A program made the translations under genes and the position numbers. A stretch of DNA of 64,000 nt from positions 1 to 64,000 of the forward strand of contig CAJNDT010004890.1 in the NCBI GenBank assembly GCA_905221615.1, read 5' to 3'. The notes beneath the pieces are model-generated. The model was not told the DNA's origin and ran no database searches. It saw only the letters and a program-made list of their open reading frames with translations. This document shows, piece after piece, positions 1 to 64,000 of this stretch. The stretch comes from Symbiodinium sp. CCMP2592 (taxonomy: Eukaryota > Sar > Dinophyceae > Suessiales > Symbiodiniaceae). Each line of letters begins with the position of its first letter. The stretch's first letter is position 1.

Positions 1-262
1 ATATAACGCACGCGACACACACCGAACACACACACGACGCGCACGTCACACACAACACAGACATGACAAACAACACAGACAACACAAACAACACAGAACA
101 CACAACACACATCGCACAACACACACCACACAACATGCACCACTCACATCATATAATACGTATCTCATATCGCACCACCCTTACCACACAACACAACATA
201 CGCAACATCACGCACAACACCTCACAACACAACACAGCGCATCACAAATCGTGCACTCTACA
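1..262. repeat. AC-rich simple-sequence block
   Basis: Almost entirely A and C on the plus strand, built from irregular ACAC, CACA and AACAC words. A 74-codon open frame exists only because stop codons are rare in such DNA; its product is Asn/Thr/His-rich and has no domain character. I see no gene. Confidence 0.85.
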
Positions 263-299
263 AATAATACCATGCAGACTCCTCTAGAACGCTCTATCA

Positions 300-1107
300 A
301 TCTCTATCAAAAAATTTTCTATCTTTCGAATTCGTATCCGATCGTATTCTCAAACCTAAAATATCATCCTAAATCCCAAATCCGAAAAATTGAAATTATC
401 AGAGCTATCCGTCGAATCAAATAATAAAGATTCTATATAGCTTAGTAAGATATATATTTCTTTTGAATTATTTTGATAGAAATATATATTATATAGAAAT
501 ATTATCTATTATGAATAATAAATAATCATGCGAAATATGATGCGATATATTAATTGATTTTCCTGGTATATAATATATTCTATAAATGAAATCAATATTC
601 CGATCAAGAGAGAATAAGCTATATTTCTATATTTCTTTTCTTAATCGATTTATGCAAAAATTTATTTTCAAAAGAAGAATATTGAATATTTTTATAGATA
701 TATCAATTATATATATATATATATTAATATTTTCATCATCTATTTTTTATAATATTTTAGAAACGACTTATTCGAGCTTATATTTTATTTGTTCATAATC
801 TACGTAAATTTTCTATTCTTATTCTATCCTATCAAAATATCAATATTATTATTAATTCTTTCTATCTCTCGTATCTTTCTCTGAATATTATCCAGATTTT
901 TAATATATCTGAAAATCCTAATATGAGTTAGATGCCAATTATATTTTACTAATATCCGTATCTAGTCTAATTAAATTACAAGTCGAGAATATAATATCAT
1001 TCCGATATGCAATAATATTTTCTTTAACTATCTATATATATCTATATATATATATATATATCTATATATATATATATCTATATATATACACATACATACG
1101 TAAAAAT
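300..1107. other. AT-rich non-coding block with TA microsatellite
   Basis: This stretch is strikingly AT-rich compared with everything to its right and ends in a (TA)n/(TATC)n microsatellite at about 1030-1090. Short open frames (for example 586-798) encode Ile/Phe/Tyr-rich strings expected by chance from AT-rich DNA. No gene, tRNA or organellar gene was recognised. The sharp composition change could be a natural isochore, an organelle insertion, or a chimeric contig end. Confidence 0.6.
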
Positions 1108-1189
1108 GTGAAGAGAGTAACACAAAAACATATGAGAAAACAAAAGATAACATACCAAGAGAAAAAATCACAAAAGGTATCGGGCAGGC

Positions 1190-1690
1190 TTGTACTTGTT
1201 TTGCTTTTCGGTCCCTTCTGGCCTCTACTTTTTCCTGATACTTTGCTTTTACCTTGTTTCGTATCTACCTGTTCCCAGCACCTTCGTCTTTACCTTTGGT
1301 CTTACGGGCCTGCTTGTCTTTACCGTTTCCGTTCATCTTTGTGCTACCGTTGTTTGCGATTTCATTTTCTTTTTACTTTGTTATCACCTTTGCCTTCTTT
1401 TTGCCTTCGTTTTACCTTTGTTTACCCTTTTCCTAGGAAAAGGCGAGGCGGGGGGTGGAAAGGCAAAAAAGCGAAAGCAGAGGAAGCCCCCTCTCGTCCC
1501 TGACTCGCCCCCCTTCCCCCGCGCGGCGCGCGCCCGCCCAGCGGTCCTCTTTCTGTTAAATTCTCCCGAAGAAGGCACCTTCCTGTTACCTTTCTTTTGC
1601 CGGTACCTTTACTTTACCTTCTCCCGAAGAGGGCACCTTTCTTTTGCGTTGTCCCTGTACCTTTACTTTACCCCTTTTTACTGATTATGC
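1190..1690. repeat. Pyrimidine-rich degenerate repeats
   Basis: The plus strand is dominated by C and T, with repeated words such as CTTTACCTT and TTCTCCCGAAGA (the latter near 1560 and 1620, each followed by a GGCACCTT-type word). Overlapping open frames here are consequences of the skewed composition. No protein family is recognisable. Confidence 0.6.
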
Positions 1691-2136
1691 TGAGCTAGTA
1701 CTACCCAATCCTCGTTCACAGTACTAGTTTCCATAGGTTTTAACACAAGTTTTGTTCCAGACATATCATGCAACTTCGGCCACATAGGCAAGAACAAAGC
1801 AATTCCCTTCCTCAGTTGCCACTCATGCTTTCGTTCAACCGTGTTGCTGCACAGAACGTGCAATGGTCAGCTACGATGGATTCGGTGAGACTCTGAAACT
1901 TGACGTGTGGCCATGTTAAGGTATCCAGAGGTATTCGAGTTCGACTGGAATGCTACATGATGCATGTGCTTGAAGACGCTTTGATGCTCGGATAATTATG
2001 CCTTGACTGTCATCTTCGCTACTTTTCTAACGCTGCCTCCTATGTTGCATTGCTGCCTCATCTCATGTCGAAAGCCCGCACCTGCAAGCCTTGCATCCGC
2101 GCCTGCAGCAATAGGTTGCAGTTGAGCCTTACCAAA

Positions 2137-2226
2137 CGCTAAACCTTAAACCCTGAACCCCTAAACCTTAAACCCCTAAACCCGTTTAAATCCTAAACCC
2201 CTGGACCTTAACACTGAAACCCTAAA
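2137..2226. repeat. Degenerate telomere-type repeats (CCCTAAA)
   Basis: A run of AAACCCTAAAC-like words with substitutions and small spacers, matching the plant/dinoflagellate-type telomere heptamer TTTAGGG on the minus strand. It is too degenerate and short for a functional telomere, so it is an interstitial remnant. Confidence 0.7.
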
Positions 2227-2893
2227 TTGCGATAGAGGTAGCGGAACCTTCCGTCCTCAGCTTCGGGAATTTTTGGATACAGTTCATGACAGAAAGGGCG
2301 ACGCCAAGCCTCAAGAGTACCAAGTACCAAGTCTCAAACATCATCCACGACCCGGTTTTGGGTTTAGGGCACAGGGCTTAGGGTTTAGAGACTCCCAGAT
2401 CAATGATACCGATCTTGAAAGATTGAAGCCCATCAGTTAAAGTTCCTTTCCAGGTCTAGGCTTGCACTTTCCCCAAACACTCATCCTCATTGCGGTTCAA
2501 GGCGCCCTGAACTTTGCCGCTACTCCCACGATTGTGACGATGGCGACGACAGAACACCCAGACCCTAAACTCCCTAAGCCGCAAGCGACTACACTGCACT
2601 CGACTCGACAAAGAAACCCAACAACCAGCCTGGGCAGCCTCCCGCTGAGCATGCGCCCTGCGGCTTATGGGCTTTGTAACCTTTAAAGGGTACCGTAAGG
2701 GCTCCCTTAAGGGATCTATAGGGTTCTATTAAGGGTTTAGGGTTTAGGGGTATTGGGAGTTTCCGAAAATCGGGTTCCTTTGAAGATCCTCCGAGGGCTC
2801 CTTCAAAAGGTTTTGGGACTCTCGTTTCAAGACTTTGCGGCAGGTCCTCGAGGCCTTGGGAGGGCTGTAGGGTTCGACGGGTTTCAGGGCTCA

Positions 2894-3010
2894 GGAGCAC
2901 TGGTAGGTACCACTATGGGCTATTAGACCTTATGGGTACCTTAATCTACCCTTAATAGGGTCCTAATAGGGATCTTTAGGGTCTAATAGCCCATAGTGGT
3001 ATGCTGCTCC
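2894..3010. mobile_element. MITE-like palindromic element, family E
   Basis: A perfect 21-bp inverted repeat joins 2909-2929 to 2980-3000, and the outer ends (GGAGCA... and ...TGCTCC) extend the pairing imperfectly. The interior holds GGGTACC and TAATAGGG words. No coding capacity. Interpreted as a miniature inverted-repeat element; a stem-forming regulatory element is possible. Confidence 0.55.
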
Positions 3011-3381
3011 TACACCCAAGAAGATCCGTAGCTCTAGATTTCGGATCTGAGGGATGATGGTGCGAACTGCCTCTCTATTTGGAGCCGGAGAACAAATGCA
3101 AAGCTAGCTGTGAAAAGCCGGCATATTCACTGCTCAAGCCTACTTTAATCCCACCTTCACCTAACAAATTCGAGCTCCAGAATCAGAAAACCCATACCTG
3201 TCCAGTATCCTAGGGAACTAAAGGTTAAGCTCTGGGATTCTTGGGAACGTGAAGGATTACAAAAGGTTATATATGCTCCCCAACATTCGAGATCCTCCTT
3301 GTAGAACCCTTTTAAGGACCCTTTCCAAGGGACCCCTAGTCTTATTATTAAGACCCCTATACTTCGCGCTCACAGACATTT

Positions 3382-3482
3382 GAGAGTTTCCAAAGATTAG
3401 GGGCACCTTATTTTGGGGTCCTTATAATAAGGATCCTACTATTAGGGTACTATACTAGGGTCCCCTATTTTCGGAAACTCCC
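3382..3482. mobile_element. MITE-like element, family A (GAGTTTCC ends)
   Basis: The left end carries GAGTTTCC followed by AGGGGCACC; the right end is its inverted counterpart TTTTCGGAAACTCCC. The interior (ATTTTGGGGTCCTTATAA and following bases) closely matches the copy at 9638-9738. About 101 bp, non-coding. Confidence 0.65.
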
Positions 3483-3945
3483 ATGCCCCCTAAACCCTAA
3501 ACCCTTAATAGAACCCTAGAGATCCCTTAAGGGAGCCCTTGCGGTACCCTTTAAAGGAACCCTAAAGGTCCTCGATTTTCGGAACTCCCAATTGAGATGC
3601 TGAGGTTCGGGCCGCTGGCCCGGGGAGATGGCCGGCAAGCTCTGCGACTGGGCAGGGTCGGTTCTGCTTAGGAAAGGGGGCCCGGGGACTTTAAGGGGTC
3701 CTTTAGGTTTAGGGTTTAGGGTTTCATGGTCTCTAGGGGATCTATAACAGGGGTTTATGGTGTAGGGGCCGAAACACTTACCAATACCATTTTGGGGCTC
3801 CGTAATATTAGTTTTAGTATAAGGGACCCCAAAACCCGACTCTACTTTTTTTTAGGGCCTCTATGTTACAAGGCTTTCGAGCTTTTGCAAGCCGTGGAGT
3901 TTGGGATCTTGAACCGAGGCGGCCAAACCGAAACCCAACTGCTCT

Positions 3946-4002
3946 AAACCGTAAACCTCTACACCCTAAACCCTAAACCCCTGTTACACCCTAAACCCTA
4001 TA
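3946..4002. repeat. Interstitial telomere-type repeats
   Basis: Several CCCTAAAC words with imperfect spacing on the plus strand. Same class as the other telomere-like runs in this window. Confidence 0.65.
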
Positions 4003-4744
4003 GGGCCATTCCAAAAGCCCAGTCAGAGTGCAGGGCGAAGGTCTGGAGTCACTTGTCGAGCTCTTGAACGTGACGGCCTTGTCTCCATTTTTGTGTTGGC
4101 ATCTGTCAGCAGTTGAGGCTGTGTCTTCGTCCATGTCGGCCCAGTCGAATTGCATAGTTCATAAATCCTGAACTTCAAATTAAGTTGTGCTCGGCGCCTG
4201 TTCAATCCTGTTTCGGGTATTGGCTAGTTCCACGCCATATATACGTAAACCCAAGCCCTGCACGAGCTCACACTCGCGAATCCTCAAACCCTAAGCCCTG
4301 CACAGACCCGGCAACCCAACACCATGCCATTGAGTTTAATTATGCGACAAGGACCTTGCACGATGGGTTCAGGGACTCAAGGATAGGGTTCCGAAGCGGG
4401 AAACACCTAAGACTTCTGCAGGCCACCAGAAAGGGGTGAAATGCTGAACGCATCTCTATTGTAGGGTTCCGCGAACAACAAGCTGTATCGCAACTATTCA
4501 GGCAGCTGCCGGCTCAGGACGCCCATGCAGCACACTCACCCATTGATAACAATCTGCGATCTACAGTGCTGCGGCTCCGAGTATCCATGCCCATCCTTCT
4601 CAGCTCTGCTTTCTGGGCTCCATTGAGTGAGACGCGGTCACGGATCCCTTGGTACAGAGTTGTGCGGCTTGCTCCAGGCTCATAGTACATGGTCGCAGAA
4701 AGCCTTCGAGCACCGGTGATGTTTCACCCAGTACCTACACCTTG

Positions 4745-4955
4745 AGAATTATCTAAAACCTAATCCCTAAGCCTTTTCCAAAATCCTAAACACCAAAAGA
4801 TCTGCCAACCTTTGAACCCCAAACCCCATTCCAAACCCTAAACCCTAAACCCTATACCCCGAACCCTCAACCCTACACTACACCAAACCCTAAACCCCTA
4901 AACCAGAACCCCAAACCCCATTCCAAACCCCAAGCCCTAAACCCTCAACCTTGAA
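4745..4955. repeat. Interstitial telomere-type repeats
   Basis: The longest of the degenerate runs: many CCCTAAAC, CCCCAAAC and CCCTCAAC variants over about 200 bp. The variation suggests an old, decaying array and not an active chromosome end. Confidence 0.7.
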
Positions 4956-5028
4956 CACCGGAGCCCCTGTGCTCGGATGACATCATTCGATACTGCGTTT
5001 TGTAAGGGCTCCCAGTTAAGAACTACTA

Positions 5029-5132
5029 AAAGGGCCTTATTAACTAGAATAGGGTTCTGGGGCCCATTATACTAAGGTTATAATTATAATGAGGAACCCC
5101 CAAATAGTATGGATCATGATTAAGGCCCCTAT
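5029..5132. mobile_element. MITE-like element, family B (GGGGCC ends)
   Basis: Begins AGGGCCTTATTAA and ends ATTAAGGCCCCTAT, an imperfect inverted pair. The interior GGGGCCCATTATAC is shared with the copy at 9033-9143. Non-coding, about 104 bp. Confidence 0.55.
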
Positions 5133-5217
5133 CGCATTGTTGGGCTCCCCCAGATACAAACTAATGGTCTTCGAGATTCCGAGGAGCTCATGCCACTAAT
5201 GGCCCAGGATCTGTGTT

Positions 5218-5316
5218 GGGAGTTTCCGAACATCGGGGACCCTAATATAGCACCCTAAATAGTAGGGGCCTGATTATTAGGACCAAACTACGGTACCCCT
5301 AATTTTCCGAAACTCC
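5218..5316. mobile_element. MITE-like element, family A
   Basis: The ends GGGAGTTTCCGAA and TTCCGAAACTCC form an inverted repeat. Total about 99 bp, matching the other family A members in length and end sequence while the middle differs. Confidence 0.6.
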
Positions 5317-5710
5317 TGTATGTAGATTTCTTTGTTTTCTGAACCTCCAAACACGACACACAGTCTCCGACCTTGGACATCGCATTGGCCTGTCCAGGTA
5401 ACCAGACAGGCAAGACAGGATCTTTGGCATAAGTCTCCACAGCCCCATGGTTGCAATGCAGGGTGTATGGTACACAGTTTCTGTACGAGGTTTGGGTGGG
5501 CTATTTGTTTCTTTCATGAATCTGCCGCTAGCATTTCTGCTTCTTATTTTGGCAGAAAGCACTGCAGTGCTCCTGGCACCCCTACGCCCTGAAGGTGCTA
5601 CGCAATTCTCGGCACAAGCAGATTCAGCATCCCATGCTCGTCCTTCGGAATGTGTATAGGGATTCCAGGTTTCTAGGGGCCTTTTCTTCTTCAGGATCCT
5701 ACAGTAGAAG

Positions 5711-5795
5711 CCAGAAAGTTGGAATATCATTATCCTAACCCCTTTAAGGTAAATTATAGGGGATCCTACCATTAATCCATATTCCAACTTTCTGG
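5711..5795. mobile_element. MITE-like element with perfect 17-bp TIR
   Basis: 5711-5727 (CCAGAAAGTTGGAATAT) is the exact reverse complement of 5779-5795. The 85-bp unit is non-coding. Only one copy of this type was noticed in the window. Confidence 0.6.
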
Positions 5796-5919
5796 AGTTC
5801 CCTTTACTATATCAGGGTCGAATTGAGGGGCTCTTTATTCTCGGACACTCCCATCTCAGTGTTCACTTCATGTAGGCACCTATGCACAGTGTCAGCCAAA
5901 AGGAACCCTGAAAGTGTAC

Positions 5920-6020
5920 TATAAGGGCCTAAAACTACCTATACTATGTTGGGGGTTCCTTATCATAGGTATAGTATAATGGACCCCAAAAACCCTATTC
6001 TAATGATTAAGGCCCCTATA
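5920..6020. mobile_element. MITE-like element, family B
   Basis: Starts near TATAAGGGCCT and ends AGGCCCCTATA. The interior contains TATAATGGACCCC and a TATTCTAATGATTAAGG-type word shared with other family B copies. Non-coding. Confidence 0.5.
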
Positions 6021-6442
6021 GTAGACCATAAAACTCTGAACTTTTGGATTTGCGGCTTCAGCGCTCCTCTGCGGGTGGTGATTTGGGCGACTTGTAGCTT
6101 CCAGTCCGAGAGCTCTGAAGAAATTCAGGGGCCCATGGGTTTAGGGTTTAGGGTTCCTCTGACCTCGAATCTTTTAGAGAGCCTTCAACTTAAGCATTTC
6201 GAGCTTTGACCCTCTGTCCTGGAATCTCTTAGAAAGCTTTCAACTTGTCAGTGATCGTTGGGACTGGCAAATTTCTTGAGCGGTGCTCTCTTGTGCAGCA
6301 AACTCGTGGGTAATTTCGACTTGTCGGTTGCTGTTTCGGCAACAAGCTATTGGGCGAGCCAAAGCAGTTTCCAGGATTCTGTTCTGCGGTGAGCTACTAC
6401 TACCTAAACCCTACACCCTAAACCCTAAACAAATATAATTAT

Positions 6443-6542
6443 GGGAGTTTCCAAAATTAGGGGACTCGAAGATAGTACCCCAAATAGTAGAATCCTTATT
6501 ATAACGACCCGAAGATAAGGTAACCCTAATTTTCGGACTCCC
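6443..6542. mobile_element. MITE-like element, family A
   Basis: GGGAGTTTCCAAAATTAGGG at the left end pairs with CCTAATTTTCGGACTCCC at the right end. About 100 bp, the same length as the other three clear family A copies. Confidence 0.6.
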
Positions 6543-8565
6543 ATATGGGAACTCCATTTGGAGGGATTTTCAGAGCAGCCAGAAGCCTAGAGCAACAGCG
6601 AATAACGCAGGCTTAAACGAGAAGCCAACACCCAAGAGACCCAGGACACCTCCCAGTATCCTTGCAACTCCCCAAAACCTGAATAGCATTCTTCTTAGGG
6701 TTCCTTATTGTAACTATAGTATACTACCCTACCACGGAACCAACAACTGAATGCTTGATGTTGCGCTTTTGCCGGGCTTACAGTTCGTCCGGCAACCCTG
6801 GCCCTTGGTCCGGAACACCTAATAGTTTCTCAATTATGGTATAATGGCCCCCCAAAATCCTATTCTAAGTAGTAAGGCCCCGAAACTATTGTACCCTATC
6901 ATAGAGCCCTTAAAGCAACCCTTACAGACCAAGTTGAAGCCCTGACCCTCACTGAGAAACAGGGGCGTACATCAACTCAGTGCCTGAAATAATGATGGTC
7001 CATGGTGCTGCTGCTGGTCAGGGCAAGCATGAAGATGGTAACTGAAGACTGAGCTGTCCTGTTGATTCTGAATGAAACGTGGATTAGGATGGTGATTCCT
7101 CTCCCCTTAACCCTAAACCCAGCTGAAACGCAGGTGCCTTGGATCGAGTCTTGCAGTTCTTGTCCTCCTTCACCGGCGCCTGTTCGCAAGTCACCAGCCG
7201 AATAGAATAAATGCGAAAGAAGAGCACCAGGCACAAGTAATATCGATCCTTTACAATCTATTGGCTTAAGTGATGGAACCCTATAACCCCAAAGTTATCC
7301 CCCCCGAAGCTCTACACCTATCATTTAGGCCTGTATCTCCAGTCCACAATGCCCTCTTCTCTCCAGCCGCCGAACTGGAGACGACCGTAAACGGATGCGC
7401 ATAATGGCCGTTCTCGCCCGAGACTTGCGCAAGTGCAACTTTCCCTGAGCAGCGTCCCGCTCTGCAAAAGCTCTATCCTCAAACCCCCACCCTAACCCCG
7501 AAAAGCCCTGAACCTTCGACCTTTAGTTGTAACCTTGCCAAACTCAAGATGTAGCTGACCCTAACCCTAGGGATCAAAATAGCCCAAAAGCCTTATACGG
7601 TATGGTCTTTGGGCCCAAAAGCCTTAACATATGAGTCCTGGGATCCCCAAACTAACCCTGAACCGTGTGCAGCTGACCAGAGCCCGAAACTTCACCCTCC
7701 CCATTCCATGGGACAGCGGCCCTGAAGATCTGCAACTTGTGAAACCGTGTAACCTAAGTCCGCAGTTCTACGTTAGGGTTTAGATTTTGGAGTTTAGGGA
7801 CTGTATAGGCTTTAAGGTTCGTAAGTTTGGAGTCTAGGGATTGGAGTTGCAGCCAATTAAAACGTCTAAATGCCACTCCCGAGAACCTGAATCTTGAGCT
7901 TTACGCAGGCACCACAAAGCGTGGAGCACCACGACTCCCATTTTAAGGCATATTGCTTGTACTTATACTATTACTGTTCCCGATACACTTCTTGTCCGGG
8001 AAATGCCTATTACCAGCCACATCCATTGCTATCAATAGGTAATTAGGCACATACCCCCCCCCACCCCTCAACTTAACGAAGAGCTGCATTCAACTGCCTG
8101 CTTCGCTCTGAGGGGGGCGAGCGGCAGAGCTTTGCCAAGGGATCCGCCCTGGGACCGATGGCCAAAATCCTAGACTCCTAGCCCTAAACCCGTTGAGGGC
8201 AAGATTTGTCGGGCTTGGGTGTCGGGTTTGCGGCCGACGATTCATGCGTGGAAGGGTGGAGGTGAAGGGCATAAGCCTTGCTCTTGACTTTAGGTAGTAA
8301 TAGTAACAATAATAGTGGTAAACACAGTAATAAGAACTAGTAACAATGATAATTCTACTACGTTTATAAAAAGGACAAGAAATTGGAAGTAGTTGGGCTG
8401 TGCCAAAACCATGTGCGGCAGTGAAGCCAGCCCAAGAGTTGCGGGAATCTGCATCGAATAGAGTGTTCTGGATGTCGTTGCATCGAGCGTGCAGCATCGT
8501 GCATCGACGGGCGAACTCGGTGAAGGACATCAGGCTCGCAGCCAAAACCCTAAACCCGCACTCAC

Positions 8566-8690
8566 TTGTGACTTCAGGAGGGAATAGTATCCACCGTCGC
8601 CCATCGGCATCGAGAAGCCGCATGACAGCGTGGTACCCCTCAAAGAACTCACGCAGCTGTGTGTGCGGATTCCGCCATGCACGCCATGGT
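8566..8690 (-). pseudogene. Possible isolated exon fragment
   Basis: On the minus strand this stretch reads as a protein-like segment (…LREFFEGYHAVMRLLDAD…) and ends at a GTGAGT donor-like site at 8565-8560. No upstream or downstream exon could be joined to it, and stops lie just upstream in frame. It may be a captured exon, a decayed gene piece, or chance. No family recognised. Confidence 0.2.
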
Positions 8691-8879
8691 CATCACGTCC
8701 GGGCACGGTTGCCCGACAAATGTTATGGCAAACCTGAGCCCATGGTCGCCAGATTGAGGGAGAAGTCCAAGTGTGTCGGCAGCGAAATTAATGGGGCCAA
8801 CAATAATAACATGAATACGTAATTGTAATAACAGGAATAAATAATGACACTGATACTTATAAGTACGTTGTAATAAGGG

Positions 8880-8883
<4 letters not shown>

Positions 8884-8912
<29 letters not shown>
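8884..8912. repeat. TA dinucleotide microsatellite
   Basis: An uninterrupted AT/TA run of about 29 bp. Confidence 0.9.
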
Positions 8913-8917
<5 letters not shown>

Positions 8918-9032
8918 TAGATAGATTTTGCGGGATCAGGATGAAACCTCAACTCCAATACCCCGGTTTCGAGCCCCACTCGAGCCTCACACCCTTGACA
9001 AAGATTTTCTATCGGTGTCCAAAAGCAAGTTG

Positions 9033-9143
9033 TATAGGGGCCTTAATAGTTAGAATAGGGTTTTGGGGCCCATTATACTGTAATTGGTATAAGGACCCCT
9101 CCCCCCAAAAAATATAGTATAGGTCATTATTACGGCCCCTATA
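9033..9143. mobile_element. MITE-like element, family B
   Basis: The ends TATAGGGGCCTTAATA and TATTACGGCCCCTATA are inverted repeats with one mismatch. The interior GGGGCCCATTATACTG and the C-rich patch match the element at 5029-5132. Non-coding. Confidence 0.6.
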
Positions 9144-9335
9144 GTATGAGAAGGTTCTGCAAAGGAATGCTTTCCCGACGCTCGAAACCACAAGGCTCAG
9201 GCGAGCCCGAGACCCTAAACCCTAAACCCTAAACCCAAAACCCCCGACAGATTCTCATCTCTAAAGGAGCTTCCGAGACAAACCCTCAGAAGGATTTGCA
9301 GGTAGCTCCCTTTAGGCCCTAAACTCCAAGCCCTG

Positions 9336-9458
9336 CTTGGAGGTGAGGTGCATGGGTGGTTCTGATAAGTGGGGTCATAAACAAGGTACTGTAGCTATAA
9401 TTGTAACCCATCTTGGGGGACTTAAAACCCTACTTATACCTACCCATGAACCTCCAAG
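9336..9458. mobile_element. MITE-like element, family D (CTTGGAGGTTCATG ends)
   Basis: The left end CTTGGAGGTG...CATGGGTGG pairs with the right end TACCCATGAACCTCCAAG. Related ends occur near 23,281-23,308, 23,384-23,403, 23,470-23,492 and 59,977-60,069. The small open frame across it is composition noise. Confidence 0.55.
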
Positions 9459-9637
9459 TATACTTGTTCACGCGAGTCCTATAGTCCTATATCGGGTGCG
9501 CAGGACCCGAGCTGATGAGGATTTCAAGGCACAGGCCTAGATGTTTCAGGGGGCCTTCTCAAAAGCTTCAGTTCCTAAGCTCCAAACCCTAGGGTTCAGG
9601 GTTTCGGTCGAAGGCTTAAGCACAAAATCCACAGTTC

Positions 9638-9738
9638 GGGGGTTTCCGAAAACAGGGGCACCTTATTTTGGGGTCCTTATAATAAGGATCCCATTCTGTA
9701 GGGTAATATATTAGGGTCCCCGATTTTCGGAAACTCCC
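9638..9738. mobile_element. MITE-like element, family A
   Basis: GGTTTCCGAAAACAGGGG at the left and CCCCGATTTTCGGAAACTCC at the right form an inverted pair. The interior is nearly the same as in 3382-3482, which makes these two the closest relatives in the family. Confidence 0.65.
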
Positions 9739-10036
9739 TTCAGCTCCGCTACAAATCCGCAACCAAGCGAGCCCTTCTCGCAGTAAGGACTCGTATAATG
9801 TAGGGGGTGAACAAACTAGAACTAGAACATTGCTTGGGGTATAGTATTGTATACATATAGCGGGGACTGTCACGGGATAGTACTACTACATAGTCAGACC
9901 TCTACCTTTACTAAGGCTTGACTGTTCTGGGTGTAGCAACTCTTCTGCACATTGATCATCCGATTGGTGTCGTGATGATGACAACGGCTTTATGGTGTTG
10001 TGTTTAGCGGGCACTGTGGGCTTGCCATCACGCTTA

Positions 10037-10106
10037 GTACTAACGCTGGTGCTAGTACTGCTGGTGCTACTAGTACTACTGGTACTACTAGTAGTACCAA
10101 ACTCCC
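10037..10106. repeat. CTGGTACTA-type trinucleotide repeats
   Basis: Imperfect GTACTACTG/GCTGGTGCTA repeats, translating to a Leu/Val run in the overlapping frame. It lies upstream of the retrotransposon's first methionine and is probably 5' flank or leader. Confidence 0.7.
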
Positions 10107-10350
10107 ATCTGCTCGTAGAGTCAGACTACCAACTTGAAACGAGAGTTCTCCTGCCAAGACAATGCGGAAGCCAAAGTCAGAATTGTGACGCTACTCCCGT
10201 TTGTCATGATACTACTACCGCTGACGATGGCCGTCAGAGCAACACCCAAATTACTTATCCTGGGAACTGTAGGCATCTGGCCATAGCTGCTTGCTCCCAG
10301 GTGCCATCCATCTGTATCAGGCCGGCCTTGGCACTTGCGATGAATGTGAT

Positions 10351-10403
10351 GTGTATATATATATATATATGTCTATGTATGTATGTATATATATATATAT
10401 GTA
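10351..10403. repeat. TA/TATG microsatellite
   Basis: Runs of TATATA interrupted by TATGTATG words. Lies in the presumed 5' untranslated region of the retrotransposon. Confidence 0.85.
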
Positions 10404-10660
10404 TGCCTGTAAGGGTTTCGGATCGAGTCTTAGCGACATTGCCGAAGACCCCAGTGCGCCGCGCACGCCAAGCAGCCATAGGAAAAGCTGCAAACCCGCG
10501 ATCCCCGGCTTGGCACCGGAGGGCGAGAAAGCTGCGATCAAAGGCCAGGGCAAGGATTCATTCTGCCCGGGCCTGTCTGCTCCAACCGCTGCCCGCTGAT
10601 CTCCGCCGGCTCTCCTCTCACCATTCTGGCCCCTTATACCGCGAAGCTTCCCACTTGCCT

Positions 10661-11754
10661 ATGGGAAAAGCTGGAAAATGGGGACAGCAGTGGCCAGAAA
10701 AGTATGCAGAGCAGGCATATGGTTGGCAGGACTACTCCTCTTACTACACAGAGGCTCCTGCTCGGCAACCACGACGCCCCCGAGAACAACCGGGACCACG
10801 CTTCCCCCAGTACGACGCAATGGTGATCCGGGAACCCAAGACTGGCAAGCAGGAGCCACAGCCGAAGGAAGGCCAGCAGGCCGCGGGTGCTGGCGACTTC
10901 CTCCGTACAGTCCAGAAGCTGACCAACAACCTACGCCGAGCAGAATATCGCCTGAGGAAGTGTTCCGAAGAACAATCGCAGGTGAACGAGAAGTGGGAAT
11001 GTTTCCAGAAGGAGCTCAAGCAAAGCTTCATGAAGGAATGGTCGAGATACCGCGAGTACAGCACGAAGCTTCGAGGGCGACCAGGAGGATGCCAAACAGC
11101 ACCAGACGGAGGCCATCGAGGAGCTGTACAAGTTCCTCGCCAACCCGGCACAGTACAAGACCAGCCCGCCTCCAGAAGCCCCGCCAAAAGAAGCGATGGA
11201 GGAATGGGACCGTCTCATGCGAGGACCTGGCACAGACAGCGACGAAGGCCTCTCTGGCCTCCTCGCAGGGGCACTTGGAGGAGCTGGGGCAAGGGAGCAG
11301 TTGCTCGAGGTCCTGGATGCCCATCGTCGTGGACAAGCACGAGAAAGGGAACGCAGTCCGCCCCGCAGACCGACGGATGTGCCACAGATGACACCACCGG
11401 CACCGGCAGCCCGACCTCGTGCTCATCCTGTACTACCTGCAGATCCTGGTATGGCGAGCACGGACTCGGCTATGCGGCCCAAGGAGGAGCCCTACATGTC
11501 CTCGCCTGATGCCCTCACCAGGGCAGAAAGCTCGCAATGCCCACCCAAGGACCCCTCTCAAGGCCCAAGGAAGGCAGCCACTGTCGGCGCCCTCCTCTGC
11601 TTCCACATCCCTGGCGGCCAAGCTCGAAGCCAGCAGGGAGGCACTACGATCGGAGATCCAAGGTGCGGGAGAGGAGCAGATCGACAACGAGGAGATGATC
11701 ATCGGGAACCTTCGTGCGGCTGCAGGCCCACCGGAGCACATCGAGATCGACTAG
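10661..11754 (+). pseudogene. Retrotransposon ORF1, coiled-coil nucleic-acid-binding type, two frameshifts
   Basis: Starts at ATG 10661 (MGKAGKWGQQW...), with a Tyr/Trp-rich head, a Pro/Arg-rich stretch and then a Glu/Lys/Gln-rich helical segment (…LRRAEYRLRKCSEEQ…, …FQKELKQSFMKEW…) typical of a coiled coil. Near 11,070 the protein-like reading jumps to the next frame (…EDAKQHQTEAIEELYKF…). Near 11,600 it jumps again (…AAKLEASREALRSEI…) and ends at the stop at 11752-11754 after an acidic tail. This is inferred to be ORF1, which in LINEs binds element RNA and forms the ribonucleoprotein. No RRM or CCHC knuckle is visible. The shifts may be mutations, sequencing errors or programmed frameshifts; translating all three frames against related copies would decide. 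Confidence 0.55.
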
Positions 11755-14700
11755 CACCTGGCCGGCCACCAGAAGAGGTGGCGAATGCCAGCAAGGGCAT
11801 GAGGCAACAGTCTTCTATAGCGGTACACGGCCACCACAGCAGCGAAATCCTTGGTTTTGGTGAGCCAATACGACAAAGTTACCACGATGGGGAGTATGCC
11901 ATGGAGATGGAAGACCCCTTCTTTGCTGCGAGGCTTTTTCGGTTCGTCCTCAGGCAGCAGTATGAACATCCTTTCGGCCGCCAACACTCATGTGTGAGGC
12001 CCGTCAAGGTATCACGGACACAAGTTCCGCTGCTTCCTTCAATCCTTCGTCTAGGAGCCCCGCCTGGACCTTTGGCCACATCCTTTGAGAATGACCATTG
12101 GCGGGATATCTTGGACGTGCAGCAATGGGTCATGTCCTTGGGTTGGCAGGGCCTTCTTTCCCTTGTGGGATGGTGCGAACAATTTGGCGCATCCTTCTCC
12201 CTGCCCTTCTTCCTCATTGTCGCGGTTGTGGAGGTGACCATCTTGGGGTGTCATTTGGTATGGTCCCGCCCTTTCGCGGCGAGGCAAAAAGGAAAGGCTT
12301 TCCGGGCGAAGTGGGTCCACTTCGTCTTCCCTCTAGCAATGTGCACCAATGTGGTGCAGGCGGTCACCCCGGAGAGGCCGCATGGTCAAGTTTGGTGGCC
12401 GACTCGACTTCCTCCACCAACTGACCTTGAACTCTGGTGCAGTGGGCAGTTGACGGTCTCAGAGCAGCTGGCATTGGCTCTGCAGCGAGCTATTGCTGAG
12501 ACCCCTCTTGAGAGCCAGGCTCTTTGGCCAGACAATCTCAACGGAGGCAGGCCTCATCAGATGCCGCCACCGGCCCCCCCGAGGGACATTGCCCAGGAAG
12601 AGCTGGAGCCATGGCTCCTTGATGAAGAGGACGAAGACACCACCCACATCTCCTTCCGCCTCCTATCACCCCACTACGAGTCGGAGTCCATCGATATCTC
12701 GTTAACATTCCCGCTCGTTGCAGAGGATGTTCTCGACTTCCTCAGGGACACGGCCCGAGTTATTACTGCTCCATGGCTCACCGCTGCGGCTTTCACTCAA
12801 CCTCAGCTGAGCAATGACTATGGAAGTGTGGTTATACTGCCATGTTGGTTGAGGACGTCCCCCCAGACTGTCCTTGTCCTTGATGCGAGCGAAATTGGAC
12901 AAGGACAATTCGCCTTCTACCACAAAGGCAGCATCACCCGGGCCCATGTCCTTCGACAGCTAGAAACCATCCCGGACTACGAGATCGATGTCTTCGCTTT
13001 TGGCCGAGGAGCCCCGATGTCCGAGGATGAGACGGTTGAACCACCTCTCGCTGGCCTCCTGAAGGTGCTCCGGAGAGGAACGCCGGTCCAGTGGGCCTCA
13101 AACATCGAGCCCAGGCTTGTCCTGCGAGCCAATTGGGACCCGGATGCCCCGCACCCGAATCATTTGGAAGGGTCACACATCGCTTTCCAGACCGCCACGG
13201 ACCAGAAGCTCCACCGGGTTGCCCGCGATGACCTCTTCACCCCCCTCGCCGTCGCGAGCGAGATCTTCGACAGGGAGCAGCAGCAAATTTGGGTCCGAGC
13301 TCCTACGCACCGACCGGTTGGCCTCTACTGGAAGGGTCGGAGGGTGCACTCAGTCATAGCGGTTGTTGACGCCTTTGAGCACCCTCCCATCGACTCCTAC
13401 ATCGTGACCCTTGATCTGAGAGGCGTCGGCCTTTGGCCCATTTGGGTCGCACTACAGCAGGACTGCTTCTTTCCTGGTGATGTCATTGAGGCCTTGGACA
13501 TTCACTTCTGCCAGGGCTTCTCCCTGGTAGTCACAGGGGGGCGCAAAGGACGTACGCCTGGGCTCCTCTACATCCAGGATGGCGACCTTCTTGATGCCTC
13601 GCTGAGGCCCACAGCGGACATCACTCCCACCCAGCAGGAGGGTGAAGAGAGTGGCGATGACGATGACGAGCACTCCGGAGATGATGACTCGGAATCCACC
13701 CGGGATGTTCTACCCTCCTCAGACGAGCTACCAGAGGCACCCTTCCCGACGGGGCCTGGGCCTTTCGGCCCCCCACCGCCACAGCCGGTAAACCGAGAAC
13801 ATAGCCGCTCTCCAGGGAGGGGCAGACAAACCCCTGGCAGTCAACCCAGAGCCATCTCCCTCTTCGAGCACTTCCCAGCGAAGGAGGTTGAATGCTATAG
13901 TCTCTCTGCGAATACTATTGCACTTCCACAGGCTGACTTCAATCCCCTCGCGATCTACCGGCCATGGCCTCCGGCATGGTTGACATTCGAGGTCAATGGC
14001 TTGGAATTGCCCCAGTGCACTGTGAATGCTCTGCAGACCTTCTGGCCATGGACGTCCTTGCTTTCATCGAGCGGTACTGGCGCCCCCCCACACCTCCGGC
14101 TCTACACTGACGGCTCATGGTTGGAAAAGGAAGGTCTCGGAGGCTTTGCCGTTGTCATCGTTCTTGAAGTGCAGAACAAGCATGCCCTTTTCGGGGCGAT
14201 ATGCTCTCAGACGCACGGCAAAGCTGACTCTTTGTGGCCACAATCCGGCCCACCAGCTCTACGCAATGAGCAGTATGCCCTTGCCAGTGCCATGCTGTGG
14301 GTGTTCCAATCCACGCCGTGGATTCTTTTCTCCTCGGTCACCTTCTGCTTTGACTGCTTAGCAGCTGGCATGGCTGCTAGTGGTGAGTGGGCCCCTGACT
14401 GTGAGATGATGCAGCGTGTCCGACAACTCCAACTATGGCTGGCTCAGGTAGTCGGGGCACCAGTGGAGTACCAACATGTCAAAGCTCACAACAACCACCC
14501 GATGAACGAGCTAGCTGACTGCATCGCGAAGTCAGCAGCGGTTGGGCACCTCCAGGGATTTGCTCCGCCCGAAGAGGCTGTGGCCTTCATCCTTGAGAAT
14601 GACCTCTCGTGGGTCGCACCTGCCCTTGATCCAACCCAACGGCATGCACTACCTTTCCTGACTGGTGACAAACTGCAGTGGGAGCCGGAGGCCAGCTTCA

Positions 14701-17700
14701 AGCAATTTCGTCTTCAGCCTGACCAGCTTGTCCCCACCACGACTAAGCACATTGGCCTGCGGACCACGGCAACCACGGACTTTGACATGGTGGCAATCTC
14801 CTTGAACGTACAAGGTTTGCGGGACAAGTGCAGGTATCTCGAGGAGCAGTTCTCCGAGGAAGGATGTAACATCGCTTTCATGCAGGAAACCAAGCTGCCG
14901 GTTGGAGTATGCGCTTCGCGGGAATACCTGAGGCTGGCCACCGACTCCCAAAAGCACTGGGGCGTCGGAATCTGGGTGAGTCGGAGCCGTGGCCTCTTCA
15001 CGTCAGCAGGGAAGGCTGTACATGTCCAAGAACAGGACTTCTATGTTGTCAAAGAATCCCCGCGCCTGCTCGTGGTTGAGGTCTCCGTCGCCGGCCTCCG
15101 CTTCGTTCTCTTCGCGGCCCATTGTCCGCACTCTGGTCAAAGAGAAGCCGCTGCCGACTTCATCAAAGACCTCCACTCCACGCTTGCTCCCCTCCGCGGG
15201 GCGCATGTGATTCTTGGAGGGATCGACCTGAACGGCCGACCGCCGGCCTCCAGTGAGCTGGTCACCGGTGATCTTCTCATAGGGGACCCGGACGCCACTG
15301 GCTGTGAAGCGGCAGCAGCATTTCATGGTCTTGGCCTTTGGTTGCCAGCAACCTTCTCCCAGTTCCATCAGGGGGAGTCCCACACATACCGACACCCTCA
15401 AGGGCCCCTCCACCGCCTTGACTTTATTGTTCAAGGTGGTAAGTGTGTGGTACATCAAATTGAAAGTCGGGTCCTTTACAACCTTGATGTCGGAGGACCA
15501 TCTGATGATCACTGGGCGGTTCGAGCTGCTTTCACGGCCACCATCCCACAAGCGGGTGAGCAGACCCGCCTATGGAGGCCTAAGTACAACCTTGGAAAGT
15601 TGGCGACAAAGGAGGGGAAAGCAAAGGTCACAGCGGCTATGCGTGCCTACTGTCCGCCACCCTGGCACACCCACCCTGATGAACACTGTCTTCATTTCAC
15701 CTCCTATGTCCAGGGCATCCTCGACGAGCACTTCCTCAAACAGCCAGATGACCCACGAGCCGACTACATCCCGGAAAAGATATGGAGCCTACGGCAAGCG
15801 AAACTTGACCTTAAGCTCCGCACGAGAAGCAGGTCCAATCTGTGGAGCAGCCTCATCCACAGAGCCTTCCTCCAATGGCAGCAAGGCGTGGACATGGGAG
15901 TCGAAAAGCTCCTAAACAAGCAAGGCCTCCTCTACCAGTTGGCTTCGACTGCTATTGGGTATGCCACTTCACTGATCAAGAAGGGAATCCGCACTGCCAA
16001 GGCCGATTACCTAAGGAAATTTGCTGCTGAGGGTGGATCGCACCCTGCAGACATCCTTTGCCACCTCAGAAAGGCAGGCCTCGGGGGCTCTAAGATGAAG
16101 AAGCCTTCCCGCCAGCTCCCTCTGCTTCTTGACCCAACAGGGAAGCCGATCAAGACCAGGAGGGACCGCGATCTGCTTTGGCTCCAGCATTTTGGCAAAC
16201 AAGAGCTTGGGCAGGTTGAGACCGTGCACAATTTCCTCGAGAGGGAGCACTGCCCCATCCTCGTCGATCATGAGCTCCAATGGCAGGCCACTGATCTGCC
16301 GAGTCTGACTGAGATCGAGACGGTCATTCGGCTGGCGCCCAAAGGGCGCGCAACAGGGCTGGATGGGATTCCATCGGAGGTGCTGAAGGCTGCATCGGGC
16401 CCAATGTCGGCAGCTCTCCAGTCCCTCTTTACCAAAGCCTCACTGATGCTCTGCCAACCTATACAATGGAGAGGTGGAGTACTGTACGAGTGCTGGAAAC
16501 AGAGTGGCAAGAGATGCGACCCAGCCTCGCATCGAAGTTTGTTTGTGTCTTCAATCGTGGGAAAGTGCTTCCACAAATTGACAAGAAGGAAGATCCAAAG
16601 CCTCGTCAATGAAGGCCTACACGAATTTCACATGGGGGCAAGAAAGGGGCAGCCTGTCCTGTACCCGGCGGCATACATCCTCTCCTTCCTTCGGCGGGCC
16701 AGTTCAAGAGGGCACTCAGTCGGCATCCTCTTCCTGGACGCTGAGGCTGCATATTACAAGATCTGCCGAGAACTTGCCACTGGAGCTATCGAAAGTGATG
16801 CCGCCGTCGTCTCCATTCTTGAACGTTTCCGTGTCCCTCCAGAGGACCTCCACATGCTAATGCAGGAAGTTTCGGAAGGAGGGATGATGGCAGACCTTGG
16901 AGTTCCCCCAACGATCCGCCACATGGCCAAAGACCTCCATGCGAACACTTGGTTCGTATCCCCGCACGGGGACGGAAGCCTGCTCTCCCGCACGAGTGCG
17001 GGGAGCAGGCCTGGCGAAAGCTGGGCGGACGTCATCTTCAGCTTTGTTTTCGGACGAGTCCTGGCTCGGATCACGGAAGTGGCATGTGGAGAGCAGCTGC
17101 TCGACAACATCTGTGCCGACACCTCAGAAGGGCCTTTCGCGGCCCCTGGTGCGGGTGATGCGGCTTGTGCCAGTGACGCCACTTGGGCTGATGACAGCTC
17201 GTGGGCTGTGACCGACCGGTCTCCAATTCGGCTTATGGCTAAAGCAACGCGGCTCTGCTCGGTCGTTATCAGCCAATGCCAAAGCTACGGGCTTGTTCCG
17301 AATTTGAAACCCGGGAAAACGGCTTTGCTGCTCCGTCTTTCAGGCACAGGAGCCAGAAAGGCCCAGTACAGTTACTTCGAACACGGTCGGCGTACTGTAC
17401 GACTCCAAGATGTGGCCCTGGAGGTCCAGGTCGCCAACCACTACAAGCACCTCGGCGGCCTCGTAGAAGCCCATGGCTATGGAAGCTGCGAGGCCAAGCG
17501 CAGATTGGCTATTGCTACTACCGCTTTTGACAAGGGCAAGGACCTCATCTACCTCAACACCACGATCCCCCTCTCCGTGCGCTCCTCCATCTTTCAGGTT
17601 GCGGTGTCGTCTACGCTCCACAACCTCGCCTTGTGGACTCCGTCGGGACCAGATTGGGCGAAATTATGTGGAGGTTATGCACGTTTGGTGCGGAGGCTCC

Positions 17701-19106
17701 TGACGAAAGATGTCAATTCCGAGGCCCTTTTGCACATTCCCGCTGTCTTCGCGCACATTGCTACGGAGTGTCCACCACTCCACGTGGTGGCGACCAAGGC
17801 CCGTTTGTCATTGCTGGCCTCGATTGCCAGGACAGCCCCGGTCGCCCTATGGGCGGCACTACAGGAGGAGGAAAGCTGGCTGCAGACAATCCAGGCCGAC
17901 ATGTTGTGGCTTCGTCAGGGCAATGAAGAGCGGTGGCCGCTTCTTGGCCCAGCGCATTGGCTGGAATGGAGGAGTATCCTTTGCGACTCCACAGCTTGGT
18001 ACAAACGGCAAGTTGCTGCTAAAGCAAAAAGCGCCAGTGCTGCCTACTACAAGGAGCAGCGCCTTGCTCTGTCCCTCTGGGCCCTCTACAGGAAAGCCTG
18101 GGAGCGACTACCAGAGGCGCGTCTAGCCAGCACTCAGCACGTGTGTCGCCCCTGTGCAAAGACCTTCCGTTCCAAGGGGGCCCTTGGTGCCCACTTCCAG
18201 AAGACTCACGGTCGGTGTGCGAAGTACCGTTCAGTTGTGAGTGGCTCCATATGCCGCTCCTGTGGTGTCCAGTACTGGACGGTTGGACGGTTGGCCCGGC
18301 ACCTCCGCGACACGCCTACCTGCGTGGCGACTCTCCGTGCAGAAGGGGTGACTGTTGCGAAACTTGTGCCGGGCATCGGAAGCCGCCAGCGACGGAAAGC
18401 AGACCGGGAGGAATACCATCCTGCGCCACCGATGAAGGTGGCCCCATCGGCGCCACAGCAGGCTGGAGAGGATTGGGACACGGTCCAGAAGGCTGCCCAT
18501 TCTGCCCTCAGCCTAGCGCTCCAGGAAAAGGACCTGCCCACGGGTGCCGAAGAGGCGCTTTGCCTCATCCAGAAGGAGCTCGAGAAGTTCCCGCTCTACC
18601 CTGAGGAAGTCCAGGCGGTTGTCTTCGAGATATCGCAAGAGATTACCCTCGTCGAGTCGGAACTATTGCAGGAATGCTGGACGCCTTCGGTCAGCACAGC
18701 AATCAAACAGGCTATCGACACCTTCCTCAACACCGAGTGGGAAGTCGGGCCAAACATCGATGGGCCACGGATATTGCCCATCACCTTCGAGACGGCCTCT
18801 GGCGAGGCAGAAGGCCATGATTGGGCCTCCATTGTCAATCAGATCAACGACATGTACGGGACCCGGCACATTTCAGCTTTCACACTACCCCCTGATTGGG
18901 AAGCCGAATGGTCAAGGTGTAGTGCTGAAGTGAGCTCTTCGGCCGTGCTAGGACGTTTGTGGTGCTGGATTCCCAGGGTCCTACAAGAGGCTTGGACACA
19001 CCTCCTCAATGGAGGAGAAGTACAGCTCTCCGGCCCGCCAGACTTCTGGGATAGCCCACTCGCGGAGCCATTTCGAAGCTTCCGCTGCGACTTGCATTCT
19101 AATTAG
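11196..19106 (+). CDS. Retrotransposon ORF2: RNase H – AP endonuclease – reverse transcriptase – zinc fingers
   Basis: An open frame of 2,636 codons. The first about 190 codons overlap ORF1, so the real start is probably downstream (for example Met at 11,799). Residues about 345-420 include hydrophobic stretches, and about 810-860 are very acidic. RNase H at about 965-1110 shows the four acidic sites and the His: LYTDGSW, NEQYA, FCFDCLA and VKAHN...NELAD. The endonuclease/exonuclease/phosphatase fold at 1198-1440 shows SLNVQGL, QETK, GGIDLNG, RLDFIV and SDDHW. The reverse transcriptase at about 1700-2080 shows TGLDGIPSEVL, motif A FLDAEAAYY, motif B SRPGESWAD, catalytic WADD at about 1997-2000, NLKPGKT and HYKHLGG. 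Two fingers follow: CRPC...H...H at about 2317-2339, then CRSC...H...C. It would nick target DNA and copy element RNA onto it. Oddities are the RNase H before the endonuclease, WADD in place of YADD, and AEAAYY in place of the usual hydrophobic/acidic A motif. Confidence 0.93.
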   Translation: MEEWDRLMRGPGTDSDEGLSGLLAGALGGAGAREQLLEVLDAHRRGQARERERSPPRRPTDVPQMTPPAPAARPRAHPVLPADPGMASTDSAMRPKEEPYMSSPDALTRAESSQCPPKDPSQGPRKAATVGALLCFHIPGGQARSQQGGTTIGDPRCGRGADRQRGDDHREPSCGCRPTGAHRDRLAPGRPPEEVANASKGMRQQSSIAVHGHHSSEILGFGEPIRQSYHDGEYAMEMEDPFFAARLFRFVLRQQYEHPFGRQHSCVRPVKVSRTQVPLLPSILRLGAPPGPLATSFENDHWRDILDVQQWVMSLGWQGLLSLVGWCEQFGASFSLPFFLIVAVVEVTILGCHLVWSRPFAARQKGKAFRAKWVHFVFPLAMCTNVVQAVTPERPHGQVWWPTRLPPPTDLELWCSGQLTVSEQLALALQRAIAETPLESQALWPDNLNGGRPHQMPPPAPPRDIAQEELEPWLLDEEDEDTTHISFRLLSPHYESESIDISLTFPLVAEDVLDFLRDTARVITAPWLTAAAFTQPQLSNDYGSVVILPCWLRTSPQTVLVLDASEIGQGQFAFYHKGSITRAHVLRQLETIPDYEIDVFAFGRGAPMSEDETVEPPLAGLLKVLRRGTPVQWASNIEPRLVLRANWDPDAPHPNHLEGSHIAFQTATDQKLHRVARDDLFTPLAVASEIFDREQQQIWVRAPTHRPVGLYWKGRRVHSVIAVVDAFEHPPIDSYIVTLDLRGVGLWPIWVALQQDCFFPGDVIEALDIHFCQGFSLVVTGGRKGRTPGLLYIQDGDLLDASLRPTADITPTQQEGEESGDDDDEHSGDDDSESTRDVLPSSDELPEAPFPTGPGPFGPPPPQPVNREHSRSPGRGRQTPGSQPRAISLFEHFPAKEVECYSLSANTIALPQADFNPLAIYRPWPPAWLTFEVNGLELPQCTVNALQTFWPWTSLLSSSGTGAPPHLRLYTDGSWLEKEGLGGFAVVIVLEVQNKHALFGAICSQTHGKADSLWPQSGPPALRNEQYALASAMLWVFQSTPWILFSSVTFCFDCLAAGMAASGEWAPDCEMMQRVRQLQLWLAQVVGAPVEYQHVKAHNNHPMNELADCIAKSAAVGHLQGFAPPEEAVAFILENDLSWVAPALDPTQRHALPFLTGDKLQWEPEASFKQFRLQPDQLVPTTTKHIGLRTTATTDFDMVAISLNVQGLRDKCRYLEEQFSEEGCNIAFMQETKLPVGVCASREYLRLATDSQKHWGVGIWVSRSRGLFTSAGKAVHVQEQDFYVVKESPRLLVVEVSVAGLRFVLFAAHCPHSGQREAAADFIKDLHSTLAPLRGAHVILGGIDLNGRPPASSELVTGDLLIGDPDATGCEAAAAFHGLGLWLPATFSQFHQGESHTYRHPQGPLHRLDFIVQGGKCVVHQIESRVLYNLDVGGPSDDHWAVRAAFTATIPQAGEQTRLWRPKYNLGKLATKEGKAKVTAAMRAYCPPPWHTHPDEHCLHFTSYVQGILDEHFLKQPDDPRADYIPEKIWSLRQAKLDLKLRTRSRSNLWSSLIHRAFLQWQQGVDMGVEKLLNKQGLLYQLASTAIGYATSLIKKGIRTAKADYLRKFAAEGGSHPADILCHLRKAGLGGSKMKKPSRQLPLLLDPTGKPIKTRRDRDLLWLQHFGKQELGQVETVHNFLEREHCPILVDHELQWQATDLPSLTEIETVIRLAPKGRATGLDGIPSEVLKAASGPMSAALQSLFTKASLMLCQPIQWRGGVLYECWKQSGKRCDPASHRSLFVSSIVGKCFHKLTRRKIQSLVNEGLHEFHMGARKGQPVLYPAAYILSFLRRASSRGHSVGILFLDAEAAYYKICRELATGAIESDAAVVSILERFRVPPEDLHMLMQEVSEGGMMADLGVPPTIRHMAKDLHANTWFVSPHGDGSLLSRTSAGSRPGESWADVIFSFVFGRVLARITEVACGEQLLDNICADTSEGPFAAPGAGDAACASDATWADDSSWAVTDRSPIRLMAKATRLCSVVISQCQSYGLVPNLKPGKTALLLRLSGTGARKAQYSYFEHGRRTVRLQDVALEVQVANHYKHLGGLVEAHGYGSCEAKRRLAIATTAFDKGKDLIYLNTTIPLSVRSSIFQVAVSSTLHNLALWTPSGPDWAKLCGGYARLVRRLLTKDVNSEALLHIPAVFAHIATECPPLHVVATKARLSLLASIARTAPVALWAALQEEESWLQTIQADMLWLRQGNEERWPLLGPAHWLEWRSILCDSTAWYKRQVAAKAKSASAAYYKEQRLALSLWALYRKAWERLPEARLASTQHVCRPCAKTFRSKGALGAHFQKTHGRCAKYRSVVSGSICRSCGVQYWTVGRLARHLRDTPTCVATLRAEGVTVAKLVPGIGSRQRRKADREEYHPAPPMKVAPSAPQQAGEDWDTVQKAAHSALSLALQEKDLPTGAEEALCLIQKELEKFPLYPEEVQAVVFEISQEITLVESELLQECWTPSVSTAIKQAIDTFLNTEWEVGPNIDGPRILPITFETASGEAEGHDWASIVNQINDMYGTRHISAFTLPPDWEAEWSRCSAEVSSSAVLGRLWCWIPRVLQEAWTHLLNGGEVQLSGPPDFWDSPLAEPFRSFRCDLHSN

Positions 19107-22100
19107 GCCGCGTACAACCTCTGAACGCCTGCAAAGCAAAGCAAAAAGTATGCCTGTATGAACTTCTTCTATACTTGCTATGGGTATAAGGTTCAGGGCA
19201 CTTTAGGGTGGTTACGGCCGGGGGCTTCAAGGTTCAGTGGATGTTGATACGGCAACTCTGACCCAGCCGTGTGAAACAGTGAAACCAACGAATCAAATGC
19301 ACCCTGGGAACTGCAGGTTGATGTTTGGGTTGTTTACGGGGGCTATAGTACCCAACAACGATAAAGGTTACTTGCTCTACTTCTGGTTTGGATACTGTGA
19401 AGCCATGCCTTTGAGAGTAGCACTGAGCTCCTCCATCGTGATGGGTTTGGCCAATGCTGAGTGGCGATGCAGAGGGTCGGTCTCGGGGAAGTAATGTAGG
19501 CGCCTGAATGAATTGAATAGGTCCCTGAAGTAAAGCATGTTGATAGACTTATGTCATCATATCCGGACCATGCAGGGCGACACCGGAATGGTACTACTAG
19601 TTATTCTGAACCTCATTGTAGTATCGCTCGAACAGGCCACGTGAGTTTTGCAGCGTCTCGTGGTGGCATTTCATCAGCGATTCTCATACGTCTACAGCCT
19701 ACACTCGATGCAAATAAAGAAGGTAATGGCATCTTGAATCTATCTATATATATGTATAAATACACAAAGTCCCTTCCCCTAAGAATAAATACCCCCTCAT
19801 GCGGATTCCGAGACCTAGTTGCCGAGGTGAAGTGAATGGCTGAACAAGGTCGATGAACGGCCGAAACGCTTGCAGGTTGCTCACCCAACTGCTAAGGGCA
19901 GCTGGCTCAGGGTTTTGGGTGCTAGGGCTCGCACGTTCGGGGTTCGCAGTTTTTCAAGGTAGGGACATGTCGGTGGGTGGGCTTTCGCACTGATATAGGG
20001 GCGTTAGCCGTCCGTTATACTGTTGCAACAAGTTCCATGCTTGCTCGACAAAGGCTGAATAAACCGAGGACGATGCCTTCATCACAAGAAAGGATGCATG
20101 AAGCTCTTGAAACCCCCAACAAGCCTAAACCTCTAACCTTGAACACTAAACCCAAAACCCTTACCTTGAACTTCAAGCAAATGAACTCGACGCTCTCCCC
20201 AGAAGGCCGCTGGGGCGGCTGCTTTGGACGACTTCATGCGATGAAGTTGCAATGTTGATGGAGCCTGGCCAAGCTGACATCTTGGGGCACCGGCCCAAAG
20301 TCGTAAAATCTCTACTTCCGCCGATATTTCAATCTCTACTTTCGCCGTGAGACGTCTTCAAAAGAATCGGTGAAGCACGAATTCTCGACCCTGCCTTCCA
20401 CCAACCTCAACCCTACCCCCGAAACCCCGAACCCGAAGCCCTCAACCCTCAACCCCGAACCCTGAAGCCCGAAACCCCAAATCCTAAACCCAAGCTCTCG
20501 AAAGCAAGCCCTGGAGAGTACAGCTTGCGGTGGAAACAGCCCGACCCATAAAAGCCTACCTACGCTGAACTTTTAAGTAGGCGCAAGATCATATTAATAT
20601 CCGAGCCGGAATTCCCAAGTGAAATCTGCAAGTTATTTGTTGAAAATTTGGGGGTCCCGTGGGCCCTAGGCCTTTCCTCCGGTTCAACAAGGATCAATCC
20701 CTTTGCTATTATATATGTTTTCAGACATCGCGAGATCTTTGCGTGGAGAGACCGTGGTCCTAACACCCGTTACTTCCACGGCTTGGAGGATTGGATGTTA
20801 GAACTTCATGTTACTTGGTTGTCCAAATGTCTGGGTTCTTACGAAGCGAAAGCCCCAAAATGCTACGGTGTGCAGCATCTTCGAAGGGGGCATCAAACCC
20901 CAACCCCGAGCAGTAGACCTATACCGAGCCCTGTGAGGCAAGGGAAATGGAAAATGACACTCAACCCTAAACGCGGAACCCTCAGCCACGAGATGCTCGT
21001 ATGTTTAGGCTGAAACCCTAAACCCTAAACTGTCTGAGGCTTTAGGAATCCGTCTCCTGCCTCCATCTTGGCATAGAGGATCCCCTCAGCACGCTGTCGC
21101 TGAAGCATCTGCAACCTTTCAGTGCTCGGGGTTCTGAATTAGGGATTAAAAATCAAAGGCTATGCCCTATGCCCTAAACCCTAAACAGCTTAGTAGTGGC
21201 ATTTCTCGGTTCAAGGCCATTCCATTCAACTGGCGACATGGGCCCCCAACCAAAAAGGACACACCGGTACACCGGACCCTCTCCCTAAGCCCTTGTCCCG
21301 AATTCATGAACTCTGATTCACAAAACCAGTCCTTGGGCCTACCGCTGAACTCTGAACGCATATCCCTGAAAGCTAGGCCCTGATCTCTAAAACCTTCTAC
21401 TGAAAAACGATGATCCCTTAACTAAGCCCTAAACCCTGTCCCTTAACTAAACCCTTAGTCCCAAATCAAATCCGAAGCCCTAGTCCACAAGCCTTCTAAC
21501 TTGAAGCCTCCATACTTAAACCCATGCTGAACCCTAAACCGCTTTGGGTTCAGGGGTTGAGGCTTTAGGGTGATCCCATTCGTAGTCGTAGCCACTACAC
21601 CTTCATGCCTAACGAACTAAACTTGACCTCATCCAAGCAGGGTTCAGGGGGCCAAGCACGCATATGTAGAGACTTACAGGATCTCTCCCAACAAAATCGC
21701 GGTTCTTGATCCCGGTAACCCAATGCTTTGCGGCCTTAGGGCTGTATAAGGGATAAGGGTGCTATAGGGTCTCTATCAGGGGTCTTGAATGGGTTCTTCA
21801 AGGTCCCTCTTTAAGCCTCTAAGCCCCCATAATTCTCTACCCCAGGATTCCCTTCAACAGCAGAAAAAGCAATCATTGAAAAGCCACACACACACACACC
21901 CACACACACGCCGCAAAAGGCCCTAAACACCAATGACAGTCTGAGCCTTAACGGAACCCTTACCCCAAAGCCTACAGTCCCTTTTAAGGACCCCATTTTC
22001 TGAAGTCCTAGACCCCAATAGAACCACGAAAACAACACCCCAAATCCTGAACTCTAATATCCCCTAGACCTTAACCAGACCTTAACCCGAAACACGAAGC

Positions 22101-23730
22101 CCCTGAACCCTAAATCCCGAAACCTTAGACCGTGTAAGGCCCCGGCTTCTCCTTTGCCAGCTCCTTGGCGCTGACGCGAAGCGACGCCAAGGCGCGTTTG
22201 GCCGGCGCTGGCTCTAGGAGGGGCCTCGAACAAGCTTTCGGATGAGATGGGGGGGGGGGGGGGCGGTTTATCATCTATGGGAAATATTTAAAAGAAAAGA
22301 CTTAAATACACACGTCTACGTGTAAGTACACATGAAGAGTTCAAATATGCCAACATAAATGTAAGTAAGATGCTTGTTCAGGCAGCTGTACATACAATAG
22401 CAATACCATTTGATCATCGCATCATTCCTGCTACTCAGGTTTTCAAGGGCATAAAGATTTAATTTAAACGGCAGTAGGGTTTAGGGTTGAAGGCAGAAGG
22501 GTGTGAGCGCAATGAGGATTTCGCTCAAGGTTTTTGGGATGCCGGGGCCGGGAGTGAAGTACAGGTAGCACTGAAGCCCTAAACCCTTCCCCTGAACCCC
22601 AGACCCTCAACCCTGCTAGGCATCTCCTGTCGTTGTCCAGGCTTAGGGCGCTGCTAGACGGTACTGGCTGTAGAAGCTAAGGAATTCGGGTCTTCAAGCA
22701 GTCGGACTTCAAGCAGTGGAGATGCTCTGGGGCTTAGAGCCAACTGTCCGGGTTGCGGGTTCAGGGTGTCACCTAAAGGTTACCTAAGGTGATGTGAAGG
22801 AGAACCTTTGCTTTCTAGCATCACCGTAAGGATAAGGCAACCGTACGGCCATCAATTTTCCTGAGGAGCGGAGTGTGCACGAATGCAAACCTTACCTCAA
22901 CTGCCCCAGAGGCGAAAGATGGCTTGGTACTTGAGGCTTCGTAGTCATGTGCTGTCGAGGGAGTAGGGTAGACGATGCCGGTTTAAGCTGAACAGGTCCT
23001 CCAGCTTTCCAGAGTTCCGTGGCTCAGCCTGAAACTACTTGCACGCGTAAGCTTCAGGATCTGGGTTTCTTGGGCTCTTGGAAATGGGTCTTGAGGTGCA
23101 TGCTCGAAGCACCAAACCCGAAGACAATCGGAGAAGGACAGGAAGAACTTGAAGTACAAAGGAGCTGACTGAGGATTCATTGAACGCCTCGGCCTTACTT
23201 TCAGGGTGATGTGCAGTTAAAAGTGGGATAATAAGTAGAGTAACTATAATTACAACCTCTAGTGGGTGACTTTTCACCCCCACTTATCACTACCCATGAA
23301 CCTCCAAGATAGGCCCTAAACCCTATACCCTTAAAGGAATCGCCATAGAGCCCTTTAAAAGGGACCGTTAAAGGAACCCTTCCAGCTACCCATGAACCTC
23401 CAAGTATAGATCCCTTTAAAGGGACCCTTGACGAGCCCTATAACTACCGGACCCTTCACCGAGCCCTTATAACTACCCATGAACCTCCAAGTAAATCTCG
23501 GGCGATTACTTCAGTCTTCAGCCTGACGCAACGCGAAACCTTGAGCCCTTGACCTCCGGAAGTCCCCCAAACCCTAAACCCTATTTGGAGCTTCATAGGT
23601 AGTTATAAGGGTTCCTTTAAGGGTCCCTTTAAAGGGATCTATAGGGATTCTATAAGGGTATGTACGTAGGACCTTTAGGTTCTATTTGGCGTAGGGCTTG
23701 CTCTGTGTCTTAATATATACTGTGTATATA
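19107..23730. other. Intergenic DNA; telomere-like debris, no gene seen
   Basis: No domain-bearing frame. It contains CCCTAAA/CCCGAAC degenerate runs (near 20,100-20,165, 20,400-20,490, 21,015-21,030, 21,170-21,185, 22,080-22,130, 23,565-23,585), a CA microsatellite at about 21,883-21,908, a poly-G run at about 22,247-22,262, and partial family D ends near 23,300, 23,390 and 23,480. The retrotransposon's 3' untranslated region may occupy its first part, but I cannot see where it stops. Confidence 0.6.
23205..23308. mobile_element. Degenerate MITE-like element, family D
   Basis: The right end CACTTATCACTACCCATGAA followed by CCTCCAAG matches the right ends of the copies at 9336-9458 and 59,977-60,069. 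The interior GTAACTATAATTACAACC is also like that of 9336-9458. The left end is poorly preserved. Confidence 0.45.
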
Positions 23731-25013
23731 CGGAATTACAAATTTAAAGAATTTAAAAAATTTAAAGGGGGTAAATCCTTTAAATTCTGAAATCGTCCGG
23801 AATTAAAAAATTAAAGAATTTAAAAAATTTAAAGGGGGTAAATCCTTTAAATTCTGAAATCGTCCGGAATTAAAAATTTAAAGAATTTAAAAAATTTAAA
23901 GGGGGTAAATCCTTTAAATTCTTTAAATCTTGAAATGGTCCCGATTTAAAAATTTAAAGAATTTAAAGAATTTAAAGAATTTTAAAAATTTAAATGTTCA
24001 GCTCCAGCCCCAGCCCCAGCCCCCCAGCTTCCGACCCCAGCCCACGGAATTAAATTTTTTAAATTCTTTAAATTCTTTAAATTCTGAAATCGTCCGGAAT
24101 TAAAAATTTAAAGAATTTAAAAAATTTAAAGGGGGTAAATCCTTTAAATTCTGAAATCGTCCGGAATTAAAAATTTAAAGAATTTAAAAAATTTAAAGGG
24201 GGTAAATCCTTTAAATTCTGAAATCGTCCGGAATTAAAAATTTAAAGAATTTAAAAAATTTAAAGGGGGTAAATCCTTTAAATTCTTTAAATTTTGAAAT
24301 CGTCCCGATTTAAAAATTTAAAGAATTTAAAGAATTTAAAGAATTTTAAAAATTTAAATGTTCAGCTCCAGCCCCAGCCCCCCAGCTTCCGACCCCAGCC
24401 CACGGAATTAAATTTTTTAAATTCTTTAAATTCTTTAAATTCTGAAATCGTCCGGAATTAAAAATTTAAAGAATTTAAAAAATTTAAAGGGGGTAAATCC
24501 TTTAAATTCTGAAATCGTCCGGAATTAAAAATTTAAAGAATTTAAAAAATTTAAAGGGGGTAAATCCTTTAAATTCTTTAAATTTAAATGGTCCCGATTT
24601 AAAAATTTAAAGAATTTAAAGAATTTAAAGAATTTTAAAAATTTAAATGTTCAGCTCCAGCCCCAGCCCCAGCCCCCCAGCTTCCGACCCCAGCCCACGG
24701 AATTAAATTTTTTAAATTCTTTAAATTCTTTAAATTCTGAAATCGTCCGGAATTAAAAATTTAAAGAATTTAAAAAATTTAAAGGGGGTAAATCCTTTAA
24801 ATTCTGAAATCGTCCGGAATTAAAAATTTAAAGAATTTAAAAAATTTAAAGGGGGTAAATCCTTTAAATTCTGAAATCGTCCGGAATTAAAAATTTAAAG
24901 AATTTAAAAAATTTAAAGGGGGTAAATCCTTTAAATTCTTTAAATTTCGAAATGGTCCCGATTTAAAAATTTAAAGATTTTAAAGAATTTAAAGAATTTT
25001 AAAAATTTAAATG
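23731..25013. repeat. Higher-order AT-rich satellite
   Basis: A 67-bp unit (GGAATTAAAAATTTAAAG...GAAATCGTCC) is repeated two or three times. It is followed by a variant ending in ATTTAAATG and a short GC-rich spacer (CAGCTCCAGCCCCAGCC...CACGG), and the whole block is then reiterated. The ATGTTCAGC junctions fall at 23,994, 24,358, 24,647 and 25,011, giving higher-order periods of 364, 289 and 364 bp. The shorter one is explained by one fewer 67-bp unit. Non-coding. Confidence 0.9.
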
Positions 25014-25558
25014 TTCAGCTCCAGCCCCAGCCAGCTCCAGCCCCAGCCCCCACCAGCCCCAGCCCAAGCCCCACCCTAGCCCAGCCAGCCCAACAGCCCC
25101 TACCACCCCCAGTCCGCCAGCCCCTGGCCCCCGCAGCCAGCCCCAGCCCCAGCCCCCCAGCCCAGCCCCAGCCTCGACCAGCCCCCCCAAGCCCCCCAGC
25201 CCCCCCCTACCAGCGCCCAGCCCTAGCCCCCAGCCCCCACCAGCCCCAGCCCAAGCCCCCAGCCCCAGCCCCAGCCCTTAACCCCCAGCCTCAGCCCTCA
25301 GCCCCCAGCCAGTCCCAGAGCCACCCACCAGCCCCACCCTCGACCCACCCCCCAGCCTCCAGCAGCTACCTTGTCGCCCACAGCCCCAACCCCCAGCCAG
25401 CCTACCCTCAGCCAGCCAGCCTCGCCCAGGCTCTCAGCCACCTCAGCTCCAAGTATGCCGCAGCCCCAGCCCCGCTGCAGTCCTGGCCCCACAAGCCCGC
25501 CCCCCAGCCCCAGCCTCCAGCCCCACCCCTGCCCACGCCTAGGCAGAGCAGCGTGGGG
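25014..25558. repeat. CCAGCCCC-rich low-complexity tract
   Basis: Irregular CCAGCCCCAGCC words over more than 500 bp, continuing the GC spacer of the adjacent satellite. Open frames on either strand encode Gly/Trp/Leu or Pro/Ser-rich strings with no gene character. The purine strand is G-rich and could fold into quadruplexes. Confidence 0.85.
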
Positions 25559-25655
25559 CGAGGGCGTTTATGGGGCAATGTACGAGGATCGTGAGGACTC
25601 TAAACTAGTCGTGGAAGTAGCAGTAGCAGTTGCAGTAGTAGTAGGAGTAAGGCTG

Positions 25656-25848
25656 AAAAGATGACACATTTCCGGCCTGAAATGTGTCATGCTTCTTTCT
25701 GTAACACGGAAAAGATGACACATTTCCGGCCTGAAATGTGTCATGCCACTTTCTGTAAAACGGAAAAGATGACACATTTCCGGCCTGAAATGTGTCATGC
25801 TTCTTTCTGTAACACGGAAAAGATGACACATTTCCGGCCTGAGGTTTG
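25656..25848. repeat. 54-bp tandem repeat with internal hairpin
   Basis: Three full units and a partial fourth of a 54-bp repeat. Each contains ATGACACATTTC, a 6-nt loop and GAAATGTGTCAT, a perfect 12-bp stem. Because 54 is a multiple of three the array stays open in frame (18-residue repeats beginning MTHFRPEMCH), but nothing indicates that it is expressed. Confidence 0.88.
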
Positions 25849-26778
25849 AGGTTTGATATCGTCTGAGGGTAACAAAAAAAACTTTTTGGCCCCCTCCCAG
25901 CCCTAGCTCCCAACCCCCAGCCCTATCTTCCAGGCCCAGCTCCTTGCACGCCCAGGCCCCCATGTACATGAACATGTATCATACACAGAACAGTAGCCTT
26001 TTATTATTTATACATTCCGTCAGATCATGCCAGCAACGTTTTTCTTGAACCTGTGTACTCATGTAGAAACGGACATGCAAGGTTCGCCTTTCATTCTTTT
26101 GTTGTTTTGTTTACTTTTTATCTTGTGGTGATGATGCTCTTGATGCTTGTGAGGGTAGTATAGATACTGATGCTGTGTGATATCGACATGCTCATGAAAC
26201 AACAATCCAGGTTCCTTCTGACTGGCGCAGGCGAGTTTGCTTGTATGTTTTTGTAATCTATAGAAAGGTTCCTTAAACACAAGATAGTATTTTCCCGAGT
26301 CCATATGATAAATACTGTTATTACGGGTTTCCAGCCCCCGGTCAATTATATACAGACAGGGGGCTAGAAGCTCTATTGTAACTAGATAGAAAATTTGCTT
26401 GAAGTTAATGCCGTGTAAACATAAGAAATTGCTTCCAAAAATGAGTGGACCTGGCCTTGTCAGGCCCCAGGCCACTCCCCGGCAAGCGGCACCGGGTAAA
26501 GAAAACGCGCACGGGTGTGATTTTAATCTTCTAGACGGCATTAACTTAAGCACCTCTAAACCCTATACCCGAATTCTACAAAGGCACTCGTGTTCATGAT
26601 GGCTCGTCCGATCTCTTTCTTGTTTTTATTCACTAACGTCCAAATACACAGAGCGCGCCTGTTGCGCTCACATCTCGAAGCTCACTTGATATCACAAGTC
26701 ACCAAGAAGCACTACGAGTTGGACGCCCGACAGCGGGTTTACCACGTTAAAGTGGGACGGCCGTCGTCAAGAATCCAA
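25849..26778. other. Intergenic, no gene recognised; weak palindromic element at 26,397-26,551
   Basis: GCTTGAAGTTAATGCCGT (26,397-26,414) is the inverted counterpart of ACGGCATTAACTTAAGC (26,535-26,551) with one indel, bounding a 155-bp unit that might be another small inverted-repeat element. The words at 25,965-26,010 (CATGTACATGAACATGTATC and following) recur in slightly changed form at 56,730-56,780, so this is a dispersed repeat. A 164-codon minus-strand frame at 26,059-26,553 has no recognisable domain. Confidence 0.45.
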
Positions 26779-27011
26779 GCGAGCCGGCCGCGTCTAGGCA
26801 AGCCGGCTGCCCGCAAGACGACAGGCGAGCCGGCCGCCCTTAGGCGAGCCGGCCGCCCTTTGGCGAGCCGGCCGCCCCTAGGCGAGCCGGCCGCCCTCAG
26901 GCGAGCCGGCCGCCCTTTGGCGAGCCGGCCGCCCTTGGCGAGCCGGCCGCCCTTAGGCGAGCCGGCCGCCCTTTGGCGAGCCGGCCGCCCTTAGGCGAGC
27001 CGGCCGCCCTG
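26779..27011. repeat. GAGCCGGCCGCCC minisatellite, array 1
   Basis: About 18-20-bp units of the form GGCGAGCCGGCCGCCCTTT, differing mainly in the two or three bases before GGCGAG. The same unit returns at 27,680-27,855 and 28,525-28,566. Confidence 0.9.
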
Positions 27012-28690
27012 TGCAGGTTTAAAAGCTGTGTTCAACTTTGGCTTCGGCCTACGTCAGTGGGGTAGCCCCCCAGCGGTAGCTCTCGCGAATTTTTTACTGA
27101 GCTGGTTGAGGGCGAGGTTGAGCCATGCAGTTGCTTCAGGCTTTACTTCAAGCTTTGCTTCTGTTGCTGAGCAAGGCATATCTCGCCACTAGCAATTCGT
27201 TACAGGTGTCTGGAAGGTCATGATTGAAGCCATTCAAGGCTTAAACATTTCAACGACATGGCAAAAGGCAACCTGTCTTGAAGGAGAGATGTGAGGGTCT
27301 AGGATAACTGTGAGACAAGGCAAGCAGTCTTGCGCCAGCTGCTCCTTTGAGGAATAGCTGTTTCCAGCTTTACCTAGTGAACCAACATGCTAGACTTGAA
27401 GCAAAGGGAGAAGCGTGAAATTTGAAGGGTGCTGTCTTGGCAAGCAAGCAGCACAGGGAAGCCGACCGCTCTTCATTGACCCGACCACGGTCAAGACGAC
27501 AGGTGAGCTAGCCGCCCTTTGGCGAGCTAGCCGCCCGCAAGACGACAGTTGAGCTAGCCGCCCTTTGGCGAGCTAGCCGCCCGCAAGACGACAGGTGAGC
27601 TAGCCGCCCTTTGGCGAGCTAGCCGCCCGCAAGACGACAGGTGAGCTAGCCGCCCTTTGGCGAGCTAGCCGCCCGCAAGACGACGAGGCGAGCCGGCCGC
27701 CCTTTGGCGAGCCGGCCGCCCTTTGGCGAGCCGGCCGCCCTCTAGGCGAGCCGGCCGCCCTCAGGCGAGCCGGCCGCCCTCAGGCGAGCCGGCCGCCCTA
27801 GGCGAGCCGGCCGCCCTCAGGCGAGCCGGCCGCCCTTAGGCGAGCCGGCCGCCCTGTGCAGGTTTAAAAGCTGTGTTCAACTTTGGCTTCGGCCTACGTC
27901 AGTGGGGTAGCCCCCCAGCGGTAGCTCTCGCGAATTTTTTACTGAGCTGGTTGAGCGCGAGGATGAGCCATGCAGTTGCTTAGCCGGCCGCCCTGTGCAG
28001 TGTAGAAGCTGTCTTCAACTTTGGCTTCGGCCTACGTCAGTGGGGTAGCCCCCCAGCGGTAGCTCTCGCGAATTTTTTACTGAGCTGGTTGAGCGCGAGG
28101 TTGAGCCATGCAGTTGCTTCGGGCTTTACTTCAAGCTTGGCTTCTGTTGCTGAGCAAGGCATATCTCGCCACTAGCAATTCATTACAGGTGTCTGGAAGG
28201 CCATGATTGAAGCCATTCAAGGCTTAAACATTTCAACGACATGGCAAAAGGCAACTTGTCTTGAAGGAGAGATGTGAGGGTCTAGGATAACTGTGAGACA
28301 AGGCAAGCAGTCTTGCGCCAGCTGTTCCTTTGAGGAATAGCTGTTTCCAGCTTTACCTAGTGATCCAACATGCTAGACTTGAAGCAAAGGGAGAAGCGTG
28401 AAATTTGAAGGGTGCTGCCTTGGCAAGCAAGCAGCACACGGAAGCCGACCGCTCTGCAGCGACCCGACCGCGGTCAAGACGACAGGTGAGCCAGCCGCCC
28501 TTTGGCGAGCTAGCCGCCCGCAAGACGACAGGCGAGCCGGCCGCCCTTAGGCGAGCCGGCCGCCCTGTGCAGGTTTAAAAGCTGTGTTCAACTTTGGCTT
28601 CGGCCTACGTCAGTGGGGTAGCCCCCCAGCGGTAATTCTCGCGATTTTTTGATTGAGCTGGTTGAGAGCGTGATTGAGCCATGCAATTAG
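27011..28690. repeat. Compound repeat: about 110-bp core ×4, about 480-bp block ×2, minisatellite arrays
   Basis: A core beginning GTGCAGGTTTAAAAGCTGTG and running through CAGTGGGGTAGCCCCCCAGC occurs at about 27,011, 27,856, 27,995 and 28,567. Two of these (27,011-27,480 and 27,995-28,470) extend into a much longer near-identical block. Between them are arrays of GAGCTAGCCGCCC and GAGCCGGCCGCCC units (27,490-27,855 and 28,470-28,566). I find no coding frame. This is a segmentally duplicated, minisatellite-rich locus lying directly upstream of the multi-exon coding tract. Confidence 0.85.
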
Positions 28691-29950
28691 TTCACATCGT
28701 TTTCACTCTGATGCGGACACTTCGGCCGGGTGCCTGCTACTTATTCCCACCCCTCAAAGTAGGAGCTGCATGGCTACTTGCGCTCAACCGCGCAGAGACC
28801 GGTGTAAGATACGTTTTCAGCCAAACTGCCAATCATCTTCGCGGGTTGAGGCTCGAGGCTTGGCCGAACGTCACTTGTTGCACTACTAGAAATTGACACT
28901 GACAGCAACACCTGCACTAACACCAGCAGCAGCCACCTGACCTTTTCGTTGCGCTGTCATGGTGGCCTTCCAGGCCGCTTACGTTCCCGAGAGTATTCTG
29001 ACTTTGCAGACTTGGAGCCAACAGCAGCTGTGCGGCGTAACTGGCCGGGCATGGTTTCCTTTGTCAAGGACGTTATCTTCAAACATTGACGTCGCACAAC
29101 ACGCTAACAAAAGGCATACGAAACTGTTCTCTAGGACAGCGCAAAATCATTCATTTCAGTGAGCCAAAGCAACTAGACGGTAAAACTGTGTTTATTCGGA
29201 TGCGTGTACTAGCATTCGTCAGCTTTGATCCAGGAGTTCGAACCGACATGTCGATGTGCTGTTCACGGCTGATCCACCACGAGGCTGGAGACGTCGACTT
29301 ACCGGCATGGGGTTGATGAACTTCATTGAGTGGCATTTCGGCTGCTGTCGCTATGGGGTCGTGATCCTCGGCGCAGCCGGGCAGCAGGGCCTCTGCTTGT
29401 TGGTGCGACCCATCAGCAATTTGCTGGTGTTCGTGGACATTCAGCGCAACGGTGCAAACGCCAGTTGCACTTTCCGGCTACTCGCTCTTGACGTGCTCGG
29501 CATTTGCCTACTTCCAAGTATCTATGATCTAGCTATTTTACATTTCCCGTGACAGTTACAGGGTGTCCTGGAATGTTCTTGGCAATGACTTCAGACTTCA
29601 GTGAACCTTCGGAGAACCAGATTCACTTCCATAGTTTTCATCGTAGGACCCCCAAAGCCTTGAAGCTGAACATCTTTTGCATCTTCAAGCAAGCCTCACT
29701 CTTCCAGCCTTCGGCGTTGAGGTTGTTACAGACATGAGTTTGACTTCTTCAACCTTGTAAGGGTTCGCTTTCCTTGAAATGATATAGACATCCTCAAGCT
29801 TTCAACCGTGGTCTCTGAAGCCATATCCAGAGACCAGGTTCGAATTTTCACTTCACGGCTTTCCGCACTTGCACGAGGTACTTGATGATGTGGGAGTAGT
29901 TTCCATGTCTATTCGCAAGATGCTGTTGAATTCTTGAACATTCCACAGCT
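28691..29950. other. Possible 5' exons or introns of the downstream gene; unresolved
   Basis: Composition is no longer repeat-like and resembles the coding tract to the right, with several short open frames (for example 29,256-29,552) none of which shows a domain. Exons of the downstream plus-strand gene may lie here, but I cannot place boundaries. Confidence 0.3.
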
Positions 29951-30313
29951 ATGCTGCCTTGTAAAGCAGACGGTGGAAACGATGGACAGCTCAGGTTCGG
30001 CAGCGGTGCTCCCAGATGGCATCTGATGCACAACTACCGTGGCCACTTGGAGCTCCATGCCCCGTTGAACCATAACATGTACCATGTTAGAGAAAGAGTT
30101 TATTTCAATGTAATCCGCGACTGCTCGTGGGCCTTCACTTTACCAGATATGAGCACTTTCGCTATCGCTGTCAATGGCTATCGCTTGGTCGCCAACCAAC
30201 AGTTCGAGACCACTGTTGATAGTGTGCTTATCAACTACCGCACTCTTCGATGCACCTCTGACGACGAGACTATGACGTTTGCAGGAAGCGACTCAGAGGA
30301 TCCGGAGCTTTAG
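29951..30313 (+). CDS. Unrecognised exon with acidic C-terminus
   Basis: An open frame of about 120 codons with good protein character (…YRGHLELHAPLNHN…, …VYFNVIRDCSWAF…) ending in an acidic tail, …SDSEDPEL, before the stop. The acidic tail recalls the YDSDEES-type repeats of the large protein downstream, but no homology is claimed. The frame may be a final exon of a small upstream gene. The start is uncertain; an exon could begin after an AG in the upstream 50 bases. No family recognised. Confidence 0.4.
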   Translation: MLPCKADGGNDGQLRFGSGAPRWHLMHNYRGHLELHAPLNHNMYHVRERVYFNVIRDCSWAFTLPDMSTFAIAVNGYRLVANQQFETTVDSVLINYRTLRCTSDDETMTFAGSDSEDPEL

Positions 30314-32840
30314 GCGAACGGTTCCGCACTGCTTCTGTGCTCTCATTTTTTTTCTTTCGCCGTGTGTGTCTTCACTCGGCTGGTTTTTAATCGATGTGCA
30401 GCCTGCCATTATCTGAAACAGAACGATGCGCTCCAAGTGATTCGCGAAGCTAACTTTCGTCGAGGATATCGAGAAATGTCTTGTGTGTGTCACTGTAAAT
30501 TGAAGACTATGTCTCTGCAGTGCTAAAGCTAGCTGTTCGACATTCCTGCAGCGCTAACTATCAAGCAACATTCCTGCTCTCTTCTTTCTTCTTGTTGTGC
30601 CATCGTCGGGCCAGGCTCTTAAGATTAATCTGCATTCTTTTATTACCGTGCACCAGCAATGTCTCTTAGGCTGTCATGGCTTTGTACTTCCAGCACAGCA
30701 TGTTGGACGATGATGACCGCTGCAAGGTGCCGCCTGGAACTCGGACTGCTCATCCTCGCTAGTCACGTTCGGAAGTGTCATGGCACTTTGTCTGAGGCTG
30801 CCTATGGCAGAGAGTGAGCCACCTTCGGGTAAGCGTGCCTAGATTGCACCGAGTTCCGACTGCTCGCGGGATTGCACATACTACACATGATCATTGAGTC
30901 TAAGGTGTTTTTGTCAAGTGGCTCCGTCGCTGGGTGAGGACTACCCCTTGGTCGCACTACTTCGGTTGCAGTCGTTCTGCTGCCGCGAGGATTTCCTTGC
31001 CTGATCCGATGGATGTCACTTCAGGCTGACTATGCTTTTCAAAAGCGCATGCTGCGGTTGCTGGTGTGCGTGATGTGAAGCGGTCCTTCAGGGGTAGCTG
31101 CTGACGGCGGCTGGCGAAAGCGTAAGCACGGAGCTGTTTTTGTTTGGAATAGACCTAGCGACCAATGTCACGATAGCAACCTAGTACATCAAGGTCTGAC
31201 GCCGCTGCCGTCAAAGGATACCGCTGTTGCTTGCCTGAAACATTGCATCTGAGTTCAAACGTTTAGATGTTACATGGTGGCTTGTTTGTTGTATTGTTAG
31301 TGTTCCAAGGGGTTTTTGAAAACGGCCGCTGGCGAAAGGTAATGCCTGTGCCTTAATGGTACCTAGAACAAAGAACTACTTCTTTGCTACAATTTCAACG
31401 AGGCCTGCCGCCGCGGCCGTCATGGATTCAACGAGAAAGCAGCAGGGCACCGAGTTTAACATCTAGGTTGCTGTGTTAGTTATTGACGAACTGAGACGTC
31501 GCATTCCTTTCTGTTCGGTGCTCCGTGTTCGGCAGGATCGCGCCGAAGCTCGTGACGACGTCGGAGTTGCTTTCTGCAGATTAGCTCTAGACATTCTCCA
31601 ATTTTCCCGACTTGTGCGGCCGTAAGGCTTGACCCGATGGCTGTGCGGCGCTCCAAGCACAGGGGGCAAACATCGGTTGTCAGCATGTAGCTCACATGCA
31701 AGGTATAACGGTATAACAGCACCCTGTCCAGGTCCAAGAACAACGAGGAAACCAGGATCCGGAGTTTGTTGAACACTGAGCTCGACGCTCAATGTTTTTG
31801 GGATGAACGTTCGAACCAACATCTGTCTTATGTCTTACTTGATCTTGTAGTGCTCGAACCAGGGAGGCAGCGATTCTTCACTGGCGCGACTTCTTGTCCG
31901 ATCCTTTGTTGAGATGCTTCCAGCAGATGAAAGGATTTTTCGACCCTGGGAACGTGTATAGTGTTGCTGCGCATGCGCGAAGGTGTTATCATGCTGGCGT
32001 GGAGCAGCTCATCCAGTGCGAGCATCGGACCTAGTGCAATTAGTTCGGATGATGCCCTGATTGCATTGCTTCCAATGTCAGGTATGCAGCGACAAGGCCC
32101 TGGCAGGAGTTCGAGCGATGATCTTAGTCTTAGTATTCGACAGAGTCGCACTCTCGAAACTTGTGCAGCTCGCTGCAACTTTCATGTGCGGCCTCCACTT
32201 GAGAAGGCCAGCAATGACGAGCCCCGACATCGAAGACTTTCCGTTGGACGAGACGGTCATGTGTGGCGGGCTTATGATTTCTCGTTCGTGACTGTCTGTG
32301 TGTGTTTGTGTGTGTGTTCGTTTGTGTGCATACGTGTGCACCAAGACTGACAGCTGGTAAGTTGACTTCAGGGATCGCTTGCGGCTGGTGCGTAAAGGAG
32401 CTGCACATGAAGGCGCCTGAGGTCGTCATGCGAGAATGTTTCTTGGCTTGTTCGCCGCAGAACCTAGTTGCATAGTTTCATTGCACATTGTCATGTAAGG
32501 TGACATACTCGCCAAGAGAATTTTCGCACGCCTTTCCTCGAGCAAGCATCTTCCCGCGGCCGAGGTGGGTCGGTAAAAGCGCATCGTACAGGCGAGCTTT
32601 CGTGTTTGGATTAGGACCGTCCCAATTGGCGATGCCTTCCGCGCCCGCGGTTCTATCGGGGCTTCAAGCCACGTGTAGGCTTGCTGCTGTTGTGATTGTT
32701 CCTCATCGAATTTCCTTTCCTATGCAAGTCAAACAGGTCAGAAGAAGAGCAAGACCACTGCTGCAAAAACTCCCTGCACAGGACTCGAGTAGCAAGTTGC
32801 ATCAGGTGTGCGATCATCCAAATACAATAACTTATTTGCA
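30314..32840. other. Non-coding or intronic stretch, no exon placed
   Basis: The first part, after the stop at 30,313, is T-rich and looks like a 3' untranslated region. From about 31,900 to 32,350 overlapping frames are moderately open on both strands, including a GT microsatellite at about 32,297-32,337. None has recognisable domains. Confidence 0.4.
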
Positions 32841-32841
32841 G

Positions 32842-33240
32842 GCGACGTGAAGAAAGACTGCTGCCTCATCGATGCTCTCCGGGCACACGGCTACAAGGTC
32901 CCGTACGCAACCTGTGGCCCCTTCTGGGCCGTGGCGGACGGGAACAGGTTCCTGCTTCCCTATGGGCCACTCGCAAAAGAATTTGTTTTGTTTTTCTAGA
33001 GAAGTCGTATGGCACTCTGGATTTTTACAGGCTCCACGATCCAAGGAGAACAGTGATTCCGATCGACGCCCAAGAAATCCGTACACATGGTGAATATATT
33101 CTTGGAAAGGACCATCACTTCGTTGCCTTGCGCAGCAACAGCGAAGGCCTTTTTGTTAATGTGTCACACCGCCGACACCTTTGGCACGAAGTGGAAATCG
33201 CGGACTTGCTGCATGCCTCGCGACGAAATTACTTATGCTA
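32842..33240 (+). CDS. Cysteine-peptidase-like exons (left copy), interrupted
   Basis: After a good acceptor (TTATTTGCAG at 32,832-32,841) the frame reads …DCCLIDALRAHG…, then stops at 32,998-33,000. The neighbouring frame continues from about 33,002 (SYGTLDFY…) through …GEYILGKDHHFVALR… to a stop at 33,240. A Cys in a helix-like context followed by H-(F/C)-VAL is the pattern seen again inside the polymerase ORF (Cys521/His595 there). It is suggestive of a papain-fold peptidase or OTU-like domain, but weak. The frame change needs either a very short intron or a real frameshift, so this piece may be broken. Confidence 0.3.
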
Positions 33241-34988
33241 GAGAGATTGCCTTAACGGTATTTTCTAGTCTTGTAGCAACTTCGGCTCAGGTCATGGTCC
33301 ATCAAGACCAGGAAACGGGCAAGTTTTTGCTCGACCCGATGAACATCGCCGCTGCCTTTCGAGTGGAGCGCCTGTGTACGGTTTCTTGGCTGCAGTGAAA
33401 CTTATGACTACATCACATTCTCACATGCTCCATTGTACCCGAGGCAAGCGCAACAGGGGATGCAACAAGTGTCCGCGATGTGCTAGGCTCCGGCTGGGAG
33501 ACGCCTGACTGCATGATGCTTCAATGTCATCGACTCTTTTGCGAGTGCGAGTAGATAAGACCTCTGTCGCGTCAAATTCAAAAAAAGCGTTCCATTGTTG
33601 ATAGTACGGAAGCAGTCAGGCCATGGATGAGTGATATGCTGCACAGAGACCTTGTTCGCTACGGCGGCGAGATCCCGGACCTTCGTCCAGGCCGCACTCT
33701 TCCACCTGTTCTTTCCGAGCAGCAGAAGGACACCACGAGAGCGGTCGCTGCACCTTCGAAAATGTTAGACATTAGTGTTTGAACTGAAGGAAAGAGCTCT
33801 GCTTGCCGCAGAACGAGTGCGTTGCAAAGAAGTCGCGGAGCAGGCCATTGGGTTATGTAGTTTTCCATGCTCAGGCTACAATTCGTGTTGGGATCTTGCT
33901 GCGGACTGTTTGCGTGCGTTTTCTTTACATCTAGCTTGTTACATTGCTATTGACTGAGCACCCTTTTGTTCGAGACAGGGAGAAACGTCCAAATCAGCGC
34001 CCAGCGATCCTCCACCGAGAGATGATTCTGTAACTCGGCTCTGGACGGTGGCTTGCTTCTGTCCGAAAGTTCTGATATTTGGGTAACTCAGTTTATAAGT
34101 AGCAGTGACGTGGTGCTTGCAACAGTTCGATTGAATCCCGACCAAGGCCTGCCAGGCGAAGACAAAGTGTCCTACCGTGTTCGAGCCCCTTTTCTTTTTC
34201 GGTTCTGGCATTGAATATGCTATGGGGAAGGACCAACACGTGGTCATGCGACTTCAATCAAGTCACATCCCAGCGCTCCCCTTCCTTTCCACGGCCTCGG
34301 AGCCAGAGGGCTGGTGGACACCGATTGTGATGCATCCGCACCATCCAGCCATCACCAAGCTGGGGTTTTCGCAAGGCACGGATGCGGTGCTACTTTTCAG
34401 GTCCGGCACGAGGGAAGCCTGGTGGGGACAAAACATCCGGGAAGCCTGGCAAGCTTATCATGTCTCCGAAGCTTTATTCGACCGCCATGTCCACGGTGTG
34501 CGCCGAAGCTGCATATAAAGTATAATTTAGTCAGACATCGATGATCTCAGATGGTTCTCGGGTACAGAACGCGCTGAAAGGTGCGACCATGCGGAGAAGC
34601 CTTCCGTGAAGCGATGGAGAAGGCATGGATCTGAAAGCAAACACTGTGTTGGCGATGTAGTCTTTCATTAGAGCTCCGGGACTGAGGTATCGCTCCAACA
34701 CAGACCGTGCTGTGGATGGTACTCCTGCAAGACGCTGGGCGAGGCTTTGCTTAGCATGTGCGATGCTGTGTTATAAACATGCCTGCTTACCAAACATTGT
34801 CGACTCTTCACTTTTATGATTTTTCATCAGGCGCTTCGGTGAGACAACGCGGCACCTTGCATGCAATTGTCCATAGAGTGTTGCTTTGTAGTCTAGTATC
34901 ATGTGCTCGGGTTTGGTTAAGACACACTTGACTGTACCGTGTGTGTGTGTGTGCCACTGTAACTATTGCGTGTTTGCGGTGCTGATCA
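33241..34988. other. Introns or small exons between peptidase-like and F-box segments (left copy)
   Basis: Short protein-like frames occur, such as one around 33,624-33,780 (…LVRYGGEIPDLRPG…) and one at 34,177-34,518 (…EYAMGKDQHVVMRL…, resembling the EYILGKDHHFVALR of the preceding exon). They are probably exons of the same gene, but I cannot assign splice sites reliably. A GT microsatellite lies at about 34,938-34,952. Confidence 0.35.
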
Positions 34989-37900
34989 GGCCGGCAAGCG
35001 ATGCCGTTGGCGGCTCTCTGCCGCCTGAAATCATGACCATGCTGCCAGGGTACTTCTTCTCCAACACGTACCTGCAGACCCTGGCCTGTGTTTCCAAAAC
35101 TATGCTGCTTGCATCCCGCGACCCTCAGCACTGGCGCGGAAGATGTCTTTCGTTGGCGGAAACTGAGTTTGCTGATCCTAGAGTTCTTCGCAACTTTGCA
35201 CACGCCTATGATGTTGCAAGCGTAGTCCGGGTCGATGAATCTAGGTCTTTTTCCAGCAAGCTTTTCGTTTCATTTGCTGATATCCGCGTTGCGCGTCCGT
35301 GTCTTAGAAACGGACATCGTGCGGGTGTCAAGTGTCAATTAATGCATATTTCTTGTGGGCATATACATATAATGTTTTTTTGCCTTCGCTTAGCCAAGGT
35401 CAGACAGCTAGCAATGTTCCTGATGTTTCCACCACGCTTGGCCTTGGACTGGGTTGCGCAGTCCTTGCACGACCCTGGGTATCCAAGGTGGTATGGCTTC
35501 CACTCAGAGACACCGCTGATGGGCGACGCCGTTTTCGAGCTGTGGTTACCGTGTCGAGCATCAGGCCTGTATGTAGGCGTTCGAGACTGGCACAATGGAC
35601 ATCGCACATGGCTCCGAGTTGACAACTTGTACCGTGAGGAGTCTACGATTTCTGTGGGAATGAATAACCAAACTTCGCAGCCTCGCCACAGCCACAACAA
35701 CATGCTTCTCCTACAGCCGCAGCGCACCCATCGCTTCTGTGTCCGCTGGAACCAAAGGGCCTTTGAGGTGGGCGTGGATGGCAAGTTGATCATTGCTGCC
35801 AACTTGCGAAATGGTGCCCAAGATATAGCGTCGCCTCTTGCGCAAGTTTTTGTTTGGGTTCATGTGCGGCCCGGTGGCTCTGAGGAAAGGACACGCGTCC
35901 GGCCTCTTCCATCGCCTATTCAAAGGAATGCACGTGTGACTTGTGCGCTTTGCCAACGCGAAGAGAGTGTTCTGCTGCCTTGCTGGGCAGCTTGTCCACT
36001 TTGTTCGACGTGGATCTGCAAGGAGCACACTGGGCATGAACCGCAGCGTCGCTGCCGCAAATGCATGATGCAGCTGCAGGATTACGTTGGTGGCGGTCCT
36101 GGCAGTGACAGCGCTTGTCTGGCCTCCACTATTTCTGAGTACGTAATATTTATGCGCATTCAGCACCTGCGAGATTTGATCTTAAGGAACATCCAGGAGA
36201 TGGTCACAGATCGGGCGCTGTGGTTCTCTGTGCCCGATCCTTTTGATTTAAGCATTGACGCTCGCACATGGATGCACTATGTGGATGCCGTCGAGTTTCA
36301 GGCTAGACAAGTGACGTCGCAAGTCGATATCTCCATCATGCAGCCGAAGCCGCGACAACACGCACTGCACACCTTATCTGATGCCGACCGAGCAGTGAAA
36401 CGGCTTGGTGCTTGGGCACGTTTGCTTATGTTGCTCATTCCGTATCGAGAAGTTGTATGTTTGCAGCAGATCTGGTCACCTACGGATTCGTTTATTTCAA
36501 AGAGAGCGTGGGAGTGGCATCTGTACGAAATCAGACAATCCGTTCTCCTGCTGGAGACGGAGACGCCGCAAACAGTTTCAGAGTTCTCCGGCACCTCACC
36601 AAGACGTTTTGATTTTCTGGCCGGGACATGCATGCCTACCCACGAGCAATGGCTGTTCCTTAGCGAACGCCGAGCTGCTGCCTTGCTGCGACGACAGTTA
36701 CACATCGGCATGGAGTCCCCCCATGATTTTTTTTGCTTGTGGGATCGAAGCCTGAGCCCATACTGCTGCCCAAGCTATACGGCTGGGGCGACGTCCATGA
36801 TCCGCTTGCCTCCTTTTGCGTGGGCAGACGTGAAGCCTCCTGTTCTTCCAAGTGCCGCAGACGAGGTCTTGAGTCGCCTCGAGTGCGTAGATGTGGAGTG
36901 TACTCTTCTTGCCCAACTGCATGGTCACCCGAGAGACAGACACGTGTCTTTCGTTCAGGAAACACACAGCTATTATGTGAGAGGAAACAAAATGCCTTTG
37001 TCCGTCACTGGCTTGGTACATTCCTTTGCTGACGAGTTTCGACCAGACGAAGCTATTCAGAAGATGGTTAATAGTGGTCGATGGCCTCGGCCTGAATACT
37101 CTCACCAGGTGGCCGACACCATTGTGCCGTTCTCCGCAGACGAGATCAAGGTGGCATGGTCGCGTAACGCGAAGGAGGCAGCGGCTAGGGGAACGTGGAT
37201 GCATTTGCAGATTGAAGTTTTGCTCAATGCCGGATACGTTCAAGAAGAATGCTGCGTCGAGCTTCAGTTATTCAAGCAATTTCTTCGGGAATATCCGCTG
37301 CCGCTGCTCGCGTTTCGAACGGAATGGTGCATTTATGGTGAGAATGAGCGGCTGGCAGGCTGCATCGACTTCGTGGCCAGGTGCTCTAAAGACGAAGTCA
37401 TTCTATTTGATTGGAAGAGAACCAAAGGCCTGTGCAACAAATACACCAATCGATGGGCAAACATGGCAGCGCCTGTAAGTCATCTGGAGGACTGTGCAGG
37501 CAATCACTACCGACTACAGCTGAATCTCTACAAGTACATCATCGAGAAGTACTACAACCTCAAAGTGCGTGCCATGCATGTTGTTTGCTGCCACCCAGAT
37601 CAAGAAGCAGAAGGCCCCTTTGTGGATAACGTCCCGGTCATGGACAAAGAAATTCACGAAATCTTGAAGGTGCACGTATCTCGTGTTGATTTTGTAGGAG
37701 GCAAGCAAGCTTTGCGCAGTGCTGCGGATATCATTGATGCCTGGCATCGTCTGCAGCACGGCATCCAAGTGGAGGAGGCTGTTGAAGTTGCTTTGGTTGA
37801 ACCAGTTCCTGTAAGAACTGCGGTCATGGTCAATGACACCTACGATTCAGACGAAGAGTCGGGTTTTTGGGGGCCGGCATTCACAGCCGACGACGATGCA

Positions 37901-38509
37901 CTTTCTATCAGCAGTGAGTCTGCAGGAGAATGGGTTTGCGATGCCACTGGGTGCTTCAGATGGGTCAGAGGTTCGCCGCAGCTGTTGGACCATGGCGAAG
38001 ATCAAGAAAGCGTGTTTTTCGTGAGCTCGATCCCGGAAAATGCAGCCACGGTGAATTGCGCCTACGATTCAGACGATGAGGTGGGGTTTTTGGAGCCGGC
38101 ATTCACAGCCGACAACGATGCACTTTTTGCCAGTAGTGAATCTGCAGGAGAATGGGTTTGTGACGCCAGTGGATGCTTTAGATGGGTCAGAAGTCCGCCT
38201 CAGCTGTCCTACCAGGATGTGGACGAGCTCGGAGGGTCCTTGCCCTCTGAGGCCCTGGAGCTTCTTCCAGGCTATTTTTTCTCCTACAATTTCCTAAAAC
38301 ACCTATCCTGGACATGCAGAGGCATGCTTCGCTCGGCGCGCAGTCGCGAGCATTGGCGAGGCCGCAGCTTGTCGCTGCGCGGCCTCGAATTTCTGGAAGC
38401 ATCGGTGTTGCGGGACCTCCATTTCGCATTAGAAGAGGCCAGAGTTGTGACTGTGAATGTGCCTTGGCTTGTCTGGCAAGAAGTTATATATAAGATGTTT
38501 TTGTTGTAA
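34901..38509 (+). CDS. F-box / jelly-roll / Zn / PD-(D/E)XK nuclease multidomain protein, left copy
   Basis: A 1,202-codon frame almost identical to 41,844-45,452; only Ala to Pro and His to Arg changes were noticed between the two. Domains in order are F-box-like, concanavalin/SPRY-like, Cys/His zinc module, PD-(D/E)XK nuclease, two acidic repeats of about 74 residues, and the start of a second F-box-like domain. The true exon probably begins after the AG at about 34,988-34,989 and contains an in-frame intron ending at 35,398 (…TAGCCAAG|GTCAGACAG). The frame's last codons are intronic, since coding resumes in another frame at 38,550. See the right copy for residue positions. This copy is probably an assembly duplicate. 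Confidence 0.7.
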   Translation: MCSGLVKTHLTVPCVCVCHCNYCVFAVLIRPASDAVGGSLPPEIMTMLPGYFFSNTYLQTLACVSKTMLLASRDPQHWRGRCLSLAETEFADPRVLRNFAHAYDVASVVRVDESRSFSSKLFVSFADIRVARPCLRNGHRAGVKCQLMHISCGHIHIMFFCLRLAKVRQLAMFLMFPPRLALDWVAQSLHDPGYPRWYGFHSETPLMGDAVFELWLPCRASGLYVGVRDWHNGHRTWLRVDNLYREESTISVGMNNQTSQPRHSHNNMLLLQPQRTHRFCVRWNQRAFEVGVDGKLIIAANLRNGAQDIASPLAQVFVWVHVRPGGSEERTRVRPLPSPIQRNARVTCALCQREESVLLPCWAACPLCSTWICKEHTGHEPQRRCRKCMMQLQDYVGGGPGSDSACLASTISEYVIFMRIQHLRDLILRNIQEMVTDRALWFSVPDPFDLSIDARTWMHYVDAVEFQARQVTSQVDISIMQPKPRQHALHTLSDADRAVKRLGAWARLLMLLIPYREVVCLQQIWSPTDSFISKRAWEWHLYEIRQSVLLLETETPQTVSEFSGTSPRRFDFLAGTCMPTHEQWLFLSERRAAALLRRQLHIGMESPHDFFCLWDRSLSPYCCPSYTAGATSMIRLPPFAWADVKPPVLPSAADEVLSRLECVDVECTLLAQLHGHPRDRHVSFVQETHSYYVRGNKMPLSVTGLVHSFADEFRPDEAIQKMVNSGRWPRPEYSHQVADTIVPFSADEIKVAWSRNAKEAAARGTWMHLQIEVLLNAGYVQEECCVELQLFKQFLREYPLPLLAFRTEWCIYGENERLAGCIDFVARCSKDEVILFDWKRTKGLCNKYTNRWANMAAPVSHLEDCAGNHYRLQLNLYKYIIEKYYNLKVRAMHVVCCHPDQEAEGPFVDNVPVMDKEIHEILKVHVSRVDFVGGKQALRSAADIIDAWHRLQHGIQVEEAVEVALVEPVPVRTAVMVNDTYDSDEESGFWGPAFTADDDALSISSESAGEWVCDATGCFRWVRGSPQLLDHGEDQESVFFVSSIPENAATVNCAYDSDDEVGFLEPAFTADNDALFASSESAGEWVCDASGCFRWVRSPPQLSYQDVDELGGSLPSEALELLPGYFFSYNFLKHLSWTCRGMLRSARSREHWRGRSLSLRGLEFLEASVLRDLHFALEEARVVTVNVPWLVWQEVIYKMFLL

Positions 38510-38549
38510 GTTTCCTTGGAGAGTCTGGCATATCATTGGCCTTTCCCAG

Positions 38550-39853
38550 GATCTGCAATTGGCTATGTTCCATTCGTTCCCGCCGCGAATTGCGCTGGAG
38601 TGGGATGTAGAGGTCACTTGCTCTCAGCAGCCCGACCGGGTTGTGACCGGATTCAAGTCTCGTGGTCCGCTGATGGGAGCGGCGATTTTCGATCTCCGAC
38701 TTCCCGCTTGTGCCATCGGCCTCTACATCGGCGTGCGTCAATGGCAGCACAGCGAACAGCGGGCATACTATTGCGTTGTCAACCCTTGGCGTTCGAATCC
38801 AGCGGTGTTCATCGGCCTCAATGACGAATCCCCGCAAGTGCATCCGCGCAGAAACACGTGCTTGCTGCAACCAGAACGAGTTCATCGATTTGGGGTCAGC
38901 TGGAGCCGGCGGCATTTCGAGTTTTCGATCGATGGCGTTGGCGTTTCTCGAGCCAGACTACATGAAGAATTTCCAGATGGACCGTCTTCATTGGCGCAGC
39001 TGTCCGTCTTGATGCACGTGCAGCCAGGCAGCCTTTGGGACGCTATGTATCTTCGTCCGATTGCATCGCCGATCGACTGGAACGCACAGATCAATTGTGC
39101 CATTTGCGCAAGAGACTGGGCCCTGCATCCTGGCAACTGGTGCGTTTGTCCGTTGTGTTCCACGTGGATTTGCAATGTTCACAAGCTGCGATCTCCCGCC
39201 CGTCGCTGTCCTGTGTGTCCAAACCAGCTCATGGACTATTTGGGCGGTGCATCTCAGGAGCCAGATGCAGACGCTTCACAAGCATCCTTCGAAGATGTCC
39301 AAAAGGAACTAGCTGTGACCATACCAACCTTCTTCCTTCCTGAGGATGCTGTCGTTTCAGCCAAAAGAAGACGCTTGATGCCTGGAGCGTCCACCTCTGG
39401 TCAAGAGTTCGATGATCTATTTGGTCTGGCGTCGAAGGCGTGCTCGTCCTCCTTGAGTTCATGTCCTATTGTAGACGAGCACCAACCAGTGGCATCCGTC
39501 CAACAAGACCTCTACAAGAAGTTCATGTCCGCTGTTGACCTGGCAGGTCGGAAGCCCTACGCCTTCGTGCCCAAAATGTTGAGGGTCACAGGTTTCAAAC
39601 GTTTTGAGACCAATAAAATCATGACATTTCGGAATGTCATGGAAGCAAACTTTAATTCCATTTACCGGCGCTGTCTGGTATGGAATCCCAAGCCGATCTT
39701 CGTCGAAGACACAGCCTTCGGCGCAGCTTACCCAGATCCGGAAGCCGATGGTAGTTTCAGAAAAGATTCTTCTCAGCGCAGTTTTCTGGGAAGTGGCCCT
39801 GCCATTGCCGCCGCGTTGGAACAACAGCATGGTTTTGAGTTTCATCCAGCTGT
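38550..39853 (+). CDS. Second F-box/jelly-roll/Zn module and helicase fragment, left copy, cut by gap
   Basis: The exon starts after TTTCCCAG at 38,542-38,549 (DLQLAMFHSFPPR…) and is homologous to the post-intron part of the first module (RQLAMFLMFPPR…). It carries the jelly-roll region, the CAIC...CPLC...CPVC zinc module, and a copy of the helicase C-terminal region, then runs into the N gap at 39,854. Any continuation of the frame through the Ns into 39,954-40,184 is artificial, since it would join unrelated exons. Confidence 0.65.
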
Positions 39854-39953
39854 NNNNNNNNNNNNNNNNNNNNNNNNNNNNNNNNNNNNNNNNNNNNNNN
39901 NNNNNNNNNNNNNNNNNNNNNNNNNNNNNNNNNNNNNNNNNNNNNNNNNNNNN
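39854..39953. other. Assembly gap, exactly 100 N
   Basis: A run of exactly 100 Ns, a common placeholder length for a gap of unknown size. It separates the two near-identical 6,843-bp copies. The left contig ends where the helicase-fragment insertion meets a 43-bp repeat (see 45,748-46,838), a plausible place for an assembler to stop. Confidence 1.
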
Positions 39954-39955
39954 GG

Positions 39956-40183
39956 CACTCTGGATTTTTACAGGCTCCACGATCCAAGGAGAACAGTGAT
40001 TCCGATCGACGCCCAAGAAATCCGTACACATGGTGAATATATTCTTGGAAAGGACCATCACTTCGTTGCCTTGCGCAGCAACAGCGAAGGCCTTTTTGTT
40101 AATGTGTCACACCGCCGACACCTTTGGCACGAAGTGGAAATCGCGGACTTGCTGCATGCCTCGCGACGAAATTACTTATGCTA
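39956..40183 (+). CDS. Cysteine-peptidase-like exon, right copy (5' end lost in gap)
   Basis: Encodes TLDFYRLHDP…GEYILGKDHHFVALR…, identical to the left copy's second exon, ending at the stop at 40,181-40,183. The Cys-bearing partner exon is not present on this side of the gap. The H-F-VAL motif is consistent with the His of a papain-fold peptidase but is not proof. Confidence 0.3.
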
Positions 40184-41843
40184 GAGAGATTGCCTTAACG
40201 GTATTTTCTAGTCTTGTAGCAACTTCGGCTCAGGTCATGGTCCATCAAGACCAGGAAACGGGCAAGTTTTTGCTCGACCCGATGAACATCGCCGCTGCCT
40301 TTCGAGTGGAGCGCCTGTGTACGGTTTCTTGGCTGCAGTGAAACTTATGACTACATCACATTCTCACATGCTCCATTGTACCCGAGGCAAGCGCAACAGG
40401 GGATGCAACAAGTGTCCGCGATGTGCTAGGCTCCGGCTGGGAGACGCCTGACTGCATGATGCTTCAATGTCATCGACTCTTTTGCGAGTGCGAGTAGATA
40501 AGACCTCTGTCGCGTCAAATTCAAAAAAAGCGTTCCATTGTTGATAGTACGGAAGCAGTCAGGCCATGGATGAGTGATATGCTGCACAGAGACCTTGTTC
40601 GCTACGGCGGCGAGATCCCGGACCTTCGTCCAGGCCGCACTCTTCCACCTGTTCTTTCCGAGCAGCAGAAGGACACCACGAGAGCGGTCGCTGCACCTTC
40701 GAAAATGTTAGACATTAGTGTTTGAACTGAAGGAAAGAGCTCTGCTTGCCGCAGAACGAGTGCGTTGCAAAGAAGTCGCGGAGCAGGCCATTGGGTTATG
40801 TAGTTTTCCATGCTCAGGCTACAATTCGTGTTGGGATCTTGCTGCGGACTGTTTGCGTGCGTTTTCTTTACATCTAGCTTGTTACATTGCTATTGACTGA
40901 GCACCCTTTTGTTCGAGACAGGGAGAAACGTCCAAATCAGCGCCCAGCGATCCTCCACCGAGAGATGATTCTGTAACTCGGCTCTGGACGGTGGCTTGCT
41001 TCTGTCCGAAAGTTCTGATATTTGGGTAACTCAGTTTATAAGTAGCAGTGACGTGGTGCTTGCAACAGTTCGATTGAATCCCGACCAAGGCCTGCCAGGC
41101 GAAGACAAAGTGTCCTACCGTGTTCGAGCCCCTTTTCTTTTTCGGTTCTGGCATTGAATATGCTATGGGGAAGGACCAACACGTGGTCATGCGACTTCAA
41201 TCAAGTCACATCCCAGCGCTCCCCTTCCTTTCCACGGCCTCGGAGCCAGAGGGCTGGTGGACACCGATTGTGATGCATCCGCACCATCCAGCCATCACCA
41301 AGCTGGGGTTTTCGCAAGGCACGGATGCGGTGCTACTTTTCAGGTCCGGCACGAGGGAAGCCTGGTGGGGACAAAACATCCGGGAAGCCTGGCAAGCTTA
41401 TCATGTCTCCGAAGCTTTATTCGACCGCCATGTCCACGGTGTGCGCCGAAGCTGCATATAAAGTATAATTTAGTCAGACATCGATGATCTCAGATGGTTC
41501 TCGGGTACAGAACGCGCTGAAAGGTGCGACCATGCGGAGAAGCCTTCCGTGAAGCGATGGAGAAGGCATGGATCTGAAAGCAAACACTGTGTTGGCGATG
41601 TAGTCTTTCATTAGAGCTCCGGGACTGAGGTATCGCTCCAACACAGACCGTGCTGTGGATGGTACTCCTGCAAGACGCTGGGCGAGGCTTTGCTTAGCAT
41701 GTGCGATGCTGTGTTATAAACATGCCTGCTTACCAAACATTGTCGACTCTTCACTTTTATGATTTTTCATCAGGCGCTTCGGTGAGACAACGCGGCACCT
41801 TGCATGCAATTGTCCATAGAGTGTTGCTTTGTAGTCTAGTATC

Positions 41844-44800
41844 ATGTGCTCGGGTTTGGTTAAGACACACTTGACTGTACCGTGTGTGTGTGTGTGCCAC
41901 TGTAACTATTGCGTGTTTGCGGTGCTGATCAGGCCGCCAAGCGATGCCGTTGGCGGCTCTCTGCCGCCTGAAATCATGACCATGCTGCCAGGGTACTTCT
42001 TCTCCAACACGTACCTGCAGACCCTGGCCTGTGTTTCCAAAACTATGCTGCTTGCATCCCGCGACCCTCAGCACTGGCGCGGAAGATGTCTTTCGTTGGC
42101 GGAAACTGAGTTTGCTGATCCTAGAGTTCTTCGCAACTTTGCACACGCCTATGATGTTGCAAGCGTAGTCCGGGTCGATGAATCTAGGTCTTTTTCCAGC
42201 AAGCTTTTCGTTTCATTTGCTGATATCCGCGTTGCGCGTCCGTGTCTTAGAAACGGACATCGTGCGGGTGTCAAGTGTCAATTAATGCATATTTCTTGTG
42301 GGCATATACATATAATGTTTTTTTGCCTTCGCTTAGCCAAGGTCAGACAGCTAGCAATGTTCCTGATGTTTCCACCACGCTTGGCCTTGGACTGGGTTGC
42401 GCAGTCCTTGCACGACCCTGGGTATCCAAGGTGGTATGGCTTCCACTCAGAGACACCGCTGATGGGCGACGCCGTTTTCGAGCTGTGGTTACCGTGTCGA
42501 GCATCAGGCCTGTATGTAGGCGTTCGAGACTGGCACAATGGACATCGCACATGGCTCCGAGTTGACAACTTGTACCGTGAGGAGTCTACGATTTCTGTGG
42601 GAATGAATAACCAAACTTCGCAGCCTCGCCACAGCCGCAACAACATGCTTCTCCTACAGCCGCAGCGCACCCATCGCTTCTGTGTCCGCTGGAACCAAAG
42701 GGCCTTTGAGGTGGGCGTGGATGGCAAGTTGATCATTGCTGCCAACTTGCGAAATGGTGCCCAAGATATAGCGTCGCCTCTTGCGCAAGTTTTTGTTTGG
42801 GTTCATGTGCGGCCCGGTGGCTCTGAGGAAAGGACACGCGTCCGGCCTCTTCCATCGCCTATTCAAAGGAATGCACGTGTGACTTGTGCGCTTTGCCAAC
42901 GCGAAGAGAGTGTTCTGCTGCCTTGCTGGGCAGCTTGTCCACTTTGTTCGACGTGGATCTGCAAGGAGCACACTGGGCATGAACCGCAGCGTCGCTGCCG
43001 CAAATGCATGATGCAGCTGCAGGATTACGTTGGTGGCGGTCCTGGCAGTGACAGCGCTTGTCTGGCCTCCACTATTTCTGAGTACGTAATATTTATGCGC
43101 ATTCAGCACCTGCGAGATTTGATCTTAAGGAACATCCAGGAGATGGTCACAGATCGGGCGCTGTGGTTCTCTGTGCCCGATCCTTTTGATTTAAGCATTG
43201 ACGCTCGCACATGGATGCACTATGTGGATGCCGTCGAGTTTCAGGCTAGACAAGTGACGTCGCAAGTCGATATCTCCATCATGCAGCCGAAGCCGCGACA
43301 ACACGCACTGCACACCTTATCTGATGCCGACCGAGCAGTGAAACGGCTTGGTGCTTGGGCACGTTTGCTTATGTTGCTCATTCCGTATCGAGAAGTTGTA
43401 TGTTTGCAGCAGATCTGGTCACCTACGGATTCGTTTATTTCAAAGAGAGCGTGGGAGTGGCATCTGTACGAAATCAGACAATCCGTTCTCCTGCTGGAGA
43501 CGGAGACGCCGCAAACAGTTTCAGAGTTCTCCGGCACCTCACCAAGACGTTTTGATTTTCTGGCCGGGACATGCATGCCTACCCACGAGCAATGGCTGTT
43601 CCTTAGCGAACGCCGAGCTGCTGCCTTGCTGCGACGACAGTTACACATCGGCATGGAGTCCCCCCATGATTTTTTTTGCTTGTGGGATCGAAGCCTGAGC
43701 CCATACTGCTGCCCAAGCTATACGGCTGGGGCGACGTCCATGATCCGCTTGCCTCCTTTTGCGTGGGCAGACGTGAAGCCTCCTGTTCTTCCAAGTGCCG
43801 CAGACGAGGTCTTGAGTCGCCTCGAGTGCGTAGATGTGGAGTGTACTCTTCTTGCCCAACTGCATGGTCACCCGAGAGACAGACACGTGTCTTTCGTTCA
43901 GGAAACACACAGCTATTATGTGAGAGGAAACAAAATGCCTTTGTCCGTCACTGGCTTGGTACATTCCTTTGCTGACGAGTTTCGACCAGACGAAGCTATT
44001 CAGAAGATGGTTAATAGTGGTCGATGGCCTCGGCCTGAATACTCTCACCAGGTGGCCGACACCATTGTGCCGTTCTCCGCAGACGAGATCAAGGTGGCAT
44101 GGTCGCGTAACGCGAAGGAGGCAGCGGCTAGGGGAACGTGGATGCATTTGCAGATTGAAGTTTTGCTCAATGCCGGATACGTTCAAGAAGAATGCTGCGT
44201 CGAGCTTCAGTTATTCAAGCAATTTCTTCGGGAATATCCGCTGCCGCTGCTCGCGTTTCGAACGGAATGGTGCATTTATGGTGAGAATGAGCGGCTGGCA
44301 GGCTGCATCGACTTCGTGGCCAGGTGCTCTAAAGACGAAGTCATTCTATTTGATTGGAAGAGAACCAAAGGCCTGTGCAACAAATACACCAATCGATGGG
44401 CAAACATGGCAGCGCCTGTAAGTCATCTGGAGGACTGTGCAGGCAATCACTACCGACTACAGCTGAATCTCTACAAGTACATCATCGAGAAGTACTACAA
44501 CCTCAAAGTGCGTGCCATGCATGTTGTTTGCTGCCACCCAGATCAAGAAGCAGAAGGCCCCTTTGTGGATAACGTCCCGGTCATGGACAAAGAAATTCAC
44601 GAAATCTTGAAGGTGCACGTATCTCGTGTTGATTTTGTAGGAGGCAAGCAAGCTTTGCGCAGTGCTGCGGATATCATTGATGCCTGGCATCGTCTGCAGC
44701 ACGGCATCCAAGTGGAGGAGGCTGTTGAAGTTGCTTTGGTTGAACCAGTTCCTGTAAGAACTGCGGTCATGGTCAATGACACCTACGATTCAGACGAAGA

Positions 44801-45452
44801 GTCGGGTTTTTGGGGGCCGGCATTCACAGCCGACGACGATGCACTTTCTATCAGCAGTGAGTCTGCAGGAGAATGGGTTTGCGATGCCACTGGGTGCTTC
44901 AGATGGGTCAGAGGTTCGCCGCAGCTGTTGGACCATGGCGAAGATCAAGAAAGCGTGTTTTTCGTGAGCTCGATCCCGGAAAATGCAGCCACGGTGAATT
45001 GCGCCTACGATTCAGACGATGAGGTGGGGTTTTTGGAGCCGGCATTCACAGCCGACAACGATGCACTTTTTGCCAGTAGTGAATCTGCAGGAGAATGGGT
45101 TTGTGACGCCAGTGGATGCTTTAGATGGGTCAGAAGTCCGCCTCAGCTGTCCTACCAGGATGTGGACGAGCTCGGAGGGTCCTTGCCCTCTGAGGCCCTG
45201 GAGCTTCTTCCAGGCTATTTTTTCTCCTACAATTTCCTAAAACACCTATCCTGGACATGCAGAGGCATGCTTCGCTCGGCGCGCAGTCGCGAGCATTGGC
45301 GAGGCCGCAGCTTGTCGCTGCGCGGCCTCGAATTTCTGGAAGCATCGGTGTTGCGGGACCTCCATTTCGCATTAGAAGAGGCCAGAGTTGTGACTGTGAA
45401 TGTGCCTTGGCTTGTCTGGCAAGAAGTTATATATAAGATGTTTTTGTTGTAA
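41844..45452 (+). CDS. F-box / jelly-roll / Zn / PD-(D/E)XK nuclease multidomain protein, right copy
   Basis: A 1,202-codon frame; the exon proper likely begins near 41,932. Residues about 35-85 are F-box-like (LPPEIMTMLPGYF…HWRGR). About 180-330 is a beta-rich concanavalin/SPRY-like segment after an in-frame intron. About 348-390 is a zinc module (CALC, CPLC, CKEH, CRKC). About 700-900 is a complete PD-(D/E)XK nuclease of the RecB/exonuclease type: RGTWMHLQIE (His768), TEW, GCIDF (Asp823), FDWKR (Asp837, Lys839) and the Q motif RLQLNLY (Gln873). About 981-1100 holds two acidic YDSDE...GEWVCD repeats offset by 74 residues. About 1114 onward begins a second F-box-like domain. The last codons are intronic. 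A nuclease beside helicase and polymerase modules fits a role in element DNA processing; the F-box suggests recruitment to host ubiquitin ligase, which is inference. Confidence 0.72.
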   Translation: MCSGLVKTHLTVPCVCVCHCNYCVFAVLIRPPSDAVGGSLPPEIMTMLPGYFFSNTYLQTLACVSKTMLLASRDPQHWRGRCLSLAETEFADPRVLRNFAHAYDVASVVRVDESRSFSSKLFVSFADIRVARPCLRNGHRAGVKCQLMHISCGHIHIMFFCLRLAKVRQLAMFLMFPPRLALDWVAQSLHDPGYPRWYGFHSETPLMGDAVFELWLPCRASGLYVGVRDWHNGHRTWLRVDNLYREESTISVGMNNQTSQPRHSRNNMLLLQPQRTHRFCVRWNQRAFEVGVDGKLIIAANLRNGAQDIASPLAQVFVWVHVRPGGSEERTRVRPLPSPIQRNARVTCALCQREESVLLPCWAACPLCSTWICKEHTGHEPQRRCRKCMMQLQDYVGGGPGSDSACLASTISEYVIFMRIQHLRDLILRNIQEMVTDRALWFSVPDPFDLSIDARTWMHYVDAVEFQARQVTSQVDISIMQPKPRQHALHTLSDADRAVKRLGAWARLLMLLIPYREVVCLQQIWSPTDSFISKRAWEWHLYEIRQSVLLLETETPQTVSEFSGTSPRRFDFLAGTCMPTHEQWLFLSERRAAALLRRQLHIGMESPHDFFCLWDRSLSPYCCPSYTAGATSMIRLPPFAWADVKPPVLPSAADEVLSRLECVDVECTLLAQLHGHPRDRHVSFVQETHSYYVRGNKMPLSVTGLVHSFADEFRPDEAIQKMVNSGRWPRPEYSHQVADTIVPFSADEIKVAWSRNAKEAAARGTWMHLQIEVLLNAGYVQEECCVELQLFKQFLREYPLPLLAFRTEWCIYGENERLAGCIDFVARCSKDEVILFDWKRTKGLCNKYTNRWANMAAPVSHLEDCAGNHYRLQLNLYKYIIEKYYNLKVRAMHVVCCHPDQEAEGPFVDNVPVMDKEIHEILKVHVSRVDFVGGKQALRSAADIIDAWHRLQHGIQVEEAVEVALVEPVPVRTAVMVNDTYDSDEESGFWGPAFTADDDALSISSESAGEWVCDATGCFRWVRGSPQLLDHGEDQESVFFVSSIPENAATVNCAYDSDDEVGFLEPAFTADNDALFASSESAGEWVCDASGCFRWVRSPPQLSYQDVDELGGSLPSEALELLPGYFFSYNFLKHLSWTCRGMLRSARSREHWRGRSLSLRGLEFLEASVLRDLHFALEEARVVTVNVPWLVWQEVIYKMFLL

Positions 45453-45492
45453 GTTTCCTTGGAGAGTCTGGCATATCATTGGCCTTTCCCAG

Positions 45493-47832
45493 GATCTGCA
45501 ATTGGCTATGTTCCATTCGTTCCCGCCGCGAATTGCGCTGGAGTGGGATGTAGAGGTCACTTGCTCTCAGCAGCCCGACCGGGTTGTGACCGGATTCAAG
45601 TCTCGTGGTCCGCTGATGGGAGCGGCGATTTTCGATCTCCGACTTCCCGCTTGTGCCATCGGCCTCTACATCGGCGTGCGTCAATGGCAGCACAGCGAAC
45701 AGCGGGCATACTATTGCGTTGTCAACCCTTGGCGTTCGAATCCAGCGGTGTTCATCGGCCTCAATGACGAATCCCCGCAAGTGCATCCGCGCAGAAACAC
45801 GTGCTTGCTGCAACCAGAACGAGTTCATCGATTTGGGGTCAGCTGGAGCCGGCGGCATTTCGAGTTTTCGATCGATGGCGTTGGCGTTTCTCGAGCCAGA
45901 CTACATGAAGAATTTCCAGATGGACCGTCTTCATTGGCGCAGCTGTCCGTCTTGATGCACGTGCAGCCAGGCAGCCTTTGGGACGCTATGTATCTTCGTC
46001 CGATTGCATCGCCGATCGACTGGAACGCACAGATCAATTGTGCCATTTGCGCAAGAGACTGGGCCCTGCATCCTGGCAACTGGTGCGTTTGTCCGTTGTG
46101 TTCCACGTGGATTTGCAATGTTCACAAGCTGCGATCTCCCGCCCGTCGCTGTCCTGTGTGTCCAAACCAGCTCATGGACTATTTGGGCGGTGCATCTCAG
46201 GAGCCAGATGCAGACGCTTCACAAGCATCCTTCGAAGATGTCCAAAAGGAACTAGCTGTGACCATACCAACCTTCTTCCTTCCTGAGGATGCTGTCGTTT
46301 CAGCCAAAAGAAGACGCTTGATGCCTGGAGCGTCCACCTCTGGTCAAGAGTTCGATGATCTATTTGGTCTGGCGTCGAAGGCGTGCTCGTCCTCCTTGAG
46401 TTCATGTCCTATTGTAGACGAGCACCAACCAGTGGCATCCGTCCAACAAGACCTCTACAAGAAGTTCATGTCCGCTGTTGACCTGGCAGGTCGGAAGCCC
46501 TACGCCTTCGTGACCAAAATGTTGAGGGTCACGGGTTTCAAACGTTTTGAGACCAATAAAATCATGACATTTCGGAATGTCATGGAAGCAAACTTTAATT
46601 CCATTTACCGGCGCTGTCTGGTATGGAATCCCAAGCCGATCTTCGTCGAAGACACAGCCTTCGGCGCAGCTTACCCAGATCCGGAAGCCGATGGTAGTTT
46701 CAGAAAAGATTCTTCTCAGCGCAGTTTTCTGGGAAGTGGCCCTGCCATTGCCGCCGCGTTGGAACAACAGCATGGTTTTGAGTTTCATCCAGCTGTGTTC
46801 ATCGGCCTCAATGACGAATCCCCGCAAGTGCATCCGCAGCAGCCGACCCGCGTCTGTTCGCGCTGCCCAAGCCCGCTGCTGGAATACGTTGGAGGCAGCA
46901 GGAGAGCTGACGACGGTGACTCGCAGTCGTCCTTCAATGCTCGCCTGGATGCAGAACTAGCGGAGATGGACGTGGCAGAGTCACCCGAGGACAGGGCAGA
47001 GCAGAAGCGTGAAACGTTGGCGCTGGCACTGACTGAGAATGCTTCGGAAGATCAGAGTGATCTCGCCTTGGCGAGTGTTGCGGAAGCTGCAACCGGCCTG
47101 CCTGCGGAGGCTATCGGTTTTGCCAAAAGAAGGCGCCTCATGCCTGGAGCCTCCACCTCTAGCCAAGAATTTCAGGATTTATTCGATCTCACAGTCGCGG
47201 CGTGTTCGTCGTCCTTGACTGCATGTCCTACTGTAGACGAGCACCAACCAGTGGCGTCCGTCAGAGAGCAGGCCAAGAAACAAATTGCATATGTTCGTCT
47301 CAGGCAGTCGACATGGCCGGAGGACATGGTGCGTTTGACGGCTGCTGCTATCAACGTGTATAGAACTCGCCTCACTGACATTTTCGTTCGAGATTTTGTT
47401 GGTCTCGTTTGGATTATTGAAGGCGACAGGTACATTCGTGCCCATCGTGGTGTATGTTTCTTATACCACAGCGACGGCTCTTTCGATCCCTACAGCGGCG
47501 TTCCGCCGGAATCCACTTTTTACAGGCTGAAGAAAACTCTCCTGAGATTAGAGGGCTTATTTCGACTCATGTCGCCAGCCACAGAGCGGTCGGACTCTGC
47601 AATCGTCCGGGAGGTCGCCAGAGTGGTGTCAGTCTACAACAGCGTCGCCGAGTTTATGGCACTTTGCGAAGACACAGCCGTGATGGCAGATACCTTCGGG
47701 ACGCGCCGCAAGTCACGCCCCGAAGAAGAAGGAAATCCTTCCCCTCACGCAGGTTGGCCCGAAAAAACAGCTTTCATGCTTTCGAAAGTTTTGGCGCCGC
47801 TGCAGAAAGATTTGCTGGAAGAGCGACTCTAG
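45493..47832 (+). CDS. Second jelly-roll/Zn module, helicase-fragment insertion, D5_N-like region
   Basis: The open frame starts at 45,400, but splicing after TTTCCCAG puts the exon start at 45,493 (DLQLAMF…). It encodes a concanavalin/SPRY-like segment, then a zinc module CAIC...CPLC...CPVC (from about codon 214 of the frame). A KRRRLMPGAST basic patch follows, then about 113 residues (46,444-46,783) nearly the same as the SF3 helicase C-terminal half. A partial repeat of the jelly-roll/Zn end and KRRRLMPGAST patch comes next. The final segment (…GLVWIIEGDRYIRAHRG…, …LKKTLLRLEGLFRL…) resembles the D5_N region preceding SF3 helicases. The frame stops at 47,830-47,832, probably inside an intron, as the helicase resumes at about 47,934. 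The embedded helicase piece lacks Walker A, so it cannot be a working ATPase. Confidence 0.6.
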   Translation, partial: DLQLAMFHSFPPRIALEWDVEVTCSQQPDRVVTGFKSRGPLMGAAIFDLRLPACAIGLYIGVRQWQHSEQRAYYCVVNPWRSNPAVFIGLNDESPQVHPRRNTCLLQPERVHRFGVSWSRRHFEFSIDGVGVSRARLHEEFPDGPSSLAQLSVLMHVQPGSLWDAMYLRPIASPIDWNAQINCAICARDWALHPGNWCVCPLCSTWICNVHKLRSPARRCPVCPNQLMDYLGGASQEPDADASQASFEDVQKELAVTIPTFFLPEDAVVSAKRRRLMPGASTSGQEFDDLFGLASKACSSSLSSCPIVDEHQPVASVQQDLYKKFMSAVDLAGRKPYAFVTKMLRVTGFKRFETNKIMTFRNVMEANFNSIYRRCLVWNPKPIFVEDTAFGAAYPDPEADGSFRKDSSQRSFLGSGPAIAAALEQQHGFEFHPAVFIGLNDESPQVHPQQPTRVCSRCPSPLLEYVGGSRRADDGDSQSSFNARLDAELAEMDVAESPEDRAEQKRETLALALTENASEDQSDLALASVAEAATGLPAEAIGFAKRRRLMPGASTSSQEFQDLFDLTVAACSSSLTACPTVDEHQPVASVREQAKKQIAYVRLRQSTWPEDMVRLTAAAINVYRTRLTDIFVRDFVGLVWIIEGDRYIRAHRGVCFLYHSDGSFDPYSGVPPESTFYRLKKTLLRLEGLFRLMSPATERSDSAIVREVARVVSVYNSVAEFMALCEDTAVMADTFGTRRKSRPEEEGNPSPHAGWPEKTAFMLSKVLAPLQKDLLEERL
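45748..46838 (+). repeat. 43-bp direct repeat flanking the helicase-fragment insertion
   Basis: A block beginning GTGTTCATCGGCCTCAATGA occurs at 45,748-45,790 and again from 46,796 to 46,838. The second copy lies immediately after the embedded helicase fragment. The KRRRLMPGAST...VDEHQPVASV stretch is also repeated (about 46,304-46,442 and 47,125-47,262). The pattern indicates internal duplication of the module, with the helicase piece landing at the junction. Confidence 0.85.
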
Positions 47833-47933
47833 ATGTCAGGAGTTGAAGCACGTTGTATCAAGTTTTTGTATTTCGTAGTGTTGCTAGCTCAGTGAGACGT
47901 CACCTCTGTTTTAACATCTGCGAGCCAGCTGAG

Positions 47934-48924
47934 GACGACTACTTCACTTCGTCATCCAATGGTGCGATTCGCCTTCGAACAGAGCAAGTGGATGTGCCTA
48001 CCAGGACATTTCGGTGCTTTATGATGTCACACCAGAAGAACACGTGCAGCTTGTGAAGCCGTCACCGAAGAACAACATCTACGTTAGAATTCCCCATGCT
48101 CTACAAGCGTCATTGCCAGATCCTGTATTGAAGAATGCCAGGTCTAGACTTCAGAAATTTTTGAAGGAGACCTTCTGGAGCAATCAAGAGTATTACAAGG
48201 CGACTCTCGCTGCAATCGCCCTTGCAAAACGTGGAGAAAATATCGATCGCTGCTTCATTGGTGAATCCTCAGGCGGCACTGGTCAATCGCTGTTCAGCAG
48301 CCATTTGGCGGCGGTGTACGGGCATAACCACGCGTTTATTGATCCGAATCTCTTTCATAATGAGGAGGAAATGAGAAAGCAACTTGAGCAATTTGCTCAT
48401 TGTTGGATAATTACAGCGCAGGAGGCTCCGGAAACCCATCGGCATTTTCAACAAGATCTCTACAAGAAGTTTATGTCCGCTGATGACTTGGCAGGTAGGA
48501 AACCGTACGGCTTTGTGACGAAGATGATGCGCGTCACCGGCTTCAAACGGTTTGAAACCAACAAGATCATGACTTTCCGCAACGTCATGGAAACCAATTT
48601 CAATTCCATTTACCGGCGCTGTCTCGTGTGGAACCCCAAGCCGATCTTCGTCGAAAACACCGACTTCGGTGCAGCGTACCCGGACCCGGAAGCCGATGGT
48701 ATTTTTGTCAAAGATCCTTCTCTGCGTAATTTTCTGGAGAGTGGCCCTGCCATTGCAGCCGCATTGGAACAACAACATGGTTTCGAGTCGCATTACTCCC
48801 GGCAGGCATGTTTTCAGATGATTGAAGACTATGCCTTGAGCGGTCTCACCGAAAGAAAGATGAGAGCCGCTTGTGGGCTGCGTGCTCCGGAGGACCGATA
48901 TCTCAATACACAGCATGCACTGGA
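47934..48924 (+). CDS. Superfamily-3 (D5/polinton-type) helicase, Walker A lysine replaced
   Basis: The open frame is best from 48,014 and ends at 49,066. The exon likely starts after …GAG at 47,933 (RLLHFVIQWCD…) and ends before an intron whose acceptor is TTGTGCAG at 49,130-49,137. Codons counted from 48,014: GESSGGTGQS at 83-92 occupies the Walker A position; HCWIITAQEAPE fits motif B; DLYKKFMSADDLAGRK fits B'; FETNKIMTF with Asn183 fits motif C; IYRRC supplies candidate arginine fingers. The tail (AAYPDPEADGIF, …LTERKMRAACGL) is typical of D5-type proteins. SF3 helicases unwind replication origins of viruses and elements. The expected Walker A Lys is Gln91, which should abolish or weaken ATP hydrolysis. 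It is probably translated with the polymerase that follows. Confidence 0.72.
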
Positions 48925-49137
48925 TCCGCTAGATAACTACTTTCTTTGTTCGTTCGTTGTTCCTATCTCTATCTCTCTCTCTCTCTCTCTTTCTCCATTT
49001 CTCTCTGTATCTGTTTCCTTTCTATGTTTTCTTTTTTATGTTTTCTTCATACAGATTGTTCTTTAAGTTTTGCGATGTGCGGATTTGCACAATGCCCATG
49101 ATTCCTGGCACTATGTTGTCGTGATTTGCTTGTGCAG
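48925..49137 (+). other. Probable intron between helicase and polymerase exons
   Basis: The stretch is T/C-rich (a CT microsatellite at about 48,966-48,990), contains in-frame stops, and ends TTGCTTGTGCAG followed by GAG, a good acceptor with the AG|G context known in dinoflagellates. The donor is not a clear GT site; GCTAGATAAC near 48,930 could supply a GC or GA donor, both documented in dinoflagellate introns. Confidence 0.5.
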
Positions 49138-51783
49138 GAGCCTACAGTGGAGAAGCAGCAGAACAATCTTGTGGCGATTCTGAAGCAGAACGATGAGGAC
49201 GAGAAGACCAATATCCCGCAGACACGGCTTGATAAGGCAAATGCTGCAGCCGTGAAACATTTCCTCGAAATCAAAAAGCCAACGGTGAGCAAGCTTTGGT
49301 GGCAACGCTTTTCCAAAGCTAAGCTCAGTGCTGACAAAGAAGCATTCGACGACCTGGTCAAGGAAAGCATTTTTCTTCCAGTGGATGCAAAACAGGATGC
49401 AGAGAACTACATTCCCACCATACCTTGTCAGAAGGCGCTGGAAGATTTATTCGTTGTCGGCTACGATTCCAACACAACAGTGCTGCGTGAACGTTTGAAT
49501 GCCAGAAAGCTTTGGGATGCAGTACATAGTAATCCTGCCCGAACGGCCAATGCGGAGCTTCTACAGCATTTTTTTTCGCAAGTGCTGGCAAGGTTGGACT
49601 CTGGTCGGGGTCGTCGATCTACACAACTCATGGAATCTTTGTTGCGCTGGCGGAGCCTGTCGAAGAAGCTACGCAAGCATGAAGAATGTGCTCACGGATT
49701 ATTGGAAGCGCTGGAAACGAAACTTTCCCATGCAAGTCAGCAACCTCCTGATGAGCGGGCTTCGGCAATATCGCCACAAGAGAAGCCTGTTCGTCGAGCT
49801 GTTAGGAAGAAGTCTTCGGCTGCACACGTTGAACAATCATTAGCAGGCCAAGCGGCAGCTTCCTCTGCAAGTGGTGCTCGAAGTGGAAATCCTTTCGCTG
49901 GAACCGAGGAAGACCGCTTCGTCAGCTACGATGTCACGTACAAATACAAATTGGCAGACGTGCGTACGCGCAGATACGCCAGTTTCCATTCTGCGCAGAA
50001 TTTGGGCAAAGCCTGGCAAACAATTGCTTTGGATCAAACGGTAGACCTGGACATCGAGAACTGCTCCTTCACGTTGCTGTTACAGATTTTAGACAAATTG
50101 AAACCCAACCACGAGTGCTGGTCAGCAGTCAGGGAGACATTGTCCCTTTGTTCGTCAGAAAGAAACAAAGTCATTGAAGAAAAGCTGAAGCTGCCGTTGT
50201 CAGAAGGAAAGCATCTTTTACAGAAAGTATTCAACGGAGGCACACCTCCGGAAGAACTTGCCAAGAATTTGTTCATCGAGGACCTACAGCGAGCAAGTCT
50301 TTTCTGCCGCTGGGTCGCTGCAACGATGCTGAAGAACACTGCTTGGCGTGACTTGCTGCAAATGAAAGACAGACCAGACATGTCGGTGTTGACATACTTT
50401 TGGAACATCGCGGAAGATCTGGCTGTTGAGTCCTGGATCCGGAAGGTGGAACCGCTGCAGAGCAAGCACATGTCATTGCATTTCGATGGCATCAGGGTGG
50501 ATCGCGACATCGCGCAGCCAGATGTAGAAACTTTCTGCAGGAGTTGCAGCGACACGATTTTCAAGGACACTGGCCTGGCTGTTCGTATTCGTATGAAACA
50601 GCACTATACCTGCCATGCCCTGTTGCAGCAGCTGGAGAACAGAAAACCAGTCGAGTGTCCTGAATGTCTTCGCGCAGCGGGAAACTGTATATTGGCGGCC
50701 CTACATCATCTTGGTTTTCCAGAACAGGCGTCTACTATGGCATTGATGACAGAGGGTCCAGAACACATGTTTTTTCAGCGACGCCGCCAGAGAACATATG
50801 CGCAGGTTGCCGAGAAAGCGAACATTAAAGTGTTTCCTCGACTACCAACTACTGCTCTAGAATCAGGCCAGAAGATTTTGCTTCATATGGCCACCGAAGG
50901 GAACCCGCACTGTGTTGCTTTGGAAGTTTGTTCAGGCAACGAAGTACGTGTGACTGACCTGACTGTCAGCTACACTTTTTCCGTTGTGGATTTGGCACGC
51001 ATGCTATCGGAAGCAACGGATCGCAAATACATGATCTTCTTTCACCTGAACCAGAAACCTGAGGATCTTGACAGAGATGCACAGGGCAGCGAGTATGACC
51101 TTCTGATGGAAACTCTAGCAGGCGGAGACTCCGACGATGAGTTCGTTCAGGACCTAGCTTTGCCTATTGTGGAGGAGAAGGAGCAAGATGAAGACATGTT
51201 GGAGGATGACGAGAGCGTAACGAGAGTGGGTGACAGACTTCTAGGATTTCTTCGTGACGAAGTTGCTGCTTTTCTGAACAAGAAACCTGCGCAAGTTGCT
51301 GATGAGGTTCGAAAGAATGGGAAGGCATGGTGTCCCTTTTGTCCGCTTCGGTGCTGGGACAAGACTCGACACGGTCGTGTTACGGCACATGTGCGAGAAT
51401 ACCATTCGGCAAGGAAGCAATTCGTGGCCAGTGGCACGAAGCAACTGAAGGTTATCATCGCACTCCACGACGATGATCAGTGTCGGCGGCAGCCTGCCGG
51501 AAATTACTTGCGCCGCAGTGCTACTCTGCTGTCCCAATCCCTGGATGATACAATTTCGACGCAGCACGTGCTCCTGGACAAGAAGATAAGACTTGTTTTG
51601 ACGCAGGATGGACCGCAATACTGGTCTCTGCAGGCTGTGCAGCGAGGAGAATTGCGTCGCGTGCGCAATCTGTACTATACGCGGCCATTCGCTCAACTTT
51701 GTTTTCGAGAAGTATTGATGTGCAGTGCCAAGGCAAGAAACACACACGCGCGCACACACACACACACGAACAAGTCCTGGTAG
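49138..51783 (+). CDS. TV-Pol-like DNA polymerase with cysteine-peptidase-like domain and C2H2 finger
   Basis: The frame opens at 49,126; the exon starts after the acceptor at 49,137 (EPTVEKQQNN…). Codons counted from 49,126: about 1-260 is charged and helical with a basic patch. About 262-490 has the pattern of the polymerase family related to family-A DNA polymerases and T7 RNA polymerase (TV-Pol). This comprises motif A VDLDIENCSF (Asp307/Asp309), a Lys-rich SEGKHLLQKVFNGG segment in the motif B position, and motif C LHFDGIRV (Asp454). About 510-620 reads GNCILAALHHLG (Cys521), PHCVALEV (His595), VTDLTV (Asp611), a possible papain-fold catalytic triad. About 736-760 is a C2H2 finger (C736, C739, H755, H760) after an acidic stretch. 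The end (…YYTRPFAQLCFREVL…) flows into the transposase exons, and the last codons (HARTHTHTNKSW) are intronic microsatellite. The polymerase call rests on motif spacing; the peptidase call is weaker. Confidence 0.58.
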   Translation, partial: EPTVEKQQNNLVAILKQNDEDEKTNIPQTRLDKANAAAVKHFLEIKKPTVSKLWWQRFSKAKLSADKEAFDDLVKESIFLPVDAKQDAENYIPTIPCQKALEDLFVVGYDSNTTVLRERLNARKLWDAVHSNPARTANAELLQHFFSQVLARLDSGRGRRSTQLMESLLRWRSLSKKLRKHEECAHGLLEALETKLSHASQQPPDERASAISPQEKPVRRAVRKKSSAAHVEQSLAGQAAASSASGARSGNPFAGTEEDRFVSYDVTYKYKLADVRTRRYASFHSAQNLGKAWQTIALDQTVDLDIENCSFTLLLQILDKLKPNHECWSAVRETLSLCSSERNKVIEEKLKLPLSEGKHLLQKVFNGGTPPEELAKNLFIEDLQRASLFCRWVAATMLKNTAWRDLLQMKDRPDMSVLTYFWNIAEDLAVESWIRKVEPLQSKHMSLHFDGIRVDRDIAQPDVETFCRSCSDTIFKDTGLAVRIRMKQHYTCHALLQQLENRKPVECPECLRAAGNCILAALHHLGFPEQASTMALMTEGPEHMFFQRRRQRTYAQVAEKANIKVFPRLPTTALESGQKILLHMATEGNPHCVALEVCSGNEVRVTDLTVSYTFSVVDLARMLSEATDRKYMIFFHLNQKPEDLDRDAQGSEYDLLMETLAGGDSDDEFVQDLALPIVEEKEQDEDMLEDDESVTRVGDRLLGFLRDEVAAFLNKKPAQVADEVRKNGKAWCPFCPLRCWDKTRHGRVTAHVREYHSARKQFVASGTKQLKVIIALHDDDQCRRQPAGNYLRRSATLLSQSLDDTISTQHVLLDKKIRLVLTQDGPQYWSLQAVQRGELRRVRNLYYTRPFAQLCFREVLMCSAKARNTHARTHTHTNKSW

Positions 51784-51890
51784 CCGTTTGCGGTGTAAAC
51801 CCATGATCGTTTAGACCGTAGGACGTTGCCTGTTCGTAAGTGGCTGCATGCGATGCAAACCAGTGAGTAAGAAAGACATCACCTCTGCAG
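51735..51890 (+). other. Probable intron with CA microsatellite
   Basis: It contains CACACACGCGCGCACACACA, in-frame stops and an acceptor ACCTCTGCAG at 51,881-51,890. It separates the polymerase frame from the first transposase exon. Confidence 0.5.
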
Positions 51891-52208
51891 GTCTATGCTC
51901 TTCATGCTCGACTCTTGGCAATCTTTCCGGGTGCGACAAGCAGCCTTTTGCCGCGCCACGCAAATCACTGGTGGCCAATGATCGAAGACATCTTCCTGTC
52001 GGACCGCGTCCGCAGCTTCGAACGGAAGCTCGAAACCGAGCTGGTGCAGCATCAAGAATTCGAAGTCATCAGCATGGATGCGACACTACGTTGCTGCTTG
52101 CCCGTTATGGGACAGGCACATCCGCGAGCAAGCAGAGAAGTGAAATCACAAGCAGTGTTTCATGGAGACAGCGCGCTGACTCGAGCCTCTTGGCTGCATG
52201 AAACATAA
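51891..52208 (+). CDS. DDE transposase, first catalytic exon
   Basis: Open from the acceptor at 51,890: VYALHARLLAIFPGATS…, …HANHWWPMIEDIFLSDRV…, then …EFEVISMDATLRCCL…, where the Asp codon at 52,077-52,079 sits at the end of a predicted beta strand. This is the usual place of the first catalytic Asp of RNase-H-fold (DDE) transposases. The frame stops at 52,208, probably already inside an intron. The upstream exon's C2H2 finger and following region may be the N-terminus of the same transposase. Confidence 0.5.
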   Translation, partial: VYALHARLLAIFPGATSSLLPRHANHWWPMIEDIFLSDRVRSFERKLETELVQHQEFEVISMDATLRCCLPVMGQAHPRASREVKSQAVFHGDSALTRASWLHET

Positions 52209-52263
52209 TATAAGTTGGCTGCTGTTCTGTTGCACCAGTGAGCAATGAGGTAGTTACATGCAG

Positions 52264-53377
52264 AGGGCGCACCAATGCAGTGCTCATGTTGGCTGCGACC
52301 ACGACGGATGAAACAGATATCTTGGTGAAGGCTATGGCCGAGAAATTACCAACAGCTGGGCTTCAACAAGTGCGATGCATGAGTGTGGACAATCCTTCCG
52401 CCAAATTGTGGAAAGGCTTGCGTTGCATTTGCCCAAACCTGCAGATTCTGTGCCTCGACCCTGTACATCTCGCGATGACATGCGAGTATGCATCTAGTCG
52501 GAAGCGTACGGCAATGTCAAGGACCTTGCGTGCAATATTGCAGAAGTTATCTGTGCACAGCTCACACTGCACCGAAAACACGTGGGGCACTTTTTTCCGA
52601 GGCGAGAACTGCAAGCCTCTAACACATGCGGAGGAAAGGGCTCGTTTACAAATTGAGGATCGCAGCATGCCGCTAAGGAAAGCTGCAGCTATCCTCGACA
52701 ATTTGAATGCGTCCGTTCCCTTTTTCGAACGGTCTGAGTGGTCCCTGTCGCTGGCTGCTTTGGCAGCTGTGTATCGGCAAGACATGGACCGTGTGGTGCC
52801 GGGCCCGAACCGGAAGGTATACCAACTTCTTCATTCGGCTGCCGCAGCAGCACGAACGGAGTGGTATTTTAACAACCTTCGTGCTCGACACATGATTGCT
52901 ACCAGCAGATTGAGTCTGCTCCCTGTCGGCACAACATCGAATGAATCACTACATCACGAAATCAACAATTTTTTCAGAGAAACACAAAAAATCCACAAGA
53001 CGACCTTGTCGCTGAAGCTCAAGATTCTACAGCTTTCCAAACAAATGACACACAATGCTGCGCTGTACCACGAAACTACTCGGCAGATGGCCGAAGCAGA
53101 AGTTCTAGCTCGCACATCGTCCAGAGAGATGTGGAGCTCAGAGCAGTGGCAAGCATGGTGCGACGAGCTCCAGGATGACGCTCGGATCAAGAAGGCGTCT
53201 TTGAAATTGCATCCCCAGAGAGAGGACGAGCGTGCCACGGTTCGAGCAGGGGTTCTGAAGAGACCGGCAGTTAATGTAGCTGATGCTTCACCAAAGAGAC
53301 GGCGAACGCCGCACACTTTGGAACGGCAGGATGGCCTTCGTCGTGCAGGTGTTCGCGGCCGAACACCGGCTACGTAA
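52264..53377 (+). CDS. DDE transposase, second catalytic exon and C-terminus
   Basis: The exon begins after TTACATGCAG (52,254-52,263): GRTNAVLMLAAT…, then CMSVDNPSAKLW (Asp at 52,388) for the second catalytic residue, CLDPVHLAM (a D-x2-H pair), and PVGTTSNESLHHEINNFF (Glu at 52,943) for the third. The E within a G-T-T-S-N-E context recalls MULE-like transposases, but I cannot assign a superfamily. The C-terminus is basic (SPKRRRTPHTLERQ…), suiting a nuclear localisation signal. A perfect donor-like GTAAGT follows Ala-Thr at 53,373, so one more exon may exist. Its role would be cutting and joining element ends. Confidence 0.55.
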
Positions 53378-54582
53378 GTTGCTCCGCGAATGAACTTACG
53401 GGATTGAGTGCAATCTATGATCAGATTCTAGTCGGATTTTCGTTGTTGCCTATTGTAGGTGTGCTCAAGACATAAGACGATGTAAACGATGCCGGTAATC
53501 ATGATCATCCGGATGCAAAGCATCCACTTGACGAGTCTGTGATTTGTGTCTTTGGAGAAAACAAATGCGCGTGATGTGCTTGTGAGATATGCTGCGAGAT
53601 CCACTCTTCAGGCTTGAAGTGTAAGTTTGTGTGGAGTTCCCTTCGTGGCCGACGAGAAATCTGGGATGCTAGCAACGGTCGGAATATGTGTGGAACACTA
53701 TTGTGCGTTGAAGCGACAATATCAAGACGTTATTTCAATGCTATTTTTTCTATTTGTGTTTTTCGTTATTCTGATAATGGATTCGTGCACAAGATGGAAG
53801 CAAGCTGACAAAGTAATTACAGGTTTGGTTCTGCAGTCCCATGAGAACGTCTAGCTGGCTGCCTCACGCCAGAAGCTAGCTGAAGCTTTTGCGTGTGAAT
53901 GAACAAGATGGTATGCTGCTGATGGCGGGTTTTTTTACCCATGCGGCAGTATCTTTGCTGTTTGGACTTCATTTCTTTGGCGTGGCAGAAGAGGGAGATG
54001 CTGGTGCATGTCATCTTGAATGCCGCAGCGTTTGCTTGCAGAGCAGCTGGCGACTTTTGACCGACGGCCAGAGCAATGCCCGTGCGTGTCTCCGGGAACG
54101 GAAAGAGGCTTTCTGCTGGCATGCAAGCTTCAGTAGGAACGCAAGTACATGGACAATGGCTTCGCAGGCGAGCCGGCAAGACTGGGCGGCAACGTCAAAA
54201 GACGACTCCTACCGGCAGCGTCCGCATCTAAGAACGTCAAGGCATGCAACACAACCCGTGAGTGACTGCACATGAATGACATGAGGTACAGCCTCGCACG
54301 GATGTCTCCTGGCTTCCGCAAGCGGAAAGCCTTTGGAGCACATTCCGCGTGGGACTGCTTGCCTTGCTGCAAGTCTGGCAGGGTCGCTTGGCACTTTGGG
54401 CAAAGCTGCTTGATGGCACAACAAGAAGCTGGAACAGGGAAACTGCATTGTTTTGTATTGTAAAATTATTATACATGCGAGGCAACCGCGGTGTCATGCC
54501 ACAACCAGAGAGCAGCAGCAGTTCTTGCTCGACATGATCCAGGTTTGCGTTGAACAGAACCTAATTATTACGATTAGAAGCA
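53378..54582 (+). other. Possible 3' exons and introns of the coding tract
   Basis: Short protein-like pieces appear: about 53,627-53,735 (CGVPFVADEKSGMLATVG…), about 54,168-54,260 (…KRRLLPAASASKNVK…, echoing the KRRRLMPGAST patch) and about 54,340-54,440 (CLPCCKSGRVAWHFG…). Good acceptors occur, such as GGCTTCGCAG before 54,169. I cannot connect them into one frame with confidence. No domain recognised. Confidence 0.3.
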
Positions 54583-55146
54583 ATGCTTTGCCAGTCGAAG
54601 TGGACGGAGACCCTGTCTGCCGCGAACTTTACTGCTGCACTGCCCTCGGATTGGTTCGGGCGGCAGCTGCTTGCAATCACGCCGGAGCTTTTCGACGAGG
54701 CCAATGTAAAAACAATCTGCAAGGAAATTGTGTTTTCGTGTTCTTCGCAGGTGCTGTCACTGCGAGACAACACCGAGACGCTATTGCATCATAACATTGG
54801 CTTAGCCATTGCACGTTTGCAAGGCCGGGGACGCATTGTCACAAATATTTGCCAGTTGTTTTTTACACTGCTTCCAGGCCTCGAGAAGCCCGCTGAGAGG
54901 GATTTGAATAGTATCGACCCGCACGAGCGGCTTACTGGCACCGTGGTCAGGGTAGACCCCTTGAAAAACGGTAAGCTCGTGCGGTTAGAGTATTCATTGG
55001 GTGGTCCTGTGCGTCTAATCACTGCTTGGGTAAAAAACGACGAGGACCATCGGATTAACTCCCAACGCAAGTTTTGCCTGGAGTGGCGCTGGGACTATAA
55101 GGATAGATCCTGGGCTGCGACGGCGAAGTACCTCAGCGAATGTTGA
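54583..55146 (+). CDS. Unrecognised terminal exon
   Basis: A 187-codon frame ending at 55,146 with good protein character. An acceptor-like TTCTTCGCAG at 54,741-54,750 suggests the exon may actually start near 54,751 (VLSLRDNTETLLHHN…). The last 80 residues (…LTGTVVRVDPLKNGKLVRLEYS…, …FCLEWRWDYKDRSW…) look like a small beta-rich fold. No motif names a family. It is on the same strand as the transposase and 1.2 kb downstream, so it may be the end of the same gene or a separate small gene. Confidence 0.4.
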   Translation: MLCQSKWTETLSAANFTAALPSDWFGRQLLAITPELFDEANVKTICKEIVFSCSSQVLSLRDNTETLLHHNIGLAIARLQGRGRIVTNICQLFFTLLPGLEKPAERDLNSIDPHERLTGTVVRVDPLKNGKLVRLEYSLGGPVRLITAWVKNDEDHRINSQRKFCLEWRWDYKDRSWAATAKYLSEC

Positions 55147-55344
55147 GCTACAGTTCCTTTGGTGATTTTTTCTATGACGTTGTCAATTACGCTCGCGCTC
55201 TCCGTGGTGATCAAAAGGGAAAGCGTCGGAATTGATGGTGCTGTGGGAAACCTTTTCAAAGAATAGAAACTCCTTAGAACTGCTGTTTCAAAATTTCTTA
55301 AGTACGACAACCAAGAGCACGGGATAGTTACGTACTAGCGTCCG

Positions 55345-56460
55345 AAGGAAAAGCTATATAAACTTAGGAGATTTTCGATATCTAGCAAATATTTTTGATT
55401 AGCAGTGTTTTTTTTGCGCTTGATCTCTGCTTGTTCAAACATTACAACCTCCAAGCCCTCATCCCCAGCTCTCAGTCCTACCCTATCAACTCTTATCCAG
55501 CCCCACAGCCCCCGGCTCCAGCCCATCCCCACTACGCCGAACCCTGAGCGTCCCACTGTCCGCAACGGTCTAGAGGACACTGTAAACTGCATACAACTGC
55601 TGTTTCAAAATTTCTTAAGTACGACAACCAGGAGCACGGTATAGTGACAGACCAGCGTCCTAAGGAAAAGCTATATAAACTCGTAGAGATCTTTGATATC
55701 TAGCACATAGTTTTAATTAGCAGCGTTTTCTTTGTGCTTGCTCTCTGCTTATCAAACATTACAACCTCCTATCCGTCATCCCCAGCTCGCAGTCCTATCC
55801 TCTCAACTCTTATCCAGCCCCACAGCCCCTGGCTCCAGCCCATCCCCACTACGCCGAACCCTGAGCGTCCCACTGTCCGCAACGGTCTAGAGGACACTGT
55901 AAACTGCATACAACTGCTGTTTCAAAATTTCTTAAGTACGACAACCAGGAGCACGGTATAGTGACAGACCAGCGTCCTAAGGAAAAGCTATATAAACTCG
56001 TAGAGATCTTTGATATCTAGCACATAGTTTTAATTAGCAGCGTTTTCTTTGTGCTTGCTCTCTGCTTATCAAACATTACAACCTCCTATCCGTCATCCCC
56101 AGCTCGCAGTCCTATCCTCTCAACTCTTATCCAGCCCCACAGCCCCTGGCTCCAGCCCAACCACTCTAGTCCCCACCCTGAACGTCTCACTGTCCGCAAC
56201 GGTCTAGAGGACACTGTAAACTCCATACAACTGATGTTTCAAAATTTCTTAAGTACAACAACCATGAGCACGGGATGGTCACGAACTAACTGCCTAAAGA
56301 AAACTATACACATTCGCCGAGACTTTCAAGATATAGCAGACCTTCTTAATCAATATTTTTTTAACTGTTACTTATTTATACATTACAACCTGCCAGCCCT
56401 CATCCCCAACTCCAAGTCCGACTCTTTCAATTTTTACCCAGCCCACAGCCCTCGGCTCCA
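55345..56460. repeat. 317-bp tandem repeat, about 3.5 units
   Basis: The word AAGCTATATA recurs at 55,351, 55,668 and 55,985 (317-bp period), with a diverged fourth at about 56,301. Units 2 and 3 are almost identical; units 1 and 4 are more diverged. Each unit contains an AT-rich half (GCTATATAAAC…TTAATTAGCAG) and a C-rich half (CAGCCCCACAGCCCC…). It lies just downstream of the coding tract. Frames within it are not conserved protein. Confidence 0.92.
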
Positions 56461-56554
56461 GCCAAGCTTCTTTACTTTCAACCCTCAGCCCATCACTGCA
56501 GAATTTGCGGAGGGACATGTGTGTTCGCTTGTCAGAACATGCGTGCGTGTGCGT

Positions 56555-56605
56555 CTGTGCATGTGTGTGTGTGTGTGTGTGCGTGTGGGTGGGTGGGTGG
56601 GTGTA
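56555..56605. repeat. GT-rich and GGGT microsatellites
   Basis: GTGTGTGTGT followed by GGGTGGGTGGGTGGG. The G-rich part could form a quadruplex. Confidence 0.85.
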
Positions 56606-56796
56606 CTGTCAGTGGTGTGACTCCATGGAGCATTTCTAAACTCTTGCTTGGGCGTGCCGCAGATTTTCGTGTATCATATACAAACCATGGAATGTATACA
56701 TGCACATACACATGCATTCATGCGCACTCCTATGTACATGAATACGTATCAGACACAGAGCAGCAGCCCTTTATTATCTATACAAAAGTTCTCGCA

Positions 56797-56844
<48 letters not shown>

Positions 56845-56856
56845 CAGTAGTAGTAA
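56797..56856. repeat. TAG trinucleotide microsatellite
   Basis: About 19 uninterrupted or nearly uninterrupted TAG units. The 60 bases before it (CTATGTACATGAATACGTAT…) repeat a motif also found at about 25,965. Confidence 0.95.
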
Positions 56857-56973
56857 TATTTGGAATCGCTGGTGGCCTGTTTAATACAGGGCGTCCCTTC
56901 TTGCGTTTTCTGGCCTCCAGAATGGTGACATTATTCTCGAGACCTCTTCGGCCCTTCGAATTGTGAAGCCTGC

Positions 56974-57220
56974 ACTTTGCTATTGTCCGACGCTTCGGAA
57001 CGGCTTCGGACGGGTTTGGGCTGTTTCTGAATAGAGTTGTAACAGTTCCTGAGACTTGCTGAAGCTTCCAGAGCTCCTGTTGGCGCTCACAGGCTCTAGT
57101 GCACTTTGCTATTGTCCGACGCTTCGGAACGGCTTCGGACGGGTTTGGGCTGTTTCTGAATAGAGTTGTAACAGTTCCTGAGACCTGCGGAAGCTTCCAG
57201 AGCTCGTGTTGGCGCTCACT
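56974..57220. repeat. 127-bp tandem duplication
   Basis: GCACTTTGCTATTGTCCGAC begins at 56,974 and 57,101. The two copies run through GGAACGGCTTCGGACGGGTT to GTTGGCGCTCAC with few changes. Confidence 0.88.
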
Positions 57221-57526
57221 GACCCGGAGTATGAGCAAGGACGATTGGAAGAGCTCAGATCACGGAGGGAAGCTGTTGCTGGGTCCCCTGGAGTGGGATG
57301 TGGCAGCAGTGACCCGGAGTATGAGCAAGGACGATTGGAGGAGCTCAGATCACGGAGGGAAGCTGTTGCTGGGTCCCCTGGAGTGGGATGGGGCAGCAGT
57401 GACCCGGAGTATGAGCAAGGACGATTGGAGGAGCTCAGATCACGGAGGGAAGCTGTTGCTGGGTCCCCTGGAGTGGGATGGGGCAGCAGTGACCCGGAGT
57501 ATGAGCAAGGACGATTGAAAGAGCGG
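57221..57526. repeat. 90-bp tandem repeat (30-residue in-frame units)
   Basis: Three full units and a partial fourth starting GACCCGGAGTATGAGCAAGG, almost identical. Because 90 is a multiple of three, frames stay open on both strands (for example SDPEYEQGRLEELRSRREAV). That is a consequence of the repeat, although expression of such an array cannot be excluded from sequence alone. Confidence 0.92.
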
Positions 57527-57725
57527 CAAAGTTCAGCGACCAATCTCTGGGAGACTGAAAGCAGCAGTCGAAATATTCATGTTCGGCTTCATAATCAAGC
57601 CAATAACTTATCCATTCTCAAGCTGGGCAAAGTTCAGCGACGAATCTCTGGGACATTGGAGAGCAGCAGTCGAAATATCCGTTTCCGGCTTTATAATCGA
57701 GCCAATAACTTGTTTCCATTTTGAC
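57526..57725. repeat. 101-bp duplication
   Basis: GCAAAGTTCAGCGA occurs at 57,526 and 57,627, and each copy continues through CTCTGGGA…CAGCAGTCGAAATAT to CAATAACTT. Non-coding as far as I can tell. Confidence 0.8.
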
Positions 57726-58880
57726 GCTGGGGTCGTCGTTTCTGAGACTCTCTTTTAACGGGAGAAAGAAAACATGAGAGAGAGGAGGTAGCTGCAGTAT
57801 GCGTATCAGTATAATTACTTCCTGAGAGAGGAAACTGTACACACAGGAAAGCATTGAATCGGTTAGCTGTGTACGTCTCTGCAAAGCATCGCCACCAAGC
57901 TGTGCAGCCTGATTCGGTGAATGCAACTTTGGCGCGCCCGCGTGCCATTTCATGGCTCATTTCTTTCCCTTGAAGCTTCTCTGGGTGGGTGCACGTTCGA
58001 CACCCAGCAAAGCACGCGAAGAGGCTTTCGAATTAATGCGCAAAGCTGTTCACTTGAGGCGCTGGGCAGACTTCTTGTCTAACGCTCAGACACGAGACTG
58101 CGAAAAGACGAGTCTTAAGACAGCTGTTCACTTGAGGCTCTTGGCCAGCGTCTCGTCTGACGCTCAAACACGAGACTGCGAAAAGACGAGTTTTATTGAC
58201 ACCTGAAATTCAGGCCATGGACGTGGCCGTTCAGACGGTCGGAAAGGCAAGTGGCCAAGTAGCCTCACTCGCTGCGAACAATGACAATTCCAGTTGAATT
58301 GAGGCTCGGACTGTGCCAAAAGGCACTCTGGCCAAACTCGACAAGGCCGTCGTGATCTCAACCGTCCTAGTTAGTGGCCACCAAATCCATGAACGATTCC
58401 AGTTCAAGTGAGGCTCGACCGAAAAGCAGAAAGGCTGTCGTCATCTCAGCCGTCCAGTTGCTCGCCACGCTGCGTCCTCCATTTTTCCGGTGAAGTAATT
58501 TTGTACTGAGCAGGTGCGCAGCAAGTGGCTGACGGGCGCCATACCCCCAGCGCACCACACCTTGCATTTTCCACGTAAGCAATGTTGCTTCCAAGGTCCC
58601 TGCTGCCTTCGCGAAAGGGCTTCCCGTGGGCACCTCAATTCCCTCACAGCACAGGGAGTTAGCTTGGAACTGCTTCCGCAGGTTCCTGCTCCGCTGACAC
58701 CCACAGTGCCGGACCGAGGAGAGAGAAACACAGCGAGAGTGTGACAAAGACAAGAACAATCCACAGCTATGCTGGCTAAGCATCAGGTCTTTGCCCTGAC
58801 CGCTGGCCGCTCGGTACCGGCTCGGTCCTTGATCGTCTCTCTACCTCCATCCTAATTTTTCGAAGATGGCAAGTTGAGGT
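57726..58880. other. Intergenic with small duplications, no gene seen
   Basis: It contains a roughly 75-bp duplication (about 58,028-58,190, AGCTGTTCACTTGAGG…ACGAGACTGCGAAAAGACG) and a looser one around 58,270-58,450 (…TTGAGGCTCGGAC… and …GTGAGGCTCGACC…). Open frames on both strands are moderately long but lack domains. Confidence 0.5.
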
Positions 58881-58989
58881 GGAGCCTGATCATCCGCCGC
58901 CAGGATGGGTTGGCAGCTCAGCGAAAACAAGAATCAAATGCTCCATTCCAGAAAGCATTCTCGCAGGAGCCGACGGAGGATGGCGAGGT

Positions 58990-59420
58990 GCAGGCAGCTG
59001 CCCTTGCCTCAACTCTTAAACATTTTCTCACATCCCAAATCCTCGCAGGATGGCGATGGATTCAACAACGACGAAGAGCTGCAAGAGCGGGTGAAGGCAT
59101 CTTCTTTCGTCCCTAACTTCAAACATTTTCTCAGATCCCAAATCCTCGCAGGATGGCGATGGATGGTTCAACGACGAAGAGCTGCAAGAGCCCGTGAAGG
59201 CAGCTTTCCTTCGTCCCTAACTCCTAAACATTTTCTCACATCCCAAATCCTCGCAGGATGGCGATGGATGGTTCAACGACGATGAGCCGCAAGAGCCCGT
59301 GAAGGCAGCTTTCCTTCGTCCCTAACTCCTAAACATTTTCTCACATCCCAAATCCTCGCAGGATGGCGATGGATGCTTCAACGAGAATGAGCTCCGCCAG
59401 CGAGTGGAGGCACCTTGCGC
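58990..59420. repeat. About 105-bp tandem repeat, four units
   Basis: CCTCGCAGGATGGCGATGGA begins at 59,041, 59,144, 59,249 and 59,354 (periods 103, 105, 105). Units 2-4 carry TTCAACGA…GAAGGCAGCTTTCC-type words. Confidence 0.92.
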
Positions 59421-59518
59421 CTGCAAACTTTCCTTAAACCCCGAAAAAAACTCCGCCAGGAGGCGAGCAAGCTCGACATGGACGACCTCGAAGACCTGAT
59501 GTGACGCGGTCAGCAGCA

Positions 59519-59650
59519 ACACAAAGCACAGCACCAGCACCAGCACGAGCACCAGCACCAGCACTAGCACCAGCTTCAGCACGAGCACCAGCACCAGCAC
59601 AAACAGCAACTACACAAGCAGCAGCACCAGCACCAGCACAAACAGCACCG
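59519..59650. repeat. CAGCAC/CAGCACCAG microsatellite
   Basis: Imperfect hexamer repeats CAGCAC, CAGCACCAGCACGAGCAC and relatives. Confidence 0.92.
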
Positions 59651-59976
59651 ACAGTAGCAGCGAAGTTTTACTTCACCACGAGTTCCATACGGATTACCCT
59701 CGCCGCTTAATTAGTATAAGGAAGTTACTGTAAAATTCCTTAGGCATAGGCCGGGTTTAAGCGGCAGGAAATCCGTATGGAACTCCTAACCAAGCCAACT
59801 CAGGCGCGAGGGGTGAAAAGAAGCCTAAGCTCCATGTCACACATAGGGGTTGTAGCATGGGCCTCTATGTATTAATATAAAAATAAACAAATATAAGTAT
59901 TTGTATTTAGAACAAAAGGGTTTGCCAAATAGACCCTAAAGGTCCATGCCACATAAGGGTATAGGGTTTAGGGCCT

Positions 59977-60069
59977 ACTTGGAGGTTCATAGTTAGTTAT
60001 AAGTGGGTTATTAGTCCCCTTATTTGGGTTATAAGTACATGTAACCCCACTTATACTTACCCATGAACC
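59977..60069. mobile_element. MITE-like element, family D
   Basis: ACTTGGAGGTTCATAGTTAG…ATAAGTGGG at the left is mirrored by CCCCACTTATACTTACCC…ATGAACC at the right. About 93 bp; the best-preserved copy of the family in the window. Confidence 0.6.
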
Positions 60070-60237
60070 CTAAACCCTATACCCTTGTAGAATCCCTATA
60101 GATCCCTTTGAAGGGACCGTTAAGGGAACCCTAATACGAACCGACGGGCAAACTTTAAATCCCAATGGCCGTGACCCGTTGAAGCCTTTAACCCTGCAAG
60201 GCGCTCGAAGCAAGCCTACAATAAAAGGGGTTTAGAT

Positions 60238-60305
60238 TTCTTTGTTTAGGGTTTAGGGTTATGGTTAAGGGTTAGGGTCTAGGGTTTACGGTGAGGGTTT
60301 AGGGT
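60238..60305. repeat. Interstitial telomere-type repeats (TTTAGGG strand)
   Basis: GTTTAGGGTTTAGGGTTATGG and similar words, in the opposite orientation to most of the left-side arrays. Confidence 0.7.
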
Positions 60306-60406
60306 TCCTAGAGCCGTAAAATCTCAAATTACCCCCTCTCAAGGCCTAGCTTGCATCACGGCGGAGGGCGGGAAAATCGCACCCGGCCTGTCACTTGCCA
60401 GAGCTT

Positions 60407-60515
60407 CCCAGAGACTCCAATATCCCTTAATTAAGGAATACACCTTAAATCATATAAGGGATCCTACTATAATTTAAGGTATATTCCTTAATTAAGGGAT
60501 ATTGGAGTCTCTGGG
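60407..60515. mobile_element. MITE-like element, family C, perfect 34-bp TIR
   Basis: 60,407-60,440 is the exact reverse complement of 60,482-60,515 (CCCAGAGACTCCAATATCCC… ends). The middle (about 41 bp) holds ATATAAGGGATCCTACTATA. Such a perfect long inverted repeat points to recent origin. Confidence 0.72.
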
Positions 60516-62695
60516 TTCTTCATGCGATTCCACCGTTGCTTGCATTTCGACAGCACTAGAATAACTCCCTCGGCCCTGAATCCAGCAACAATGGCCCCTA
60601 AGTCCTCGAATCATAAGCCCAAAGGTTCGCAGCCACTGTTCGAAGCCCGGGTGTTTATGGTCTTGCCGTGGCATCTCTGACCACCAACGCGATCGACCTC
60701 TCCCTACGGGCTAAAGTTGCATCGTGTGGGGGTACAGATGGTTCTCTATTGATCATCACGAAGTACCACAGACTCCAAACTCCAAATGGTCGCGGACCTG
60801 CAACCAGAGGTGTACGATATACCTCAAACCCTGCGCATGGACCCGAAACAGTAAACCAATGCAAATCCGAGGTGCACATGCAGCTGAAAAGCCTGAAAGC
60901 AAAACTGCCAGATCCTAATCGCTGAACCATGCCTTGACTGAGCTGCTAAAACTTACCTGTCTCTACCGTCTGTAGGCTTTTCTTAGAAAGCTTTCATATG
61001 AAGTGTTCTTTACGTTAGAAATACTAGGCTTTCCTAGTTCGACCTATGCTGCCCTACACCTTGCCTTCAACACATACCGCATACCGCACCGGTGAGGATT
61101 CGCGAGTAAAGGGGCTTGGCGTCCCAAGGTTCCATCAACACTTGGTTGTCTTTGCCGGGGTGGAAAAAGAAACTCCAATGTTCTAAGTCCAATGAACCCG
61201 ATATAGGGGTCCAACACAAGTCATGAGAGGGTTTGGGGCTCTACCACGTCACTCATATAGAACCTGAAAAGGGTATTATACGTCTTGATTCTCGCGGCTC
61301 TTTGTTTCAGGGCTTGAAGTTCAGTTCGGCTTTTGATGTTGAGAAGGGAATCTCTGGGATTCAGACTTGTATACCCTTTAATCAAGGAATACTTATGATA
61401 TTTCTCATCAGATCTCTTGTTCAGGTTTGGCCTGAACAGACAGTTGGTGGTGGCAGTAACAGCAACATTGTTTCCAAAACGCTGAGGCACAGACAGTTGG
61501 TGGTGGCAGTAACAGCAACATTGTTTGCAAAAGCGCTGATGCAAGCTGCTACATGCGCTGGGGGCTGGGGCTGCTGCAGCTGCCTCCGCAGCTGTCTCTG
61601 TTGTTGATCGGCGCAATGACAATCCCGATATCAATAACGAAGGCACAGAAACCCTTTTTACATCCCGAGCGTGCCTTTATTCCAAGCACTGCAAAACTTC
61701 CCCGAACACCTCAGCCGTAGGCGCGTCCGATCTTTGAAAGAATACCGCCGAATCCGGCAGAATATACAGCCAAACACGGTATCGGAGCCCCAATACCTAA
61801 ACGTTAGACAACTAGAGTAACCTCCTACACCCTAAACTCCCAAATCCCAAAACCCAAACCTCCTGAACTCTAAACCCCGAGCGCTCAGAGTAGAAGAGCT
61901 GGCCATGGAAAGCTCTCGGGTTTCAGGAGGTTCCTGGGCGTCCCCTGTGTTTCTGGCCCTAACCCTTGAACCCCTAAGCCCTAAACCCTAAACTCCTAAG
62001 CCCTGAACCCCTAAACCCTGGTGTTCGATGACTTCAGAAACTTTCTGGCTCCGGCCCCCTCAACCCTCAACCAATTCAAGAACTTTTTGGCTTTGGCCCC
62101 CAGGGTTGCCGGGCCTTTGGGAGGCGGTGTCAGGCGTGGTCTCTGCCACAGGCCTCCGCGAGCATTCGGATTTCTGAAAAAAAGGGTTCAGGGTTTAGGG
62201 GTTTATGGCATAGCGTCCCAAATCCCTAAATAAGTCATCGTTTGGTGTCCTTTTTTGTTCTCCGAACTCCATGTAACCTGAAACCCGCAGCCAGAAGCCA
62301 CCCTCATGAACCTCAAGCCAAGAATGCTAAAGGCCCGAAAACCAAAAGCCCACCCTCGATGATGGGACCCTCAAGCCTCCACGGTTTGCAATGCCGTAGT
62401 TCAAGGATGCGATGTCTGAAGCTTGGGGTTTTGGCTTCAACGAACCAACATATCTCGGCTTCACGGGGAGTATATAATGTGAAGATCTCAACACCTGAAG
62501 CTTTGAAACCAGGCACCGCAAAGCCAGAACCCAACCCTTATAGTATCCCTCATAGTAACCGTTATAGACACCTTCAAACCTTCAAAGGAACCCTATGTGC
62601 CTCTAAGCCATGGGAAAAACATGTCCAAAATTTGCCGAGGGAGCATCTTCCAGTGTGCATACACAAAATTCAAAACCTCGAGCCCGAAAAGTAGA

Positions 62696-62808
62696 CCCAA
62701 AGACTCTGATATCCCTTAATTAAGGAATAACCATACCTTAAATCACACTAGGGACCCTAGTATAACTTAAGGTATATTCCTTAATTAAGGGGAATTGGAG
62801 TCTCCGGG
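62696..62808. mobile_element. MITE-like element, family C, second copy
   Basis: It begins CCCAAAGACTCTGATATCCC and ends GAATTGGAGTCTCCGGG, with the TTAATTAAGGAATA and TATTCCTTAATTAA inner arms intact. Same layout as 60,407-60,515 with several substitutions, so the two are independent copies of one family. Confidence 0.7.
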
Positions 62809-62969
62809 ATCCCGGAAGCCTGGATCGAAGGCCCCGATCTTGGCGTGCATGGACGCCGCCGGTGCAAGCAGGGCAAGCGCTGGTTCATCTCCCGCACAAG
62901 CCCTATAATACATAAACCCTTTAATATACAATAATTATGTAACATAACATATGAAAAATATGTGTAGTA

Positions 62970-62972
62970 GAG

Positions 62973-63036
<64 letters not shown>
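62970..63036. repeat. TA microsatellite
   Basis: Two (TA)n runs separated by TGTATGTG. Confidence 0.95.
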
Positions 63037-63327
63037 TACACAACATAAAGTTCAGGGTCCCGAAACCCCAAAAGTTAGTGTCTCTCAGCCCTACGCCCCG
63101 GTTGATATCGCGCTTTTCTCGGATGTCCCTGGCATGAGCCGCTGAGTCGTTGAGCTTTGCAAAATGAAATATGTATTGGTCTCCTTTTGGAGCGCAAGCT
63201 TTCAACATGCTAGCAGGCAATCCCATGACAAAAACCTGTGCATCCGAAATTTTAAACACTGAAGAATGCATCGAACTGCCCACGTTTGTGGAAGGATGCA
63301 CGTGGAGGGTGTTGTGGGGGGGAGGTT

Positions 63328-64000
63328 CTAAGAAGCCTTGCGACGAAAGAATCTGCCCCAGTCACCCAAGCAAATGGTGGCGGCGAGTAGAGAAATGGTT
63401 GAGCATGTCACGATTCCATAGGTTGGTACGGAAAACACTATGGCCGTCTCGGCCAAGCGAACGACCAAAAACATGATGCCCATCAAAACCGAGCAGGCCA
63501 TGTTTAGCATCACCTCCCGGCATCTTGTAGATCGGTGCTGCTGAAAATAGCGTGGGATCCGCAGCCACAGCGCTACGAGCACGGGAATGGTTCCCAGCCA
63601 CGTGCAAAACAAGTAGAGAGTGTTGCAAAAAGCTAACCACGAGTCTCGGTTGCGCCACACAGACTGGAGTCCAGCATGGACGCCAAACCAGGCAATCGGA
63701 ATCGTAGCTCCCGTGAGCCAAGCGTATGGCAACAAACAGCTCATGACACCGCGCTGGAACGCTGCAGAAACATCTTGTTGCACAACAGCATCAAAAGCCG
63801 TGTCGGAGCCAAACCAGTGTTCCAGGCATCCAGCAAGAGCCTGACGGTCGCAAATCATCCTCTGTCCAGTCTTGGGGTTCACGTGGTTCACGTTGCAGCA
63901 ATAGCAGCGTGTGTCATTGCGGAACGAGAAAGTCCGCAGCTGCTCCTGAACAGTACTTGGGGCCCGGAAATGGGCTCGAGCCGCAACGCTCGAGAAATAC
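63328..64000 (-). CDS. C-terminal part of a multi-pass membrane protein, 5' end outside window
   Basis: The minus-strand frame is open from the window edge (…YFSSVAARAHFRAPSTV…) to the TAG at 63,328-63,330, about 223 codons. A cysteine-containing, soluble stretch (…RCYCCNVNHVNPKTG…ICDRQ…CLEHWFGS) comes first. It is followed by four hydrophobic segments, near WLTGATIPIAWFG, LYLFCTWLGTIPVLVALWL, MACSVLMGIMFLVV and TCSTISLLAATICL, and a short basic tail (FFRRKAS). There are no internal stops, and codon usage is GC-rich at third positions. It is probably a genuine host gene, transcribed toward the repeat-rich intergenic DNA. Channel or transporter function is possible, but no family signature is visible. 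The conserved-looking Cys cluster may bind metal. Confidence 0.7.
   Translation of the reverse strand, partial: YFSSVAARAHFRAPSTVQEQLRTFSFRNDTRCYCCNVNHVNPKTGQRMICDRQALAGCLEHWFGSDTAFDAVVQQDVSAAFQRGVMSCLLPYAWLTGATIPIAWFGVHAGLQSVWRNRDSWLAFCNTLYLFCTWLGTIPVLVALWLRIPRYFQQHRSTRCREVMLNMACSVLMGIMFLVVRLAETAIVFSVPTYGIVTCSTISLLAATICLGDWGRFFRRKAS

Follow-up and report, generated by a model that had tools for sequence, protein, structure and literature searches.

A dinoflagellate DDE-type DNA transposon of about 29 kb with a candidate replication module upstream of its transposase

The window, a 64,000-nucleotide stretch of a contig of the dinoflagellate Symbiodinium sp. CCMP2592, contains a large element bounded by terminal inverted repeats (TIRs). 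Its features, in order, are:

23653-23660, no strand: left 8-bp target-site duplication TAAGGGTA, identical to 59954-59961; equal size in three other copies
23661-23690, plus strand: left TIR TGTACGTAGGACCTTTAGGTTCTATTTGGC; homology start common to the C147, C5046 and C802 copies
23731-25032, no strand: AT-rich subterminal array of repeat families, also present in the 8.3-kb element C97
33011-39853, no strand: falsely duplicated contig end, carrying the F-box, nuclease and second F-box exons as artefact copies; abuts 100 N
39854-39953, no strand: assembly gap, 100 N
41922-43028, plus strand: F-box-like/concanavalin-like/Cys-rich module 1 (Pfam F-box, 0.031; homologous modules in other subfamilies)
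43872-44696, plus strand: PD-(D/E)XK exonuclease domain (phrog_298, 6.7e-17)
45165-46182, plus strand: F-box/concanavalin-like/Cys-rich module 2 (42-47% to module 1)
46444-46743, plus strand: partial internal duplicate of the SF3 exon (84% to 48449-48748), within the 810-aa frame 45400-47832
47080-47829, plus strand: conserved region N-terminal to SF3, matched in other subfamilies
47933-48898, plus strand: SF3/D5-like ATPase domain (VapE-like in Pfam, 1.7e-4; alignment A2; Walker A GESSGGTGQS)
49792-50664, plus strand: TV-Pol-like candidate polymerase domain (motifs invariant across 10 sequences; a phage protein is weakly similar)
50662-51171, plus strand: papain/OTU-like Cys-His peptidase-like domain (GNC and two His unvarying across the 9 rows of alignment A1)
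51172-51744, plus strand: C2H2 finger and N-terminal part of the transposase, in the open frame 49102-51783 shared with the polymerase-like domain
51867-52178, plus strand: transposase exon with the putative first Asp (conserved motif SMDAT)
52247-53356, plus strand: transposase exon with the putative second Asp, LDPVHLA and Glu (GTTSNE), conserved motifs
59924-59953, minus strand: right TIR TGTGGCATGGACCTTTAGGGTCTATTTGGC (minus-strand letters); homology end common to four copies
59954-59961, no strand: right 8-bp target-site duplication TAAGGGTA, matching the left one

Part of the window is an assembly artefact. The stretches 33011-39853 and 39954-46796 represent the same 6,843 bp, 99.94% identical, on either side of a gap of 100 N. 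Two tandem gene copies are rejected as an explanation because the contig ends overlap across the gap and contig C5046 reads through the locus without a duplication. The original prediction of consecutive plus-strand nuclease, SF3-like, polymerase-like, peptidase-like, C2H2 and DDE motifs is correct, except that 34989-39853 and 41932-46796 are one stretch of DNA, counted twice.

The unit proposed at the outset, 34989-53377, is too small. TIRs and target duplications bound a unit at 23661-59953, and from TIR to TIR the element measures about 29.35 kb after correction for the false duplication. The 30-bp TIRs agree in 24 of 30 bases (21 of 22 in the inner part) and have the form TGT...ACA; insertions are often at TAnnnnTA sites with an 8-bp stagger. 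Four copies (window, C147, C5046 and C802) share their ends, and the 8-bp duplication differs in each; the C5046 one is weak on its own as it lies within a TA microsatellite. Confidence in the ends derives from these four aligned copies and their target duplications. In ten further TIR pairs the 8-bp flanks are identical in eight and match in 7 of 8 bases in the other two, against 2 of 90 in a cross-pair control; with the two pairs in TA microsatellites set aside, the flanks are identical in six of eight. Genome-wide, with up to 3 mismatches, the TIR pattern has 202 + 188 = 390 matches compared with 0 + 1 for the reversed pattern. Of the 25 coding copies examined, 6 have a right-end TIR no more than 15 kb downstream (about 0.002 expected for each), one of these copies being only ~30% identical; none is listed for the remaining 19. 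Ends were located for few of the divergent copies, and in the C1024/C2635 family the right end falls in tandem repeats, where it was not located.

The element is mobile, as its ends, copies and target duplications demonstrate, and the claim of a large multicopy DNA transposon is strongly supported. One may ask whether this is instead an unrelated family of host genes that multiplied by segmental or assembly duplication, considering the 6.8-kb assembly duplication in the window and the two nuclease copies which C802 carries 5.4 kb apart. Yet the copies have exact ends, differ in their flanking DNA and carry target duplications of their own, which refutes this explanation for subfamily A and leaves it hardly credible in general.

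Evidence for the family stems from the sequence of a single dinoflagellate genome. Divergent subfamilies share one order: PD-(D/E)XK nuclease, SF3-like, TV-Pol-like, Cys-His peptidase-like, C2H2, DDE transposase. It is collinear in all 11 loci displayed out of 30, and also in the relatives L066 and L067. In the latter two, nuclease to C2H2 form one intact frame of 1,769 and 1,784 aa, respectively, and the transposase lies in a second, overlapping frame. These two relatives support the suggested single polypeptide. In the window, splice-site enumeration yielded several GA/GC-AG options for three of four junctions and none within the stretch tried for the SF3-polymerase junction. Among 53 match rows of the polymerase-C2H2 frame 50 have no internal stop, and in 52 comparisons pS is 0.66-0.98 versus a pN of 0.09-0.48. 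The coding frames are under purifying selection.

The nuclease has phrog_298 matches in PHROGs at 6.7e-17, 1.3e-16 and 2.8e-16. Of 86 places tallied, 68 have a nuclease match upstream of the transposase and 3 have one on the wrong side. When L067 was compared with phage records 27 were found, and all 12 of those listed match the nuclease part. Homologues of module 1 lie near the nuclease and share its contig and strand in other subfamilies, e.g., in C131, C291, C646, C1024 and C4523; the F-box/zinc module belongs to the element. In Pfam it scores as F-box-like (0.031) and Glyco_hydro_16 (0.025), both below cut-off, and we read it as Cys-rich. It had been taken for a jelly-roll; no capsid family was found, and the module is F-box-like, concanavalin-like and Cys-rich. 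A 121-aa exon at 41078 occurs only in subfamily A copies, in C935 and as a weak match in C596, and being so restricted is not part of the core.

Similarity of the next domain to the SF3/VapE family is indicated by Pfam VapE-like matches of 1.7e-4 and 7.2e-5, both below the gathering score, by phrog_1156 (1.2e-4) and by TIGR01613 of NCBIfam (0.0012, below cut-off); the whole L066 and L067 frames gave no SF3 match in Pfam, PHROGs or NCBIfam. A search of prokaryote genomes with the SF3 alignment confirmed none of 209 pattern hits. In all 11 rows covering the motif the Walker-A lysine is replaced by glutamine, and helicase activity is for this reason doubtful. That the lysine is missing from every covered row, under strong purifying selection, is puzzling in itself.

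Profile libraries bear out the nuclease and the SF3-like domain among the predicted families, whereas the polymerase-like domain and the transposase are not named by Pfam, PHROGs or NCBIfam. The polymerase call comes from motifs and a weak similarity. DLDIxNC, GKx7NGGxP and HFDGxR are family-invariant, DLDI and HFDG in 10 of 10 sequences, and their aspartates may correspond to the two palm aspartates of the TV-Pol family. R[RK]Y precedes the palm in all eight rows of alignment A4 covering that stretch; its arginine may be the TV-Pol hairpin arginine. The RxxxK motif of the TV-Pol fingers is absent as such: the lysine (of GKx7NGG) is present in 10 of 10 sequences, an arginine four residues before it in one (L014). 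Among 64 phage frames a protein which we take to be that phage's TV-Pol ranks first for L066 and L067 (z 4.0 and 4.6), and first again with the family profile (E 0.57). The other eight members score z -1.0 to 1.9 against it, so that only 2 of 10 stand out, and hhalign assigns it a probability of 4%, the next candidate reaching 3.9%. Queried against the PDB, the 893-aa frame and the alignments of polymerase, transposase and SF3 returned nothing, or two hits to irrelevant enzymes at E 0.48 and 2.2. The adjoining Cys-His domain (GNC...H) has no profile match, and its papain/OTU fold name is our presumption.

The transposase is defined by the DDE-type motifs SxDAT, [VTA]D[NS]PS, LDxxHLA and GT[TSA]SNE. 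SxDAT, [VTA]D[NS]PS and SNE are conserved in the displayed rows covering them, from which a putative catalytic triad D-D-E is proposed. The finger ahead of it matches zf-C2H2_4 on L066 at 0.0037, below cut-off. KDZ, MULE and hAT were considered: Pfam, which presumably holds a KDZ transposase profile, gave no such match at E<=5 for the transposase frames of L066, L067 and L020, a null result to be read with the HMMER filters in mind, which drop most matches above E 0.1.

A candidate replication module of nuclease, SF3-type ATPase and TV-Pol-like prim-pol precedes the transposase, and the polymerase-like domain is in the frame of the transposase N-terminus. We consider it probable that the element is a DNA transposon of about 29-30 kb, autonomous by gene content, with replication built in. 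The C2H2-DDE transposase would act on the ~30-bp TIRs and most likely excise or nick the element. Nuclease and SF3 motor would prepare DNA ends or single strands, the prim-pol would copy the element, and the copy would be reinserted; the element may in this way replicate itself. The peptidase probably separates the replication from the transposase parts, and the F-box module may recruit a host ubiquitin ligase.

Alternatively, this could be a non-replicative DDE transposon which captured a replicon module long ago and now uses it in end protection, gap repair or escape from silencing, copy number rising only by cut-and-paste. TIR, 8-bp duplication and DDE features suffice for this, and the lysine-to-glutamine exchange in Walker A argues against a working helicase. 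Further, C147 is an internally deleted copy which lost nuclease and SF3 and kept its ends, and two short elements of 4.2 and 8.3 kb carry the same TIRs without the domains (none of them was found in C97). Against it, module order, open frames and purifying selection were kept across very divergent subfamilies, and we regard it as unlikely, if still to be reckoned with.

If the self-replicating transposon is real, a PolA-type prim-pol, an SF3 motor and a nuclease would run into a DDE transposase, so that replication and integration would be physically coupled. The element bears on the path from selfish replicon to transposon, hints that some dinoflagellate jumping genes may copy their own DNA, and its lineage may explain some of the repeats that make up the unclassified load in dinoflagellate genomes.

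The original prediction also considered an endogenised polinton-like element. Virophages are known to possess TVpol and SF3 (PMC3671162), and many PLV-type capsid genes are reported in dinoflagellate genomes (PMC10120064). Descent from such a virus or a virophage relative is nevertheless quite improbable: the domain order is reversed, the target duplication has 8 bp, and the transposase is of the C2H2-DDE type, not an rve or tyrosine recombinase. No capsid family was matched in Pfam among 21 window stretches, although a capsid that is intron-split or unfamiliar to Pfam would escape, and the flanks 23661-33000 and 53400-59953 hold no open frame above 216 aa and hence none of capsid size. IMG/VR viral contigs gave no confirmed relative (pattern scans: 0, 0, 511 and 26 hits). 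A Polinton or PLV is rejected on duplication length, lack of capsid matches and recombinase type.

Polintons/Mavericks are similar in the way they work: large TIR-bounded eukaryotic DNA elements with an integrating DDE enzyme and a polymerase of their own. Their target duplications measure 5-6 bp, compared with 8 bp here. They are described with a protein-primed PolB, a retroviral-like integrase, capsid genes and a packaging ATPase (PMC4046053, PMC6431247), none of which was matched in the element; for PolB this covers five window frames in Pfam and PHROGs, and two window frames and four frames of relatives in NCBIfam. Casposons of prokaryotes likewise combine TIRs with a polymerase gene, yet use a Cas1 integrase and PolB (PMC4046053). 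Virophage TV-Pol/D5 primase-helicases also pair a polymerase-like domain with an SF3-type ATPase and have a similar pattern of R-Y...Q, palm Asp and K...NG. Their TVpol is N-terminal to SF3 (PMC3671162), whereas in the element the polymerase is C-terminal to it, the Walker-A lysine is lost, and the polymerase runs into the transposase N-terminus. KDZ transposons (Zisupton/Kyakuja/Dileera) share the 8-bp duplication and accessory genes; in contrast, the Pfam scan of relatives gave no KDZ match, and the available part of their description mentions no polymerase/SF3 module (PMC12730594). Teratorn, a herpesvirus genome with a piggyBac-like transposase and ~90 other genes (PMC6431247), also joins transposase and replication genes, but its proteins are unrelated. 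The element is best read as a DDE transposon lineage, apparently undescribed in the open-access literature, which works like Polintons and stands outside them. Whether it amounts to a third lineage of self-synthesizing DNA transposons, encoding replication and integration together, with an origin separate from that of Polintons and casposons and a radiation within dinoflagellates, is a proposal on which we are evenly divided.

Alignment of four near-identical copies, in the window and on contigs C147, C5046 and C802, yields exact boundaries common to all of them. The genome searched comprises 1.098 Gb, and its contig C4874 begins with the 64 kb of the window. The flanks are unlike among the copies, and each copy carries its own 8-bp target-site duplication (TSD), identical on both sides:

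Window, 23661-59953: element starting with TGTACGTAGGACCTTTAGG and ending with the complement of TGTGGCATGGACCTTTAGG; 36,293 bp, about 29.35 kb without artefact and gap; TSD TAAGGGTA
C147: copy of 19,636 bp; TSD TAGACCTA
C5046: copy of 30,010 bp; TSD TATATATA, within a TA microsatellite and hence weak alone
C802: copy of 35,134 bp; TSD TAGGGGTC

The left and right terminal inverted repeats (TIRs) of the window agree in 24 of the first 30 bases and in 21 of 22 inner bases. The original prediction had proposed a candidate self-replicating element at 34989..53377, either a large DNA transposon or an endogenised polinton-like element. Inverted repeats and target duplications were both found around this tract; the element is real, with ends better defined than claimed. 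Identity among the aligned stretches, repeat arrays aside, is 99.77-99.93%, so the element moved recently. The C147 copy has lost the counterpart of 31781-49057, and with it the F-box modules, nuclease and SF3 domain. Within the element, tandem and subterminal repeat arrays flank the gene (23731-25032, 26729-28692, 55267-56463, 57217-57524).

The tract as first read needs correcting. Self-comparison of the window matches 33011-39853 with 39954-46796 (6,843 bp, 99.94% identity, 4 mismatches). The upstream copy stops exactly at a 100-N gap (39854-39953), the downstream copy begins exactly after it. C5046 presents the same locus without a break; there the counterpart of 39853/46796 runs directly into 47072. 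The simplest reading is that of unmerged overlapping contig ends. The predicted domains are real, but the nuclease and F-box exons at 34.9-39.8 kb thereby enter the count a second time. On C802 the nuclease is present twice at a distance of 5.4 kb, a repeat resembling this false duplication. Gene counts from this assembly therefore need care. Some coding copies form same-strand pairs with a spacing of 12-18 kb (C169:998130 and 1015960; C4779:81279 and 93854), reflecting either a tandem arrangement or an assembly repeat. The 21-mer of the dinoflagellate spliced leader occurs 217+212 times in the genome versus 0+0 for the reversed control, which identifies the host as a dinoflagellate.

The TIR pattern, allowing up to 3 mismatches, has 390 genome matches versus 1 for the reversed pattern. 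Ten convergent pairs, mostly 4-12 kb long, were drawn from the first 100 places listed. The 8-bp flanks are identical in eight and agree in 7 of 8 bases in the other two; flanks of wrong partners agree in 2 of 90 combinations. Two pairs lie in TA microsatellites; outside these, 6/8 have identical flanks and the remaining two share 7 of 8 bases. Neither short element read (C97:156228-164562, C169:1296212-1300375) matched the element's domains. The C97 element shares an AT-rich subterminal array with the window element, as non-autonomous passengers would be expected to. A variant TIR, TGTGGCAAGGACCTTTATGTACTATTTGAC, at C301:63311-67667 and on C563, C569 and C1079 apparently marks a further subfamily.

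An 893-aa frame, spanning the polymerase-like domain and the transposase N-terminus, has at least 53 match rows (100-30% identity), 50 of them without internal stop; these are lower bounds, and some copies yield two rows. The order SF3, polymerase-like, peptidase-like, C2H2, DDE is kept in 11/11 loci, as far as each extends, picked out of 30 to represent subfamilies. The predicted domain order is conserved in divergent subfamilies of this genome. Two divergent relatives, L066 (1,769 aa) and L067 (1,784 aa), carry nuclease, SF3, polymerase-like domain and C2H2 in one intact frame, the transposase lying in an overlapping downstream frame. Their polymerase part is 33% identical to that of the window. 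The peptidase part gave a tblastn match in L067 only, but both frames contain the GNC and PHC residues. The remaining frames of 1,757-1,784 aa are similarly placed among the matches listed.

Searching with the transposase separately yielded 101 rows, collapsed to 86 places. Among the nuclease matches listed, most of them entered, at least 68 of the 86 have one no more than 16 kb upstream in the same orientation; on the wrong side only 3/86 do, all adjoining a neighbouring element. The 18 places without an upstream match among those listed include the C147 deletion copy. In many subfamilies F-box/concanavalin-like/Cys-rich modules sit close to the nuclease, on either side of it, so we count them as the element's own; a few matches to the modules at other sites are stop-containing fragments. 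Across 52 pairs compared, pS is 0.66-0.98, near saturation, versus pN of 0.09-0.48. The coding parts are under purifying selection, strongest in SF3. In a more divergent group (C102:1374712-1382296, C802:905909-913493 and others), frames some 1470-1520 aa long hold linked matches to the nuclease (39%) and the transposase (30%); this group is not among the matches listed for the polymerase query. Nuclease relatives in 365-403 aa frames, of equal score on many contigs (e.g., C2272:3164, C3840:2835), are possibly another repeat family.

Ends and TSD are established for the near-identical copies and a 24.5-kb element on C291 (TSD TAAGGGTC); one end each is suggested for two further groups. Among 25 coding copies on contigs covered by the TIR listing, six have a correctly oriented right-end TIR within 15 kb downstream (expected about 0.002 each), including copies of 100, 63, 55 and 30% identity. 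None is listed within that distance for the other 19, a few being too near a contig end; either their TIRs diverged or these elements are otherwise bounded. For the C1024/C2635 family the search for a right end ran into tandem repeats. At C953:95063-97448 a right-end TIR variant lies about 1 kb past a divergent transposase match; C802:700924 is arranged alike.

The PD-(D/E)XK nuclease assignment is secure. SF3 has four profile matches (Pfam VapE-like in two proteins, phrog_1156, TIGR01613), mostly below curated cut-offs; the whole L066 and L067 frames have none. The SF3 Walker A motif is GES[SA]GGTGQS, with GISPGGVGQS as the form of the divergent pair. Lys is replaced by Gln in 11/11 rows reaching the motif, near-identical copies included (8 subfamilies by our grouping). 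The transposase pattern D-D-LDxxH-E is conserved in the displayed rows covering it; the searches made allowed no superfamily assignment.

The polymerase-like domain has no match in the profile libraries searched. Its motifs (R[RK]Y and Gln ahead of the palm, DLDIxNC, K-x7-NG, HFDG) we read as a PolA-like set. The hallmarks of TV-Pol according to Iyer et al. (2008; PMC2579912) are an Arg in the hairpin, two Asp in the palm and RxxxK in the fingers; here the Arg of RxxxK is present in just 1/10 members. These authors name cyanophage Ma-LMM01 as a carrier, and MAP_030, chosen by its motifs, is our candidate for its TV-Pol. Among 64 Ma-LMM01 frames MAP_030 ranks first with the family profile (E 0.57) and in hhalign (4.1% probability, runner-up 3.9%). 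Pairwise, it ranks 1/64 for L066 (z 4.0) and L067 (z 4.6), with 0 and 1 of 300 shuffles scoring as well; the remaining eight members show no such distinction. We judge a TV-Pol-like domain rather likely.

The 8-bp footprint of TIR insertion is evident and calls for a transposase; the protein responsible would be the DDE enzyme, recognising the TIRs and inserting with an 8-bp stagger. The element may copy itself, during or after excision, with the nuclease, SF3 and polymerase kept in line with the transposase. Self-copying would be the economical answer to why these three stay with it. The main difficulty is the lost Walker A Lys; an ATPase lacking it may operate in another way, serve as a loader, or have only a structural role. 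Guessing from domain content, the peptidase-like domain may cleave the long product, and the F-box may use a host ubiquitin ligase. Judging from the searches made, the element represents a new lineage of transposons and is distinct from Polintons. It probably works like a self-synthesizing transposon, with a predicted polymerase fold and activity. Self-copying has been proposed for Polintons and casposons, and we make the same proposal for this element.
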